Notes under the pieces: generated by a model
Seen by the model: only the letters and a program-made list of their open reading frames with translations
Databases searched by the model: none
Told to the model about the DNA's origin: nothing
Position numbers and translations under genes: made by a program
Shown here: positions 1-64,000 of the stretch, piece by piece
How positions within the stretch are numbered: position 1 is the first letter of the stretch
How the letters are laid out: every line of letters starts with the position of its first letter
Assembly: GCA_032622095.1 (NCBI GenBank)
Contig: CP136062.1
Span: 226,808,578 to 226,872,577 of the forward strand
Reading direction: 5' to 3'
DNA length: 64,000 bases
Source of the DNA: Siphonodentalium dalli
Lineage: Eukaryota; Mollusca; Scaphopoda; Gadilida; Siphonodentaliidae

Positions 1-291
1 TTTCCAAAAATCGCGGTTTTTATTTTCGTTAATATCGTCCAACTCTATCGTGTCTCACACTTCTTGTCTCTGTGATCCCTCTTTCGTGCCACAAGTCCTT
101 GAAATTCTTGTTTACTTGACTTGCATTTCGCTCGGTATCCTTTGCCCTTTAACCCTTTACCCAACAAAACGGCCAAATAAAGCTTCAACAGCCTAAAATA
201 TCTTCGGTCTGTCTCAATAGAACCATACAAATATGGATATCATTGGAACCGGCTCCTTGACCACATTGTGATAGTTACAGTTATGCCCTGA

Positions 292-360
292 GCCAATGCA
301 TTCTCTTATATATGCGAGTTGACCATAGGTCGCCTCGCATATATAAGAGAATGCATTGGC
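292..360. repeat. 69-bp palindrome module, copy 1
   Basis: Near-perfect inverted repeat starting GCCAATGCATTCTC, with a GTCGAC/CGACC-type centre. It is one of eight copies in the window; the others are at 429-497, 28446-28497, 30114-30182, 31082-31150, 31216-31284, 43654-43721 and 43941-44009. Confidence 0.9.
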
Positions 361-428
361 CTAAAAAAATCTTTTTTTACCATTTTTTCTTACATTCTTT
401 AACAATTTTATAATTTTTAATGTGTTAA

Positions 429-497
429 GCCAATGCATTCTCTTATATATGCGAGGCGACCTATGGTCGACTCGCATATATAAGAGAATGCATTGGC
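429..497. repeat. 69-bp palindrome module, copy 2
   Basis: Same palindrome as at 292-360, but in the opposite orientation as judged by the asymmetric centre. The two are separated by about 70 bp of AT-rich DNA, forming a paired arrangement that is repeated at 31082-31284. Confidence 0.9.
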
Positions 498-527
498 ACA
501 GGGCCGTTCTGTTGGGTAAAGGGTTAA

Positions 528-2740
528 TAAAGTAGTCGAGCAGCTCACCTCAGGAACATACATGTATGCCAACCACCATTTTGTCCTCCTTCTTCTACAG
601 GTCACATGTCCGACATTGTCCGTCACATGATGTCTGTCACATGATGTAGTTAAAGTAGCATACCATGTTCAAAACAATCTCACACTGTTTTCTAGAAGTC
701 CCACATATTTACATATATACAATGAATAGCCCATCTGGCTTACGTCTGGATTGTTGAGTGCCACAGCACATCAAGGAGCTTACACCTTGAAGCATTGCTT
801 TTCTGCATGTTGTATTGTATGTGGTATGTAACGAATACGATATCTTACGTTTTGTGAATTTAGAGTTGTCATCCCTGCTGCCTGCATCGGGTCACGACTC
901 ACAAACATGATTCAAAGAGACGATGCGGCGCTGACGAACATTGACATGTGACACTGACCCACTGTAATTCACACCCGATAACTCAAGTGTCAAGTTATTT
1001 GACTGTTTAGCGGCCCCAATATGTTACTGCTGGGTTTGACGAAAACCAAAAAATCTTTTTTTCCGGTTCGCACGGTTTCTGTTTCGGTCGAGAGAAAAAA
1101 AACGAACTGATTTTTCGGTTAACCAGCAATTCTAGTGTGCGGTGTCGCTAAGACCCTCTCTCTCCCCCAAAAAGATTAATGATAGACGAACCCGACTGTT
1201 AGCGGAGGCTTGTAGCGCGTCCATTTTGATGCGCTACTAGGAGGGGTCACTGTTTTTAATTTGAGTCGAGGGGCTGATCGTTCGATGTGTGTTGTTGTTT
1301 TAAGTACGGCTATCTGCTGGAATTGTCAGCTATTCTTGTGATTTATTTTTCTTCAACATAAATTCCACAATATCCCATTTTTAATGCCCAAAAATTAATA
1401 AACGTAGGGGTCCAAATAAGTGTCGTAGGGGTGTGAAAAACTTAGCAAAAATAATAAACGTACGGGTACGTTTATTTGGATTCCGAGAGTAGACAATGAA
1501 ATGTTCTAATATGAATAAAATAGGCTAGCCAACTTCAAATATTATTGGGACTGCTGCAGACAATGGCTGTAGAGTCACACTAGTAGAATGGGGCTAAGTA
1601 ACTGAACAAAGCAGGTGTGATGTACAATTATAGCAATTATATTATATTTTAAAGTATATATGAATTTGGATTAGGCTAGCCACTAGGGGTGCCACGATTA
1701 ATCGTATAATCAATGAACCGTTGATAAATCCGATAATCGATTACCATTTCCGTTGTCGATTAATCTGGGTTATTTCGGACGTCTGAAAATGCCGGGTATA
1801 ATTGAATATATAGTGATGTTCTGCATGATATCATTTGCGAGTATACTTGGTTTGCATATGTATACTTAAATGTTACTAGTACAGGCTATCGCTTATCTTG
1901 TGCTGACCGGTGAATGAAATTAAAATACTTTGCGGATGAAATTTGCATGCAGTGCAGACCATTGTGATTGTTATCCACGCTCTGGAAGTTTGCTGAAACT
2001 TATAGTTTCCATAACATTAGAATCCCTTTTTGAGGAACCGCCGGCGGTCCGTTGTGCATTCTACTTTTATATTGTTTGTATGTTTGGCTACTCATAACAC
2101 AGAAATTAATCGTTACATTTGCTCCAAAGAACTCGCAAATATTACAACCATGACTATGATGACATCGTTAAGAACTGTGTTGGTATTGAATACATTGTGC
2201 TCATTGGTCATTGCTGCTAGACCATATTGCAAAATACTTCACTGATGTTATTACTATTAGGTACACAAATGCCAGGAAGTAAAGTTAACAGTGTACATGT
2301 ATGTAGCACAATTTACCACCCAACACTGCCGACAGCCTGTTCTCTCGCCTTCTGGGGCGGCTTTGTTTGTCTTCGATGTCGCAGCCGACGTTTGGCGGTC
2401 ATCTTCAAAAAATTTGGTGTGTGACATGTTATCACAGTCGTGGTGGGCCAGCAGCTTCCTTTGATGTCGTGTTACGGCCTTGTCATTGTTTATAAATTTT
2501 GTTTAACCTGTGAATTTATGTTTCTATGGATTGGTAATTAGCGATCATTATAGCCAAAATGGACACCGTGCATCTATGTTTCATTTTTCAAATTTCATAG
2601 TGTAAAACGTTCACCATTATTCACAAAGTTTGCGGCACATGGAATGTTCAAAGCTACTAGACAGTTAATCAGTAACAAGTTTGTGTCATCACTTATTAGT
2701 GCTACATACATTACATTCTCCAATGTGGTAACGTATGTAA
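528..2740. other. Intergenic, no gene recognised
   Basis: AT-rich sequence with only short open frames that show no family resemblance or splice context. A stretch at 1684-1765 (GTGCCACGATTAATCG and following) is rich in short inverted ATTAATCG/CGATTAAT words and may be an old transposon terminus. Nothing else can be supported. Confidence 0.4.
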
Positions 2741-3093
2741 ACTACCGCTATTCTCAAAGTAATTGACCAGAAAAACGGGGTGATACCCCGGTCATGACCG
2801 CGGTGATACCGGTAATAAACGGTAGCGGTATCGAGACAGTCATGGCGGTGGAGTTACGGTATTGGGCGATAATGATACCGCGGTCTTTTAGCGGGCACCG
2901 CATTAATTTTGTTGAATACCGCAGTGATTTTCATGGAACTCTTTGAGGGGAGGTATTTACTCACACATACTTGTTCGCGTTAACAAGCGGTATCAGTACC
3001 GCGGTATTGGAGGATACCGCGGTATAGTACCGCCATATTAACGGGGTGACACCACGTTATTGGTGGTCAATTACTTTAAGTATAGCAGTATTA
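2741..3093. mobile_element. MITE with TACCGCGGTA-rich interior
   Basis: Inverted termini of about 30-45 bp share the core AAAGTAATTGACCA (left, near 2757) and TGGTCAATTACTTT (right, near 3063). The interior repeats the palindromic words ATACCGCGGTAT and GATACCGCGG several times. No open frame is seen. Superfamily and target-site duplication are not resolved. Confidence 0.6.
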
Positions 3094-5136
3094 ATTTGTA
3101 ATTAACAAGCAGCGCGAGAACACCGAAGCCCGCGAAATAAACTAAGTGCTCTATATAATTATGTCAGGTGACGTAATCGATATTAAATGGGATTCTCTGC
3201 AAAACTAACAATAGTCTGTTTTCAATATGTATGTGAAATGCTACATGCTTTCAATTGGCACCGAGATGCATGTTCACAGGGAACATTGATTAACTGGACA
3301 AGATACATCTGTATTATAAAAAATTCTCGTGCACGGTAATAACGAGGAGGAGGGCGTTTACCGGCTTCGCAAATTTGAGTTTAGGTGGCCGATGACCGAC
3401 GGGGGCCTCAGAATGACAAGCATGCTGACTGACAGTTTATAACGGTGATCAGACTGGATGTAAAGTAGTCATTGTAATTTCGCATTTATCACTTCTTTTA
3501 TACCTGGGAGCAATATAGGCCACATATATGAAGGATTGATTAATAAGTTAACTGTCACGTTATACTTATTATTCATGTGGGCAGTAGCCTCTTTAAACGT
3601 TCCCACCCACCACCCCATCCCGCCACCCATAGTATCTTATGCGCCGCAGGCGCCCTTTAAAGAGGAATAATAAGTTAACTGTCAATTATAACGCCATGAA
3701 AACTCATAGTCGTGACAACCCATGTTTGGATTGCACCAGACCTGTTACTGTTAGTCAGTGTTACTGACTCAAGACCAAGTGACTGTGTGTATTGTCGCTA
3801 GTGACCCCGGTGCGTCTATAACCAGAATTGGTTCCTGCACTGAAATATCTACAGATACTGAAATATCTACAGATGCTAAATTGCTATCAGTATCAGTATC
3901 AGTATCATTATGACATTAGTCTAGTATCAGTACCATACTGATGATACTCATACTAGTCATACTCATAGTACTTCTTGAACTAGGCACTACCAGTAGTATT
4001 ATCTGTTGTCTTGGCAGAGAATCTAGCAACAAGAAAAGCTACTGTTGCCAGAAGTTTCTTCCGGGCACAAATGCTCAACAAACCACCGACTGGCCCGTGA
4101 CCCGGTCAATTTTTGATGTCAGAAATTGACAGAATGAAGTTGATGAATAATTTAGGCTGAATATCACCGATATTGAGTCTCACCTTTAAACCTTAGTTCA
4201 TGTGGTGGTTCTAATATGAGAACCTGTTCTGCCTTCGCCATTTTCAATCGTTTTTGCGTAGATAAAACGCGTTATAATTGCAAGATTTCACCTCAAATGC
4301 AAATCCGAAGGAAGATGAGTTGTAAAATGCGCACGCGCAGTAAGTAATTTCCGGTGAGTCAATTCGGTGTCGTTCGATTGCAATTAGGAGTTACTCGGTG
4401 CATGTCTTCTTACGCCACCACAGTGCATTTTTGCAAATAATTTATTATAAGGCAGAGTTCGTCCCCCTCTTATGCTGGTCTGTTCAGATGTAAATTTGAT
4501 ATTCGGGCGATTTTCTGGGAAAATGGCAAAATAACAGTAAAGACTGGTCAAAGTATTTTATCACATATATAAGAGAAGACTACTTCCCCAAGGCGGTGCG
4601 TATAAAAGCCGAACACAACCGAACATATCCGAACACAAGTCCAAATAATGGGAAATATAACAATTAAAGTTCGTAGGCATGTGTATTTATGTTCACACTA
4701 TTACTATACGAAGTTTGGTGGAGTTTGGGCCAATAATAAGTGTTTTATTCGATATTTTGTAAAACGCGTTTGTGTTCGGCATAGAAAAGCCGAACACAAA
4801 CTTCTGTCTCATGGATTAGTTTATCCGCTCATAGGTGATAATTAATATCTGACATATGGTCACTAAGCCGAAAGGCTTTAATTGTTGTTGGTGGTGGTCT
4901 CTCACCTAGTGTAATTCAGTGTTTTGACAGTTAGTTGCAATCAGTGTTTGATGGCTCCTACTATTATAGAAACAACATGCTTTTGATAGGCCCCGTCATT
5001 TCTGCCAGAATCTTCGGCAAAATTACAAATTTCGACTGACGGATGTTTGACGATACCGAAAACCGCGGCTATTGCCAAGAAGCCATGTCAGACTAAAAGA
5101 GTAAAGACATGCAAAACTAGATCAATCAACCCTATA
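3094..5136. other. Intergenic, repeats only
   Basis: No gene recognised. AATAAGTTAACTGTCA occurs in two direct copies around 3541 and 3667, flanking a C-rich stretch. The ATCAGTATCAGTATC area near 3885-3935 is a short imperfect tandem repeat. GCCGAACACAA words recur at 4600-4640 and near 4790. The short open frames here look fortuitous. Confidence 0.35.
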
Positions 5137-6077
5137 CGGACATTTCCCCACCGGACATTTCCCCACTTTCAAAAGCGGACATTTCCCCACCCGGACATTT
5201 CCCCACCGGACATTTCCCCACCCGGACATTTACCCACCCGGACATTTCCCCACCCTGCTAATAAAATTCGGACATCAAAGAGTGTTTTGACTGATCAGTG
5301 AAGCCATCTCAAGCGATGTTTTGACAAACACGAAAGAGTGTTTTTACGATAGTTTGGGACATCTAGACAGCTATATAACCTTAGCAAAGTTATCATGGAA
5401 TCATTTCCTTGATGTTAATTCATTTTCTGAAGAACAGATATAAAGAGCGTTCTTAGTTATTTATCCAATAATATGTATGCAAATTTCTATGATGAACATT
5501 TAATTTGATATTTTTTCTGAAGAACAGACATAAAAAGCGTTCTTAGTTAATTATCTAATATAATATGTGCGCAAATTTCTATAATGAACATTTAATTTGA
5601 TATTTTTTCTGAAGAACAGATATAAAGAGCGTTCTTAGTTATTTATCCAATAATATGTAAAAACTCAAATAATGAATGTGTGACTGACATCGAGAGATTG
5701 AGACTGGGTGAGCCGCCATCGAAGAGAGTTCGATGACAGATGTCGGCCCTTCAGACCAAACTTCATAAGCTGTGTGTGGATTTCGACAGCGGCAAGAAGA
5801 GCATGAAAGATTTCCTCGACATCATTGGCCATTCGATCAGATTCAAGAAATATTAAGTGTTGTTGTTAAGTGTATCGTTACTATTTACTGTTATTGCACA
5901 TACCCATAGTATGAGTCAATATACCACACGCCCCTAGTAACAGTCAAAGGTGGGTAAATGTCCGGTGGGGAGATGTCCGCTTTGATATTTTGAAAGTGGG
6001 GAAATGTCCGGTGGGGAAATGTCCGCTTTGCCATTTCAAGGGCGGGTGGGGAAATGTCCGGTGGGAAAATGTCCGGG
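5137..6077. mobile_element. Foldback-type element with iterated 16-17-mers
   Basis: The left end (5137-5253) is a head-to-tail series of CGGACATTTCCCCACC. The right end (about 5950-6077) carries the reverse complement, GGTGGGGAAATGTCCG, also iterated. The two blocks flank about 700 bp of unrelated DNA. Iterated inverted termini are the architecture of foldback elements. Open frames across the termini only read the repeat. Confidence 0.6.
5415..5660. repeat. About 92-bp tandem repeat, three copies
   Basis: Three successive copies share TTTTTTCTGAAGAACAGA, a TAAAGAGCGTTCTTAGTTA block, then ATTTATCCAATAATATG-like sequence. The array sits inside the foldback element. Confidence 0.7.
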
Positions 6078-6339
6078 ATTCTCAAAAAGTATCTTGAGCG
6101 CAAAATAAATAATCTTTATTCCTTTCATATCACATTCCTGTCATATCAGACACATTTTAAAAAATAAAATAAGATCTTAAATTCCTGCATATCAGACTTT
6201 TAAAAAGATACAATACGAAACGCTCTTTATTCGTATTCAGATAATTCATTTGATTTGATTTAATCAATATTTATTTGCCCCAATTAATATTACATTTATG
6301 ATGAAAAAAAAATTTATGATGGAAACATGAGTAGAATAG

Positions 6340-7760
6340 AAAAGGGGAACAAAGCATCAAAACTCTGCAAGCAACAGGACGTGGCTTCTCGGTGACAGTC
6401 CACTAACAGAAGCGACAGAATGTGTTCATCTTGGTATTAAGCAGTGCAAATTTCAGTGCGTGCCAACCCGTTCTTCTCTATTATCTGAAAAACTGAGGAA
6501 ATCTTATTTCAGTTTGGCTGGCAAAAGCTTATTCAAAATGTGCACTCCAATAACGATGACAAGTCTGCTACAATCTGTTGCACTGCCCAAAGCCCTATAT
6601 GGGTGCGAACTAATGGAACTCCCGAACAAAACTACCATGTACACAATGGAGAAATCTTATCGAGTGTGCGTGAAACACATCCAGTCTCTCCCATCACGTA
6701 CTCCCACACGTATTTCCCTAAGCTTGCTTGGACTTCTGCCACTCGAGAGACAAATTCACATCAAGAAACTTTCTTTTTTATGTTCATTGATTTATCTACC
6801 ACAGGATCGCCAGGTTCCCCTCAGAATATTTCTTCAGAAGTTCTTCAAATTCACTCTTTTTGCTCGCCTGACTACAGGATTTGTTCCAGATATAATTGAA
6901 CTTCTACAGCTGTATGATCTACGAACTCATCTGGACTCTTTCGTGGAAACTGGTAACTTCCCATCTAAGTGTTCGTGGAAACGTCTGATTCAGCAATCAG
7001 TTTGGGAAAGTTATGAGAGAGAATGGCTAGCTTCTGTTTCCGGAGACACAAGTCTTAAAACATTCCAGACAACGCACTCAAATCCATCAGCAAACTGGAG
7101 TATATGGGTATTACTTAGGAAATACCCTCATTATGGCGAAAAGTTGAAAAATCTCGGATTGCTTTTGAACAAAACGACATACAAAAATAACCTTGTGTGT
7201 GACGCTTGTCGTATGTGTTATGATAATGAACTTCTTCACGCGATGCGCTACTGTACTTCCGATCACATCACCTGCATGAGGAATGGTTATTACGACCATA
7301 TACTCAACCACTATGGGATAGAACCATACCTATATCTGGACACAATCAGTGACGCTACACTATGTGCTTTTCTTCTTGGAACAGAGGTCGTTACCATTCC
7401 CGACGAAGTTTTGCCTCAAATGGAGCTTATTATTCTGGACTCATCAACTTACTTGCTCACCATGTGTCGCTTTATTCGCGGGAACTCAAATTGATATTAG
7501 AATAGCTAATATATTGTTGTCATTGATACACGCCATGGTATCGATCATCGCTCGCATATACCATGTTATAACTAATACTGTATAAACATACACTCTCAAC
7601 TCACACGCATATGGCTACTTTAAAACAATATACCACAGCTCTGTGTTGGTGTGTTTTCAACGACGTTGTGATAACCATATACATGTATATACCATATTGT
7701 AACCTTTATATATATTCTTCTCCACATAGGAGGCACACAATAAATATCGATAGCAAGCAG
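6340..7760 (+). pseudogene. 5'-truncated LINE relic: C-terminal part of ORF2 plus 3' UTR
   Basis: An open frame (about 6372-7494) encodes the region after the reverse transcriptase. It is collinear with the last about 350 residues of the intact LINE at 38236-41739; shared words include RTWLLG, PKALYG, RVCVKH.QSLP.RTPT, LSLLGLLP and a terminal Cys/His cluster. All endonuclease and RT motifs are missing. The 3' UTR resembles that of the intact copy (GGAGGC..AATAAA near 7730), which places the 3' end near 7760. This is a dead, 5'-truncated insertion of a related but diverged lineage. It still lacks stop codons, so it is not very old. Confidence 0.85.
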
Positions 7761-7786
7761 ATATCTGCTTTTGTTGAGCTATCTCC

Positions 7787-8429
7787 TCAGACAAGTAGAA
7801 ATATTGTATAAATAAAGAAAGCGCGAATGGCAAGTGGCCGAGTTCGAGAAACAATAGGTTTAAGAAATGATGGTATATTAATATTATGATCTACAGACGA
7901 GTTTACAATATGAGTTGAAAGGATAAGTAAGCTTAGGAATTTAATAAGGAGAGTGGGGATATTCACGAGGAATACGAGACAGAAATGTAGAGCGAGAGAT
8001 AAAGAGTGTGTATGTGAAAGAAAATGTTGGACTTTCAATGAATTTCTACGTTTTTCTATGTCCAGTCGAGACTTGAATATCTCTAAAGACTTTGCGCTTT
8101 TAGTTTCGGGTGGTAAATCATTCCATAGACGAGTAGCAGATGGGAGGAAGGTGTTCATATATGCCGAGTAGTCAGCTTGCGGAGGTCTTAAATCTTTTCT
8201 CCTGAAATTATATCTCTGGGAACCCGGTGTTAATCATGTTGTATAAATAGGATGGTGATGATCTAACAAACATTTTGTAAAACTGATGTAGTTTAAATTT
8301 TTTTCTCCTTTCTGCTAATGTTTCCCACCCAAGTTCAGATAGAAGTTCGCTATTGTTAGTGCTACGCGTGGCTCCTGACACAATCCTTGCTGCTTTAAAT
8401 TGAATTTTTTCAAGTCGTGTGCTCATTTC
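7787..8429 (-). pseudogene. LINE relic (Jockey/CR1-type RT C-terminus), frameshifted
   Basis: Two overlapping minus-strand frames join into one LINE tail. The upstream part (8426-8208) has LEKIQFKAARIVSG and ELGWETLAERRKKFKLHQFYK, both typical of sequence just after the RT in Jockey/CR1-like elements. The downstream part (about 8220-7990) has FLPSATRLWNDLP. A frameshift near 8220 separates them. The relic starts abruptly near 8429, so it is 5'-truncated. It is a different family from the LINE at 38 kb. Confidence 0.8.
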
Positions 8430-8822
8430 AATTCAATAACAAATTCAATCGGTATTCGATGCATGTGTTTCTAGGATAAGTTAATACTGGCTTTATATCG
8501 GCTTCCACTATGCATCATGATATATACACAAAAGTTAGGCACGCATCAGGGCCATTTCCATCCACTGACTTCAAGGAGAACAAGCTCTGCCCAAATCCTT
8601 TCCACCGAGGGCAGAGTTTGCCTACCTCTAATGTCGGTATTCTTGAATGTCAGTGGGTGGAATTAGCTCTGATGTTTTGCATATATATAATTTTACAATG
8701 TTTACTTATGATTGCAATAAACTATTGTAAAATTATTTGTTTTGTGGTTAGTATTATACTCTCCGAACCATTTCCGAAAGCTCTTTAAATCTTCAAATTA
8801 TTTTATATCTCACGTTAACACT
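8430..8822. other. Intergenic, nothing recognised
   Basis: AT-rich spacer between a LINE relic and a terminal-inverted-repeat element. It holds short open frames only, with no motif that can be supported. Confidence 0.35.
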
Positions 8823-10988
8823 CACTGGGGGCCCACCGCACCTTCAGCTCCCCAGCTCCTGCCAAATCCGCCCGAAATAGCATAATCGTCCAGTGCGCAA
8901 TCGCGAGGCTCCTGTGCGTTTCCGACGAGAAAAGGTCTACCATGCACATAAATTGAGCTCAGTGACCGTTATTGTGAGAAGTTTACATAAGAAAATGATG
9001 TTTCTTGGTCCGCAGTATTCAATAAACCTGAAATTCTTTGTATTTGTTCCCATGCAACCTCATCATTTCCAGTGCTTTTTACTATGACAAATCCTAAAGC
9101 ATTCTGAGTGGAGCATGCATGTGCTCAATTTTAATAGTCATCAGTTTATTGTCATCTTGGTATTGTTTTTAATATTTCCGATCAAAAGCATTGTCATGCG
9201 GGGATCGTAAGTTTGTTAAAACAAGGTTTATAAAATATCACAAAATGATACGTTGCCTTTGCGATAACAAGCTCACGACGGGTGCGCATTCGGCGAAAGT
9301 GCACCACTCCGAAATCGTCATCCCACTGTGCTTTCATGTTGATTTCGATGCTTTCCATGAAACTATGTTTGTTTATATGAAGGGACGTGGCGTCGGGGAT
9401 ATTGTCATAGGGGTGTATTCCACCCCAGGTACGTGGCGACGGGGGGGGGTTGGGGGGTTGGGGGGGGTCTTACCCTCCAACTGGGGTCAAAATATTCAAC
9501 AGCTGGAAATGTCATGCCTCACACTTCATTTGTTGGAAATTTCACATCACTTATAGGTTGAAATTGTTAGTTGGTTGATTTTCCAACAACTAATTAGTGG
9601 GACATATATTGTTTTAGACCAATTCTAGCAAATCTTTTCTATATTTATTCCAAATTTTGGTCCGAAATTGCTATCAATTGAAAAAAAAATCAGTCTTCAC
9701 AACTGACATACACTGGCCATACACTGGCCATACCTGACATACACTGGACATACACTGGACATACACTGGACATACACTGGACATACACTGGACATACACT
9801 GGCCATACACTGGCCATACACTGGACATACACTGGACATACACTGGACATACACTGGACATACACTGGACATACACTGGACATACACTGGACATACACTG
9901 GACATACACTGGACATACACTGGCCATACACTGGACATACACTGTACATACACTGGACATACACTGGACATACACTGGACATACACTGGACATACACTGG
10001 ACATACACTGTACATTGGACATACACTGGACATACACTGGACATACACTGTACATTGGACATACACTGTACATTGGACATACACTGGACATACCTGCCAA
10101 ATGTCAGGTTTGCTTCATAAAGTGAACGATTCTTTTACTATTTGACACTTCTTAGCCGCCTTATATATTTTGCAATGGTAAACATCTATATTTGCTCTGC
10201 AATGCGCAAAGAGACACACTTTGTGCACAAATATTAGATAAAATGTCACTATGCTCGGCTAAAACGCCTAAATTATGTGCAATATCGAAATTATTTATCG
10301 TGGGTGCGAACTGGAGCCATAGACATTTCGCACTGAAGCCAACGTGTGCTTGTCTTTTAATGTGCCACCTGTAAAGATTTTCGTGTATATGTTTGCATTT
10401 TCGTGTCCTGAAGATAGCAAACTTCACAGAAAACTATGGTTTGCCAATTGGAATGTCGAATAATTTTATTCTTAAAACGTGGATGTCAGATGAGCTTGTT
10501 ATTGTTTTGCAATAGATTAGACGATCCAGCAATCATAATCAATCATTTTAATAGAACTGGATGTGGAACACAAATCTGCGATTTGAGTTGCATGGTGGGT
10601 GTGTGTGTGTGTGTGGTCGGGGGGGGGGGGGGGGGGTGGCGAATAACTTTAATCTTAAAACTTGGAATGTCCAATTTCTGGTCTAAAAACAAACTTTATC
10701 GCCGAATGTTACGTTAAAATGTCGAAAAACGAAGTGATAAACTCCTAATCTTTCGTGAGCGCTACAAATCAAATTCAACACATACGGATACAGACGGTCA
10801 TATTGAAAAATCACAATTTCAATTTTGAAAGAATAATTTGGATTTTTAAGAAAATACTTACCATTTTAAGTGCCGTCACGCTATTTTTTTATATAAATTT
10901 TTAGAGAGGGCAATTTAACATTTATCGATGCGCACTGGACGATTATGGTATTTCGGACGGATTTAGCAGGCGGGGTGGGCCCCCAGTG
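8823..10988. mobile_element. 2.2 kb element with about 70-bp terminal inverted repeats
   Basis: The left end begins CACTGGGGGCCCACC and continues into GCATAATCGTCCAGTGCGCA. The right end is its inverse (TGCGCACTGGACGATTATGG to GGTGGGCCCCCAGTG), ending at 10988. The interior carries an 11-bp minisatellite (9699-10095) and poly-G runs near 9436 and 10620. No transposase frame is seen, so it is non-autonomous. The CACTG start would suit CMC- or hAT-like groups, but no clear target-site duplication was found. Confidence 0.75.
9699..10095. repeat. 11-bp minisatellite (CATACACTGGA)n
   Basis: About 36 head-to-tail copies of CATACACTGGA with GGCCATAC and GTACAT variants. Because 11 is not a multiple of 3 and the unit has no stop codon on the minus strand, all three minus frames stay open across it. 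These open frames are artefacts of the repeat. Confidence 0.95.
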
Positions 10989-11306
10989 ACACACGTCAGC
11001 GTGTACACGTAATATCCACTAGTTTGTGTAGCCATTATGCTTCTTTCTCTTCAACTGAGATCCTGGTTTCATAGATGTCCGTGCAGTTCGTGTACATATC
11101 AAATAAAATGACAAGAGAAGCCGGAGCTAACACCGTGGCAATATACTGCATGACGACGAGATAAACAACACGAGGTGTGGCCACATTAAACGTGTCGACA
11201 AAACAACCTGTAGACAATTAATGAAATCATTAACGAAGTGTCTGTTTAAAATATTGTGTAAATTTTCCAGTCATTTTAAATACTGCAAATACAACTGCAT
11301 ACAAGC
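10989..11306. other. Intergenic, nothing recognised
   Basis: Unique-looking AT-rich sequence between two mobile elements, upstream of the pseudo-protease gene. No supported feature. Confidence 0.3.
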
Positions 11307-11747
11307 CTGCAAATAGTGTGTCTGCCATTTGCAGACTGAGGTCCCCACAGGGTGAATTTAGTGAAGCTATCCCGAACAGCGGGCTAGCTTCACCAAATTA
11401 CTCATCTGGAGACCTCATTATGCTTAGGTCTCGTCTTCTGGGAAGTATCTATTGTCTTAAATTAACATTGTTTTCAGTTGCTTGTTCTCTTCTGTTCATT
11501 TTTCTATACGCTATAATTTGCAGAAGATAAAATGCATAATTAAGGTGACTAATGGGTGAACATTACCAACTTCAACTGGGGAACTTCAATCTGATCCTAG
11601 ATTTCCCATAGCAGTTGATGCTTAATCAGAATGAGGCACACATAGGGTGAATTTGGTGACTCTAGCCCGCGATGCGGGATATAGCGTCACCAAATTCACC
11701 CTCTGGGGACCTCATTCTGCAAATGACAGACACACTATTTGCAGGCT
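11307..11747. mobile_element. MITE with hairpins at both ends
   Basis: About 45-bp terminal inverted repeats: GCCTGCAAATAGTGTGTCTG on the left and CAGACACACTATTTGCAGGC on the right. Just inside each end lies a palindrome: GGGTGAATTTAGTGAAGCTA and its inverse at 11353-11400, and a second at about 11645-11703. A related hairpin lies after the gene's stop codon at 43403-43505. No coding capacity. Confidence 0.75.
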
Positions 11748-11857
11748 TGACTGCATACCTAGTCTGTGAAAAACAAATATAGTATTGCATCAATAGATGA
11801 TATATATAACAGTAATACAAGATCAAGTCAAATCTTTTGAAAGACTCACAAATCTTT

Positions 11858-11863
11858 TATAAG
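11858..11863 (+). promoter_or_regulatory. Possible TATA-like element upstream of the pseudo-protease gene
   Basis: TATAAG lies 108 bp before the start ATG at 11971. It is compatible with a core promoter and a short 5' leader, but the motif is common in AT-rich DNA, so support is weak. Confidence 0.2.
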
Positions 11864-11970
11864 AAGCTTTGTTTTTATTATTCAGAAAAGGAGGAAGTTG
11901 GTGCATTATAAAATCTAAGAACCACACAAGAGCCATATCACTTCAGAATCAATACATCATTCGCTCGGCC

Positions 11971-12187
11971 ATGTTTCGATCCGGACTCTTGGTTTGTGTT
12001 ACGGTTGCCCTCGCACGGGCTTCCGTTGACGTTGTACCAAAGCACGGTAGGAACAATTATATAGGCGTGTATGGGACGTACACTTATTACAACCCATACA
12101 ATTTACCGTACACAGTCTATAATTTTTGTGCAAACAACATGGGCTCATGTTCGACGATAGCCTATCCGGATTTCTGCTCGGCGTTCA
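11971..12187 (+). CDS. Exon 1: signal peptide, Tyr-rich segment, first half of ShKT-like module
   Basis: ATG at 11971 opens a short hydrophobic leader (LLVCVTVALA) ending near Ala/Ser 17-18. A segment of alternating Tyr follows (YGTYTYYNPY), then three Cys with the C-x6-C-x8-C spacing of ShKT domains. The exon ends in phase 1 at a strong donor (A|GTAAGTAT). An in-frame upstream extension exists but has no ATG and lacks leader character. The same layout and exact length (72 codons) recur in the paralogous exon at 55047, which supports this start and this border. Confidence 0.88.
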
Positions 12188-15100
12188 GTAAGTATATATA
12201 TTTACACACTAAGTGTTGCCATCACTAAATCCAGCATTCTGATTGGTCGGCGCCCACGTGGCTAGTTGCAGTTATTTCTCGGTGAATGCACAACGCCTCA
12301 TAACACCAAGCTAATAACACAATCGATACGTCATTAGGTTTGGAAAGACGAACGCGTAATGTTTTGGGCGCATTTGGACTCGCGCAGGACTGACTTAATA
12401 CATCATCGGGTTTCAATATGAAGATAAATTGTTCCTATTAACTTTTGCCAAGGGTGCTATTGGGTATTTTGGGCTGATCTTGTCACGATACACTTTTCGA
12501 TTTAAATAAATTTACAAAAGTGGCTTTTTCGCTAAATGTATATAAATATAAGGATTAACTGTCATGTGGACTATTTTTATGGAGATGTAACGGTGAGGTA
12601 AGTGGTCATAACTTGTATGTAAAACCCTTCGGGTTTTACACAAGTTATGTCCACTTACCTCACCGTTACATCTCCATAAAAACAGTCCACATGACAGTTA
12701 ATCCTTATATAATGTAATTCTCATGTTGATTTCCAAACTGTAAGTTAGAGTTCAGTCCCCTGCTACGTTAGACTTAACACTGCCGTTACCTACGGAAACT
12801 GAGAGGAAATCACTCATTGTTTTATTTGAGACTTTTGTAGATTACAATTCATTCTGCATTATTATGAGAAACTGAAATGTCCATATTCATTTGAAAATTG
12901 TCTAGATCAAGCCAGAATGAATTGTAAATGACAAAATACTTCAATAAAAAATGTTAGATTTAATTTGGAAAATACACATGCTATATAGATGGCAGTGGTC
13001 ATACTGGCATAGCGAGGGGGCCGAACTCTGTTTTGCTGCTTGGTCGATTTCACTCGCAAACGCACATCTCTCTAAGATATTAATTCATATTTCTTATGAA
13101 AAACGAAAACAAAGATATTTGTACCACAGTCTGTAACTATAGAAATTCTTTGAAGAGATAAATACGAGGCATAAAACAATTACTGGTATGAATTAATTAT
13201 ATGTCTACTAATTTCATTGATGTTGATGTATCCCACATGTTATTATGACATGCATGTATGCCATATGTGGGTACAACTTGTCAATAAACTATCTATCTAC
13301 GTAACATGTTTGTCCTCGTTTTGGAATTTGACAATTTACACCCCCTCGGGGAAGATACCATATATAATACATATAATACAAGCAACATCTAGATATATAG
13401 ATTCAACACATATATAACATTATAAAATTAAATTGGTAGATTCAACACATATATAACATTATAAAATTAAATTGGTAGATCGAAATTGTAGGACGGACTA
13501 TGTTGCGCTACCACACAAGACTCACGTACATACAGCGTACACGCTATACGCTTAGGGTACTACGTCATCAAATTATGCGAACTTTCTGACTGTAGTCGTG
13601 ATGTCCTAACCATCACTATGGTATACTATTAGCAGGGATGTGGCCAGAGGGTCTCCGCTGGGGGGGGGGGGGTGTCCACCTTGGGAATTTTTGCATAATT
13701 CCATTCGCACCCCCCCCCCTTGAGTCGGAATCACACCAACACAACTTTTTGCATAATTCCATTTGCACCCCCCCTCCCTTGTACCTCATGCTCAGGCCTA
13801 ATTTCCTATATATTCATAAGCCATGCTTCTATTTTCCCAGTATGAGAACATTAAGATATTTTAACCTGAAAATTGCCCCAAAAAACAACTAGTGATCTAA
13901 TTCCAGACAAATGCACACAGCTACCGACAACAGACCAGGAAACACCGGGCCGACCATGGTTGTTCGGCCCGGTGTGAGAAAATTTTGAAAACTATACAAG
14001 AAAATCGCAAACCCTAGCATCAAGACTGGCCTCAACTGAAGCTTTCCTAGTGTTGAAAATTTCAAACCTCATGCTCCCCCTCAGGTTGGGAAATTCTTCA
14101 ACTGATGACCATTTATGTCTACAAGTTTGACCAAATGTAGTAAAATATTGTTTTGCTAAACTAATTAGCAGTTTTGTATTGGCCATGTGGATGGGGCAAT
14201 GACACACCGGGCCGACCATGGTTCGGCCCGGTGTGCGAAAATTTTGAAATTTTTGACAAGAAAATCGCAAAATCCTAACATCTAGACTAGCCTCAAGCCT
14301 TCCTACTGTTGGAAATTTGAAACCCTACACCCCACTTAGGTTGGAAAATTTCCAACTGATGACAATTCCAATGACAATGTTGACCAATTGTATGACAATA
14401 TTGTTTTCTTAAATTAACTAGAAGTTTTTGACTGGCCACGGGGAGGGACCAGGACACAAGCTTTCCAAGTGTTGGAAATTTCCAACCTGTCACCCCCCTA
14501 AGGTCGGAAAATTTCCTACTGATGACCATTTCTTTCAAAAATTTGGACCAAAAATAGGAACATATGCAAATATTGGTCGAAAAACAATAAATTCCCCCCA
14601 ATAAATTGTTTTATAATCAAACTACAAGAACATTTTCAATCTATTGTTGGTGTGACATTTCGTTGTGGCAGGTATGAAATTTCCAACTTGAAAATATAGC
14701 TCTCTGCTGGGGGGTGAGACACCCCCCCCCACCCCCCCCTCTAGCCACATCCCTGACTATTAGGGCCACTTGCTAATGGCGCTTTCGGCGCACTTTTTGT
14801 CGCGTTCGGCGCGTTACTACACATTGTGTTTACCACTATACAATTAACACTATCATTACAATTAACGGGGAATGAAAGATTATCCCAGATCCGGGAACAC
14901 ACCAAACTCTATCTACTATCTTATGTACTATCGGACAAAATGATATGCTTGCTTTGGTTTCTGGGTAACTGCTTCATACACAACTTTTGTTCCGGAGATT
15001 TGCATGGAAACCCCCATTCACAATTGTTCACTTGACCCCCTTAATCTATTAGATCGCACATAGTGAATATCTCACGAATCTCACTTTAAATAACTCTAAT

Positions 15101-18100
15101 CGTCGTCAATAGCGAGTTTGCGATTTCAAACCGGTACGGGTACGGATACGCGTACGGGTAGCTACCCGTACCGGTACACGTTTTGAAATCGCAAACTGTT
15201 TTACTGGTAGAATTCATAACATCGACTGGTAATGTATGGTGAGCCAACTGCAACAAAAAAGATATTATGATATAGATTGTTATTCGCGTTATTGGCCGAT
15301 GTTATACTTAGCGTTATGGGTTGTTGGAAATTTGTATTTAGATTAGATGAGCCCCAGGATAATCAGTTGCTTTCATCAAGGACGAGCTAGGTGGCAGTTG
15401 GAAGAGGATGTTGCTTTTCTTTCACTAATATTGGTAACATTTTCAACAATTGGATTCTACAAGTCATAGACCGATCGAGTGTTGACAATAAATCAGTTGG
15501 AATGTTTAAACTTAGAAAATAGATTATGATAGCTCAAATATATAATTACGTTAGATATAGTTAAAATGTCCAACCAATATTCGGTGTAAAATGTATTGTT
15601 TTAGACCAAGGGTCTAATATTTTCCTACATGTACTTTCAGTTCGATATAGTACCCCATTTGTCCCTTATTTTAGTTGGGGAATATTTAGTCATATTAAAG
15701 ATTGCATAATCCGAATTAACGCTCCCAACTTACTATTTTTTTGGCTTCGGGGGTAAAACAAAATATTTGATTCTAATCGAGGAACCCACCATCAAAAGCG
15801 CAGAGTGATCAGATATCAATTTTTGAAGTTTGTTATTTCTTGAATTGTGTAGTTATTTGTTATCCAGAAAAGAGTCATCAAACCGACGGTCTCGGACAAA
15901 ATTGCGGATGAAGACACTGATGAAGATGCTTAACTCTAAAATCAAGTGGTAATGCGGCCAAAATTTTATACTATAGTTTTGAGTAGCTTTAAGTAAACCT
16001 TTGTTTGGAATCTTTCAATAGATCGAAGGGTCGGCCCGTCGAGGCAAGGGAATATTTTTCCCAAGAATTGGGATTGTTGTCGGGATCTAAACTCGGAGGT
16101 ATGTTGAAATGATTAACTTGGTAACAAAAAAGGTGTCAACATGTAGTCTGTTTATTATACGGATTGAATAAAGAGCGTTTGCTTCACTTCTGTGCCAAAC
16201 ACAGAAAACAGCTGAAACTCGCTCTGCTTATGCTTAGATTTTGTAGAGTATGTATAGGTATTTCGTGTCTTTGGCGACCTATATTATCCCCACTACAGTA
16301 TACACCAGTATTTTGGTTCAAATGTGCCATGTCCATTCAGATAGTAAATATATATTAAAATGAGAAATCAGTCCCCACCTGCATACGATAAGGTAACTAA
16401 ACGGTAATTGTATTCAAATGTGCAATGCATAGATACATCCACGATATATTTATGTCCTTGTACAATAGGTTGAGACAGGAACGTGACGGCAGTGGTGTCT
16501 CAACCCCCCCCCCCAACTTTGGTCAAATGTTCAACAATTGGAAATTTGATATACCTGACACAATATTTGTTGGAAATTTCACACAAACAATAGGTTGAAA
16601 TTGTTTTCGTAGTTTTTTATTATCAGTGGAGAATTTGTAGTTTTTAGACCAACATTTGCATTTTCCATATTTTTGGTAACACAATTTGGACTGAAATGGC
16701 TGTCAGAAACAGTTGGAAATTGTTCAAGCTTTGGGGGGGGGGGGGTGTCAGGTCTCAAAATGTCCAACAATTGGAAAGCTTGATGCCAGCCAAGGCGAGG
16801 GTGTGCAAATGGAATTACGTGCAAACTTGTGAATTTGATATGGTTCGAGATGTGTAGTTAGAAATTCGAAGGTGGACACCCTTCCCAACGCGCAGACCAT
16901 CTATAGCCATGTCCCTGCACCGTCTACTAACTCTATTAATAACAACCTGTCATGAAGGCAGTGAACAAAGTTGTTAGTGAAAAAATCGGCCTTCCGTATT
17001 TATCTAAGCGATAGAAGCCGCCTCGAGAATTTGAATACAAATCCTGGGTTAAAATGACAACTTTATCAATAATATTTGCCCATGAAATCTTTCAATAAAT
17101 AGGTTAACGCATAGCTGACTGGAATTTCATGGAATTCATGGACCTTTGAGTGAGAAAATCGTAGTGAAAGGCTACCGGTCAACGGGACAAATCTACCCGT
17201 TTCAATTCGCTATCGCTTTATGTGCTGCATTGAAAGTACCCAAGTGACCGTGACGATGTTCACAGATTTACCCGTACCCGTTCCCGTAGAACGGGTATCG
17301 CAAACTCGCTAATATGTTTTGCGAAACGAATTAATGCCTGAGTTTTACGACTACGGATATAGTTAAACTTAAACTTTACCCATGATTTGCGAAACCTCCC
17401 TATTATATGGACATTTTCAGACTAATTTGGTATTATCCGGCCAATTTCCAATTGACTATGGCTGCTGACACACGTACCACAGAAGCGATGGAATAATAGG
17501 TGTGACAATTTATTATGGTGGAGTTTGGTGACAATTGTTCGTCATAATGATGTGTCATAGCTAGCCATGTTGTCTGCTGAGTTTCCACACAATGAGTCGA
17601 CTGGACCAATTACCCCATTTCGTTTCACCATGGTTGATCTCTACTCAATAAGTTTTGCTACATTTTATTATCTGCGATATATATAATTGCACGATCGATC
17701 GTCCAGAATTGTGTTTGACCTTGGCAATCCGTCATTTACTCACATATCATGAACGTAGTTCACTTTATTGATATGATCTCAATGCATGTTTATCTGTACA
17801 TATATTAATTTCATGCGTATTAAGACTGTGGTCAAATCAACATAGCGAGCTCCTAAACATTTTTTTTAAATCACCAGGGTATAACCCTAGTATATTTCAC
17901 CAACATGAATTGGTCCCATGTAAATTTACCCTGGTATTTTTCCTCCGTTATCAGTTTATACAAAGTCACCCAGGTGTATCACCAAATTCAAGGTATTTTC
18001 CGTCAAATGCAAGATTCCCTAAATTTTGTACGTGAAACCAGTGGTCAGATCAGCATAGCGAGGGGGGATAACTCTGTCTTGTATCTCAATGATTGATCAA

Positions 18101-21100
18101 TTGCAGAAACAACATGCGTATTCGGATACAGACCAACACCGACAGTGTCAATCTATTACTATCTATATCGCCAGTATTGCTCATTATGGTGTGGTAAGTG
18201 TAACAGCAGCTATAAAACCTCGTGTGGTTCCAGTTCAACGACGACTACAACAACGACAAGAACAACAATGACGACAACAACAACAAGAACAACAACGACA
18301 ACTACAACGACAAGAACACCCAGCACATCTACGTATAAAAGTTAGTATTAGAGATATTCCGATCAAGAGTGAGGAACCTACGTAGTCTCGTATATATATA
18401 CCTGGCTCAGACACTCAGCTTACTGTTCCGTCTAACTCCACGACGCAACGCTTCCGCCGTTAGAGTCCAGAAAGTACAACATCTTTTCGGATACGACGTC
18501 ATGAGCTAATGACGTAGTAGCTATACTGCTTTCCTGGGCGCTGGTCATCTGGGCGATTTCTGGTGACGCTATATATATATAATTACAACTACTTTCGTTT
18601 TCGTCGAAATGCGGGCATTTGATTGGTCGAGAGGCTACCGCGTGACATGCGTCTATCAGTGCATAGACTTTGCAGTAGACGAGTCACATCGCGTAGTGAC
18701 ACTTTAAGAAAATTGGGCGAGTCTATAACCGTCGCCCCACACGAAGTCTCCGAATGACGCGAAAGCGCGGAACGAGAATTCCATTAGAATTTCAGTGAAA
18801 AAACAACTCGAAAACTCAATGTTAGAAACATTTGAACAAGTAGTCTATGTCTATATTCCATGTCTCTGCTTCTTATCTACAGTATACTATACTTATGTCT
18901 GTTCATTTCAGCCGTATTCATGTTTTTGTAAAGCTCGATTGAACACTCAAAGTTCGTGCCGCGTTTTTTATTTGTCCAATTTTCGAAAAAGCGTCTATGA
19001 CTATGACAACGTGTATAGGAATCACGGAACTAAATGGTTTCCCATAGGCGACAGTGTTAACGTTTCGGCCAAATTCGCTGAATTGAAGCCTGCAGGCCAT
19101 ACCAGTGATGTTTACCCAGCTAGATTGACACCAGTTGATCACGAAAATGCAAGAAAAATCATAGGTCATGTGTTTACTTTTTAAAATAAATCCCCAAGTG
19201 TACGACAGGGCTATCTCACATCCAAATTTGATCTGGAAAAACCCAGATCTACAACAGCTAGTTAAATACATTTCCCGCTCACAAAAATCCGTTCCCCCAT
19301 TCATTCACCAGTTTAAATTATTTAGATATTATGTACAAATCAAATAAACGCGATGTCATCCTTTAATAACGTGTCGCATGTATCAGGTGAAGGTCATTCT
19401 TCAGTTACCTTCACCTTTAGGGTTCCACGGTGTACTCGCTCCCCGACTCTAGAACACATTTAGCTCCCTGATTCCTATAGTTACTGCTGTGAACACAACT
19501 TATCATAAATAAGGCTGATCAACATGGCAAAATTTATTGGAAATAAATAAAATGTGTTACCCGATTACAACCCTTTTAACATTTTTCAGCTTTATTACAA
19601 TGCTAACATTTGACATGACATTTGTCATGAGCACATTATATATGATCAGGGCATTTGTTTACAAATTACACCGGCCATGATGATGATCGGACTGGAGTCT
19701 GGACTGGTCTGGAGTTAATAATTTTACCGGAGATCGCGGATTCGACTCTGTGTGTGTTGGTAATTATTGGGTTGTTGTTGAGTCATTTTAAACGTAAATC
19801 GTAGCCAAACAAGTAATTCTTTTTATCATGGATTGTTCATTGCTGATAATTGAAGTTGAAGCGTAAATATTTATTTTCTGAAAGTTTGCTTGACGAAGTT
19901 GCTCGTTGACAATTTCGGCCAATTTATTTTCGGCCCATCAACCAAATTTTGAGATCGTCCAACGGAAAATCATGTTTTGGCAATTAATTTTCTGAGATGG
20001 ATTAATAGTAGATAGCTGAAAATAAAATGTTATAGTTGTAATTATAAGCCACCAACGTCGTTTTTCGGTTGATCTATGAGCGTATAGACCGATCAGTAGA
20101 CGAATAACATACTTAGTATAATCCGCTTCGTGGAATTATACAGTATGTTATTCGTCTACTGATCGGTCTATACGCTCATATATCAACCGAAAAACGACGT
20201 TGATGACATATATAACTAGAAGGTGACCCCACTTCGTCCGGGCTTTGACCTTGAATTGACCATTTTGAAGGTCAAGGTCAGGTGGGGTCACGATTTGACC
20301 CGTCCAAAACACTGCCCGGACAAAAGTACCCAACAAAAGTACCCGTCGAAATCCATCCGGTTTTACCCGATTTGACCTCGAATTGATCATTTGGAAGGTC
20401 ACGATTTGACCCGTCCAAAACACTCAGTGGACAAAAGTAACCCTACGTATCAAATTTCGTGGAAATCCCATCAAAATTCGCGATTTGACCTTGAATTGAC
20501 CCGATTTCAAGGTCAAGGTAACGTCGCACGGGCAAATGAATAGGCTTATGAGACTCTCCATACGAAAGTGTCCATAGACACTAATTTTCATCGAAATCCC
20601 GTGATATTCGGGCGTTTGACCTTGAAGTGACCAGATTTCAAGGTCAATGTCACGTCGCACGGGCAAATTAATATGCCTATACCACTCCCCGGCCGAAAGT
20701 ATCCCCACATACCAAGTTTCATCGAAATCCCGTGATATTCGGGCGTCTGACCTTGAAATAACCCGATGTCAAGGTCAAGGTCACGTCGCACGAACAAATT
20801 AATATGCCTATGCCAGTTCCCGGTCGAAAGTACCACCACATACCAAGTTTCATCGAAATCGGGTCGGCCATTTTCGAGTTCATCGCGATCACACAGACAG
20901 ACACACACACAGATCTTCCAAAATATATAATAGACTAGCCGATGAGCCCGACGTTGTCCGGGTTATTCAAAAACCAACCGACGTTGTCCGGGCTATTCAA
21001 AAACCAAATTTCAAGTCGATAGCTCCACCCGTTTCCGAGATCTGGTCTGCGCATGCCCGAAGCTGGCGTCGCACGGACTCGGCGACCCGATAAAATTCGT

Positions 21101-24100
21101 ATCCGGGGCAAGATACATCCACATAGCAAATTTCAAGTCGATAGCTCCACCTGTTTCCGAGATAGATATATTGCCCAATGTCATTTGCGGATACCTCGCC
21201 TGCGCATGCGCGAAGCTGGCGTCGCACGGGCTCGGCGACCCGATAAAATTCGTATCCGGGGCAAGATACATTCACATACCAAATTTAAAGTAGATAGCTC
21301 CACCGTTTCCGAGATCTCGTCTGCGCATGCGCTGCACGGGCGTCGCACGGGCTCGCCAATACGACAACGTCCACCGCCTGATCAAACTACACACACGTAC
21401 CAAGTTTCGTCCCGATCGGTCGAGAATCGTAGATTTGTATCAATGACAAACAAACATACATACAAACATACAAACAGACAGAGGTCTTCAAAATATATAT
21501 GAGACTAGCCGATGAGCCCGACGTTGTCCGGGCTATTCAAAAACCAAATTTTAAGTCGAAAGGTCCACCCGTTTCCGAGATCTGGTCTGCGCATGCGCGA
21601 AGCTGGCGTGGCACGGGCTCGGCGACCCGATAAAATTCGTATCCGGGGCAAGATACATTCACATACCAAATTTCAAGTCGATAGCTGCACCCGTTTCCGA
21701 GATCTCGTCTGCGCATGCGCGAAGCGGGCGCCGCATGGGCTCGCCAATACGACAACGTCGACCGCCTGGTCAAACTACACACACGTACCAAGTTTCGTCC
21801 CGATCGGTCGAGAATCGTAGATTTGTATAAATGACATACAGACAGACATACATACAGACAAACAGAGGTCTTCAAAAATATATATGAGACTAGCCGATGA
21901 GCCCGACGTTGTCCGGGCTATTCAAAAACCAAATTTCAAGTCGATAGCTCCACCCGTTTCCGAGATCTCGTCTGCGCATGCGCGAAGCTGGCGTCGCACG
22001 GGCTCAGCGACCCGATAAAATTCGTCTTCGGGGCAAGATACATTCACATACCAAATTTCAAGTCGATAGCTCCACCCGTTTCCGAGATCTGGTCTGCGCA
22101 TGCGCTGCACGGGCGTCGCACGGGCTCGCCAATACGACAACGACCACCGCCTGGTCAAACTACACACACGTACCAAGTTTCGTCCCGATCGGTCGAGAAT
22201 CGTAGATTTGTATTAATGACAGACAGACAGACAGACAGAAAACAGACAGACAGACAGAGGTCTTCAAAATATATATGAGATATAACTACCTTCGCTTTCG
22301 CTCAAATGCGTGCATTTGATTGGTCAATGTCATTAGATACGCTTGGTAGCGACAATCTCTATCAGTCGAGGGAAATGTCGTTTCCCGCATCACAACGCGC
22401 AGTGATACTTTAAGAAATTGAGCGTCATTTCCTAAACGCGTCCATAGTTACCATGCCGTGAAAACAAAATTAACGAATTAGACTGATCAGCGAAACAATG
22501 AAATGCGATAATTTAGTTGGGGTTAAATGAATGTGTTACCTTACTATTCCACCATTAGTATTAGCATTTATCCAGATTCGTGCCATTACTAATATGACAT
22601 GCTTGTGGTCATGCGAGCGAAGAATGCACCTTTGTAGAAATTGTTTACTTTTCAAGTTTGTCACCGGAGACCGCAAATTCGGTGGGGAAGTTTGGGAACA
22701 CCGCTTCGGAATTGCTATCGACTCTGAATGTCTTGGTGACAATAGATGTTCTAGAATCGTTTTAAATAAGTGAAATTTACACCAGCAAGTATACAGTTTA
22801 ATAATTTACGGGTGCTGTCTTGCTTTTGCGTAGTTAGAAAGTTGGAAACAAAGATCGAATTATGTGTGTGAACGTCCGTTCGGTCGCCCAATTTATTCTC
22901 GACCCAATTTTCCATTTGAAGACCAGATGAAGTTCAGACACAAGTATCACTCGTGTAGATTTACTATATTAGTGTTTTTAATATAGTTTCTTCATAAAAT
23001 TAGTTTAATCACCAACTAATTTATGCCGATTGTCGTAATTATAAGCAATCAACGTCGTTTTCGATGTATCTGTCGGCGTATAGAAATGTCTGATGCCGAA
23101 CTACATATACTTGGTATAATTTCGCGTAGTATATGTAACTCGGCATCAGACACTTCTATACGTCAACAGATGCATCGAAAACGACGTTGATTGCATATAT
23201 CAAAGACGTAATCCCCAGAAAAGCTAATTCGGAATTTACTAGTCGCTAGATGCCGGAACGTTGCGCCTTAGCGTAGAGGATGCTGAGCGCTAGGAACGAG
23301 TCCTGAACACACGTTACCAATATGGCCTCTAACCCAAAGCGGTTTTAAAGTACACGAGCTGTTGAAGTTCACAATACACATTCAAAATTCAGTTACTGGT
23401 TAAAAACTCATATTTATAATTAAAATTTGCAAGAAAAAAATTGATTGATTGATTGATTGATTGTGGTTTATTGTCGCTTTAGCCACTAAGGCCATATCAC
23501 GACATTGCCAGTTTTAGTGGAGGAGGAAATCCGCACACTTGCGATTAATCTAACAGTGATTTCAATGGCTGATAAAATCGTCAACCGTGTGCGGCAAACC
23601 ACCGGCCATCGGAGAGTAACTGGTAACTCCACCAGATAACGATTTCGAGTTACAAAGTCCACGATGGAAACATGTGGATTTGAACCCTAATCGCCAGCGC
23701 TGGAGGGCGAAACGGCTTGGGGTTGTACCCCTAACCGATTGAGCCACCGATGCCCCTCGGAAAAAAGGCATCAATTGTACCCCGATTTTGAACACCAAAC
23801 ACACCTCAACAATTTAATAGATGTTCGTAGAATGTAATCCCTTTCACTCGTAACTTCTGAAACGCATGCAGTGGATGAGCCAGATATTAGATGTGCAATA
23901 AATAATATCTGGTCCATCCACTGCACGAGTTTCAGATAGCAACGATCCAAACGTCTGAAGTGACCGTTTATGTAATACATTAGTGACGTAGGTTCCTGAC
24001 CCCGAACGTCTGAAGTGACGGTTTATATACTACATTAGTGACGTAGGTCCCTGAACGTCTGAAATGATGGTTTATATATAATACATTAGTGATGTAGGTT

Positions 24101-27100
24101 CCTGAACGTCTGAAATGATGGTTTATATAATACATTAGTGACGTAGGTTCATGAACGTCTGAAGTGACGGTTTATATACTACATTAGTGACGTAGGTTCC
24201 CGAACGTCTGAGGTGACGGTTTATATATATAGAATATGTAGCTAGTGTCGTCGCTTAAATTGTTTATGTCCGTGAGGGGGATTTGAGCATCTATTGGGCG
24301 AGGCTCTGCCGAGTCCAATAGATGCCAAATCCCCCGAGCGGACATAAACATTTTAAGCGACGACATTAGCTACATATTTTATTTATCCATCGCACAAAAC
24401 TTGCCTTTTGTGAGGTAAATCTGTCATTTTCCTCAGTTTTACATTCGTTACTTCGATGACGCCATTACATTTATTAGGTCAAGCAAACCAATTAGCATTC
24501 ATGACGTGGGAAAACCGGATTGCAGCTTAGAGCGAAATAGTTCGTTGGCATTTTTATATTTATTATAAGCAGATCTTGTTCTGAGGATTTATAGATGTTT
24601 TAGAGCTAAAATATATATCATTTTCGAATTATTTTAGTGAATTATACACGACAAAAACGTTGTGAAATCACAATGACGTCATTAAGGCCGGTTTACGTCC
24701 CTAGTTACCTGCGCAATTTGCATATCAAATTACGTCATAAAAGTAGTACTAACCTAATAAAGCTACGTTGACCTAATAAAGCTACATTGACGTAATAAAC
24801 GTAACGTTTATTAGGCAGGCTTTATGTAGTCAATAGACGTAGTGAGCGGTGGATAAACTACATTATAGTGACGTATGTTCCTGACCCTGAACGTCTGAAG
24901 TGACGGTTTATACTTTATTAGTGACGTAGGTTCCCGAACGTCTGAAGTCAATCTCTCTATATATATATATACCAGAGCGCACCAGTCATACTTTCTATCT
25001 GACTCTGTCACCGGCTGGGTACGGTACCATGTCTGTCGTTTTATATTTAGCGCGGGGTTTTCCAAACCAAATGGCGAAAACCGATCGCCACAAAGTCAAA
25101 TTTCGTATGTGCTTTGAGAACAATTCCCGCACTAAAAACTTACTGACAGAATGGAGGATCAGAGCGGTAATTTTGTCGACGATTTTCACAAACAACTTGT
25201 CAAAAACCGCCACAAACAGAAAGAACATCAAAATGTAGACAGACTTTGTCCGTATACAAATAAGAAATATCGCATAAACAGTATGTTATTGTCAAATGTT
25301 TGACCATTGTTATGTAAACAAAGGCATAAAAAGTTACTTTTCTGGTGTTTGTTTATATTGTGATGGTAAACATAAAGAGCGTTCTTTGTTGTTGAATTCC
25401 TGATATGGAACTAATAAAGAGCGTTTATGCCATTTGTGTGTGATTAGCCACTAGCATTGTGCTGTCTTCTGTGACACAATCAGGCTCTTGCTTAGGTAAA
25501 ATATAGTAGGTCTTTATGATAACATGCTGTTTACGTGATGGTCATGGTATATATGAACGAAACTCTATGCGTTTTAATGTTTTAATGTTTACGGTGATTA
25601 GAACAAATATGAATATTTTCGACAACTAAGGCCTCACGTGCCTTTAAAGGCCAAAGCTCACTTGATCAAAATAGCTTAGCAATCGGACTCTATCACGTGA
25701 CTCACATGTACCAATCGGACTCGTAGCAATATTGCTCGCGAGTCAGGTTTGGCGCAGTCTAAACTATCATGTGACTTACATGTACCACAGTTTTTATAGC
25801 GCCATTATGGAATTTCTAGCACTTGCAGTTTCAACTTCAGTTTCAGAACTAAACTTTGTGTTTAGAATAAAGTTAAGTAACTGTTATGTGCACTGCCTCT
25901 GTTATTTCTGTAAAGACACGGATGTCCTTGGTTGTATGCTATAATTTAGAATTAAGAGTTAACAAATTATGAATTCCCTCAATAATACACAAATATATAT
26001 AGTATAGTATAATAATAGTATGGATGCGATATTATCCACAAAACACACTTTGTGTGAGCCGAGTGTTTGTTTATAAACAGCACGTGAAGAGTGTGCTCTA
26101 AGCATTTTTTTTGTTGGGAAAGTGATTAATTGTGACCCACTTAACACCAAAATCATTAGTGCGATGATTAGCGAGCGCTATATCGGTAGGTTCTATATAC
26201 AATATGGTGGCAATTTTAACCAAAGTTCAATTGCATGGTGCATGGGCTCTCCCCGGTGTTGGGCGTTTTGTGCATCGCACACTCATTGCGTACTGTATTG
26301 TATCATAATATGGCTTTTGTTTACCGACAAGGCATACGATCTTGACAATAACATGTTATTTTTGCGACAATTATTTTTGGTATAAGAACAAAATCTGCCT
26401 ATATTTTAATACTATTTCTGTTTAGAGCGGTTTTAATAGATTGTGACTATTTAAACAGCAATACGCATCGCGAAGTCTATCCGATCATGTAATCGCAGCC
26501 CTCATGTCAAGGCTTTTAAAGTCATCCAGTAGACGTCAAACATGTCTGCAAACAAGGATGTCGCGGCCAAATTTCAATTATGAGATATTCACGTACATAT
26601 TATTCGGTGGGCTGGGGGCAGCCATTTTGTCCAAGTGGTTGGGCTGACTCGCAGATAAAATTAGCTCACGGTTCCATCACTCTTAGCTGAGCAATCGAGC
26701 ACGCGAGTCGACAAAATATCAGACATGCTTGATGTGCGAGTCCGACTGCTCAGAGGAAACACCTCGCTTATTATGCTATTAACAAACAAGTAATTGCTAT
26801 AAACCTCATTAAATCGAAGAAACATGTTAACAGCCTATATAAATTGATAAGATATCACAACCACAGCATGATCCTAGGAATCTATTTATTCCAAAATTGA
26901 ATTCAACAGCACAACTATTTTATATTGTAGAGCAGTGGGTGGGTGGATGGGTGGGGGTTAAATCTCATATACCGGCCCTGTTTGATCCAATAAAAGTCCA
27001 ACCAAGAGATCCATATTTCTAGTTAAATAAATTCACCTGGCTAAGTGGTGGTTAACAAAACAATTATAAAGACAAACATAACAGTCAGTGACATACTGGA

Positions 27101-30100
27101 GGCCCCCACCCCCATGGAATACGAAATACCACTTAATACAGAGGGTGGAATACGGAATACCAGTTAACAGTCATATGGAATACATAAAAAATATATGAAA
27201 ACTTCATTTTTTGGAAGGTCGGCGTACGAATACCGGTATATTTGGAATACCGAATACCTCCTAACAGAGGGGCCGGAATACGGCGTACCTCATAACAGGG
27301 CATGGAATACGGCGTACGAAAGGGGGGGTGGGGGCCTCATACTGTTAGAACCCTACCCATGCAGATCGGTGGAACTATTTGTTTATTCAAAAGTGTCAGA
27401 TAAGAACAAATCTTACATGATGGCATGTAATCAGGTAATTAACTCAAAACAACCTGATTTCTAAGCTCGATTATTCAAGTGTGCGAGGGCCTTAAGGCTA
27501 CGTTCATACGCTGGCATGTTTGCACATTATGTTTTGCAGGCATTTCGTCATAGAAAAACACATGGTGTCAGAATATGAACGGAACCGTGCGCATAACATG
27601 CATCTTTACCAAAGCGAAAGACATGAGAAGTAACATTTATCTAATTCCACTTGTAACAGTGCTATTGGAATTTGCCTTCAAATACATGTATGATTTATTC
27701 TTGCGAGATAATTGCATGATATGCACTGGCAAATTCCGGTAGCATCGTTACTAGTGGAACTACATAGATTTTATACCACACGTAGTTAGCTGTGGCACAG
27801 ATGCACTTTATGTGCTTGTTTCCGTTCATATTATTGCACCATATCGTTTTCTACGACAAAATGCCTGCAAACCATACCGTGCAAACTTGCCAGCGTATGA
27901 ACGCACCCTAAGGGGCAGACGTGTATATAGTATATAGTTCTTATTTACCAACTCTGTCGAATATTTATGCTTTTTCTGCCATTGTAAAATTTCGTTTGTT
28001 TTTCGGCCATTTTGACAGCCAGTTATGACATCCATTTCTGGGTCTGGATTTCTGTAATTTGACTTACATCCAGCCTATGTATTCATGTTATGCTTGTAGT
28101 TAAGACAACATGCGGTGTCCAGCCAAACTCCCCCAAAGCGATTTTTATAATTTTTATATTTTTTTCTTACATTCTTTTAGCAATTTTATCATTTAAAAAA
28201 AAAACAAATTCTTACATTCTTGATCAATTTTTATAATTTTTCTTCCATTCTTTAACAATTTTTTTTTTTTTTTTTTATCATTTTTCTTACATTCTTTATC
28301 AATTTTTATAATTATTCTTCCATTCTTTAACAATTATTATTATTTTTTATCATTTTTTCTTGCATTCTTTAACAATTTTTTATTATTTAAAAAATGTTTT
28401 CTTACATTTTTTAACAATTATAAAAAATAATTTAAAATATGTTAGGCCAATGAATTCTCTTATATATGCGAGGCGACCTATAAGAGAATGCATTGGCACA
28501 GGGTTTTCGCAAAAATTCAGGAAGACGACGACGTACGACATACAAGTGATTTTATAACCTTATTTAGCACATAATTAGCCACTAAACCCAACCTGATATT
28601 TATTAGTAAGACACATGTGTATTATCGACACGCGCAGTGACATAAGACCTTAGTGCAATTATATCGATAAATGTTATTGTTATGTTAATTAGAATATAAT
28701 TATGATATTCAATTTGTGCTGGTTTATTTAGTGTTAACTGTGAGATAAACATGGGGGTAACTGTCGTTGAACAATTATGTCAACACATTTAAAGGTACTC
28801 AATCCGATAAAACTCCTCTCAATTACTATTTAAATGGCTTCGGGGGTCAAAAATATTTGATTCGAGTCGAGGAAGTCACCCATCAAAGCTCGGATTTGTT
28901 AGATATCGATTTTAGAAATCTGTTATTTTTCATTATCGGGAATACTTTCGGGGCCCAGAACACAGTCAAAATTGCGTTATTATTACCACTTGATTTAGAG
29001 TTATCCATCCTTGTCTGTTTGAATAGTGTTTTGGTGTACACATCTCGAGCAGATTACGAAATTGAATGCAATTATTAGTACTCATCTCGAGAAAATAACA
29101 AATTTCAAAAATCAATATCTAATAACTCTGAGCTTTGTTTGATGGGTTCCTCGACTCGAATCAAATATTTTTTACCCCCAAAACCAAAGAAATAGTAATA
29201 TAGGACCCTCTGGTCGGATTGTTGTTGTTGGAATCTGTTGAGATGGGGACCCTCTGATCGGATTGAGTACCTTTAAAATGAAACTATATATTTTTTTAAT
29301 GTGTCTTTACTTCCTCTTTGGTTGTGTGGAACTGTCAGCACCACAAAACCCAACACAAATAAAAAAAAAATGAAATAAGTACATAATGTGTTTCTAACGA
29401 TGCGTTCTCATTTCAGAATGCGAGTATTCCAGCTATGAAAGAATCAACCCTCGTATTGGCGGGATTGCGTTCCCTGATTCTCAGTGCCATGACCCATGGA
29501 TGGCCGTGTTCAAAGATAGGAACGATCTGACGATTCCGTTATGCGCTGGAATAATCGTTAATCCGACAAAGGTTATCACTTCAATAGAGTGTGCGGCTAA
29601 CATGTGAGTATGCATGTATATATGTTTAACCCCTCCTATACTAAATGGATTCTCCCACTCAGTTATAAAAGTGTACATTGGAATTATCTATTATTTATTT
29701 GGAGGTATGTTAAGGATATATGAGCCAAACACCGTGGAAATATAACTTCAGAAAAACTAACGGTATATTTTCTTAGCATCATCAGTTTGCCCGATGTGAA
29801 ATCGCAGGAATTGTATGAAAAACATGCGCCTTTGCCTTAAGCAGAATCTAGAATAGGACCGATAAAAGAAATACATGAAGACTGGAGATATATAGATTGA
29901 AGCACTTCTAACTTAGAAGTTATCATTTTTTATCATTTTTCTTACATTATTTAACAATTTTATAAATATTTATGATTTTATTTCCATTCTGTAACAATTT
30001 TTATCATTTTTTAAAATCATTATTTCTTACCATTCTTTAACAATTTTTTTCATTTTTTAAAATGTTTTCTTACATTTTTTAACAATTATAAAAAATAATA

Positions 30101-33100
30101 TAACATTTGTTGGGCCAATGCATTCTCTTATATATGCGAGGCGACCTATGGTCGACTCGCATATATAAGAGAATACATTGGCGCAGGGTTTTTCTCAAAA
30201 TTTCAGGAAGCTCCAGTCATGAAAGGCTATACTTTCCTGTTATTGAGGCGGGGACATGTTATACAGTAAGCAAGCAGTCAGCTGTGTTCTATTTCCAAAC
30301 AATGTGGGTGTAATATAAAATGTCGATTTCGTTATTTGTCAATAAAAAACGAAATGTGCCATACTAAAGAGTCCCGAAAGTGGTACTTCTCAAGTCCGAA
30401 ATATGGGAGCTGGGGGAGGGGCCTGGCAAAATGGACACAACCATGCAGTGTCGCCAACTTCACCAAATGTATATCATATTTATAAAGGCACGGACTCGGT
30501 ATGAGTATTCGTTGTTTCAAATGTGCTTAATTCAGTGAGCTTGAACATTTTCTCATTTATTATTTATTATTTATTATTTATTATCGAAATTGCCACGCAT
30601 CGATCGGAATGTCATTGAAAGCTACCGATTTTCGCCCATATCGGGGTTGGAACCCGTGCCAACATCATCTAGCCAAGACTGTTTTGATGTAACATACATG
30701 TTTTGAAAGTGATGTTGCTTGTGTCGTGGTGGGGAGGGGTATTTACAGTAGTGATTATCATAATGGTTAGTCTTTGGCATTGATAAAGCACATATACACA
30801 TGTATACAACTATTCAGTCAAGTATTATGCATAGGCATATAGGGCTATTATTATGTAAATTTGGTACTGACATAAAGCATAAAATACATTCTATAACTCG
30901 CATGGACAACACCCGATCGATAGCCCAGTTAACCCTTTACCCAACAAACCGGCCAAAACCGGCCAAATAAAGCTTCAACAGCCTAAAATATCTTCGGTCT
31001 GTCTCAATAGAAACATACAAATATGGATATCATTGGAACCGGCTCCTTGACCACATTGTGATAGTTACAGTTATGCCCTCTGCCAATGCATTCTCTTATA
31101 TATGCGAGTCGACCATAGGTCGCCTCGCATATATAAGAGAATGCATTGGCCTAAAAACACTTTTTACCATTTTTTCTTACATTCTTTAACAATTTTATAA
31201 TTTTTAATGTGTTAAGCCAATGCATTCTCTTATATATGCGAGGCGACCTATGGTCGACTCGCATATATAAGAGAATGCATTGGCACAGGGCCCTTCTGTT
31301 GGGTAAAGTGTTAATTAATATATATGAACATTCTCAAGTATTTTCATAAACATATTTCAATCAAGGCAATACTTTATCACCAGGGACGTGTGTCAGGGGT
31401 GGATTCCCAAATTACAACAATGGAAAATTTTCCGACCAAAATAGTTTGAATTTTGTGCTGATAATTGGATATATCAAACAACAGTATTAAGTGTGAATTT
31501 TTTTGTTTTTAGACCGAAGACCGATTTTTGTTTACTGAAATGTAGCAATCAGTTGAGAATTATCAACCATAGTGATGTTTCGAAGGGAAATTCCAATAGT
31601 TGGAAAGTTTGATAATACATATATTAAGATTAAATAATGTATGTATGTTACAAGGGGGACTTTGCATGCATGCAGTTGTAATTTTTTGAGTGAATTGCCA
31701 ATCATGGATGTAAGGTTAGGAATTTGTGGTACAAGTTGAAAAACACCAATACAAGACGGTGGGTACCATTGGGATTTCTCGAAAGTAGGAAAGTAGTCGG
31801 CTTTCTTCACAGGGGCCATGCAGTAACGCGCCCCCCCCCTTTTGCGCTGCCCATATACGCCGCCTCTATATACGCACCTGCTTCACGTTAATGGTATATA
31901 ATATAGACTATATTATATACCATTAATGTGAAGCAGGCACGTATACAGAGGCGGCGTATATGGGCAGCGCAAGGGGGGGGGGGCGGACAGCGGAGCGCGT
32001 TACAGGCCCCTGTGGTTTTCTTCCTTGAACCAAGTGCGGACCCACCATCTCGTCTCTAGTTGGCGTTTATGATTCCAATACATGTATATCAGGCTATCAG
32101 CAGCATCCCATCGATGGAGCTGGCCGTGGCGATCTCACATTACAACATATGAAGTAACATTATTTTGACTGGCCTATTAATATCAACACGCAATGTGTTC
32201 TTGATAAATTGTAAAGAGCTCAGCGATATCAGCAATCAAGCAAAAGACCGCTGTCGTACATTATCACCACTAACGCTGATTTGTTGACAACCGGTAGAAA
32301 TTAATCGGTTTTGGCAATTTTGGAGCTGGCATTTTTGCAGTTTGCAGTGCAATATTGCCAGCGTATGGCCAGCCCAAGGCCATCACAACACACAGCCGAT
32401 GTTATGTGAAGTTTATCAACTTACTATAGTGGTTATACTATTGGTTACGCCTACTGCCACATCTGGCGAATAGTATAGTTTGACGGACGAAGTATTCAAT
32501 CTGAACTTCCCTAATGGCTGCGGACACACGTACCACAGTAGGGATGACAGAGTATGTGTGACGATTTATTATGGCGGAGTTTGGTGACAATTGGTCATCA
32601 TACTTAATATGCCATAGCTAGCCATGTCGCCAGCTGCATATTCCCACAATGAGTCTTCCAAAGTTCGTTATAATCAGCCTTTTTCTTGGTTTGTTCATTG
32701 TATAGTTCGCGTTGTTTATTCCAGATACTTTCTATCAGCTGCATTTCCTCCAACAGTTCCGACACAGCTTTATCGGCCTACATGATAATGTTAGCGGAAT
32801 TATACGTAGAACTAAATGTCGCAAAATAAAAAACGCAATCGGGGAACCGTCTAACTCTTAATACGCATGAAATTAATATAAGTAGATCATATCAATAAAA
32901 CGTACTATATGCGTGCATGATATGTGAGTGGATGGGGATTGCCACGGTCAAACACAATTATTTTACGATCGATCGTGCAATTATATATATCGTAGAGAAT
33001 ACAATGTAGCAAAACATAATGAGTAGAGATCAACCTAGGTGAAACGCAATGGGTTAATTGGTCCAGTCGACTCATTGTGCGGAAACTCAGCGGGCAACAT

Positions 33101-36100
33101 GGCTAGCCAGGGCACATAATTAAGACGACCAATTGTCACCAAACTCCACCATTATAAATTGTCACACCAACTATGCCATCACTACTGTGGTACGTGTGTC
33201 CGCAGCCAATATTGGCTGTTTGCATTAATATCAATATCACATGAAACCCCTATTATATCAATAAAAGAGCCATTACATATTTCTTTTTATCATATGACTC
33301 AATCATTATGTACGTTGGAAAGTATGTCATAAATCAATTTCATATGAACTACTAGTTCATATCACCTTCCGATAATTTGATTGGTTTGTTGACAAAAAGT
33401 GTGTTTTGATTGGCTGAATGGCAGCCTGAGCCGAGCCGCATCTCTAAACTAAATGCAGGTCAAATTCGTGCGCGTCAATCAACGCGATGGCGAAATTCTC
33501 GCAATTATAATCTTGAAATATATAGTTTTGGACATTGTTATACGATAAATAGAATATGTAATTCGTATTTATCTAATAAACATACGATATAATGTCACAA
33601 ACAGAACAGAATAGCGCACTATATCTTCGCGTGCATATTATTTCTGCTAGTTCAGCAGGTGTAATTGGGCTTCCGGTGCAATGAAGTGACATCACATTAA
33701 CTTTTTGCTGCCGATGTCATATAGCTATTTAGTGATTTGCGTGCGTTTTGGACATCATAATCAATTTATAGGTGTCATCTGATAAATAGAATATGTAATT
33801 CGTGTTTCTCTCATATGATATTTATGAAACTCGTCACGAATTTTCAGTTTTCTCTCGCCGGAGGCTCGATCTCGCCGGAGGCTCGAGAAAACTGAAAATT
33901 CTTAGACTAGTTTCATAAATATCATATGAGAGAAACACTCATTTCATATCCTCTATATATCTCACTAGTGACGAATAGCCGCATGCTTCCCGGGATACTT
34001 GTCATCGCGCCAACTAAATTATCGCGCGGTTTAATACTATTTCGAAAGGCGCGCTTGACACCAATACCAGACATTGCAAAATTATTGCTATTTTCAAAAA
34101 ATTCAATGATTGTCCAACTTCGTTGCACAAACGAAAATAGGCACAAAAACAAAGAAGCAAATTTGGGGACTATGTTTTTCGTCGCAAGCCAGGGCGCGCA
34201 ATAATGTCGTATAAAGTTGTGAAGCGTCTCAGCCAACACCCTGGATGGATGCATTTTACATGCATTTTCAGCTTCTGTTAAAGATTTTTATTTGTTAAAA
34301 AGGCTTAAAGCTCAAGTTTTTTTCATGTGATATACAAAATCTTCAACTCATTATGTTGGGATATAAGCTTTTATGAAACTCGTTTGATAAATTTGATTCA
34401 CAACTCGTCTACGACTCGTTGTGAATCAAATTTATCAAATCGTTTCATAAAATCTTATATCCCAACATAACTTGTTTGAGATCCTCTATATCCATTGACT
34501 TTTACATGCTATAAATGTTCACATGTCACATATGATGTATTTTTATTTTTGTTTTAGTTTGAAGAATCAACGTAGTATTTCAAATCGTGATAGAATAAGT
34601 CAGCTTTTGAACTCTTCTAAGTTCTAAGGATTCGGTTGGAACAATGAAATCTGGTAAATTGTTCCAGTGCTTGATCGCCCGCTGCTTGAACAAATATTTT
34701 CCCACATTCGGGGCATTTGCAGTTTGTGATCACAACCTCTTTATGCATTACATTTATATCAAAATCAACATTTTCGTTCACAGTCCGTTTGGAACAGACT
34801 TGGTAGTAACAGTGGGGGATTACTCTAGACTGGCTCCAAACGAACCAGGTGAACGAGACGTGGAACCATCCATGACGAAGGAAGATGGAGGTTTGTTTCG
34901 ACCATATCAGTGTAACACTAGCACACAGTGACACCCCTGTCGCCCGCACATTTTCTACCCGTTCCATGTAGAACATAATTATTCGTATTCCCAATGCATC
35001 GAATGCATATGGCGGTCCGACTGTCTTATATTCCTATAGATGATGAAATTAATTTCTACTCTGGCTACGCCCATAGAGATCACTCTCCACCATGCAATTC
35101 AAAACCTGGGCATTTTTTATATTCTGATGGGGACCTTTATAATATAGAATAAATAACATAGATGATAATTTATCTTATAACCAATAACTGTTCCATAATC
35201 AAGTATTGTACATTAGGCGAAGGTTTCATCTCGGGACTGAATGATTTAGGCGAGATGTGGGAGCCAATTTCATGATAAACATGCATGAAATGATTACCAC
35301 AGGAACAATTGTATGATCGTAAGCGACGCAAAGCGAAGTCGGCTGACAAAAAGTACTTAAATCATGCAATTTTCAGCTGGAAGCTTCACCTATGTGAATA
35401 ACATTATTAAGAAATATGTATTAAAGGTATATTAAATCCGATTCGATGGTCCCCATGTCATAAGATTCCAACAACAACAACAACAACAACAATAACAACA
35501 ACAACAATTTTTGTTTGTTTGAAATGCCGCTTCAGTTATCAGAATTAACCAGTCCGGAGAAACAAATCTGTTTGTGATATAAATGGTGTCAATATATTGT
35601 TGTGTAATGAATCTGTATATATGTGGTCAGGTCGTGATCAACAAATGGCGCGAATGGTTTCACTTGACTTTTAATATAAACGCAGTAATATAACACACGA
35701 ACACACGAAATGATTTCAGATTAACCCAATTGACGGTGTATTATCACCCCTATATATATTGGGTGCATTTTACTAAACACTATATTCATATGAATTCGAG
35801 AATAAATCATCAACTAAACTGCCCAACACACCGATTACTATTGTGTCGGGCTATGCGTGTCTCGCTGCCCAACACACCGATTACTATTGTGTCGGGCTAT
35901 GCGTGTCTCGCTGCCCAACACACCGATTACTATTGTGTCGGGCTATGTGTGTCTCGCTGCCCAACACACCGATTACTATTGTGTCAGGCTATGCGTGTCT
36001 CGCTGCCCAACACACCGATTAATATTGTGTCGGGCTATGTGTGTCTCGCTGCCCAACACACCGATTACTATTGTGTCGGGCTATGCGTGTCTCGCTGCCC

Positions 36101-39100
36101 AACACACCGATTACTATTGTGTCGGGCTATGTGTGTCTCGCTGCCCAACACACCGATTACTATTGTGCCAGGCTATGCGTGTCTCGCTGCCCAACACACC
36201 GATTACTATTGTGTCGGGCTATGCTTGTCTCGCTGCCCAACACACCGATTACTATTGTGTCGGGCTATGTGTGTCTCGCTGCCCAACACACCGATTACTA
36301 TTGTGTCGGGCTATGCGTGTCTCGCTGCCCAACACACCGATTACTATTGTGTCGGGCTATGTGTGTCTCGCTGCCCAACACACCGATTAATATTGTGTCG
36401 GGCTATGTGTGTCTCGCTGCCCAACACTCCGATCGCTGCCCAACACACCGATTACTATTGTGTCGGGCTATGTGTGTCTCGCTGCCCAACACACCGATTA
36501 CTATTGTGTCGGGCTATGTGTGTCTCGCTGCCCAACACACCGATTACTATTGTGTCGGCCTATGCGTGTCTCGCTGCCCAACACACCGATTACGATTGTG
36601 TCGGGCTATGCGTGTCTCGTCCAATATAACTTTTCACCACAACCTGGACTCGTACAAGAAAACACATAATGTACACATCTAATAACTTAATAGTATATAC
36701 CATTTGAAAGAGGAAGCTAAAAACATTGTATTATCAACTTATCCGGTCGAATAAACTGTGAACTCTGTCATGGTACCGACGTATGTTCTGTGCTTATTTT
36801 CGATCTGGTCTGTACTGCCAGTATATTGGAAGGTGAATAACTCTCTCTCTATCAGTCGTGAATTATGTGAAGTCTTGTGGTGAATCTGAGAATCTCTATC
36901 ACTTGGTGGACACTCCAAGGCCGCAGCTGTTCTGTATTATGGTGGAATATATATATTTTTGGTTCTTCTTCCAAATGGTATATAATATGGAATATGTTCT
37001 GTATAATGTGATCTGGGCATTCCAAAATTTAATTATATATACCGATTGAACTTGTGCTTGATTATAGATGGGTTTCGCAAAATAGAAATATTTTAGCATT
37101 GTTGAATATATAACATTCAGAATCAATAAATATCCGTTAAACGGATATGATTTTTTTTCAAATCTGAGGTTAGGTTGCTAATAAGGATTTTTCATCTGCA
37201 GATACAGGCATTGCGACCTTCACCTTGCGCCATCCTTTGGATTTCAACAGATGCGTGTCACCAGCCTGTTTCGAATACCAGGACAGGACAATTCATGTGG
37301 ATACCAAGAGCTGTGTGATCGTCGGGTGGGGAGAGACCAATCAATTTGCATGTACGTACATTCTTCTGAAAGCTCTGAATGGATTATTCCATAGAAGCAT
37401 ACAATTTACTCTAATGATGGATACATACCTCGGTGTAATTCTTGTATATATCGCGTATGTGCCGTTTTTCACGAGACTTACTAGCCATGTAATACTTTTA
37501 TCAATCACATTTGTCATCCACTATATAGATAAAGGCTGCAATATAAACCATACCTTTATCGTGCTAAAATAAAGCAAGAACGGCTACTTCAAATATCATA
37601 ATAAAGGCACGTGCTGAGAACTACAACCGCAAATCTTGCAAACCCTTGTTTCATCTTCAATATTTCTTCTGTTTTAGTTCCCGGATTGCCACCCATGCCA
37701 TCTTTTCTTATGAACACCGGCAATGTAGAGCTATCATATGACTGTAGTAATATACTGGCGATAGAGACTTCGAAACCGGACCCCATCGTGTTTTACATGG
37801 ACGAAAAAAACGTGGGATGTACTTCAGTCGGGCAATCAGAGTCGGCGGCATGCGAGGTGAGTTAGATGTATTTCAGTCAGGCAATCGGCGGCATGTGAGT
37901 TGAGTAATACGTCGGATGTACTTCAGTGAAGTTCAGTCATGCAATCAGATTCGGCGGTATGTGAGGTGAGTAATACGTCGGATGTACTTCAGTCATATCA
38001 TTTGCGCGCGCAAAATGTGCAATATAGGAGAAAATACACACATACCTCACGGAGCGGAGCGTAGTCCCAACTTTCGTAAAACTGTTTAATAGTAAAGTGC
38101 AAGGGACCCAGTCAGCACGTATTATAATACACTCACACGACGTGGACAAATTACTAGCTGGTGATTTCTTACCTTACGGGGTCCGGTGCAGACCATGGAC
38201 GCGCGACCCACCAGGCACGACGAATAACGGCTTCAATGATGAGTGACCTTAAAATACTGACTTGGAACGCTAGTGGTGCAATTAACAACTCTACTTACCT
38301 TTCGAAGTTAATCAACACGAAGAAGTTCGACGTAATCGGTATATCAGAGCACTGGTTGGACATAGACAATATATACCGCTTTGATTCCCTATGTGCTAAT
38401 GACTATGTGCATGTATCTAAACCTGGCAGACTGATTGAAACTAAATCAGGAGGCTCCTTCACACGTGACGGAGTGGCACTACTTATACGCAGGAACCTTA
38501 TAAAAAACTGTACATACATCCAAATTGAGGAACAACGCTTCATTGCTGTCCGAATCCGTATGACATCCAGCATACAACTGACCATAATACAGGTGTACCT
38601 ACCAAGCACTAATCATGACGATTCCTATTTTAAAGATTGCCTCCAATCGCTCGAAAACTACACACGAATGTACGCAGAGGACAGTTTCGTACTAATCATC
38701 GGCGATTTTAATGCACACATCGGTGACTCCAGACAGAACAATCCTCCTTCGGGCCACGCGGTCAGATCTAAACTTTTTACTAAGCTTTTGGACAACATAC
38801 ATGCATTTTCTACAACAACTTCGAATATGTGTTGTGGTGACAAGTTTTCCTTTTTCCCATTTCCTGGAGCCGGATCACCAACGCTAATAGATCATATCGT
38901 GATACCCACATCCATGTCAGACTTCGTTGTACGATGTGAGATATTTGATGACAAACCATCTAACACATCATGTCACGTTCCTGTGGCATGTCATCTTGGA
39001 TTTCCAGAGATCCCTGTTCCTCCCACGACACACCACACTCAGACACGCTTTAATTGGAAGCGTTTGGATATCAACAAATTCCAACTGTTCTTGGACTCTA

Positions 39101-42100
39101 GATGTACATTTCTGAGCTCCTGTGTCATTTCCAGTAAATTAGACCTTTCCAATATGTACCAGGATATAGTTGTAGCTTTGCTAAATGCTTCCGAATTTGC
39201 GACCACACGGAGGCGCCACGCTCATCATCTTAACCCGTACTGGAATGAAGAGCTTGAACTGCTTCACAAATATTCTAACTCACGCCGACATCTATGGATC
39301 CAGGATGGCAGGCCGCATTTAGTTGAGTCAGAGTCCTATGTCAACTATAAAAATGCCAAACGTGACTTCCGTCGTGCATTCCGAGCAGCAGCACGTCAGC
39401 ATGAGCAGAAAATTTACGACGATCTGGAACACCATGCCAGCAACGACCATTCTTCGTTTTGGAAGCTGCTGAATTCCGATAAACCGAAACGGACAATCGC
39501 ATCAGAGATGGAATTCAAAGGTGTGATGACTCGCGACTCAACAGACATACTTACGGGCTGGAGGGACTACTTCGAACAGTTGTACAGTGAACCTACACAC
39601 GAAGACCCAGCTTTCGAACAATATGTCGTATCTACTGTCAACTCATTTCCCGACTCGGACAATGCAGATCTTTCATCTGCAGATTTGTGCGCACAAATAT
39701 CACCCAAGGACATCCGTGCTGTCGTGTGTGCGTTAAAAGTTAACAAGTCTGGAGGTGAAGATAATATCTCAAACGAACATCTCATCAACAGTCCAGACTC
39801 GGTCATACGTTTGTTGTGTGCTCTTTACAACGGCATACTTAAATTTGAACACGTACCACGTGAAATGAAAGCGGGACTTATTGTCCCTTTGTATAAGGGT
39901 TCACCAAAACAACCACACCTGCCTGACAGCTATCGTGCGATAACGCTCTTACCAATTCTCTACAAAGTTTTTGAAGCAGTCATTATGAACCGCGTGTGGA
40001 AAAGTCCTCTATGTGTAAATTTCCCAAGTGAGCAACAGAGCGGCTTCCAGAAGAATATCAGCTGCACGATGTCATCTTTCGTATTACAGGAATCAGTGGC
40101 ATATGCTTCTGACAAGGGTTCTCGCGCGTTTGTTTGTTTCCTGGACTCGGCGAAGGCTTTCGATCGCGTCTGGCACTCAGGCCTAATGTTGAAATTATAT
40201 CAATTTGGAATTCGAGGTAAACCTCTTAGAATAATCAGCAACATGCATAAGGATTGCTGCAGCAAAATTCTGTACAATTGCGGTGTGTCGGATCCATTTC
40301 CTATCTCACAAGGAACGCGCCAAGGAGCTGTCAGTTCACCGTTCTTTTACTTGGTGTATGTGAATGACTTACTCCTAAAACTAACTGCGGCACAACAGGG
40401 GATGGCAATTCACAATATCGTATGCTCTGCCCCAACTACAGCAGACGATATCGCAATTGTGTCGCTCTCCAAAGCTGGTCTCGATGAAATGTTATCTATC
40501 TGTCACGATTACAGTGTGACTTGGAGGTTCAACTTTTCGAGTACGAAAAGCAAGGTTGTTGTTTTTAATGAAACTGCCCGACAAAATGAACAGAACAGAA
40601 CATGGCTGCTCGGAGGCCATACTCTCAGTGAAGTAACAGAATGTTCTCATCTCGGAATTACCCAAGGGAAATTCAACAATTCAGCCAATCGTTCAGAACA
40701 GATATCTCATAAAATGAGAAATACATACTTCGCTCTAGCAGGGAAGCCAATGACTAGATATTGTTCTCCATCCGTAATGGCCAAGTTACTGAAATGTATC
40801 GTTCTCCCCAAGGCTCTATATGGGAGCGAGTTGCTCCCCTTAGACAGCAGATCTACTCTTCTAACAATTGAAAGGTCATTTCGTGTATGTGTGAAACATA
40901 TGCAATCTCTTCCAACCAGGACACCAACAACTGTGGCGCTTAGTCTCCTGGGATTGCTTCCAGTCGAGATAGAAATTCATCTGCGGAAACTATACTTCCT
41001 TGAAAAACTCGTGCACATGCCGGTGGGCCACCAGACTCCGTTGAGGGTATTTCTTTTCAAGGCACATCAATACCGGCTATTTGGTCGCTCCATGTCAGGA
41101 TTTGTTAAAGACATTTTCACCTTATTAGAGGAATATCATCTTTTAACATTCCTCACTGACTTCATGGACACAGGATTATTTCCATCGAAAAGCGAATGGA
41201 AGAGACTGGTTCGCGAGAAAGTCGAAACAAACTATTACTCTTCGTGGTATCGTTCGACTGAGCTCAATGCCGATCTCTCATTATTCCTGTGCTGCCATTC
41301 CCATCCCAATCAAACATGGAACATTTGGAATCTGTGCAAGTCTCACCGATCATTCTCGAAGCCACTGAGACATTTAGCAAGGCTACTGAACAAATCAACT
41401 TACGTAAATAATTTGACGTGTAGATTGTGCGACACGGATTATAACCACGAGTTATACCATGTGTTTTGGTCCTGCAGGTCGCCCATTGTGATACATTTAG
41501 TTGATCAGCACTGGGAAATGATACTAAATAAACACGGAATCGATGTGTATCTTTTCCTAGCATCACTCGCACCAACAGATCTGATGACAGTTTTCCTCGG
41601 AGGTCACATGCCGTCGCTCTCCGAACATATCTACGATATATTGGACTTGGTCATCATAGACACAAGTATCTTCTTGCTATATATATGTAATATGATCACA
41701 AACACCAATTCGGACAATGTTTTCCAGCGTTTTTCATAAATACACGAACATGTACTCTTGTGTGTGTCAGAATGCTATCAAAATGATTCTGATAATGCAT
41801 GGACTATCTCAGAAACGGTGTTACCAATCTTGTTAAACTGTATATTTAAATATGTATTATAACCCATGTAAATATCTACTCTCCCACGAGGAGGCAATAA
41901 AAGATATATACATTAGGAAATGGCTTTAATAGTATTCCATATTCGCATGTCAAAACCATTGTTATGTAAACAGTGAAATTACCAATACAAATTCCAAGTC
42001 CAATTATTCCTATCTCACACCCCTGCCAGATGACTTGTTATTATATTCCTTTGTCCCCACATCCGCCTCGGCGTTCAAAATCGACATCCTGGTATTAAAT

Positions 42101-43387
42101 CTCCATGTACCCGATGTTGCCGAAGTTAACTAATAATATCTTACACACTTGCCAAATGACTAGTTATTTGGGATTGTAAGACCAAACTTTTGGTGTGCTT
42201 TCCTTAGCCACTTGGGTAATTTAAATAGTACTACTCGGAAGGGGGTTACAAATTGAATATCTCTAATAATAGCGCTTCTTCAGTGCAATTGTTTGCGACT
42301 CAGTGCAATTATTAATTAATGTGAAATTGGCCTTCCATGGATTCTGACTGTTTTTTTTATGAGAAATTTAGATTTATTATGAAGAATAAACACAAAGCAA
42401 CCATTAATGTGACATGATCCGGTCTTTCTTAGCCGCTGGGGATTCCAATAAAAGCTAGTCAATTATTAATTTAGGACAGATGAATTCAATGTAACGAAAA
42501 AAAGAGGAAAACATTCGTCAGGAAACTACATTTTTACATGTGTATGCAGGGGGGGGGGGGGGGTCGGAATTTTTTTTCAGGCACGTATGGCATTTTTTCC
42601 CTTTCGATCATTTTTTGTACCCACCCACCCCCACCGCCAAATTTTTTTCCGTTTTCGGCAGTTTTTTCCGACCATTTTTTGACACCCTTTTAACACTAAA
42701 ACAGAGATTTGCGGGGGGAAATTCACTGTAAACAGCTGTATATGAATTTCTGTGCATACTATTTATCATGGATGTTAACATGGACATGTAAATAGGAATG
42801 AGTCATTTTGAGGTCATTCGGTCAAAAAAACATGGCTGCCAGCGGCCATCTTGGATTTCAAAATTTGCAACAAAATACAACACGATAACTGCCTGCAGTC
42901 AGTTTACCAGTTAGAATTACATTATTTCTCTCATTCAAAGTGGTTTTGAAGCCCAACTCATTGCCAAAACACTAAAAAACAAGCAGGAATTTTTTTTTTT
43001 AGTTGCGGAAAAAATTGCTTGTTGGTGGCTTTGACCACCCACCCACCCCGGCATACGTGCCGGAATTTTTTTTTTCACCCCCCCCCTGGTGTATGCATAT
43101 ATGTTACTCATCTAATATATATAGTTAATTGTTGTCAAATTATATCTATTTTATTCATGTTTGCAACTGCCCATTTAGGTATATTTTGCATTAAATCTGA
43201 TCTTATCATGCACATTATTACATTGCAGGGTGATATTGGAGGGCCTGTCATATGCGAAGAAATGACAACAAGGGAGAGAATTGTCGTTGGTGTGATCAAG
43301 GCAGGGACCTGTAAAGATAATCTTCGCATGACGTACTTTGTTAAGTTGAACTCTGCCGAGTCCACAGCCATATTGAAAACTCTTTAG
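11971..43387 (+). CDS. Secreted ShKT-like / Thr-rich / chymotrypsin-fold pseudo-protease (7 exons, whole gene span)
   Basis: Rebuilt from seven exons with GT-AG borders whose phases (1,1,2,1,1,0) agree at every junction. The coding sum is 1194 nt, giving 397 aa. Order: signal peptide (residues 1-18), Tyr-rich segment (30-50), six-Cys ShKT-like module (C53, C60, C69, C84, C88, C91), Thr-rich linker (about 104-135), then a chymotrypsin-fold domain (about 150-397). The fold is shown by a PRIGG start, the C-x15-C pair around the His site, CVIVGWG and CEGDIGGPVIC. The catalytic His is Glu (E195), the Asp position aligns with G238 and the Ser is Ile (I348). The specificity residue before CEGDIGG is Ala (A342). 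It should therefore be a secreted non-catalytic serine protease homologue. The role is unknown; binding, decoy or cofactor functions are known for such homologues. Its introns hold most of the window's mobile DNA. Confidence 0.85.
12188..12545 (+). other. Start of intron 1, nothing recognised
   Basis: Intronic sequence after the first donor. It shows no coding signal or repeat I can name. The intron as a whole runs to about 18145. Confidence 0.5.
12546..12711. mobile_element. Near-perfect 160-bp hairpin (MITE-like) in intron 1
   Basis: Arms of about 78 bp begin AAGGATTAACTGTCATGTGG and end in its inverse, with a loop at AACCCTTCGGGTT. The arms differ at only a few positions. The whole element is one hairpin without coding capacity. 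Confidence 0.85.
12712..13397. other. Intron 1 sequence, nothing recognised
   Basis: AT-rich. It carries one copy of a motif GTGGTCA..CTGGCATAGCGAG near 12993 that recurs near 17830 and 18039, presumably an old dispersed repeat. No other supported feature. Confidence 0.35.
13398..13475. repeat. 39-bp direct duplication
   Basis: Two identical adjacent 39-bp units starting TAGATTCAACACATATATAA (13398-13436 and 13437-13475). The lack of divergence points to a recent slip duplication. Confidence 0.9.
13633..14755. mobile_element. hAT-like non-autonomous element with 8-bp TSD
   Basis: Termini CAGGGATGTGGCCAGAGGG (left) and CCCTCTAGCCACATCCCTG (right) are inverted repeats. They are flanked by the identical 8-bp sequence ACTATTAG at 13625-13632 and 14756-14763. 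An 8-bp duplication with CAGGG ends is characteristic of hAT transposons. The interior repeats a GGGCCGACCATGGT palindromic block (13950, 14209) and GGAAATTTCCAAC-like words. Poly-G and poly-C runs lie next to both ends. No transposase frame. Confidence 0.88.
14764..16475. other. Intron 1 sequence with a few relics
   Basis: No exon recognised. A hairpin at 15115-15197 is annotated separately. At about 15700-15850 lies a diverged copy of one arm of the TTAA-flanked element at 28793-29272 (shared GGCTTCGGGGGT, AAATATTTGATTC, ATATCAATTTTTGAA). The rest is AT-rich without supported features. Confidence 0.4.
15115..15197. repeat. 83-bp hairpin with GTACGGGTA core
   Basis: Arms AGTTTGCGATTTCAAA and TTTGAAATCGCAAACT enclose palindromic GGTACGGGTAC / GTACCGGTAC runs. 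A related half (ACCCGTACCCGTTCCCGTAG, ATCGCAAACTCGCTAA) lies at about 17265-17312. Confidence 0.8.
16476..16912. mobile_element. Degenerate hAT-like relic with poly-C/poly-G ends
   Basis: The right end TAGCCATGTCCCTG resembles the terminus of the hAT-like element at 13633-14755, and the left end starts CAGGAACGTG. Inside, CAACAATTGGAAA-type words recur, and poly-C (16508) and poly-G (16735) runs sit near the ends. No intact duplication is seen. Confidence 0.45.
17457..17840. mobile_element. Partial copy of the PIF/Harbinger-like element
   Basis: Starts GGCTGCTGACACACGTACCA and continues through GGAGTTTGGTGACAATTG to ATAATTGCACGATCGATCGT. It matches the arm of the element at 32516-33207. The opposite terminus was not found, so this is a one-ended relic in intron 1. 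Confidence 0.75.
18146..18340 (+). CDS. Exon 2: second half of ShKT-like module and Thr-rich linker
   Basis: Encodes the closing Cys trio with the spacing C-x3-C-x2-C (CSLWCGKC) that ends ShKT domains. A linker follows, made of ACA/ACG/ACT threonine codons broken by single Arg or Met, likely O-glycosylated. The donor is A|GTTAGTATT, phase 1. The 5' border is ambiguous: acceptors ending at 18145 (CGACAG) and 18106 (TTGCAG) are both in frame and would give 397 or 410 aa. The shorter form is nearer to the usual ShKT spacing. Confidence 0.78.
18235..18322 (+). repeat. Coding ACA/ACG triplet repeat
   Basis: A run of about 29 mostly ACN codons (interrupted AACAACGACAACAACAAG pattern) inside exon 2. 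It is in frame, so length changes would alter only the linker length. Confidence 0.85.
18575..20206. mobile_element. Hairpin-ended element A in intron 2
   Basis: Starts with ATAATTACAACTACTTTCG and GCATTTGATTGGTC. It ends in a 150-bp hairpin (20052-20204) with arms CCAACGTCGTTTTTCGGTTG and inverse. A second member at 22283-23195 shares start, interior words (ACCGGAGA.CGC) and terminal hairpin. The 129-aa open frame at 18795-19184 has no recognisable domain and I do not call it a gene. Confidence 0.55.
20052..20204. repeat. 150-bp terminal hairpin of element A
   Basis: Arms of about 68 bp around GTATAATCCGCTTCGTGGAATTATAC pair almost perfectly. Confidence 0.85.
20207..20935. repeat. Tandem GACCTTGAA/AAGGTCA repeat block
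   Basis: Diverged tandem units of about 120 bp carry TTTCATCGAAATCCCGTGAT, a TGACCTTGAA...AAGGTCAAGGTCACGTCGCAC core and AATATGCCTATG. They end in a (CAGA)/(CACA)n stretch and GATCTTCCAAAATATATAATA. This is a diverged version of the adjacent 122-bp arrays. Open frames across it read the repeat only. Confidence 0.75.
20936..22282. repeat. Array of 122-bp units with (CAGA)n tails, locus 1
   Basis: Three head-to-tail elements start at about 20936, 21505 and 21893. Each has a head (AGCCGATGAGCCCGACGTTG), one to two 122-bp units (GTCGATAGCTCCACCCGTTT, GCGCATGCGCGAAGC, TCCGGGGCAAGATACATT) and a closing segment (CAAACTACACACACGTACCA). Each ends with (CAGA)n and GGTCTTCAAAATATATATGA. Since 122 is not a multiple of 3, long open frames hop between frames and are not genes. 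Confidence 0.85.
22283..23195. mobile_element. Hairpin-ended element B
   Basis: Second member of the family at 18575. It starts ATAACTACCTTCGCTTTCG directly after the 122-bp array and ends in a hairpin at 23045-23194 (GCAATCAACGTCGTTTTCGA and inverse). No coding capacity. Confidence 0.6.
23045..23194. repeat. 150-bp terminal hairpin of element B
   Basis: Arms of about 68 bp, related to the hairpin at 20052-20204 at both edges (AACGTCGTTTT) but diverged in the middle. Confidence 0.85.
23438..23757 (-). mobile_element. tRNA-derived SINE with (ATTG/AATC)n tail
   Basis: Read on the minus strand it starts GGGGCATCGGTGGCTCAATC, a box A-like match (TGGCTCAATCGG). It then has GGGTTCAAATCC, a box B-like match, each at tRNA-like spacing. 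It ends CGACAATAAACCACAATCAA followed by AATC repeats. RNA polymerase III boxes plus a simple-repeat tail define a tRNA SINE. The short tail suggests mobilisation by a LINE that recognises a specific 3' end. It sits in intron 2. Confidence 0.8.
23857..23935. repeat. 79-bp hairpin
   Basis: Arms TCTGAAACGCATGCAGTGGA and TCCACTGCACGAGTTTCAGA with inner CAGATATTA/AATATCTG pairing. Confidence 0.75.
23945..24226. repeat. About 56-bp minisatellite, left part
   Basis: Five to six units of the pattern ATTAGTGACGTAGGTTCCTG, AACGTCTGAAGTGACGG, TTTATATAATAC. The array is interrupted after 24226; about two further units follow at 24870-24945. Confidence 0.85.
24227..24868. mobile_element. Hairpin-led insertion inside the 56-bp minisatellite
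   Basis: The insertion separates the two halves of the minisatellite. It begins with a 148-bp hairpin (24233-24380) with arms ATGTAGCTAGTGTCGTCGCT and inverse. It ends near the GTTTATTAGGCAGGCTTTA and GGTGGATAAACTAC words, which echo the inner TTTATCCATCGC. No coding capacity. Confidence 0.6.
24870..24945. repeat. About 56-bp minisatellite, right part
   Basis: Two more units (AGTGACGTATGTTCCTGACC, GAACGTCTGAAGTGACGG) of the array that starts at 23945. Confidence 0.8.
24950..27100. other. Intron 2 sequence, nothing recognised
   Basis: AT-rich with several short open frames and no splice-supported coding signal. AAAGAGCGTT occurs near 25375 and 25421, as in several other places in the window. 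Confidence 0.35.
27105..27330. repeat. Diverged GGAATAC repeat
   Basis: Irregular repetition of TGGAATAC(G)GAATACC / GGCGTAC(C/G) words over about 220 bp. Confidence 0.55.
27488..27916. mobile_element. MITE with GCGTTCATACGC termini
   Basis: The left end CCTTAAGGCTACGTTCATAC and the right end inverse (GTATGAACGCACCCTAAGG) form about 28-bp inverted repeats. Subterminal AAAATGCCTGCAAA/TTTGCAGGCATTT-type pairing extends the arms. No open frame of interest. Confidence 0.7.
28143..28520. mobile_element. AT-rich element ending in the 69-bp palindrome (shortened)
   Basis: Tandem TTTTTCTTACATTCTTTAAC blocks are followed by a 52-bp version of the palindrome (28446-28497) that has lost one half of its centre, then CAGGGTTTTCGC. 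The same order is seen at 29919-30210. Confidence 0.6.
28793..29272. mobile_element. TTAA-flanked element with long inverted arms
   Basis: Flanked by TTAA at 28789-28792 and 29273-29276. Termini AGGTACTCAATCCGAT and ATCGGATTGAGTACCT are perfect inverses. Arms of about 140 bp continue with GGCTTCGGGGGTC and AAATATTTGATTCGAGTCGA pairing. This suits a piggyBac-type non-autonomous element. Related relics lie at 15700-15850 and 35421-35512. Confidence 0.8.
29417..29603 (+). CDS. Exon 3: start of protease-like domain, His-site region
   Basis: The acceptor TTTCAG at 29411-29416 matches the phase-1 donor of exon 2 and makes a Lys codon. The exon reads through PRIGG, the equivalent of the activation site (usually R-IVGG, here one residue shorter). 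It then has CHDPWMAVF and LCAGIIVNPTKVITSIEC. The last matches the CGGSLI...AAHC block of chymotrypsin-type proteases, but His is replaced by Glu (E195). The flanking disulphide pair C180/C196 is kept. Donor AT|GTGAGT, phase 2. Confidence 0.9.
29919..30210. mobile_element. AT-rich element with 69-bp palindrome
   Basis: TTTTTCTTACATTATTTAAC-type blocks, then the palindrome at 30114-30182, then CAGGGTTTTTCTCAAAATTT. Same composition as 28143-28520. Confidence 0.65.
30114..30182. repeat. 69-bp palindrome module, copy 4
   Basis: Full-length copy with one arm mismatch (AATACATTGG). See 292-360. Confidence 0.9.
30553..30690 (-). mobile_element. Truncated SINE-like 3' part with (AATAA)n tail
   Basis: On the minus strand a box B-like GGGTTCCAACCCC is followed by a short conserved-looking body (ACATTCCGATCGATGCGTGG). 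It ends in repeated AATAAATAATAAATAATAA. Box A is not convincing, so it may be 5'-truncated. Confidence 0.45.
30929..31314. mobile_element. piggyBac-like MITE, copy 2
   Basis: Near-identical to 149-527: TTAA at 30929-30932 and 31311-31314, CCCTTTACCCAACA terminus, two 69-bp palindromes (31082-31150, 31216-31284). The right terminus carries a single change (AAAGTG for AAAGGG). Located in intron 3. Confidence 0.82.
31381..31799. other. Intron 3 relic with GGAAATTT words
   Basis: Resembles the interior of the hAT-like elements at 13633 and 16476 (CAGGGACGTGTGTCAGGGGT start, GGAAAATTTTCCGACCAAAA). No ends or duplication could be defined. Confidence 0.35.
31808..32014. mobile_element. 207-bp palindromic MITE, hAT-like
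   Basis: The whole element is one inverted repeat from CACAGGGGCC to GGCCCCTGTG, with arms through GGCGGCGTATATGGGCAGCG. Flanking 8-mers GCTTTCTT (31800-31807) and GTTTTCTT (32015-32022) differ at one base, compatible with a slightly mutated 8-bp duplication. Poly-C and poly-G runs sit inside both ends. Confidence 0.72.
32015..32512. other. Intron 3 sequence, nothing recognised
   Basis: No repeat or coding signal that I can support. Confidence 0.3.
32516..33207. mobile_element. PIF/Harbinger-like non-autonomous element
   Basis: Inverted termini GGCTGCGGACACACGTACCA and its inverse extend into long arms. The element is flanked by a 3-bp AAT at 32513-32515 and 33208-33210. Another copy at the right window edge is preceded by TTA. 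Three-base A/T-rich duplications are typical of PIF/Harbinger transposons. The centre holds a 43-codon coding remnant on the minus strand (32648-32776). Partial copies lie at 17457 and 63907. Confidence 0.75.
32648..32776 (-). pseudogene. Remnant resembling a MADF/Myb-like domain
   Basis: The minus strand reads an uninterrupted stretch with an AVSELLEEMQLIESIWNK opening, then REL YNEQ and KKKADYNELWK. The pattern of an acidic helix, IWN.....LYN and a final W resembles the start of MADF or Myb/SANT-type DNA-binding modules carried by PIF/Harbinger elements. It is preceded in coding sense by TGTAG, which could be an old acceptor. It is probably left from the parent transposon. Confidence 0.45.
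33211..33800. other. Intron 3 sequence, nothing recognised
   Basis: AT-rich. The ATAAATAGAATATGTAATTCGT block occurs twice (about 33545 and 33782). No coding signal. Confidence 0.3.
33803..33938. repeat. 136-bp hairpin
   Basis: Arms GTGTTTCTCTCATATGATAT and inverse continue through AGTTTTCTC/GAGAAAACT to a loop that repeats TCGCCGGAGGC twice. Confidence 0.85.
34351..34470. repeat. 120-bp hairpin
   Basis: Arms TTATGTTGGGATATAAGCTT and inverse, with inner GATAAATTTGATTCACAA pairing and an ACTCGTCTACGACTCG centre. Confidence 0.85.
34580..34719 (-). pseudogene. LINE 3'-end relic
   Basis: The minus strand reads KYLFKQRAIKHWNNLPDFIV then SLELRRVQKL before a stop. This is the familiar tail of Jockey/CR1-type ORF2 proteins (..R..WN.LP..IV...S...F). 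Only about 46 codons remain. It lies just upstream of exon 4. Confidence 0.65.
34784..34890 (+). CDS. Exon 4: strand between His and Asp sites
   Basis: The acceptor TTCACAG (ends 34783) joins the phase-2 donor of exon 3. The exon reads TDLVVTVGDYSRLAPNEPGE, the counterpart of the VRLGEHDL...EG.EQ block of chymotrypsin-fold proteins. It ends DG|GTTTGT in phase 1. An AG nearer to the coding match (at 34797) would shift the frame, so 34783 is preferred. Confidence 0.85.
34891..35818. other. Intron 4, left part
   Basis: Contains a one-ended relic of the TTAA-flanked family at 35421-35512 (TTAAAGGTATATTAAATCCG), which runs into (CAA)n. Nothing else supported. Confidence 0.45.
35819..36620. repeat. 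46-bp minisatellite, about 17 copies
   Basis: Head-to-tail units of CTGCCCAACACACCGATTAC, TATTGTGTCGGGCTATGCG, TGTCTCG. Copies differ mainly at GCGTGT/GTGTGT and TTACTATT/TTAATATT. One unit near 36411-36433 is truncated. All three plus frames are open across the array (frames up to 299 codons) because the unit has no stop codon; this is not evidence of a gene. Confidence 0.95.
36700..37200. other. Intron 4, right part
   Basis: AT-rich. ATATCCGTTAAACGGATAT near 37128 is a small palindrome. No other feature. Confidence 0.4.
37202..37351 (+). CDS. Exon 5: Asp-site region and GWG motif
   Basis: The acceptor ATCTGCAG (ends 37201) completes an Asp codon with the last base of exon 4. The sequence TGIATFTLRHPLDFNRCVSP parallels NDIALLKL..P; in that alignment the catalytic Asp position is Gly (G238), with a Asp two residues earlier. 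CVIVGWGETNQF is the conserved Cys136-GWG strand. Donor T|GTACGT, phase 1. Confidence 0.9.
37352..37677 (+). other. Intron 5 (326 bp)
   Basis: The shortest intron of the gene, GTACGT to TTTTAG. The open frame reading through its start has no protease match and is intronic read-through. No repeat is seen. Confidence 0.7.
37678..37856 (+). CDS. Exon 6: C-terminal half before the Ser site
   Basis: The acceptor CTGTTTTAG (ends 37677) restores a Phe codon. The exon reads FPGLPPMPSFLMNTGNVELS, NILAIE and a C-rich end, SESAACE. This equals the segment from Cys168 to Cys191, with Ala where the specificity Asp/Ser would stand. Donor GAG|GTGAGT, phase 0. The 3' end of this exon with its donor is tandemly repeated downstream (37814-37995). 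Confidence 0.88.
37814..37995. repeat. Triplication of the exon 6 / donor junction
   Basis: GGGATGTACTTCAGTCGGGC, a CAATCAGAGTCGGCGGCATG block and GAGGTGAGT recur twice more as diverged copies (about 37866-37905 and 37915-37990). The second and third copies include GTGAGTTGAGT and GAGGTGAGT, so they carry potential alternative donors. Confidence 0.85.
37996..41908 (+). mobile_element. Full-length-looking non-LTR retrotransposon (LINE) in intron 6
   Basis: One intact ORF is preceded by about 240 bp of non-coding sequence and followed by about 170 bp ending GAGGAGGCAATAAAAGATAT. The same 3' signature ends the relic at 7760. It is inserted on the gene's own strand. No separate ORF1 is visible. 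Exact borders and target-site duplication were not found. Confidence 0.8.
38236..41739 (+). CDS. LINE ORF2-type protein: AP endonuclease - reverse transcriptase
   Basis: An uninterrupted 1167-aa frame from the first in-frame ATG (38236). The N-terminal about 240 residues are an AP-type endonuclease: ILTWNASG, GISEHWL with the catalytic Glu, LIIGDFNAHIGD and SPTLIDHIVIP. The last motif, usually SDHxP, reads SCHVPV, so Asp is Cys while His is kept. The reverse transcriptase follows: GLIVPLYKGS, LDSAKAFDRVWH (motif A), GTRQGAVSSPF (motif B) and TTADDIAIVS (motif C, catalytic Asp pair kept). The C-terminal third ends with a Cys/His cluster, CRLCDTDYNHELYHVFWSC. It would nick target DNA and copy its own RNA. 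The clade is not decided; the tail resembles I/Jockey-group proteins. Intactness suggests a recent insertion. Confidence 0.92.
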   Translation: MMSDLKILTWNASGAINNSTYLSKLINTKKFDVIGISEHWLDIDNIYRFDSLCANDYVHVSKPGRLIETKSGGSFTRDGVALLIRRNLIKNCTYIQIEEQRFIAVRIRMTSSIQLTIIQVYLPSTNHDDSYFKDCLQSLENYTRMYAEDSFVLIIGDFNAHIGDSRQNNPPSGHAVRSKLFTKLLDNIHAFSTTTSNMCCGDKFSFFPFPGAGSPTLIDHIVIPTSMSDFVVRCEIFDDKPSNTSCHVPVACHLGFPEIPVPPTTHHTQTRFNWKRLDINKFQLFLDSRCTFLSSCVISSKLDLSNMYQDIVVALLNASEFATTRRRHAHHLNPYWNEELELLHKYSNSRRHLWIQDGRPHLVESESYVNYKNAKRDFRRAFRAAARQHEQKIYDDLEHHASNDHSSFWKLLNSDKPKRTIASEMEFKGVMTRDSTDILTGWRDYFEQLYSEPTHEDPAFEQYVVSTVNSFPDSDNADLSSADLCAQISPKDIRAVVCALKVNKSGGEDNISNEHLINSPDSVIRLLCALYNGILKFEHVPREMKAGLIVPLYKGSPKQPHLPDSYRAITLLPILYKVFEAVIMNRVWKSPLCVNFPSEQQSGFQKNISCTMSSFVLQESVAYASDKGSRAFVCFLDSAKAFDRVWHSGLMLKLYQFGIRGKPLRIISNMHKDCCSKILYNCGVSDPFPISQGTRQGAVSSPFFYLVYVNDLLLKLTAAQQGMAIHNIVCSAPTTADDIAIVSLSKAGLDEMLSICHDYSVTWRFNFSSTKSKVVVFNETARQNEQNRTWLLGGHTLSEVTECSHLGITQGKFNNSANRSEQISHKMRNTYFALAGKPMTRYCSPSVMAKLLKCIVLPKALYGSELLPLDSRSTLLTIERSFRVCVKHMQSLPTRTPTTVALSLLGLLPVEIEIHLRKLYFLEKLVHMPVGHQTPLRVFLFKAHQYRLFGRSMSGFVKDIFTLLEEYHLLTFLTDFMDTGLFPSKSEWKRLVREKVETNYYSSWYRSTELNADLSLFLCCHSHPNQTWNIWNLCKSHRSFSKPLRHLARLLNKSTYVNNLTCRLCDTDYNHELYHVFWSCRSPIVIHLVDQHWEMILNKHGIDVYLFLASLAPTDLMTVFLGGHMPSLSEHIYDILDLVIIDTSIFLLYICNMITNTNSDNVFQRFS
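41909..42539. other. Intron 6 after the LINE, nothing recognised
   Basis: AT-rich sequence with no supported feature. Confidence 0.35.
42548..43088. mobile_element. hAT-like element with poly-G ends
   Basis: The left end is a long G run then TCGGAATTTTTTTTCAGGCA and CGTATG. The right end is its inverse, CATACGTGCCGGAATTTTTT then a C run. The 8-mer GTGTATGC flanks both sides (42540-42547 and 43089-43096). The interior is unrelated to any gene. Related single ends are at about 56960-57040 and 62127-62170. It lies about 130 bp before exon 7. Confidence 0.8.
43229..43387 (+). CDS. Exon 7: degenerate Ser-site motif and C-terminus
   Basis: The acceptor ACATTGCAG (ends 43228) matches the phase-0 donor of exon 6. 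The exon opens GDIGGPVIC, the counterpart of GDSGGPLVC with the nucleophile Ser replaced by Ile (I348). It continues IVVGVIKAGTC (normally GIVSWG..C) and ends AILKTL before TAG. The surrounding glycines and Cys are all kept, so the fold is probably intact while catalysis is lost. Confidence 0.92.
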   Translation, partial: GDIGGPVICEEMTTRERIVVGVIKAGTCKDNLRMTYFVKLNSAESTAILKTL

Positions 43388-43402
43388 ACAGCGAACTTAC
43401 AT

Positions 43403-43505
43403 GCAGAATGATGTCCCCAGAGGGTGCATTTAGTGATTCTAGCTCGCTGTGCGGGATAGCGTTACTAAATTGAAAAAAAATCACCCATTTGGGGACCTCA
43501 TGCTT
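43403..43505. mobile_element. Hairpin MITE relic in the presumed 3' UTR
   Basis: GCAGAATGATGTCCCCAGAG and CATTTGGGGACCTCATGC enclose a GGGTGCATTTAGTGATTCTA stem. It is the same family as the MITE at 11307-11747 but only one hairpin long. It starts 16 bp after the stop codon. Confidence 0.65.
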
Positions 43506-43599
43506 CTTCTTCACGACGCAGGGCAGGTCCTGGAAGAGTTGTATTTCTGTTGGGACGATATCCTACTACGGTGCGCCGGTGGATGAGGAAGTTGTTAAA

Positions 43600-44060
43600 T
43601 GTGACCCGCCATATCAAATCCAGTCGTAAGTCGGGATGTTTTTTTTACCCTGTGCCAATGCATTATCGTATATATGCGAGTCGACCATAGGTCGCCTCGC
43701 ATATATAAGAGAATGCATTGCCTAACAATTTTTTATCATTTTTTTAAAATAAATGTTTCTTACAATTTTTAGGACATAAAATAAAAAAACATCCATTACC
43801 CTGCAGGGAGCCCCACACATACATAGAAGCATATAGAAGAGTGTCGTCTGCTCATGTTTGTCTGAGGCTCTGTATGGGTGAAATTATAAAATTGTTAAAG
43901 AATACAAGAAAAAATTATTAAAATTGTAAAAAATTGTTAGGCCAATGCATTCTCTTATATATGCGAGACGACCTATGGTCGACTCGCATATATAAGAGAA
44001 TGCATTGGCACAGGGTACAAAAATCCCGACTTACGACTGGATTTGATATGGCGGGTCACA
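43600..44060. mobile_element. MITE with TGTGACCCGCC termini and two 69-bp palindromes
   Basis: Inverted termini TGTGACCCGCCATATCAAAT and inverse continue through CCAGTCGTAAGTCGGGAT. Inside are palindrome copies at 43654-43721 and 43941-44009 plus AT-rich spacer. These termini differ from the piggyBac-like MITEs that carry the same palindromes. Confidence 0.78.
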
Positions 44061-44940
44061 AATGTCAAATTGATTATTACAATTCTTGTGATATTTACAA
44101 TTAAAAGTTGTCTTGTTAAAACCATTGTTTCCTCAATCTCGACTCTGCAGCTCCCTCTCCAAGTCTTCTGGGGAGTTTCAGTTTATACCTCTTTAGGATT
44201 AGGCATGCCATAGGCGTATCATCACTGGGGAAATGGATTGTTTCCACCGACTTTTGTATGATGTTGTTTTTATTTCTTGTTATGTCCACAAGCTGAAAAA
44301 TTGAATAGATCCAGTGTCGTTTTATGGTCGATGGATACCAGGACGTTGATGCATTTGTAAAATGTTGTGCATATTGCGATCTCTTCTTTTCGTCAGAGAT
44401 GTCCATTACGTACTACGGTTACATCATATTTAAAGATCCGCAGTCCAATTTGACGCCAAATAATTCAAAATGTTCAAGGCCAATTTCTGCTAAGCCTGAA
44501 ACAATTATCATCATTCGTATCACATATATGCATCGAGAAAATCAACAAAATAATCCATAAGTAAAATACGTCGAAAACAACCACAAAAGCGCACAATTTA
44601 ATACTTACCGCCGTAAAGTCACTCGTTAAAGATGTTTTATGTATTATTAATACATGTATATCATTAGTTCTGATCGCGTTGTTCAATAGAGTCGCATCAA
44701 TTAATGATACAGTAATTCCCCAAATAATCGACTCCTTAACCACAGCAGGATTATGGGTAACTTTTCAGGATTTAGTCGGAAATATGGCTTGTTGCCATTC
44801 ATCGGAAAGCTTTCACTGAAAAGTTATAGTCCAGGAGATATTGGTCGACCTCTGCACCCCCCCCCCAGGAATCAACTTCACTCCACTAATGTTCTTTCTT
44901 AATGTCTCCTCTAATTTTTTCGGTTGTTAACAAGGAAAAA
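44061..44940. other. Intergenic, little recognised
   Basis: A stretch near 44728-44790 (CGACTCCTTAACCACAGCAG, GATTTAGTCGGAAATATG) resembles the hairpin element at 62982-63079. A minus-strand frame of 96 codons (44116-44406) shows no recognisable domain. Nothing else supported. Confidence 0.35.
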
Positions 44941-45890
44941 AGGTGGCCGCAGAGACTCCAGACAAGATGGCGTCCATCATGGCGGCCATTTTTTATATAT
45001 GCACCAGGTCTCTGATCGCCGTTATAGTAAAGATGATATCACATCCGGTCTTGTTTTCCGCTCGATTCGTTATACCCATATACAACCCATATTAGCAAAA
45101 TTAGCCAAACATCCGACACCAGAATCCAATATGGCGGCCATGATGGCCGCCGAAATGTGAAAATATGCTTCATTTCTGACATTTCTCCACCTTTCGTTTG
45201 TCTTTGTGGGAACATATTGGCATCTTGGCGTGATGTTATACATTTATCGTATAGAAGAATCATGGACGAACACAACATAACTATACTATACATTCAATGT
45301 GGGATATTTTTGTCCGATATCACGTTTTCCCAAATGTCGGTATAATAGGTCAAAGCCGAATCGACGCTAATAACACGATATAATGTTTCGAATCAATGAC
45401 TGTCATTGCTGTCACCACAACACCCATGCATATATATGTGCAGGAGCTACTCGAGCTAGGATTCCTCTTATACCCGAGTTGAGGAATAATCACCCAAATC
45501 CAAGATGGCGGCCAAATTGGCCACCAGAAATAGAAAAATCGCCAGATCGCTGATTTTAACATCAGTGAGCATTATTGTTCCCACGTCTGCATACTATTGT
45601 GAGTTGGGAACACTTAGGCGAAGAACTGTACTTGTACCATATCCAAATAAAAGTCCCCCATATTCAAAATGGCGCCCACAATGACGGACAGATTTGGAAA
45701 AATCCCCGAAATTCCCTCATATTCACATTATTGGGTATTATTGTCGCGACAACTCCACCCATGCTTATAGTTGAGTTGGAAATACTGAGGTGAAGTAATT
45801 ACCTTACATCTCATGCAAGAAATGGTCTTCCAAATCGAAGATGGCGGCCAAAATGGCGAACGAAATTTGAAAACACGCCTTCATTCCATT
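44941..45890. repeat. Diverged repeat field with AAGATGGCGGCC words
   Basis: Units of roughly 300 bp recur with the block CCAAGATGGCGGCCAAA..GG, followed by GAAAT.TGAAAA and TGGGAACA.TT-type sequence (about 44963, 45128, 45502, 45668, 45838). A related field lies at 63200-63580. Confidence 0.6.
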
Positions 45891-45899
45891 ACTAACGAC

Positions 45900-47330
45900 A
45901 ATGTACACATGGCGAACCAGTTAGCTAGTCACTTCTCAATAGATGATTCATCAACTCACAAACTTAGCGAACCCATTGGCATACGTGGACAACTTCTACA
46001 GTGTCTCGAAGGTGTTAGCTGTCTCATTACCTTGGACATTATGTCTATCTGCTAAGGAGAAGACCATAATGTACCGACTACCCACATTTCTTAACCGCGA
46101 TCCTAAGCAAACTGTGTGACGTCCCGCTGTCGTCTCGTCGACTAGCTCCCAGCAGAGCAGAAAGTGTGTGGACATGCGCCATGATAGTGGGAATGGAATG
46201 GGCCACGGTATACACCACCCCTACACCTGGTGCACGTTTAAGATATAGAATGTCATGCGTGGCGCTGTTGTTGGTGTATTAAGATTGTATTTCCACATCC
46301 GTGTAGAAGCCGTTCTGATTCAACTTGACCAGACGTATAACTTTGTCTGAATCATACTTTGCTAGTCTCCCCCAGAACAGTCGGATGGACTAAAAGATAA
46401 TGTCTTTATAGAATGAAGGTATGCGTTTTTGTTATCCTCTCTCATGGTTAGTGTCAGTATGTGGGCGGTATCATTCAAGAAAATGTCAGGAAATGTGGTG
46501 CATTTATTTCACTATGTAATTAAAGAACAATTTATAGTCTCGACGACAATGGCTGTGGACGTTGGGGAACGTGACCTTTATGATAACATAGCTTTATATA
46601 TATCACTTTAGAATATAGTAGTTAATATGTCTCATGCAGGAAAATGGTCGGAATGGTAATGTTACCAAGAAATCACTTGGTGTACCCAACGTATGTTGAA
46701 CTGAATGCAACGTAACATTCCTCTGGGTGTTCTTCGCGTTGAACATTTCATCCTTGTGCTGATGGCATTTGAACTTTCTTGAACCATACCGACCACCACC
46801 CAGCGTGAGTATGACATATCAACCAACTATCAAAGGCATCGCCTTTAAGACTACACCCCACTCTGGTGGGGCTTATATAGCAGCAGTCAATGGTACACGC
46901 CTGGTCCAGTTGATTAATAACGGCTTCCAAACGGATGGGAACATACAATCTTAGCATACAAGGAAAGCGAAGCCACATGAGATCATGTCTGAATCTAAAA
47001 CATACCCAAAGAAGGGGCGGTGCAGTCATGGTCCAATTCCATTTCCGCTATCATGACACATGCCCACAAACTAGCACCATGTGTATTGTTATTATCTGAT
47101 TGGATCTGTTCTGTGAGAGGATTGATGGACACCAACAATATTGTTCTTAGGATCATGGCCAAGAAGTGTGGGTATATTGTGCATTATGGTCTTCTACGCT
47201 TTAGCAGACAGACATCCGTCAAAATTAATGTCAGGCTTTCAACATTGGAATCCATATACAGAAGTTGTCCGGGTACGTCAGCGCATTAGGTGAGTATGTG
47301 AATTGATGAATACGCATCGACCGCATACCT
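45900..47330. repeat. Large imperfect inverted repeat
   Basis: The left arm (about 45920-46380, read in reverse) and right arm (about 46870-47325) are homologous at roughly 60-65 percent by eye. Shared blocks include AACGGCTTC.A.ACGGATG, CATTCC..T.TATCATG.C, AAG AAATGTGGGTA and CATTATGGTCTTCT, then GTAGAAGTTGTCC. The arms are separated by about 490 bp. Both carry the same stop after an IQS-coding block, so present-day coding is unlikely. This could be an old element with long inverted termini. Confidence 0.5.
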
Positions 47331-47685
47331 TTCTAGTTTATCGCACAAGATGAAGCTCTGATCTCATATGTAGCATCTGAATTATACCATAAGCTATACC
47401 ACGAACGAAGCTCGACAAGAATAAGGATAAGAATTCCCAGCTTTCGAGACAAACACGTGAGTTGGACACCGGCAAATGTGTTGTTTGAAACATTCCGATT
47501 AGTGGGACCCTTCTACAAAGAAGTGTAGACAACTGTATTGGTGTTAGCGAGATAGATTAATCTGACGAAGAGACGGAAACTGGTCCAGACAATGCTGAAT
47601 GTGGCAAATCAGGGTAAGCTCAGGTACTGTTGTTTTGATTCTTGGAAGTCATAATATGAGTATTCGGCGCACCAATGTACGGTTA
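47331..47685. other. Intergenic, nothing recognised
   Basis: No feature that can be supported. Confidence 0.3.
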
Positions 47686-49332
47686 CGACCGAGATCTCGT
47701 CTGCGCATGCGCGAAGCTGATGTCGCACGGGCTCGGCGACCCGATAAAATTCGTATCCGGGGCAAGATACATTCACATACCAAATTTCAAGTCGATAGCT
47801 CCACCCGTTTCCGAGATCTCGTCTGCGCATGCGCGAAGCGGGCGCCGCACGGGCTCGCCAATACGACAACGTTCACCGCCTGGTCAAACTACACACACGT
47901 ACCAAGTTTCGTCCCGATCGGTCGAGAATCGTAGATTTGTATTAATGACAGACAGACAGACAGACAGACAAACAAACAAACATACAGACAGAGGTCTTCA
48001 AAATATATATGAGACTAGCCGATGAGCCCGACGTTGTCCGGGCTATTCAAAAACCAAATTTCAAGTCGATAGCTCTACCCAGCCCGACGTTGTCCTGGCT
48101 ATTCAAAAACCAAATTTCAAGTCGATAGCTCTACCCGTTTCCGAGATCTCGTCTGCGCATGCGCGAAGCTGGCGTCGCACGGGCTCGGCGACCCGATAAA
48201 ATTCGTATCCGGGGCAAGATACATTCACATACCAAATTTCAAGTCGATAGCTCCACCCGTTTCCGAGATCTCGTCTGCGCATGCGCGAAGCTGGCGTCGC
48301 ACGGGCTCGGCGATCGATAAAATTCGTATCCGGGGCAAGATACATTCACATACCAAATTTCAAGTCGATAGCTCCACCCGTTTTCGAGATCTCGTCTGCG
48401 CATGTGCGAAGCTGGCGTCGCACGGGCTCGGCGACCCGATAAAATTCGTATCCGGGGCAAGATACATTCACGTACCAAATTTCAAGTCGATAGCTCCACC
48501 CGTTTCCGAGATCTCGTCTGCGCTTGCGCGAAGCTGGCGTCGCACGGGCTCGGCGACCCGATATAATTCGTATTCGGGGCAAGATACATTCACATACCAA
48601 ATGTCAAGTCGATAGCTCCACCCGTTTCCGAGATCTCGTCTGCGCATGCGCTGCACGGGCTCGCCAATACGACAACGACCACCGCCTGGTCAAACTACAC
48701 ACACGTACCAAGTTTCGTCCCGATCGGTCGAGAACCGTAGATTTGTATCAATGACAGACAGACAAACAAACAGACAGACAGACAGACAGACAGAGGTCTT
48801 CAAAATATATATGAGACTAGCCGATGAGCCCGACGTTGTCCGGGCTATTCAAAAACCAAATTTCAAGTCGATAGCTCCACCCGTTTCCTATATCTGGTCT
48901 GCGCATGCGCGAAGCTGGCGTCGCATGGGCTCGGCGACCCGATAAAATTCGTATCCGGGGCAAGACACATTCACATACCAAATTTCAAGTCGATAGCTCC
49001 ACCCGTTGCCGAGATCTCGTCTGCGCATGCGCGAAGCTGGCGTCGCACGGGCTCGGCGACCCGATAAAATTCGCATCCGGGGCAAGATACATTCACATAC
49101 CAAATATCAAGTCGATAGCTCCACCCGTTTCCGAGATATCGTCTGCGCATGCGCGAAGCGGGCGCCGCACGGGCTCGCCAATACGACAACGTTCACCGCC
49201 TGGTCAAACTACACACACGTACCAAGTTTCGTCCCGATCGGTCGAGAATCGTAGATTTGTATAAATGACAGACAGACAGACAAACAAACAAACATACATA
49301 CATACAGACAGAGGTCTTCAAAATATATATGA
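47686..49332. repeat. Array of 122-bp units with (CAGA)n tails, locus 2
   Basis: Same family as 20936-22282. A left-truncated element (47686-48014) is followed by a head-to-tail copy with five 122-bp units (48015-48817). A third has three units (48818-49332). Unit starts at 48121, 48243, 48364, 48486 and 48608 give the spacing 122, 121, 122, 122. Each element ends with (CAGA)n and GGTCTTCAAAATATATATGA. Confidence 0.88.
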
Positions 49333-49430
49333 GATTACAACTACTTCGCGGAATTATACAGTATGTTGTTCGTCTATTGATGCATTTATAGGTTCATAGA
49401 TCAATCGAGAAACATGTTTATGACAAAATA
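49333..49430. mobile_element. Fragment of hairpin-ended element
   Basis: TTACAACTACTTCGCGGAAT and CAGTATGTTGTTCGTCTA match the start and the inner hairpin arm of elements A and B. It lies directly after the 122-bp array, as element B does. Confidence 0.6.
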
Positions 49431-50435
49431 ATAGCACATCTCTGAGACAGATGGAAGATTATGAGAATCACCCCCCCCCCTGTGTCTGTTCATGTAGTAT
49501 GGGTTTTATCTGAAACCAGATGGAAGATTATTAGTTACCCCGCGTGTCCCATGAAGCCGAAGTCCGAATGAGATACGGATGGCTGAGGGTAGTTAAAAAC
49601 GAATACTACGTGAACAGACACGGCGGTGACGATTTTATATATTGACCTTAACAGTAGATTCAAATATTACATATGCATTATTTTATCCCATAGAAATGAA
49701 TAGGGAAATTTGAACAAGATATTTCAGTATTTGTTCATTTTGAACTACATAAAGAATAAACACAAATTGAATTGTCGCAAGTACAATGTATTAGCAAATA
49801 CTGAAATCACACTCTTGACTCAGATTGAAAAAAAAACTGAATTCACTCCTCTCCTTTGTTTGATAAATACACAATACGGAAAAATATATGAGGTTTATGT
49901 ACGAAAGTGTTTCAGCCATGACATCAGATCTAAATTTAAAATTTAAGGACCATCGCACAACAACACAATTAAATAAATTTTTTTTTTTTTATTTAAATTA
50001 AACTGTTCAAACTATCAAAATGTGCACGAAGCTCACAAAGGAATCGCTTCTGTTTAAGATCAAAATGTGCGCGAAGCGTACACAGGGGGCGCGGGTTCCT
50101 AACGCACAAAGGGGCCGCAGGCCCCTCCGACGCAGAATAAAGGCTCCCGAATGGAGCCTGTTTCAACTATTAGTATATACCACCGTATAAGTCAATGCTC
50201 CAAAGTGGAAACTCGTGTCAGATTAAGCTGATTTTGGGAACAATTTATATTTTAGATCACCAACAAATAACTGTACATTGAAACTTTTGTGAAACGTACA
50301 GTTCATTCATATAGTTGTGTCACAATTCATATGTGGTTATCTCGCGTCTAATAACAAATGACCACACGCGCAATGGGATATATCACCAGAGGTTTATACA
50401 CACATATGCGCAACTTGTAACGTGTGCCACTTTCA
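49431..50435. other. Intergenic, nothing recognised
   Basis: AT-rich. Small palindromes GGGGCCGCAGGCCCC (about 50114) and AGGCTCCCGAATGGAGCCT (about 50141) are visible. The 78-codon frame at 49710-49946 has no known match and no splice support. Confidence 0.35.
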
Positions 50436-52257
50436 CCCCCTCGGGGTGGCACCACCCGGGGATGATGGATGGGGGTTCGGGGTGTTTCTAGGTGGTATTT
50501 GGGGCGGGCCACCCACCCATGACGTCAAATCGGTCGAAATCCTTACCGTTCTCGAAAATGGTCCATATCCCATTTTCACCCCCTCGGGGTGGCACCCCCG
50601 GGGGTGATGGGTGGGGGGGTCGGGGTGTTTCTAGGTGGTATTTGGGGCGGGCCACACACCCATGCCGTCAAATCGGTCGAAATCCTTACCGTTTTCGAAA
50701 ATGGTCCACACCCCATTTTCACCCCCTCGGGGTGGCACCCCCCGAGGGTGATGGGTGGGGGGTCGTGGTGTTTCTAGGTGGTATTTGGGGCGGGCCACCC
50801 ACCCATGCCGTCAAATCGGTCGAAATCCTTACCGTTCTCGAAAATGGTCCACACCCCATTTTCACCCCCGGGGGTGATGGTGGGGGGTCGGGGTGTTTCT
50901 AGGTGGTATTTGGGGCGGGCCACCCACCCATGCCGTCAAATCGGTCGAAATCCTCACCGGTCTCGAAAATGGTCCACACCCAATTTTCACCCCCTCGGGG
51001 TGGCACCCCCCGGGGTGATGGGTGGGGGGGGGGGGGGTCGGGGTGTTTCTAGGTGGTATTTGGGGCGGGCCACCCACCCATGCCGTCAAATCGGTCGAAA
51101 TCCTTACCGTTCTCGAAAATGGTCCACACCCCATTTTCACCCCCTCGGGGTGGCACCCCCGGGGGTGATGGGTGGGGGGTCGGGGTGTTTCTAGGTGGTA
51201 TTTGGGGCGGGCCACCCACCCATGCCGTCAAATCGGTCGAAATCCTTACCGTTCTCGAAAATGGTCCACACCCCATTTTCACCCCCTCGGGGTGGCACCC
51301 ACCGGGGGTGATGGGTGGGGGGTCGGGGTGTTTCTAGGTGGTATTTGGGGCGGGCCACCCACCCATGCCGTCAAATCGGTCGAAATCCTTACCGTTTTCG
51401 AAAATGGTCCACACCCCATTTTCACCCCCTCGGGGTGGCACCCCCCGAGGGTGATGGGTGGGGGTGATGGGTGGGGGGTCGTGGTGTTTCTAGGTGGTAT
51501 TTGGGGCGGGCCACCCACCCATGCCGTCAAATCGGTCGAAATCCTTACCGTTCTCGAAAATGGTCCACACCCCATTTTCACCCCCTCGGGGTGGCACCCC
51601 CGGGGGTGATGGTGGGGGGTCGGGGTGTTTCTAGGTGGTATTTGGGCGGGCCACCCACCCATGCCGTCAAATCGGTCGAAATCCTCACCGGTCTCGAAAA
51701 TGGTCCACACCCAATTTTCACCCCTCGGGGTGGCACCCCCCGGGGTGATGGGTGGGGGGGGGGGGGGTCGGGGTGTTTCTAGGTGGTATTTGGGGCGGGC
51801 CACCCACCCATGCCGTCAAATCGGTCGAAATCCTTACCGTTCTCGAAAATGGTCCACACCCCATTTTCACCCCCTCGGGGTGGCACCCCCCCGGGGGTGA
51901 TGGGTGGGGGGTCGGGGTGTTTCTAGGTGGTATTTGGGGCGGGCCGACCACACATGCCGTCAAATCGGTCGAAATCCTTACCGTTCTCGAAAATGGTCCA
52001 TACCCCATTTTCACCCCCTCGGGGTGGCACCCCCCGGGGGTGATGGGTGGGGTCGGGTGTTTCTAGGTGGTATTTGGGGCGGGCCACCCACCCATGCCGT
52101 CAAATCGGTCGAAATCCTTACCGTTCTCGAAAATGGTCCACACCCCATCTTCACCCCCTCGGGGTGGCACCCCCCGGGGGTGATGGGTGGGGGTCGGGGT
52201 GTTTCTAGGTGGTATTTGGGGTGGGCCACCCACCCATGCCGTCAAATCGGTCGAAAG
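50436..52257. repeat. GC-rich 143-bp satellite with higher-order repeat
   Basis: About 12-13 head-to-tail units run from TTTTCACCCCCTCGGGGTGG through GGTATTTGGGGCGGGCCACC to AATCGGTCGAAATCCTTACC and CTCGAAAATGGTCCACACC. Typical spacing is 143 bp (starts at 50573, 50716, 50859). Marker variants recur together: a GAGGGTGATGGG/GTCGTGG unit near 50745 and 51450, and a CTCACCGGTCTC unit near 50954 and 51683. This implies a duplicated block of about five units. Long open frames on both strands just read the repeat. Confidence 0.92.
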
Positions 52258-52713
52258 CGACATTTTTGAAAATAAGGAATAAGGAATAGGGAATAAGTTC
52301 CAATTGTCATGTCTGTTGGTATTTCTATGGAAATGCAATTCGCCCGACAATACTGTGGGCGCCAAACCTACAGGCCACACGTTCATATATTTTGACCCAC
52401 CGTGTAACAAATCAAAAGTCTAAAGATGGCTAATATTGCATATTTTGAGTATATTCAGCTGGGCCGACTCATTCCGAGTGCGCCACTATATGCGATCTGC
52501 GCATGTCGGTGGCTCAGTCGGTATGGAGCATTACGTCATCATAAACCGTCCACCGCGATAGCGAAGCTTAGGGTTGTCGAGCCGCTGTATATACAAGAGC
52601 GAATTGGTGTTCCACACAAATGAAGGGAAATATGATTCTGGCATCTCAGACTATACTTGAAATTTAAGAGGCGACTTGTTTTTGCATGCGCACTGCGCAT
52701 ATGTTTACACCAA
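52258..52713. other. Intergenic, nothing recognised
   Basis: No supported feature between the satellite and the LINE fragment. Confidence 0.3.
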
Positions 52714-52727
52714 ACCGTACATAGCAC

Positions 52728-53288
52728 CAACAACTACCATTCCATTCTTATCCAACTATATGGAACAACTTAGATAACGAATTTACATCATACCAATCCC
52801 GACACACATTCAAACGCCGTTTACATGCCGACTGCATTAACAAATATGCTGCAACAATTAAATGCAACAATCAAAGATGTCCCGACTGTGTGGTAGCTCG
52901 TCAATAGGTGACTTCCCCTATATCGCAATCCACAACCTCACTCAGCACATTCCTACTCGACTTTCAAGGAACATCCCACTGACAAGAAAGAGAAAAACCA
53001 TCGAGTAACCAATAATCGATTTATCTAGACGTATACCCTCCATGCATATAATCCAGTTAAATGCAACCATTGTGAGATACATAATTATTTAGCCGTGCAT
53101 TGTACAATGAATCTTGACCGCCTATCGTAACATCTTTTCATCTTTAAGGGGGCGGCAGTAAGACAGTCTAGCCTGACTATGCCACCCCCTCGAATATACA
53201 ATGTAATATTTGTCAAAAGTATCATGCATTAATATGTGTATATTTAAATAAAATATCCTATCCTATCCTATCCTATCCTGTATCACAT
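52728..53288 (+). mobile_element. 5'-truncated LINE with 14-bp TSD and (TATCC)n tail
   Basis: The 14-mer ACCGTACATAGCAC stands on both sides (52714-52727 and 53289-53302). The insert opens with a coding tail, YPTIWNNLDNEFTSYQSRHT then FKRRLHADC and RCPDCVVARQ stop (about 52742-52907). This is a typical C-terminus of a Jockey/CR1-type ORF2. A 3' UTR follows and ends in TATCC repeats (53257-53280). Truncation, long duplication and simple-repeat tail together show target-primed reverse transcription. Confidence 0.9.
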
Positions 53289-53302
53289 ACCGTACATAGC
53301 AC

Positions 53303-53535
53303 TGTATTACATCCGGCATGCAGTAAAGACATAGATCTGACTAGCGATTGAGATTATAAATTGTCTTTCTGCATCTTCCTTTATACTAACACATAATAAT
53401 ATTTATCGATGAGAGCTGCTGAACAAAAATAAAATAACGTTAATTTTTGCCTGGGCGATGTTGGGAAGACGGTCATTATGTCACACCATCGCCCGGATTC
53501 TGTATGTGCGTTGTATTTTCACCAATATTTTGTCA
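53303..53535. other. Short spacer, nothing recognised
   Basis: No supported feature. Confidence 0.3.
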
Positions 53536-54210
53536 TTATACCCCCACTTTCGAAGAAAATGGGGGGTATACTGGATTGACTGCGTCTGTCCGTCACACTT
53601 TCTCCCTCCGTGCGTCCGTCCGTCCGTCCGACCTCATAACTCGAACAACTATGAACCGATTTCAATAATTTGTTGTATGCAATCTCCTTATGACCGCCTC
53701 TCCACATGATGCTAATTGCGGTGCGGTCCGACTTTCTGTTTTTAAGTTACGCTTTACTTTTCGACTTATTTTGATTTAGAAAATTCTGTCCGACTTAATA
53801 ACTTAATAACTTAACACATGCTTCTCACAACACCCTCTCTACATGATGCGGCTCAGGGTTGGCTCGGACTGTTTTTCCTAACATTACACTTCATTTTCGA
53901 CTTATTTTGACTTAAACAAATTTGGGATTTTTTGTGTGTGGATGCTATCAAGTTAGGATATTTTCCGGAAGTTTCTTCGAATATGGGTTCGGAACAATGA
54001 TTTTTACCACAGTTAAGTTGCATTTCATTTTCTACCATTTTGGGGGTTTCTGCAATCATTCGAACAAATATGAACCAATTTGAATATTTTTTTCTGTACA
54101 AGCTTCTTGCGACACCATCATATCGATATTATTAATCCAAAATTTTCTTTAAAGTTAAAAATCTGGGTTTACGGATAATGCGGGTTGAATTTGCCACGGT
54201 GGGGGTATGC
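53536..54210. mobile_element. Element with TATACCCCCAC / GTGGGGGTATG ends
   Basis: Short inverted termini bound 675 bp that include GGGGGGTATACTGGATTGAC, a (GTCC)n stretch and repeated CATGATGC.. blocks. Probably a non-autonomous relic. The ends are short, so the call is tentative. Confidence 0.45.
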
Positions 54211-54770
54211 TAGTACGCAAGTGCACACCTCTTGTTCCTATTGCATACGTACATGCTTTATCCAATAAATTATCATTCATCACCTTTATACTTTTGATAG
54301 AGAAATTAACTAGCGTAACAACCGCCCAAACATAGACACACGTACGCTATATATGCATGGTAGCTAGCAATGCCAAATTGTGCAAAGCACCTCTTTTCTT
54401 GACACAGGAATAAGCTGGCTTGAGGCGTGTAATTGTGATTAGTATGTATACAAACGGTTTGGATCCGGGTTTATGTAGAGGTTCGTGCTCATGCCAAAGC
54501 AAACTATCTTTGGAATCGTATACGTTCTGTTGGAGACAACATCTCCGCCGCGATCGACTCGCACAACGCAGCAAATCCCCGATCTATGGGGCCCATATAC
54601 GTGTTGACAAGAAAGACTGCTGAGCTTTCATGGTATGTGCGCATCCAATTGATCACGTTCAAAATGTGCAGTTAATCTTCACTGCTTTGACGGCCTTTAA
54701 ATAAGACATCATATTTCACCAAACACCTAATAATATTAATATTAAATTGGAACGGCGGGTGGATATTTGA
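54211..54770. other. Intergenic, nothing recognised
   Basis: Includes a 67-codon frame without recognisable features. Confidence 0.3.
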
Positions 54771-54773
54771 AAA

Positions 54774-55036
54774 GCAAGCTTAAGATTATTCAAGAAAACC
54801 ACACAATCCGTTCGTTGAAAAATAAACTTCCTTGTTCAAACCCGGATGATGATCTTGCATTTCAATTCTTAAGGACATCGGTTAAAATTCATTTCAAACA
54901 AAGATTAGACTCAAGTTTATTCAAAGAATCACAGAATATACGTTCGTTGAAAAATAAACTTCCTTGTTCAAACCCGCTGAAGATGATCTTGCATATAAAT
55001 TCTTAAAGACATCGGTACAGACTCATTTCAAACTTC
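54774..55036 (+). repeat. About 130-bp direct duplication upstream of the paralogous gene
   Basis: Two copies (about 54774-54903 and 54904-55036) share CGTTCGTTGAAAAATAAACT, TCCTTGTTCAAACCCG and GACATCGGT. The second ends 11 bp before the start ATG at 55047, so it probably covers the leader or promoter. Confidence 0.85.
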
Positions 55037-55046
55037 GAACGCAACC

Positions 55047-55263
55047 ATGATCGGATCAGTAATCTTGTTTTGTGCCTATGTCGTGACACAGGGTGAGAGC
55101 GTGGCGCCAAGACATATATCACTCGCGGACGCATACCAAACAGCTTACGGAACGTACGGTTACTACAACCAGTACAATATACCAGCCACAATGTACCAAT
55201 TTTGTGTGGACCACACTGGTGTATGTTCGCCAAATACATACCCTGACTTCTGCATGGCGTACC
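55047..55263 (+). CDS. Exon 1 of a second ShKT-like pseudo-protease-family gene
   Basis: Same design and same length (217 nt, phase-1 donor C|GTAAGTA) as exon 1 at 11971-12187. It has a hydrophobic leader (GSVILFCAYVV), a Tyr-rich stretch (YGTYGYYNQYN) and C-x6-C-x8-C. Here the first Cys is followed by x-Asp (CVD), the ShKT signature that copy 1 lacks. TYPDFC is shared. Only this exon was found. Exon 2 could lie beyond 64000, since intron 1 of copy 1 is 5.9 kb, or the copy may be truncated. Whether its protease-like domain is active cannot be told. Confidence 0.82.
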
Positions 55264-57233
55264 GTAAGTACGACTTATATATTGATAACTATAGAGGGTC
55301 TCTGTGGGGGGGGGGGGTGAATTTCCCATTGGACCCCCCCCCGCCCTAAGTCCGTAAAAATTATATCTACATTCCTCTTGGGCTGCAATAGTCCAACATC
55401 CACTATGCCCAACTGGTTGCAACTCCAGTCTAAAAAGTGACAAAAAGTAGGAAAATATTCTAAAATCAACACATTTCACAGTAAATACTGGTTGGAATAT
55501 CAAATTATCACAACAAATCCCACCTACTTTTGGTCTGAAATGTCTGTTGTTGTGTCAGGCATGAAGGCCGTAGGCCTTACATCACGTCTGAAGTCCACAC
55601 ATGTGTGGACAGGTCACCAGAACAAAACTTGATTCCAATAATACTTAATCCTCAGATCAAAATTGGACCTCATCCCCAATTGGGCAGCTGTAGCGTTGTT
55701 ATGAAATCACGCACCCCTTGGTCCTATCTAGCATAACGTGGTCCCCTCGATCGCAACCAACAACAGCAGTCGGAACTCAATGAGAAATATGCCAATTTTC
55801 ATCAGAAACGTCATTCAGACATTTTACAACGGGTGGATATCTGCTCAGCCAGATCTTATAGTTTCAACAGAATTGAGTATCAATGCAAGGAATGCAGCGC
55901 AAGCTAAAACAAGAACAAACAAACAAGTACAGGCGATTTCTCAGCGCTGTTTGAAAATTGGAGAAATTGATTGATTGATGTATTGCAAAGTCACAGATAA
56001 CAGTAAAGAGATATGGTTTATTATACAGTAATAGCCGATAAACTTAACAAGTAGGATAATTACATGTGTTCAACTATAAAAATAAATATATATTTACAAT
56101 TCCGCTCATATGGATTAGGACACCTTCTTAAAGACACACCTTAGAAATACACAGCCATTTCACGAGGCTTATATTTTTCTAGATCGCGGGTATAGATTTT
56201 GGAGAAATTGTCACGTGGCTTCCAGTTAGCAACCGTGTGGAGATTGCAAAAAAAAAAACCCCGCGGAATTGGAAATGAAGCATCGCGATAAAAATGAAAG
56301 TAACTACTTCACAACTTACGAAGAATTCACATGTGATTTAAGTCTATTAATTTCATTTAGACCAATTTCGTTGGTCAGCTTAATGAAAACGAAAAATGAA
56401 GAAGTCATGACGATAATCCAGACAAGATTTTACAATCCACGACACGTCTTGTCAATTTGGCATGTCGTCATCGTGACCATGCACTGCATGATGTTACATA
56501 AATTATTCTTAGCGTTATGTCGCCGAAAAAAGGTAAATTTGAGGCACATCATGTGTGGTTGCTCCACTACGTGTCACGTACGATTCATATTATTCTAGCC
56601 ATTGATATTCACATTAATGTTTGAGGTAGATGCTCGCTCTTTTTCCATGCACACAATGATCTAGGCTTTAGTTACATCAAGACAAGTTTATTTATTTCAA
56701 TTTTACATTTCTCGAAGCTTCTTTCAGAAGGGTGTCCGCGGAAGGAATTTTTTAACCCCACCATCCTAAGCTTATGCAACATGCCATAGCTTAATATCAT
56801 CTCAACGAAGGCCCATATGAGGCCACAGTAACATAAATATGGTGTTTTTGCTGTTATAAATTTTTATAATATGTTTTAAACTGTTACAAATGTCAAGTAA
56901 GGCCATAAAAGGTCTTTAGTGCAAAAATTGCATGAGGTTGTAAAAAACGCGTTTTTTGCCCCTCTGGCCACTCACCCACCCCGGCATACCTTCCTGCAAA
57001 TTTTTTATTACCCCCCCCCCCTTGAGCATGGGGCAAATGTTTATGGTTCGAATGAACATGGTGAAATTTACCAGCTTCTCAAGCTAAGTGCTCCCCCAGC
57101 GTCATGATCCATAATGTCTAATGTCAGTGTCCCTCCGCTTCCACTCGACAGCACAAATCTGTCATCGTCTCTAATTACTTTGATTTGGGTCGTTTATATT
57201 CTACCATATTTTGTCCACAAGGTTTGTTATGCT
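55264..57233. other. Presumed intron 1 of the second gene, relics only
   Basis: A poly-G/poly-C pair at 55306-55345 with GGAATATCAAATT-like words resembles the hAT-like relics. A single right end of the poly-G family lies at about 56960-57040 (CACCCACCCCGGCATACC then a C run). Open frames of 78 and 109 codons (55738, 56269) show no known domain. No matching exon 2 was found. Confidence 0.4.
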
Positions 57234-57369
57234 TTATTCACCCCCGTGTACGTGGTATCGCCAAAACCGAGGGTATCGCCAAAACCGAGAATATGGGAAA
57301 GTCATTTTCACGTATATGATAAGGGGATATGTTTGTTTCTCATCGTAATACAGACATTGAGCATCGTAT

Positions 57370-57681
57370 GTGTATGTCCACACGAAGCAGGAGTATTTAT
57401 CCACTAGTTGTCATTTAGTTTTCCCAGATCAGACCATTAATTTTCTTTTGGCGAATTTTTTCAATGGTGTTTTTGCTTTTTCTAACTCAAGTTTTCGAGA
57501 ACATCCATTCACTAGTATAGTTCCTGGACTCCCACGCTTCCAAAACAAATGCCGGTATATAGTTGAATCTGTCAATGAAGCATACGATTTGACAGAATTT
57601 AAAAAATCCCTGTCGTTCTCAATATCCGCGCGATATGAAGGGACCACTGTCACTCCAGAAAGATGCGAACGGCACAGATGA
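57370..57681 (+). other. Open frame in the left arm, unknown product
   Basis: A 103-codon frame including VPGLPRFQNKCRYIVESVNE and SISARYEGTTV. The right arm has the same frame with about ten differences and no stop codons. The frame could be preserved by selection or simply by arm homogenisation. I recognise no domain, so no function is proposed. Confidence 0.35.
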
Positions 57682-59180
57682 AGATGCGCCATCAAACGCC
57701 GAGTTTCTGTGCAGTAAATATGCGTATTACTTAAGGAGTTCTGATGAGTTTTCGAGTGTTTTTATGTGTATCTGAGACTGATAAATTGGACTGCGAATGT
57801 CATCTGAAATATGAATCCATAACATATTCGAAATATTGTGTGCATATATATTATGAATGTGTTTCAATTGAAATTAATTGAACATTCATCTCAGCATTCA
57901 GATTTGCGATCTCAAGAACGTGAATGAATGATAACGCGATACCTTTATCACACGAACGTGAATGCTGCCGTTTCGCATGCATGCAGCTAATCGGTTATTC
58001 GTTTAGTATTAACATGCTTGGAGTTTGTATATAGACAACACATGCCAGACGACACGGTACGGCGTATCAACGATTTGTTATAATCATGTTTATTTTACGG
58101 ACTTTATGACTCGTTCCCACTCGAGTAGACCGTTCCGTGACAATGAAACCGAATCATCTTATCGAATATGCATATATCGTATTGCTCCAAATTATGCAAT
58201 TCTGGCTTTTTAAGAGTCATCAGATAATATTGTAACGATTCTATGTTAACCTTAAACATCCGTACATGTATCATCACAATGTGCTATGTGTGGCACACGT
58301 GTGTGCCTTCTTATCTGGATGTCGATGGGCCTCTGTACTGTGTCTATGTAGCACATGTAGTCAGCTTACCAACCTATAACACCATGTTTAAACAAACTCA
58401 AACCAGACCATGCGGTTTTGATAAATAACGTATCTTCCTCAGATGAAGTCCATTTTTCTCTGTTGAATGGTTTGACAGAGGTTAAGACTCCGCCCCAACA
58501 AAACAAATACTCTCCCCGAAGACAAATAAATTTATGATGAATGACACGTTATACTCATCATCGGGCCTCGTGAAAGTTTGCACGAGTGGAGCTATGATCA
58601 CAACAATTATCTCTGTCTGTGAACAAAGCAAAAACAGCCAGTCCGCATAAAATCATAATAAAATTATAATTGATCCCTTAATCAGTCAATTCGTCCGGTC
58701 CCCTTGTGTGTTGCGCGGATATTTTGTGGCATCTCGAATTTAGTATTATGAAATACCATGTCTGAATCAGATGCGCCATTGGAAATTGTGCCCATAGACG
58801 AAGCGTTAGGGAAAGTCAGATGCGACTTGACGCTGAACATCCATAACAATTTTGGTTAGAACCATAAACCAAACTCAGGACGGAGATAAGATTCATTTCG
58901 GTTAAACATACATATCAATTACAGTATATGCAACCTATACGATAACATAATGAAGTCTTGTGTAAATATTATGCTGAGATGGATGTTCAATTAATTTCAA
59001 TTGAAACACATTCATAATATATATGCACACAATATTTCGAATATGTTATGGATTCATATTTCAGATGACATTCGCAGTCCAATTGATCAGTCTCAGATAC
59101 ACATAAAAACACTCATCATGCAGAACTCCTTAAGTAATACGCATATTTACTGCCCAGAAACTCCGCGTTTGGTCGCATCT

Positions 59181-59492
59181 TCATCTGTGCCGTTCGCATC
59201 TTTCTGGACCGACAGTGGTCCCTTCATATCGCGCGAATATTGAGAACGACAAGGATTTTTTAAATTCTGTCAAATCGTATGCTTCATTGACAGATTCAAC
59301 TATATACCGACATTTGTTTTGGAAGCGATGGAGTCCAGGAACTATACTAGTGAATGGATGTTCTCGAAAATTTGAGTGAGCAAAAGCAAAAACACCATTG
59401 AAAAAATTCGCCAAAAAAAAAATAATGGTATGATCTGGGAAAACTAAATGACAACTAGTGGATAAATACTCCTGCTTCGTGTGGACATACAC
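59181..59492 (-). other. Open frame in the right arm, mirror of 57370-57681
   Basis: Same 103 codons as in the left arm, with scattered substitutions (GLHRF for GLPRF, SIFAR for SISAR). Confidence 0.35.
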
Positions 59493-59628
59493 ATACGATG
59501 CTCGATATCTGTATTACGATGAGAAACAAACATATCCCCATATCATATACGTGAAAATGACTTTCCCATATTCTCGGTTTTGGCGATACCCTCGGTTTTG
59601 GCGATACCACGTTCACGGGGGTGTTATT

Positions 59629-60140
59629 GGGTTTTAAAACTGCGATGTGGGGGAATTCTTGGTTTGCATACAATATGAATATTTTATTATTTTTACGATT
59701 GACCTAATTACCACGAACTAACTTGCAGGGTCTATAAAATCGACGAACATTTACGCACGGAGTGTAATTAATCATAATGATAATCCCACAAAATAACCCC
59801 GCAGGCTATATAAGAGCTACGCTTCGATTGGTCCCGCAGGCGTAGAGCTACGCTTCGATTGGTAACGCGCGTCAAAACGTCACCGCGCAGCCAGGAGTCG
59901 TGCAATCGAGATCAACCGAGATCTTGTTTACTTTGGATCGACCAACGCGAAATTGTCGTGCGCTGCCCCGAGTAACTCCAATGGAACGTACCCAGATATT
60001 TGATAACTGACAAACTTCATGATATTTAATGCCCATAACACAGTCATGCTATTCGTGTAGTGTCTTTTAAATATATTGGTGGATTAAATTACAATGATAA
60101 ACCTACCCCGTGTCATTGGTTGAAGATATTCTCCCAGCCC
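59629..60140. other. Spacer with a subterminal inverted pair
   Basis: ACGTCACCGCGCAGCCA (59878-59894) is the inverse of TGGCTGCGCGGTGACGT (60469-60485). The pair encloses the hairpin at 60141-60279, so 59878-60485 may be a degenerate element. GAGCTACGCTTCGATTGGT occurs twice at 59814-59862. Confidence 0.4.
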
Positions 60141-60279
60141 CGGTTCCGTGGTTTTAGTGCTACTGGTCAAAGTTTTGGAATAGCATTTCCATATATGAAG
60201 CTTTTGAATTATTCACGACTTCCATATATGAAATGCTACTCCAAAAAAATGACCTATAGCGCTAAAACCACGGAACCGT
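60141..60279. repeat. 139-bp hairpin
   Basis: Arms CGGTTCCGTGGTTTTAGTGC and inverse, inner GGAATAGCATTTCCATATAT pairing. Confidence 0.82.
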
Positions 60280-60485
60280 ACCTGGTGGAATATGTGGATC
60301 CAATATGGCCGCGAGTTGGTGACAGGGCGTATTAGGTGATATCTCCTTTTTTCAAATAATTATCTTGGAACGTTCCTTTTGGTTACCCGTAACAGCACCA
60401 GAACAACGTCCTGTCCATATATAATCTATTGTAAATAACGTTTGGGTTGACTCGATTACGCTACGCTTGGCTGCGCGGTGACGTA

Positions 60486-61204
60486 TGTTGTCAATCACAT
60501 CCTAATGAAAATGAATTTGACTCCAGTCATCAATCATTTTCATTATAATTGCCATTTTTTTTGCATCGTTCATAGAGCACACATGTGTATTTTGCACTAA
60601 TCCATGGCTCAAATTTATTCATTTGTTGCATATATTCTGTTGAATTTAAAAGGAGATGGCCCCATAAATGGCCGGATTTAGTGTACAATACCCCTTTAAT
60701 GTCGATAATTAGACCCAAATCCCCATATTAATCGATATATATTATCCATACTAACTACCAAATTACACATATACTTAAGAAATTGATGTTGATTTCCTTG
60801 CGTTCCATATAGAGTATGGATGAAAGTTGGTCTGAAATTTTGTGTGGAACGCAAAAAATCAACTGTCTTCACTTATATTTTTACACTCTAGAGTCAACTG
60901 GCAGACTATATGGGCATTTAACGCCCATTTCCTACGTTATTCTCGTACTTCGTTGCAATTTGCGTCTGCACAATATAGAAAGAATTATAGCTGGGTTCTG
61001 CGTGCGATGTCACGTAACCTAGTTTCGACCGACCTACGTCCTGCATTGCTGTTCCACAGCGCGAATGTGTGAGTGTATGTATACATATTAGGTTCAAACC
61101 AGTCATGTAAATACATAACCGTGTAATTAGTTACACGTTGAGTCTCATGCAGATTGTTGAACATTATTTGAGGCTTATATAAGCATTCAACTCCACCGAT
61201 TGAG
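60486..61204. other. Nothing recognised
   Basis: AT-rich with short open frames. No supported feature. Confidence 0.3.
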
Positions 61205-62070
61205 CCCAAACTTCCTATCTAAGGGTAAAAAGCAACGGGAATGGTCATCGGACCATTCGCGAGCCCGTGCAACCAATCCTTCACCCTTCAACTGCCACCG
61301 CAATGGGGATTGATGGGTTAATCGCGTGATAATTAATGAGCGTTTGTATATGACGCGTCGCTATTAAAGAGCGTTTGTTTACAATATCAACGCAACGTTA
61401 TCGCTCGAAATTTAGCATCGAAAAAATTTAATTTCTTCCATCTAAAACATAATTACGTGTTGGACTCTGTCATTTTAAGAATATATAAGTATTACACGCA
61501 GACACACGAAGTCTCAGCTTAAAATTTTGTAAAATAAGAGTTTTATCGACATAAATAGATTTGAATGGGAAATCCTAAGTTAATAAATTTTAGGGCCCTG
61601 CGAGTGTTTTCTGAGCTGCTACATATTGGGCACCAGGGTCCATATTTGACAAATTCCACCTGATATCTTTTGCTTTTGGAAACTGGGGATATCTAATTAT
61701 TTCCTATTTAGGGCTGCTAAGGGACGGGGAAGATTTTCTTGACCTTGAAACGGGTACCCACAAATGACCTTGGGCGATATCTCGGTCGTCAGCGGTGACA
61801 TCGACGTGAAATTTGTTATGTATGGTCAACTCGAGACGGGGAATATTTTTGTCGGGTTATATGATATGCCTGTACGAGGTTACCTTGAAAAAACTAAAAT
61901 TAATGGATCGATCAAAGCCATGGGACCAATGCCGCCAGTGGCGGGCTAATCTGCTAGTCTAATCTAATATATATTTTGGGACTTCTGTCTGTCTGTTTGT
62001 TAGTTATCGCCGGGAAAACTGCCGGACGGATTTCGACCAAACTTCCTATCTAAGGGTAAAATCCAGATGA
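61205..62070 (-). repeat. Reverse-oriented relic of the (CAGA)n-tailed repeat family
   Basis: TAATATATATTTTGGGACTT followed by CTGTCTGTCTG (61967-61999) is the inverse of the tail at 20890-20940 and related arrays. AAACTTCCTATCTAAGGGTA occurs at about 61208 and 62039. Blocks with CGACCTTGAAACGGG-like words lie between. Confidence 0.45.
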
Positions 62071-62126
62071 AGTGTCCACTCATTTTCTTCCTTATTATGT
62101 CCTCAAATTTTAAGCTATGTTAACCA

Positions 62127-62230
62127 GGGGGGGGGGGGGGTCGGAAAAAAATTCCAGGCACATATGATGGTGTGGGTGGGTGTCTCTTGGGTCCAAAAAA
62201 CAGTTTTTTTCCATATGCCAATGTTTTTTT
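62127..62230. mobile_element. Single poly-G end of the 42548 family
   Basis: A G run, then TCGGAAAAAAATTCCAGGCA and GGGTGGGTG, matches the end of the element at 42548-43088. No second end or duplication was found. Confidence 0.5.
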
Positions 62231-62981
62231 CCATTCCTGCTATTGAGTCTTATTTTGATGTGTTTTGAACAGAAACAGGTCATATATAGTTAATACTAAT
62301 GCTATACTACATATAGAGGTTATCAGAAGTTGGATCAGTTGCACAATGGCCAACAATAACCCAAATTCAACTTGATAGAACTAGACACTGCGCTATTGGA
62401 AAAATAAAATTTAATCAGGATTCCATCTACTGATACAACAAAATAAGAATAACTATGCAGAACTCAGCTGAAAATAAGCAATAAAATGAAAGCACACTTG
62501 ACCATATGTGACATGGAAATAAAGATATAAAAAAAATAAAAAATAATGGAATAAAATAGTCTTTTGACAACGTAAAACATAAAATCTTAACAAATAAATT
62601 GAAGTCCAGCCGGGCCAGCTTGAACAATTTCACATTGTTTTCCATGTTAATGTGGATCAGCTTGTAATGTTAATCACAGTAACGAAGATTTTATCGTCAC
62701 TGATATCGTGAGCAAAAAAGAAGTGAAATTGGGCTATCCATCCATATTATTCCCAATTATTACGAAGCCTATTACTTCAGGCAGTGGATACCAGCCTGCC
62801 ATTACACGCTATAACATGTTTCCTCAGTTCTGGTTTCGGAGATGCCCCAAGAAGAGTCACGCATGTATATCATGGTTATGTTTGGTATTAGCATTATTCT
62901 TCAAACTGGGATGAACGGTTGTATTTCCATATGTTTTGATAAACAATTTGATTCCAGCAATACAGCAATGCCCTAATTAAA
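62231..62981. other. Nothing recognised
   Basis: AT-rich, short frames only. Confidence 0.3.
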
Positions 62982-63079
62982 CGACTCCATAACCACAGCA
63001 GAATAATGGGTAAATTTTCAGGATTTAGTCGGAAATTATAATTAAATTACCCATTATTCTGCTGTGGTTATGGAGTCGA
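62982..63079. repeat. 97-bp hairpin with CCATAACCACAGCAGAATAA arms
   Basis: Arms CGACTCCATAACCACAGCAG and inverse surround GATTTAGTCGGAAATTATAA. One arm is also found near 44728. Confidence 0.82.
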
Positions 63080-63194
63080 CGAGGCGCTATACGTCAGTTT
63101 GATGCAAATTATATAGAGAAATTCTTGGCAAATGTATACAAATGTATGCATTGTTGTGAAGCTAGCGCTTTAGGGCAAAATTGGAACTTCCCAT

Positions 63195-63600
63195 TCCAAG
63201 ATTGCCACCAAAATGGCAACCGGACGTTGAAAATGTGACTATTTTCACTAATATTTTCTAGATTAGTTTCTACTGTTTGCAACTGGTTGAGAATTGGGAC
63301 TTTATTTTGTATTTTTCATGTTAACTGATCATTGGAGTAATGAAATATGCCATTACGTGGGCCCCAGGCCCTTTTGATCCCTCAAAAAGTGTTTACAGAA
63401 CGTTGTATAAAATTTCACCAAAAATCACCATTGGGAGTCTAGTCATATCTCAAAAATAAATGAACAGCACTGTGCAATGTAAGTGAGGCATAACTTTAGT
63501 TATGCATATTCCAACTCAATGGAACCAAAATTGTCACTTTGACTCAAAATGACCGCCATGATGGCGGCCAAATTATGGAAAATGGTAGATATTGCCCCAG
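63195..63600. repeat. Diverged ATGGCGGCC repeat units
   Basis: CCAAGATTGCCACCAAAATG (63208) and CCGCCATGATGGCGGCCAAA (63552) match the repeat field at 44941-45890. Confidence 0.5.
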
Positions 63601-63906
63601 CGCGTCTTGCAATCACTTACAAGTTGTGATTGATGAATACAATCGCATAATATGCCTTCACTACATACATTGAATACTAAAACTGATGATGCACATTGTT
63701 TAATAGTTACTATTGTAACAACTGACATTACCAGAAAAATTGCATTCTTCTCTCACAAGCGTGACATCATAATCGGCAAAAAATAACTTTTCAGGTTTGG
63801 ATCATTTTTTCAAGTAAAATGGAACTATCATTTGTAATAACGGTAAATTGCACATATATCCCGAAATTATTCTCTGCTGTTCCGAAAACGTAGCAAATTG
63901 TGACTT

Positions 63907-64000
63907 AGGCTGCGGACACACGTACCACAGTAGCGATGGCATAGTAGGTATGACAATTTATTATGGTGGAGTTTGGTGACAATAGGCAGTCATAATTAAT
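63907..64000. mobile_element. PIF/Harbinger-like element, cut by the window end
   Basis: TTA precedes GGCTGCGGACACACGTACCA, and the sequence follows the left arm of the element at 32516 until the window edge. Confidence 0.75.

Follow-up and report, generated by a model that had tools for sequence, protein, structure and literature searches.

Secreted proteases that have lost their activity occur commonly. HGF and HGF-like protein (MSP) are dead S1A ligands that carry an activation site and a tether of the Cys1-Cys122 type.

The clip-domain SPHs of insects (SPHI and SPHII, e.g., Drosophila cSPH35 and cSPH242) are secreted proteins in which a dead S1A domain, its catalytic Ser replaced by Gly, lies behind a Cys-rich N-terminal module, and they are activated by cleavage (PMC10540698). 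Drosophila cSPH35 and cSPH242 associate on cleavage, and the cleaved complexes act as a strong cofactor for prophenoloxidase activation, whereas the uncleaved precursors have a small effect; the cleavages mapped there lie elsewhere than Arg15-Ile16, one of them in a clip-domain loop (PMC10540698).

Here we analysed a window of the genome of the scaphopod mollusc Siphonodentalium dalli (the whole stretch of DNA under study, 64,000 nucleotides; assembly GCA_032622095.1, contig CP136062.1, positions 226,808,578 to 226,872,577, forward strand). It contains a gene, gene A, that most likely encodes a catalytically dead member of the S1A (trypsin-like) fold and is predicted to be secreted; it belongs to a cluster of six paralogues, A-F. 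Kringle and PAN domains are absent from gene A in a Pfam scan of its 410 amino acids (aa), and its N-terminal head, linker and triad replacements differ from those of HGF and MSP; as judged from predicted domains, the relation to these ligands is likeness, not membership. When a profile of the family was compared with solved structures, plasminogen, an active protease, was the best match (1.1e-15), followed by HGF-like protein (3.1e-14) and HGF (1.3e-12), and similar scores were obtained for granzyme K and factor X. The likeness to HGF is therefore nonspecific. Compared with the insect clip-domain SPHs, neither the gene A protein nor any of the six heads has a CLIP match in Pfam, and the heads carry eight invariant cysteines. 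By predicted domain content, the gene A family is neither HGF nor clip-domain SPH. S1A proteins that are dead and bear additional N-terminal modules are already known; the head, the full loss of the triad shared across genes that keep the switch residues, and the six-gene cluster together set this family apart from what is described in the open-access papers listed in our searches.

Results

Gene A consists of seven exons on the plus strand (11971-43387) that join into one continuous open reading frame of 1,233 bases, encoding 410 aa, from an ATG at 11971 to a TAG that ends at 43387. All six junctions are GT-AG, with phases 1, 1, 2, 1, 1 and 0. Seven exons with matching phases over 31 kb had been proposed in an earlier note on this DNA, and the start, stop, splice sites and single frame bear this out; its coordinates were correct, while its protein length of 397 aa falls 13 short of the present model. 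The exons are as follows.

Gene A exon 1, 11971-12187, plus strand: signal-peptide-like hydrophobic start, Tyr-rich stretch and the opening three Cys of an eight-Cys module; phase 1 at its end; counterparts in genes B-F
Gene A exon 2, 18107-18340, plus strand: remaining five Cys of the eight-Cys module and Thr-rich linker; homologous exon in genes B-F
Gene A exon 3, 29417-29603, plus strand: CEYS (Cys1), Arg15-Ile16, and a strand with Cys42 and Cys58; Glu at the His57 position
Gene A exon 4, 34784-34890, plus strand: VTVGDY strand and the loop preceding the Asp102 position; 3' end set by paralogues, later donor possible
Gene A exon 5, 37202-37351, plus strand: Gly at the Asp102 position; Cys117, Cys122, Cys136 and GWG
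Gene A exon 6, 37678-37856, plus strand: Cys168, Cys182, Ala189 and Cys191
Gene A exon 7, 43229-43387, plus strand: GDIGGP (Ile at Ser195, with Gly193 and Asp194 retained), Cys201, Cys220, C terminus and stop

For the end of exon 4, we chose the donor GTTTGT over an alternative, GTAACA after an exon-final T, because it is the sole donor with a counterpart at the equivalent place in all six genes. The alternative is in phase, would add 8 aa (418 aa in total) and would match trypsin spacing, and later in-phase GT sites follow exon 4 in genes B and D as well; a later in-phase donor is thus possible. A chance origin of the gene is excluded by its match to the Pfam Trypsin model (E, 3.6e-20) together with five paralogues of equal exon plan, and on this sequence evidence the seven-exon gene A is real.

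The introns of gene A are repeat-rich. Intron 6 contains a LINE-type element (window 38158-41739, plus strand) with a 1,193-codon open reading frame that includes reverse transcriptase (6.3e-25) and endonuclease (4.8e-8) domains, intron 4 contains a 46-base tandem array (window 35681-36774), and an 11-base array lies 5' of the gene (window 9659-10070).

The earlier note had suggested that the joined protein be searched against chymotrypsin-fold and ShKT profiles. Residues 175-400 of gene A match Pfam Trypsin (PF00089) at 73.2 bits, well above the cut-off of 20.6, and plasminogen is the best match of the protein among solved structures (E, 1.1e-9). In the alignment to plasminogen, numbered by the chymotrypsin convention, His57 is replaced by Glu, Asp102 by Gly and Ser195 by Ile, and position 189, found by counting back from Cys191, is Ala; all four residues had been read in this way before. 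The previously noted retention of GWG, the disulphides and the Gly frame around the nucleophile also stands, since GWG, GDxGGP and the core cysteines are present. All eight columns of the putative core disulphide pairs (42-58, 136-201, 168-182 and 191-220) are invariant in A-F.

Extra exons that restore the triad had been named in the earlier note as grounds against a dead protease. A six-frame scan of the whole window found no GDSGG and no Asp102-type motif, and two matches to the His57-type motif (near 14813 and 9315) stand without other trypsin features around them. By these motif scans, a triad-restoring exon with standard motifs is therefore absent from the window. A genome-wide search with the Trypsin model gave no match in the cluster among the 150 of 232 candidates scored, which is weak evidence, as the divergent genes A-F escaped it too.

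With the gene A protein as query, a search of the same genome (2.23 Gb, nine contigs) placed the six paralogues within 289 kb (C2:226.82-227.11 Mb), A, B and C on the plus strand and D, E and F on the minus strand. They share an identical seven-exon plan and identical phases without a single internal stop, and encode proteins of 410 (A), 400 (B), 406 (C), 467 (D), 377 (E) and 387 (F) aa; identity to gene A in the protease domain is 43-52% for B-F. GT/AG sites of the required phase are present at homologous places in every gene, although the count of 72/72 GT-AG sites is partly by construction, since splice sites were picked among GT/AG sites of the needed phase. Exon 4 of gene E was detected by profile only (best stretch E, 8e-8). 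One exon of gene B, absent from the earlier note, falls within the window.

Gene B exon 1, window 55047-55263 (C2:226863624-226863840), plus strand: first exon of gene B, the rest of which lies beyond the window

About 580 kb off, C2:226401400-226401800 holds a copy, near-identical in translation, of the end of gene D exon 4 and the following intron bases, a stray duplicated exon.

Two more distant relatives, X and Y, are found at C2:198.78-198.85 Mb, 28 Mb from the cluster. In both, the family profiles match exons 3 and 7 strongly (5e-17 to 7e-8) and exons 4-6 weakly (0.00023 to 0.093); the family-profile search found no exons upstream of exon 3. The His/Asp/Ser positions read E/G/I in A, E/G/A in B and D, E/G/V in C and F, A/G/T in E, and S/G/Q in both X and Y. 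The triad is thus retained at 0 of 24 positions across the eight genes, with Asp102 replaced by Gly in every one.

Near X and Y lies gene Z (C2:198719500-198736052, minus strand), whose trypsin-like exons keep His57 and Asp102 and have Asp in place of Ser195; it is possible that Z represents a half-way state of triad loss. Ser replaces His57 in three further trypsin exons, at C4:272.83 Mb (TTASC), C2:170.46 Mb (TTASC) and C2:76.68 Mb (TSASC), and the genome may contain more dead or odd proteases than the cluster by itself would suggest.

We compared the eight dead genes with five active S1A trypsins of the same genome (C2:202.8, C2:183.2, C5:106.7, C1:188.9 and C3:183.3 Mb). Both groups share the fold and Gly193-Asp194, with Cys42, Cys58, Cys122, Cys201 and Cys220 in most or all, and two of the five active trypsins (C2:202.8 and C2:183.2) also share with the dead genes the Cys before Pro28-Trp29 and the Cys117 and Cys122 pair. 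The active trypsins keep His57, Ser195 and Ser214 (5/5) and Asp102 (4/4 read), whereas the dead genes keep none of these. For a wider count, we used the 40 alignment columns that are occupied in four or more of the five active trypsins and show agreement among at least 80% of the residues present. All eight dead genes retain 13 of these columns (Cys42, Cys58, Cys122, Gly193, Asp194, Gly196, Gly197, Cys201, Cys220 and four more). A further 15, including His57, Asp102, Ser195, Ser214 and Gly226, are retained by no dead gene, and the remaining 12 are mixed; two of the 15 lost columns, near the C-terminal end, are gaps in X and Y. Ser214 is replaced by K, M or D, and Gly226 by Thr in all eight.

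In the 14-row alignment, every one of the eight dead genes also has Cys1, Arg15, Ile16, the Cys before Pro28-Trp29, Cys117, Cys136, Cys168, Cys182 and Cys191. The S1A zymogen-switch residues Arg15-Ile16, Asp194 and Cys1/Cys122 are thus complete in all eight. The Gly18-Gly19 that follows the cleavage site is not universal (IDHG, ISG and ILDG variants occur), and 64 of 270 alignment columns are invariant in A-F. The kept core, cleavage site and Asp194, set against the lost His57, Asp102, Ser195, Ser214 and Gly226, indicate that the core and switch stay while the parts for cutting and for holding substrate go. Arg15-Ile16 could, however, have been retained by descent without being in use.

In a 14-row tree, the eight dead genes separated from Z and the five active rows with support of 100/99; A-F grouped at 99/99, and X with Y at 99/96. 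Exons 4 and 6 are missing from several rows, and the program issued a warning that long branches meet. When Z and two active rows were left out, the eight-gene split was again 100/99 and the separation of A-F from X and Y went down to 81/96, with the same warning. Because the trees separate the eight dead genes from the active trypsins, the triad was probably lost once, before the duplications.

For protease-domain codons, NG86 estimates of dN/dS were 0.15-0.39 in 13 of 15 A-F pairs, with dS high, and too high to correct in the other two; YN00 gave 0.22-0.41 in seven of 15 pairs and no value in the other eight. The corresponding ranges for the head (gene A residues 23-112, signal and linker excluded) were 0.18-0.30 in eight of 15 pairs by NG86 and 0.31-0.81 in the six of 15 pairs that gave a value by YN00. 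Whole-domain dN/dS exceeded 1 in no pair with a value, and differences in the protease domain at codon positions 1/2/3 were 0.385/0.290/0.570, an excess at third positions. These estimates point to purifying selection between paralogues A-F, with a stronger case in the protease domain than in the head. The earlier reading of a chymotrypsin fold with the whole triad replaced gains support from the same loss in five paralogues and from these signs of purifying selection.

The heads of A-F, encoded by exons 1 and 2, consist of a hydrophobic start, a Tyr stretch with an invariant G-x3-Y-Y-x3-N (6/6) and a cysteine module in which eight Cys are invariant in all six genes. Thr is abundant in the linker that follows in genes A-D, less abundant in that of F and almost absent from that of E, and linker length differs greatly between genes; in the Pfam scan of gene A the linker gave weak low-complexity matches to glue and mucin models, below their cut-offs. 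The domain order of gene A is therefore not a one-off, being common to the six-gene cluster (without the Thr run in gene E). None of the open-access papers listed in our searches describes this order, which does not prove its absence from print.

The Tyr-rich stretch and Thr-rich linker had both been noted before, and these stand. The same note had described a six-Cys ShKT-like module, which does not: the heads have eight invariant Cys, and none of the six matches Pfam ShK (PF01549) at E values up to 10, within HMMER's filters, the best E for any family being 0.17. A head profile found no related structure among solved structures (best E, 2.1), and searching the genome with the D and B heads returned only the six cluster genes below E 0.04. 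Across the genome, where 150 of 154 candidates were scored, the ShK model gave 30 matches, and none of them fell in the cluster. When the head profile was aligned by hhalign with 12 of the ShK domains from this genome, the probability was 1.4%, both profiles being shallow (6 and 12 rows). What the heads share with ShKT is a C-x3-C-x2-C end and a C-x6-C-x8-C start, set on eight invariant cysteines versus a six-Cys frame. The Asp two after Cys1 is present in 10 of the 12 ShK domains and one of the six heads, and the Trp three after Cys2 and the Met before the Cys that opens C-x3-C-x2-C (Cys4) are each found in 12/12 ShK domains and 0/6 heads. At the sensitivity used, the ShKT identity of the head is rejected by the Pfam scan, the solved-structure profile, the genome ShK search and hhalign alike, and a very remote tie is possible. 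The eight-cysteine head may be a new extracellular module, having no match in Pfam or among the solved-structure sequences searched.

Duplicated splice junctions were observed repeatedly in the cluster. Ten of the 36 donor junctions of A-F (A exon 6, around 37856 in the window; B exons 3, 5 and 6; C exon 3; D exon 3; E exons 2 and 6; F exons 3 and 4) are matched, at 22 or more of 30 bases, by a copy close by that spans the exon/intron boundary, mostly in short tandem arrays, versus one of 36 acceptor junctions (C exon 6; Fisher p, 0.0065). The 22/30 cut-off was set after the scores were seen; at 24/30, the counts were seven donors and one acceptor. Among random 30-mers from the window, 34 of 300 had a nearby copy, satellite arrays included. 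Splice-site "mirages" are described in amphioxus genes (PMC3087553); compared with these, the copies in A-F recur within one gene family.

Discussion

The explanation that we favour, with confidence a little better than even, is that A-F and their relatives form a family of secreted, dead S1A pseudoproteases that bind rather than cut, are switched by cleavage at Arg15-Ile16, and use the head to bind a second partner. A binding role, suggested in the earlier note from the kept fold and the lost triad, is a reasonable inference; switching by cleavage is a step further, and perhaps also applies. In such a mechanism, the protein would be secreted, a trypsin-like enzyme would cut after Arg15, and the two chains would be held together through Cys1-Cys122. 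The new Ile16 end would then insert towards Asp194 and reshape the dead cleft and its loops, which could engage one partner, and the second would be bound by the stalked head. The proposed logic is that of HGF and MSP. More loosely, it resembles that of the insect SPH cofactors activated by cleavage (PMC10540698). We put forward more tentatively, and consider it rather doubtful, that these are lineage-specific two-chain extracellular ligands or cofactors that arose independently of HGF and the insect SPHs, in which a new eight-Cys head, Tyr stretch and glycosylated stalk were combined with a stripped trypsin fold, the Ile16-Asp194 switch was kept, and proteolysis turns on binding.

Several other explanations could be considered. 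The Tyr stretch, with its invariant motif in all six heads, and the Thr-rich linkers of widely varying length in most genes, with their weak low-complexity matches to glue and mucin Pfam models, would suit a structural secretion, i.e., a component of mucus, glue or matrix in which the Tyr stretch and an O-glycosylated Thr stalk are the working parts and the dead domain serves as a stable, disulphide-rich building block without a switch. However, those matches lie below their cut-offs, gene E is almost without a Thr run, and the protease domain appears to be under purifying constraint, with the switch residues kept in 8/8 genes, so that we judge this explanation unlikely. It is also conceivable that the dead domain is a decoy in immunity or reproduction, where it would mimic a protease and sequester microbial factors or inhibitors of the serpin or Kunitz type, with duplication and divergence following changing partners. 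The sequence spread of the tandem cluster (43-52% protease-domain identity to A) and the variation at residue 195 (I, A, V, A, T and V in A-F) are consistent with this notion, but the substrate cleft has been rebuilt, with Ser214 and Gly226 kept in 0/8, and canonical inhibitors would therefore fit it poorly; moreover, no pair with a value reaches a whole-domain dN/dS above 1. We regard a decoy as improbable.

Gene A is a model built on genomic sequence, and its introns are repeat-rich and include a LINE, as might be seen in a decaying pseudogene or a false join of exons. Against this stand six copies with equal exons and phases and without an internal stop, the Pfam E value of 3.6e-20 and the third-codon-position excess (0.385/0.290/0.570), which leave such an origin very improbable. 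That the fold still cuts by means of an unusual catalytic group, such as the Glu at position 57 found in five of the six cluster genes, is barely credible, given that position 57 is Ala in gene E and Ser in X and Y, Asp102 is Gly in 8/8, position 195 is I, A, V, T or Q, and Ser214 is kept in 0/8.

For a dead, secreted family that would bind rather than cut, stages of loss are found together within one genome: active trypsins, Z with only Ser195 replaced (by Asp), and eight genes that lack the triad and keep the switch residues. With this staged loss in a single genome, one can test whether selection for binding alone is able to maintain a zymogen switch.
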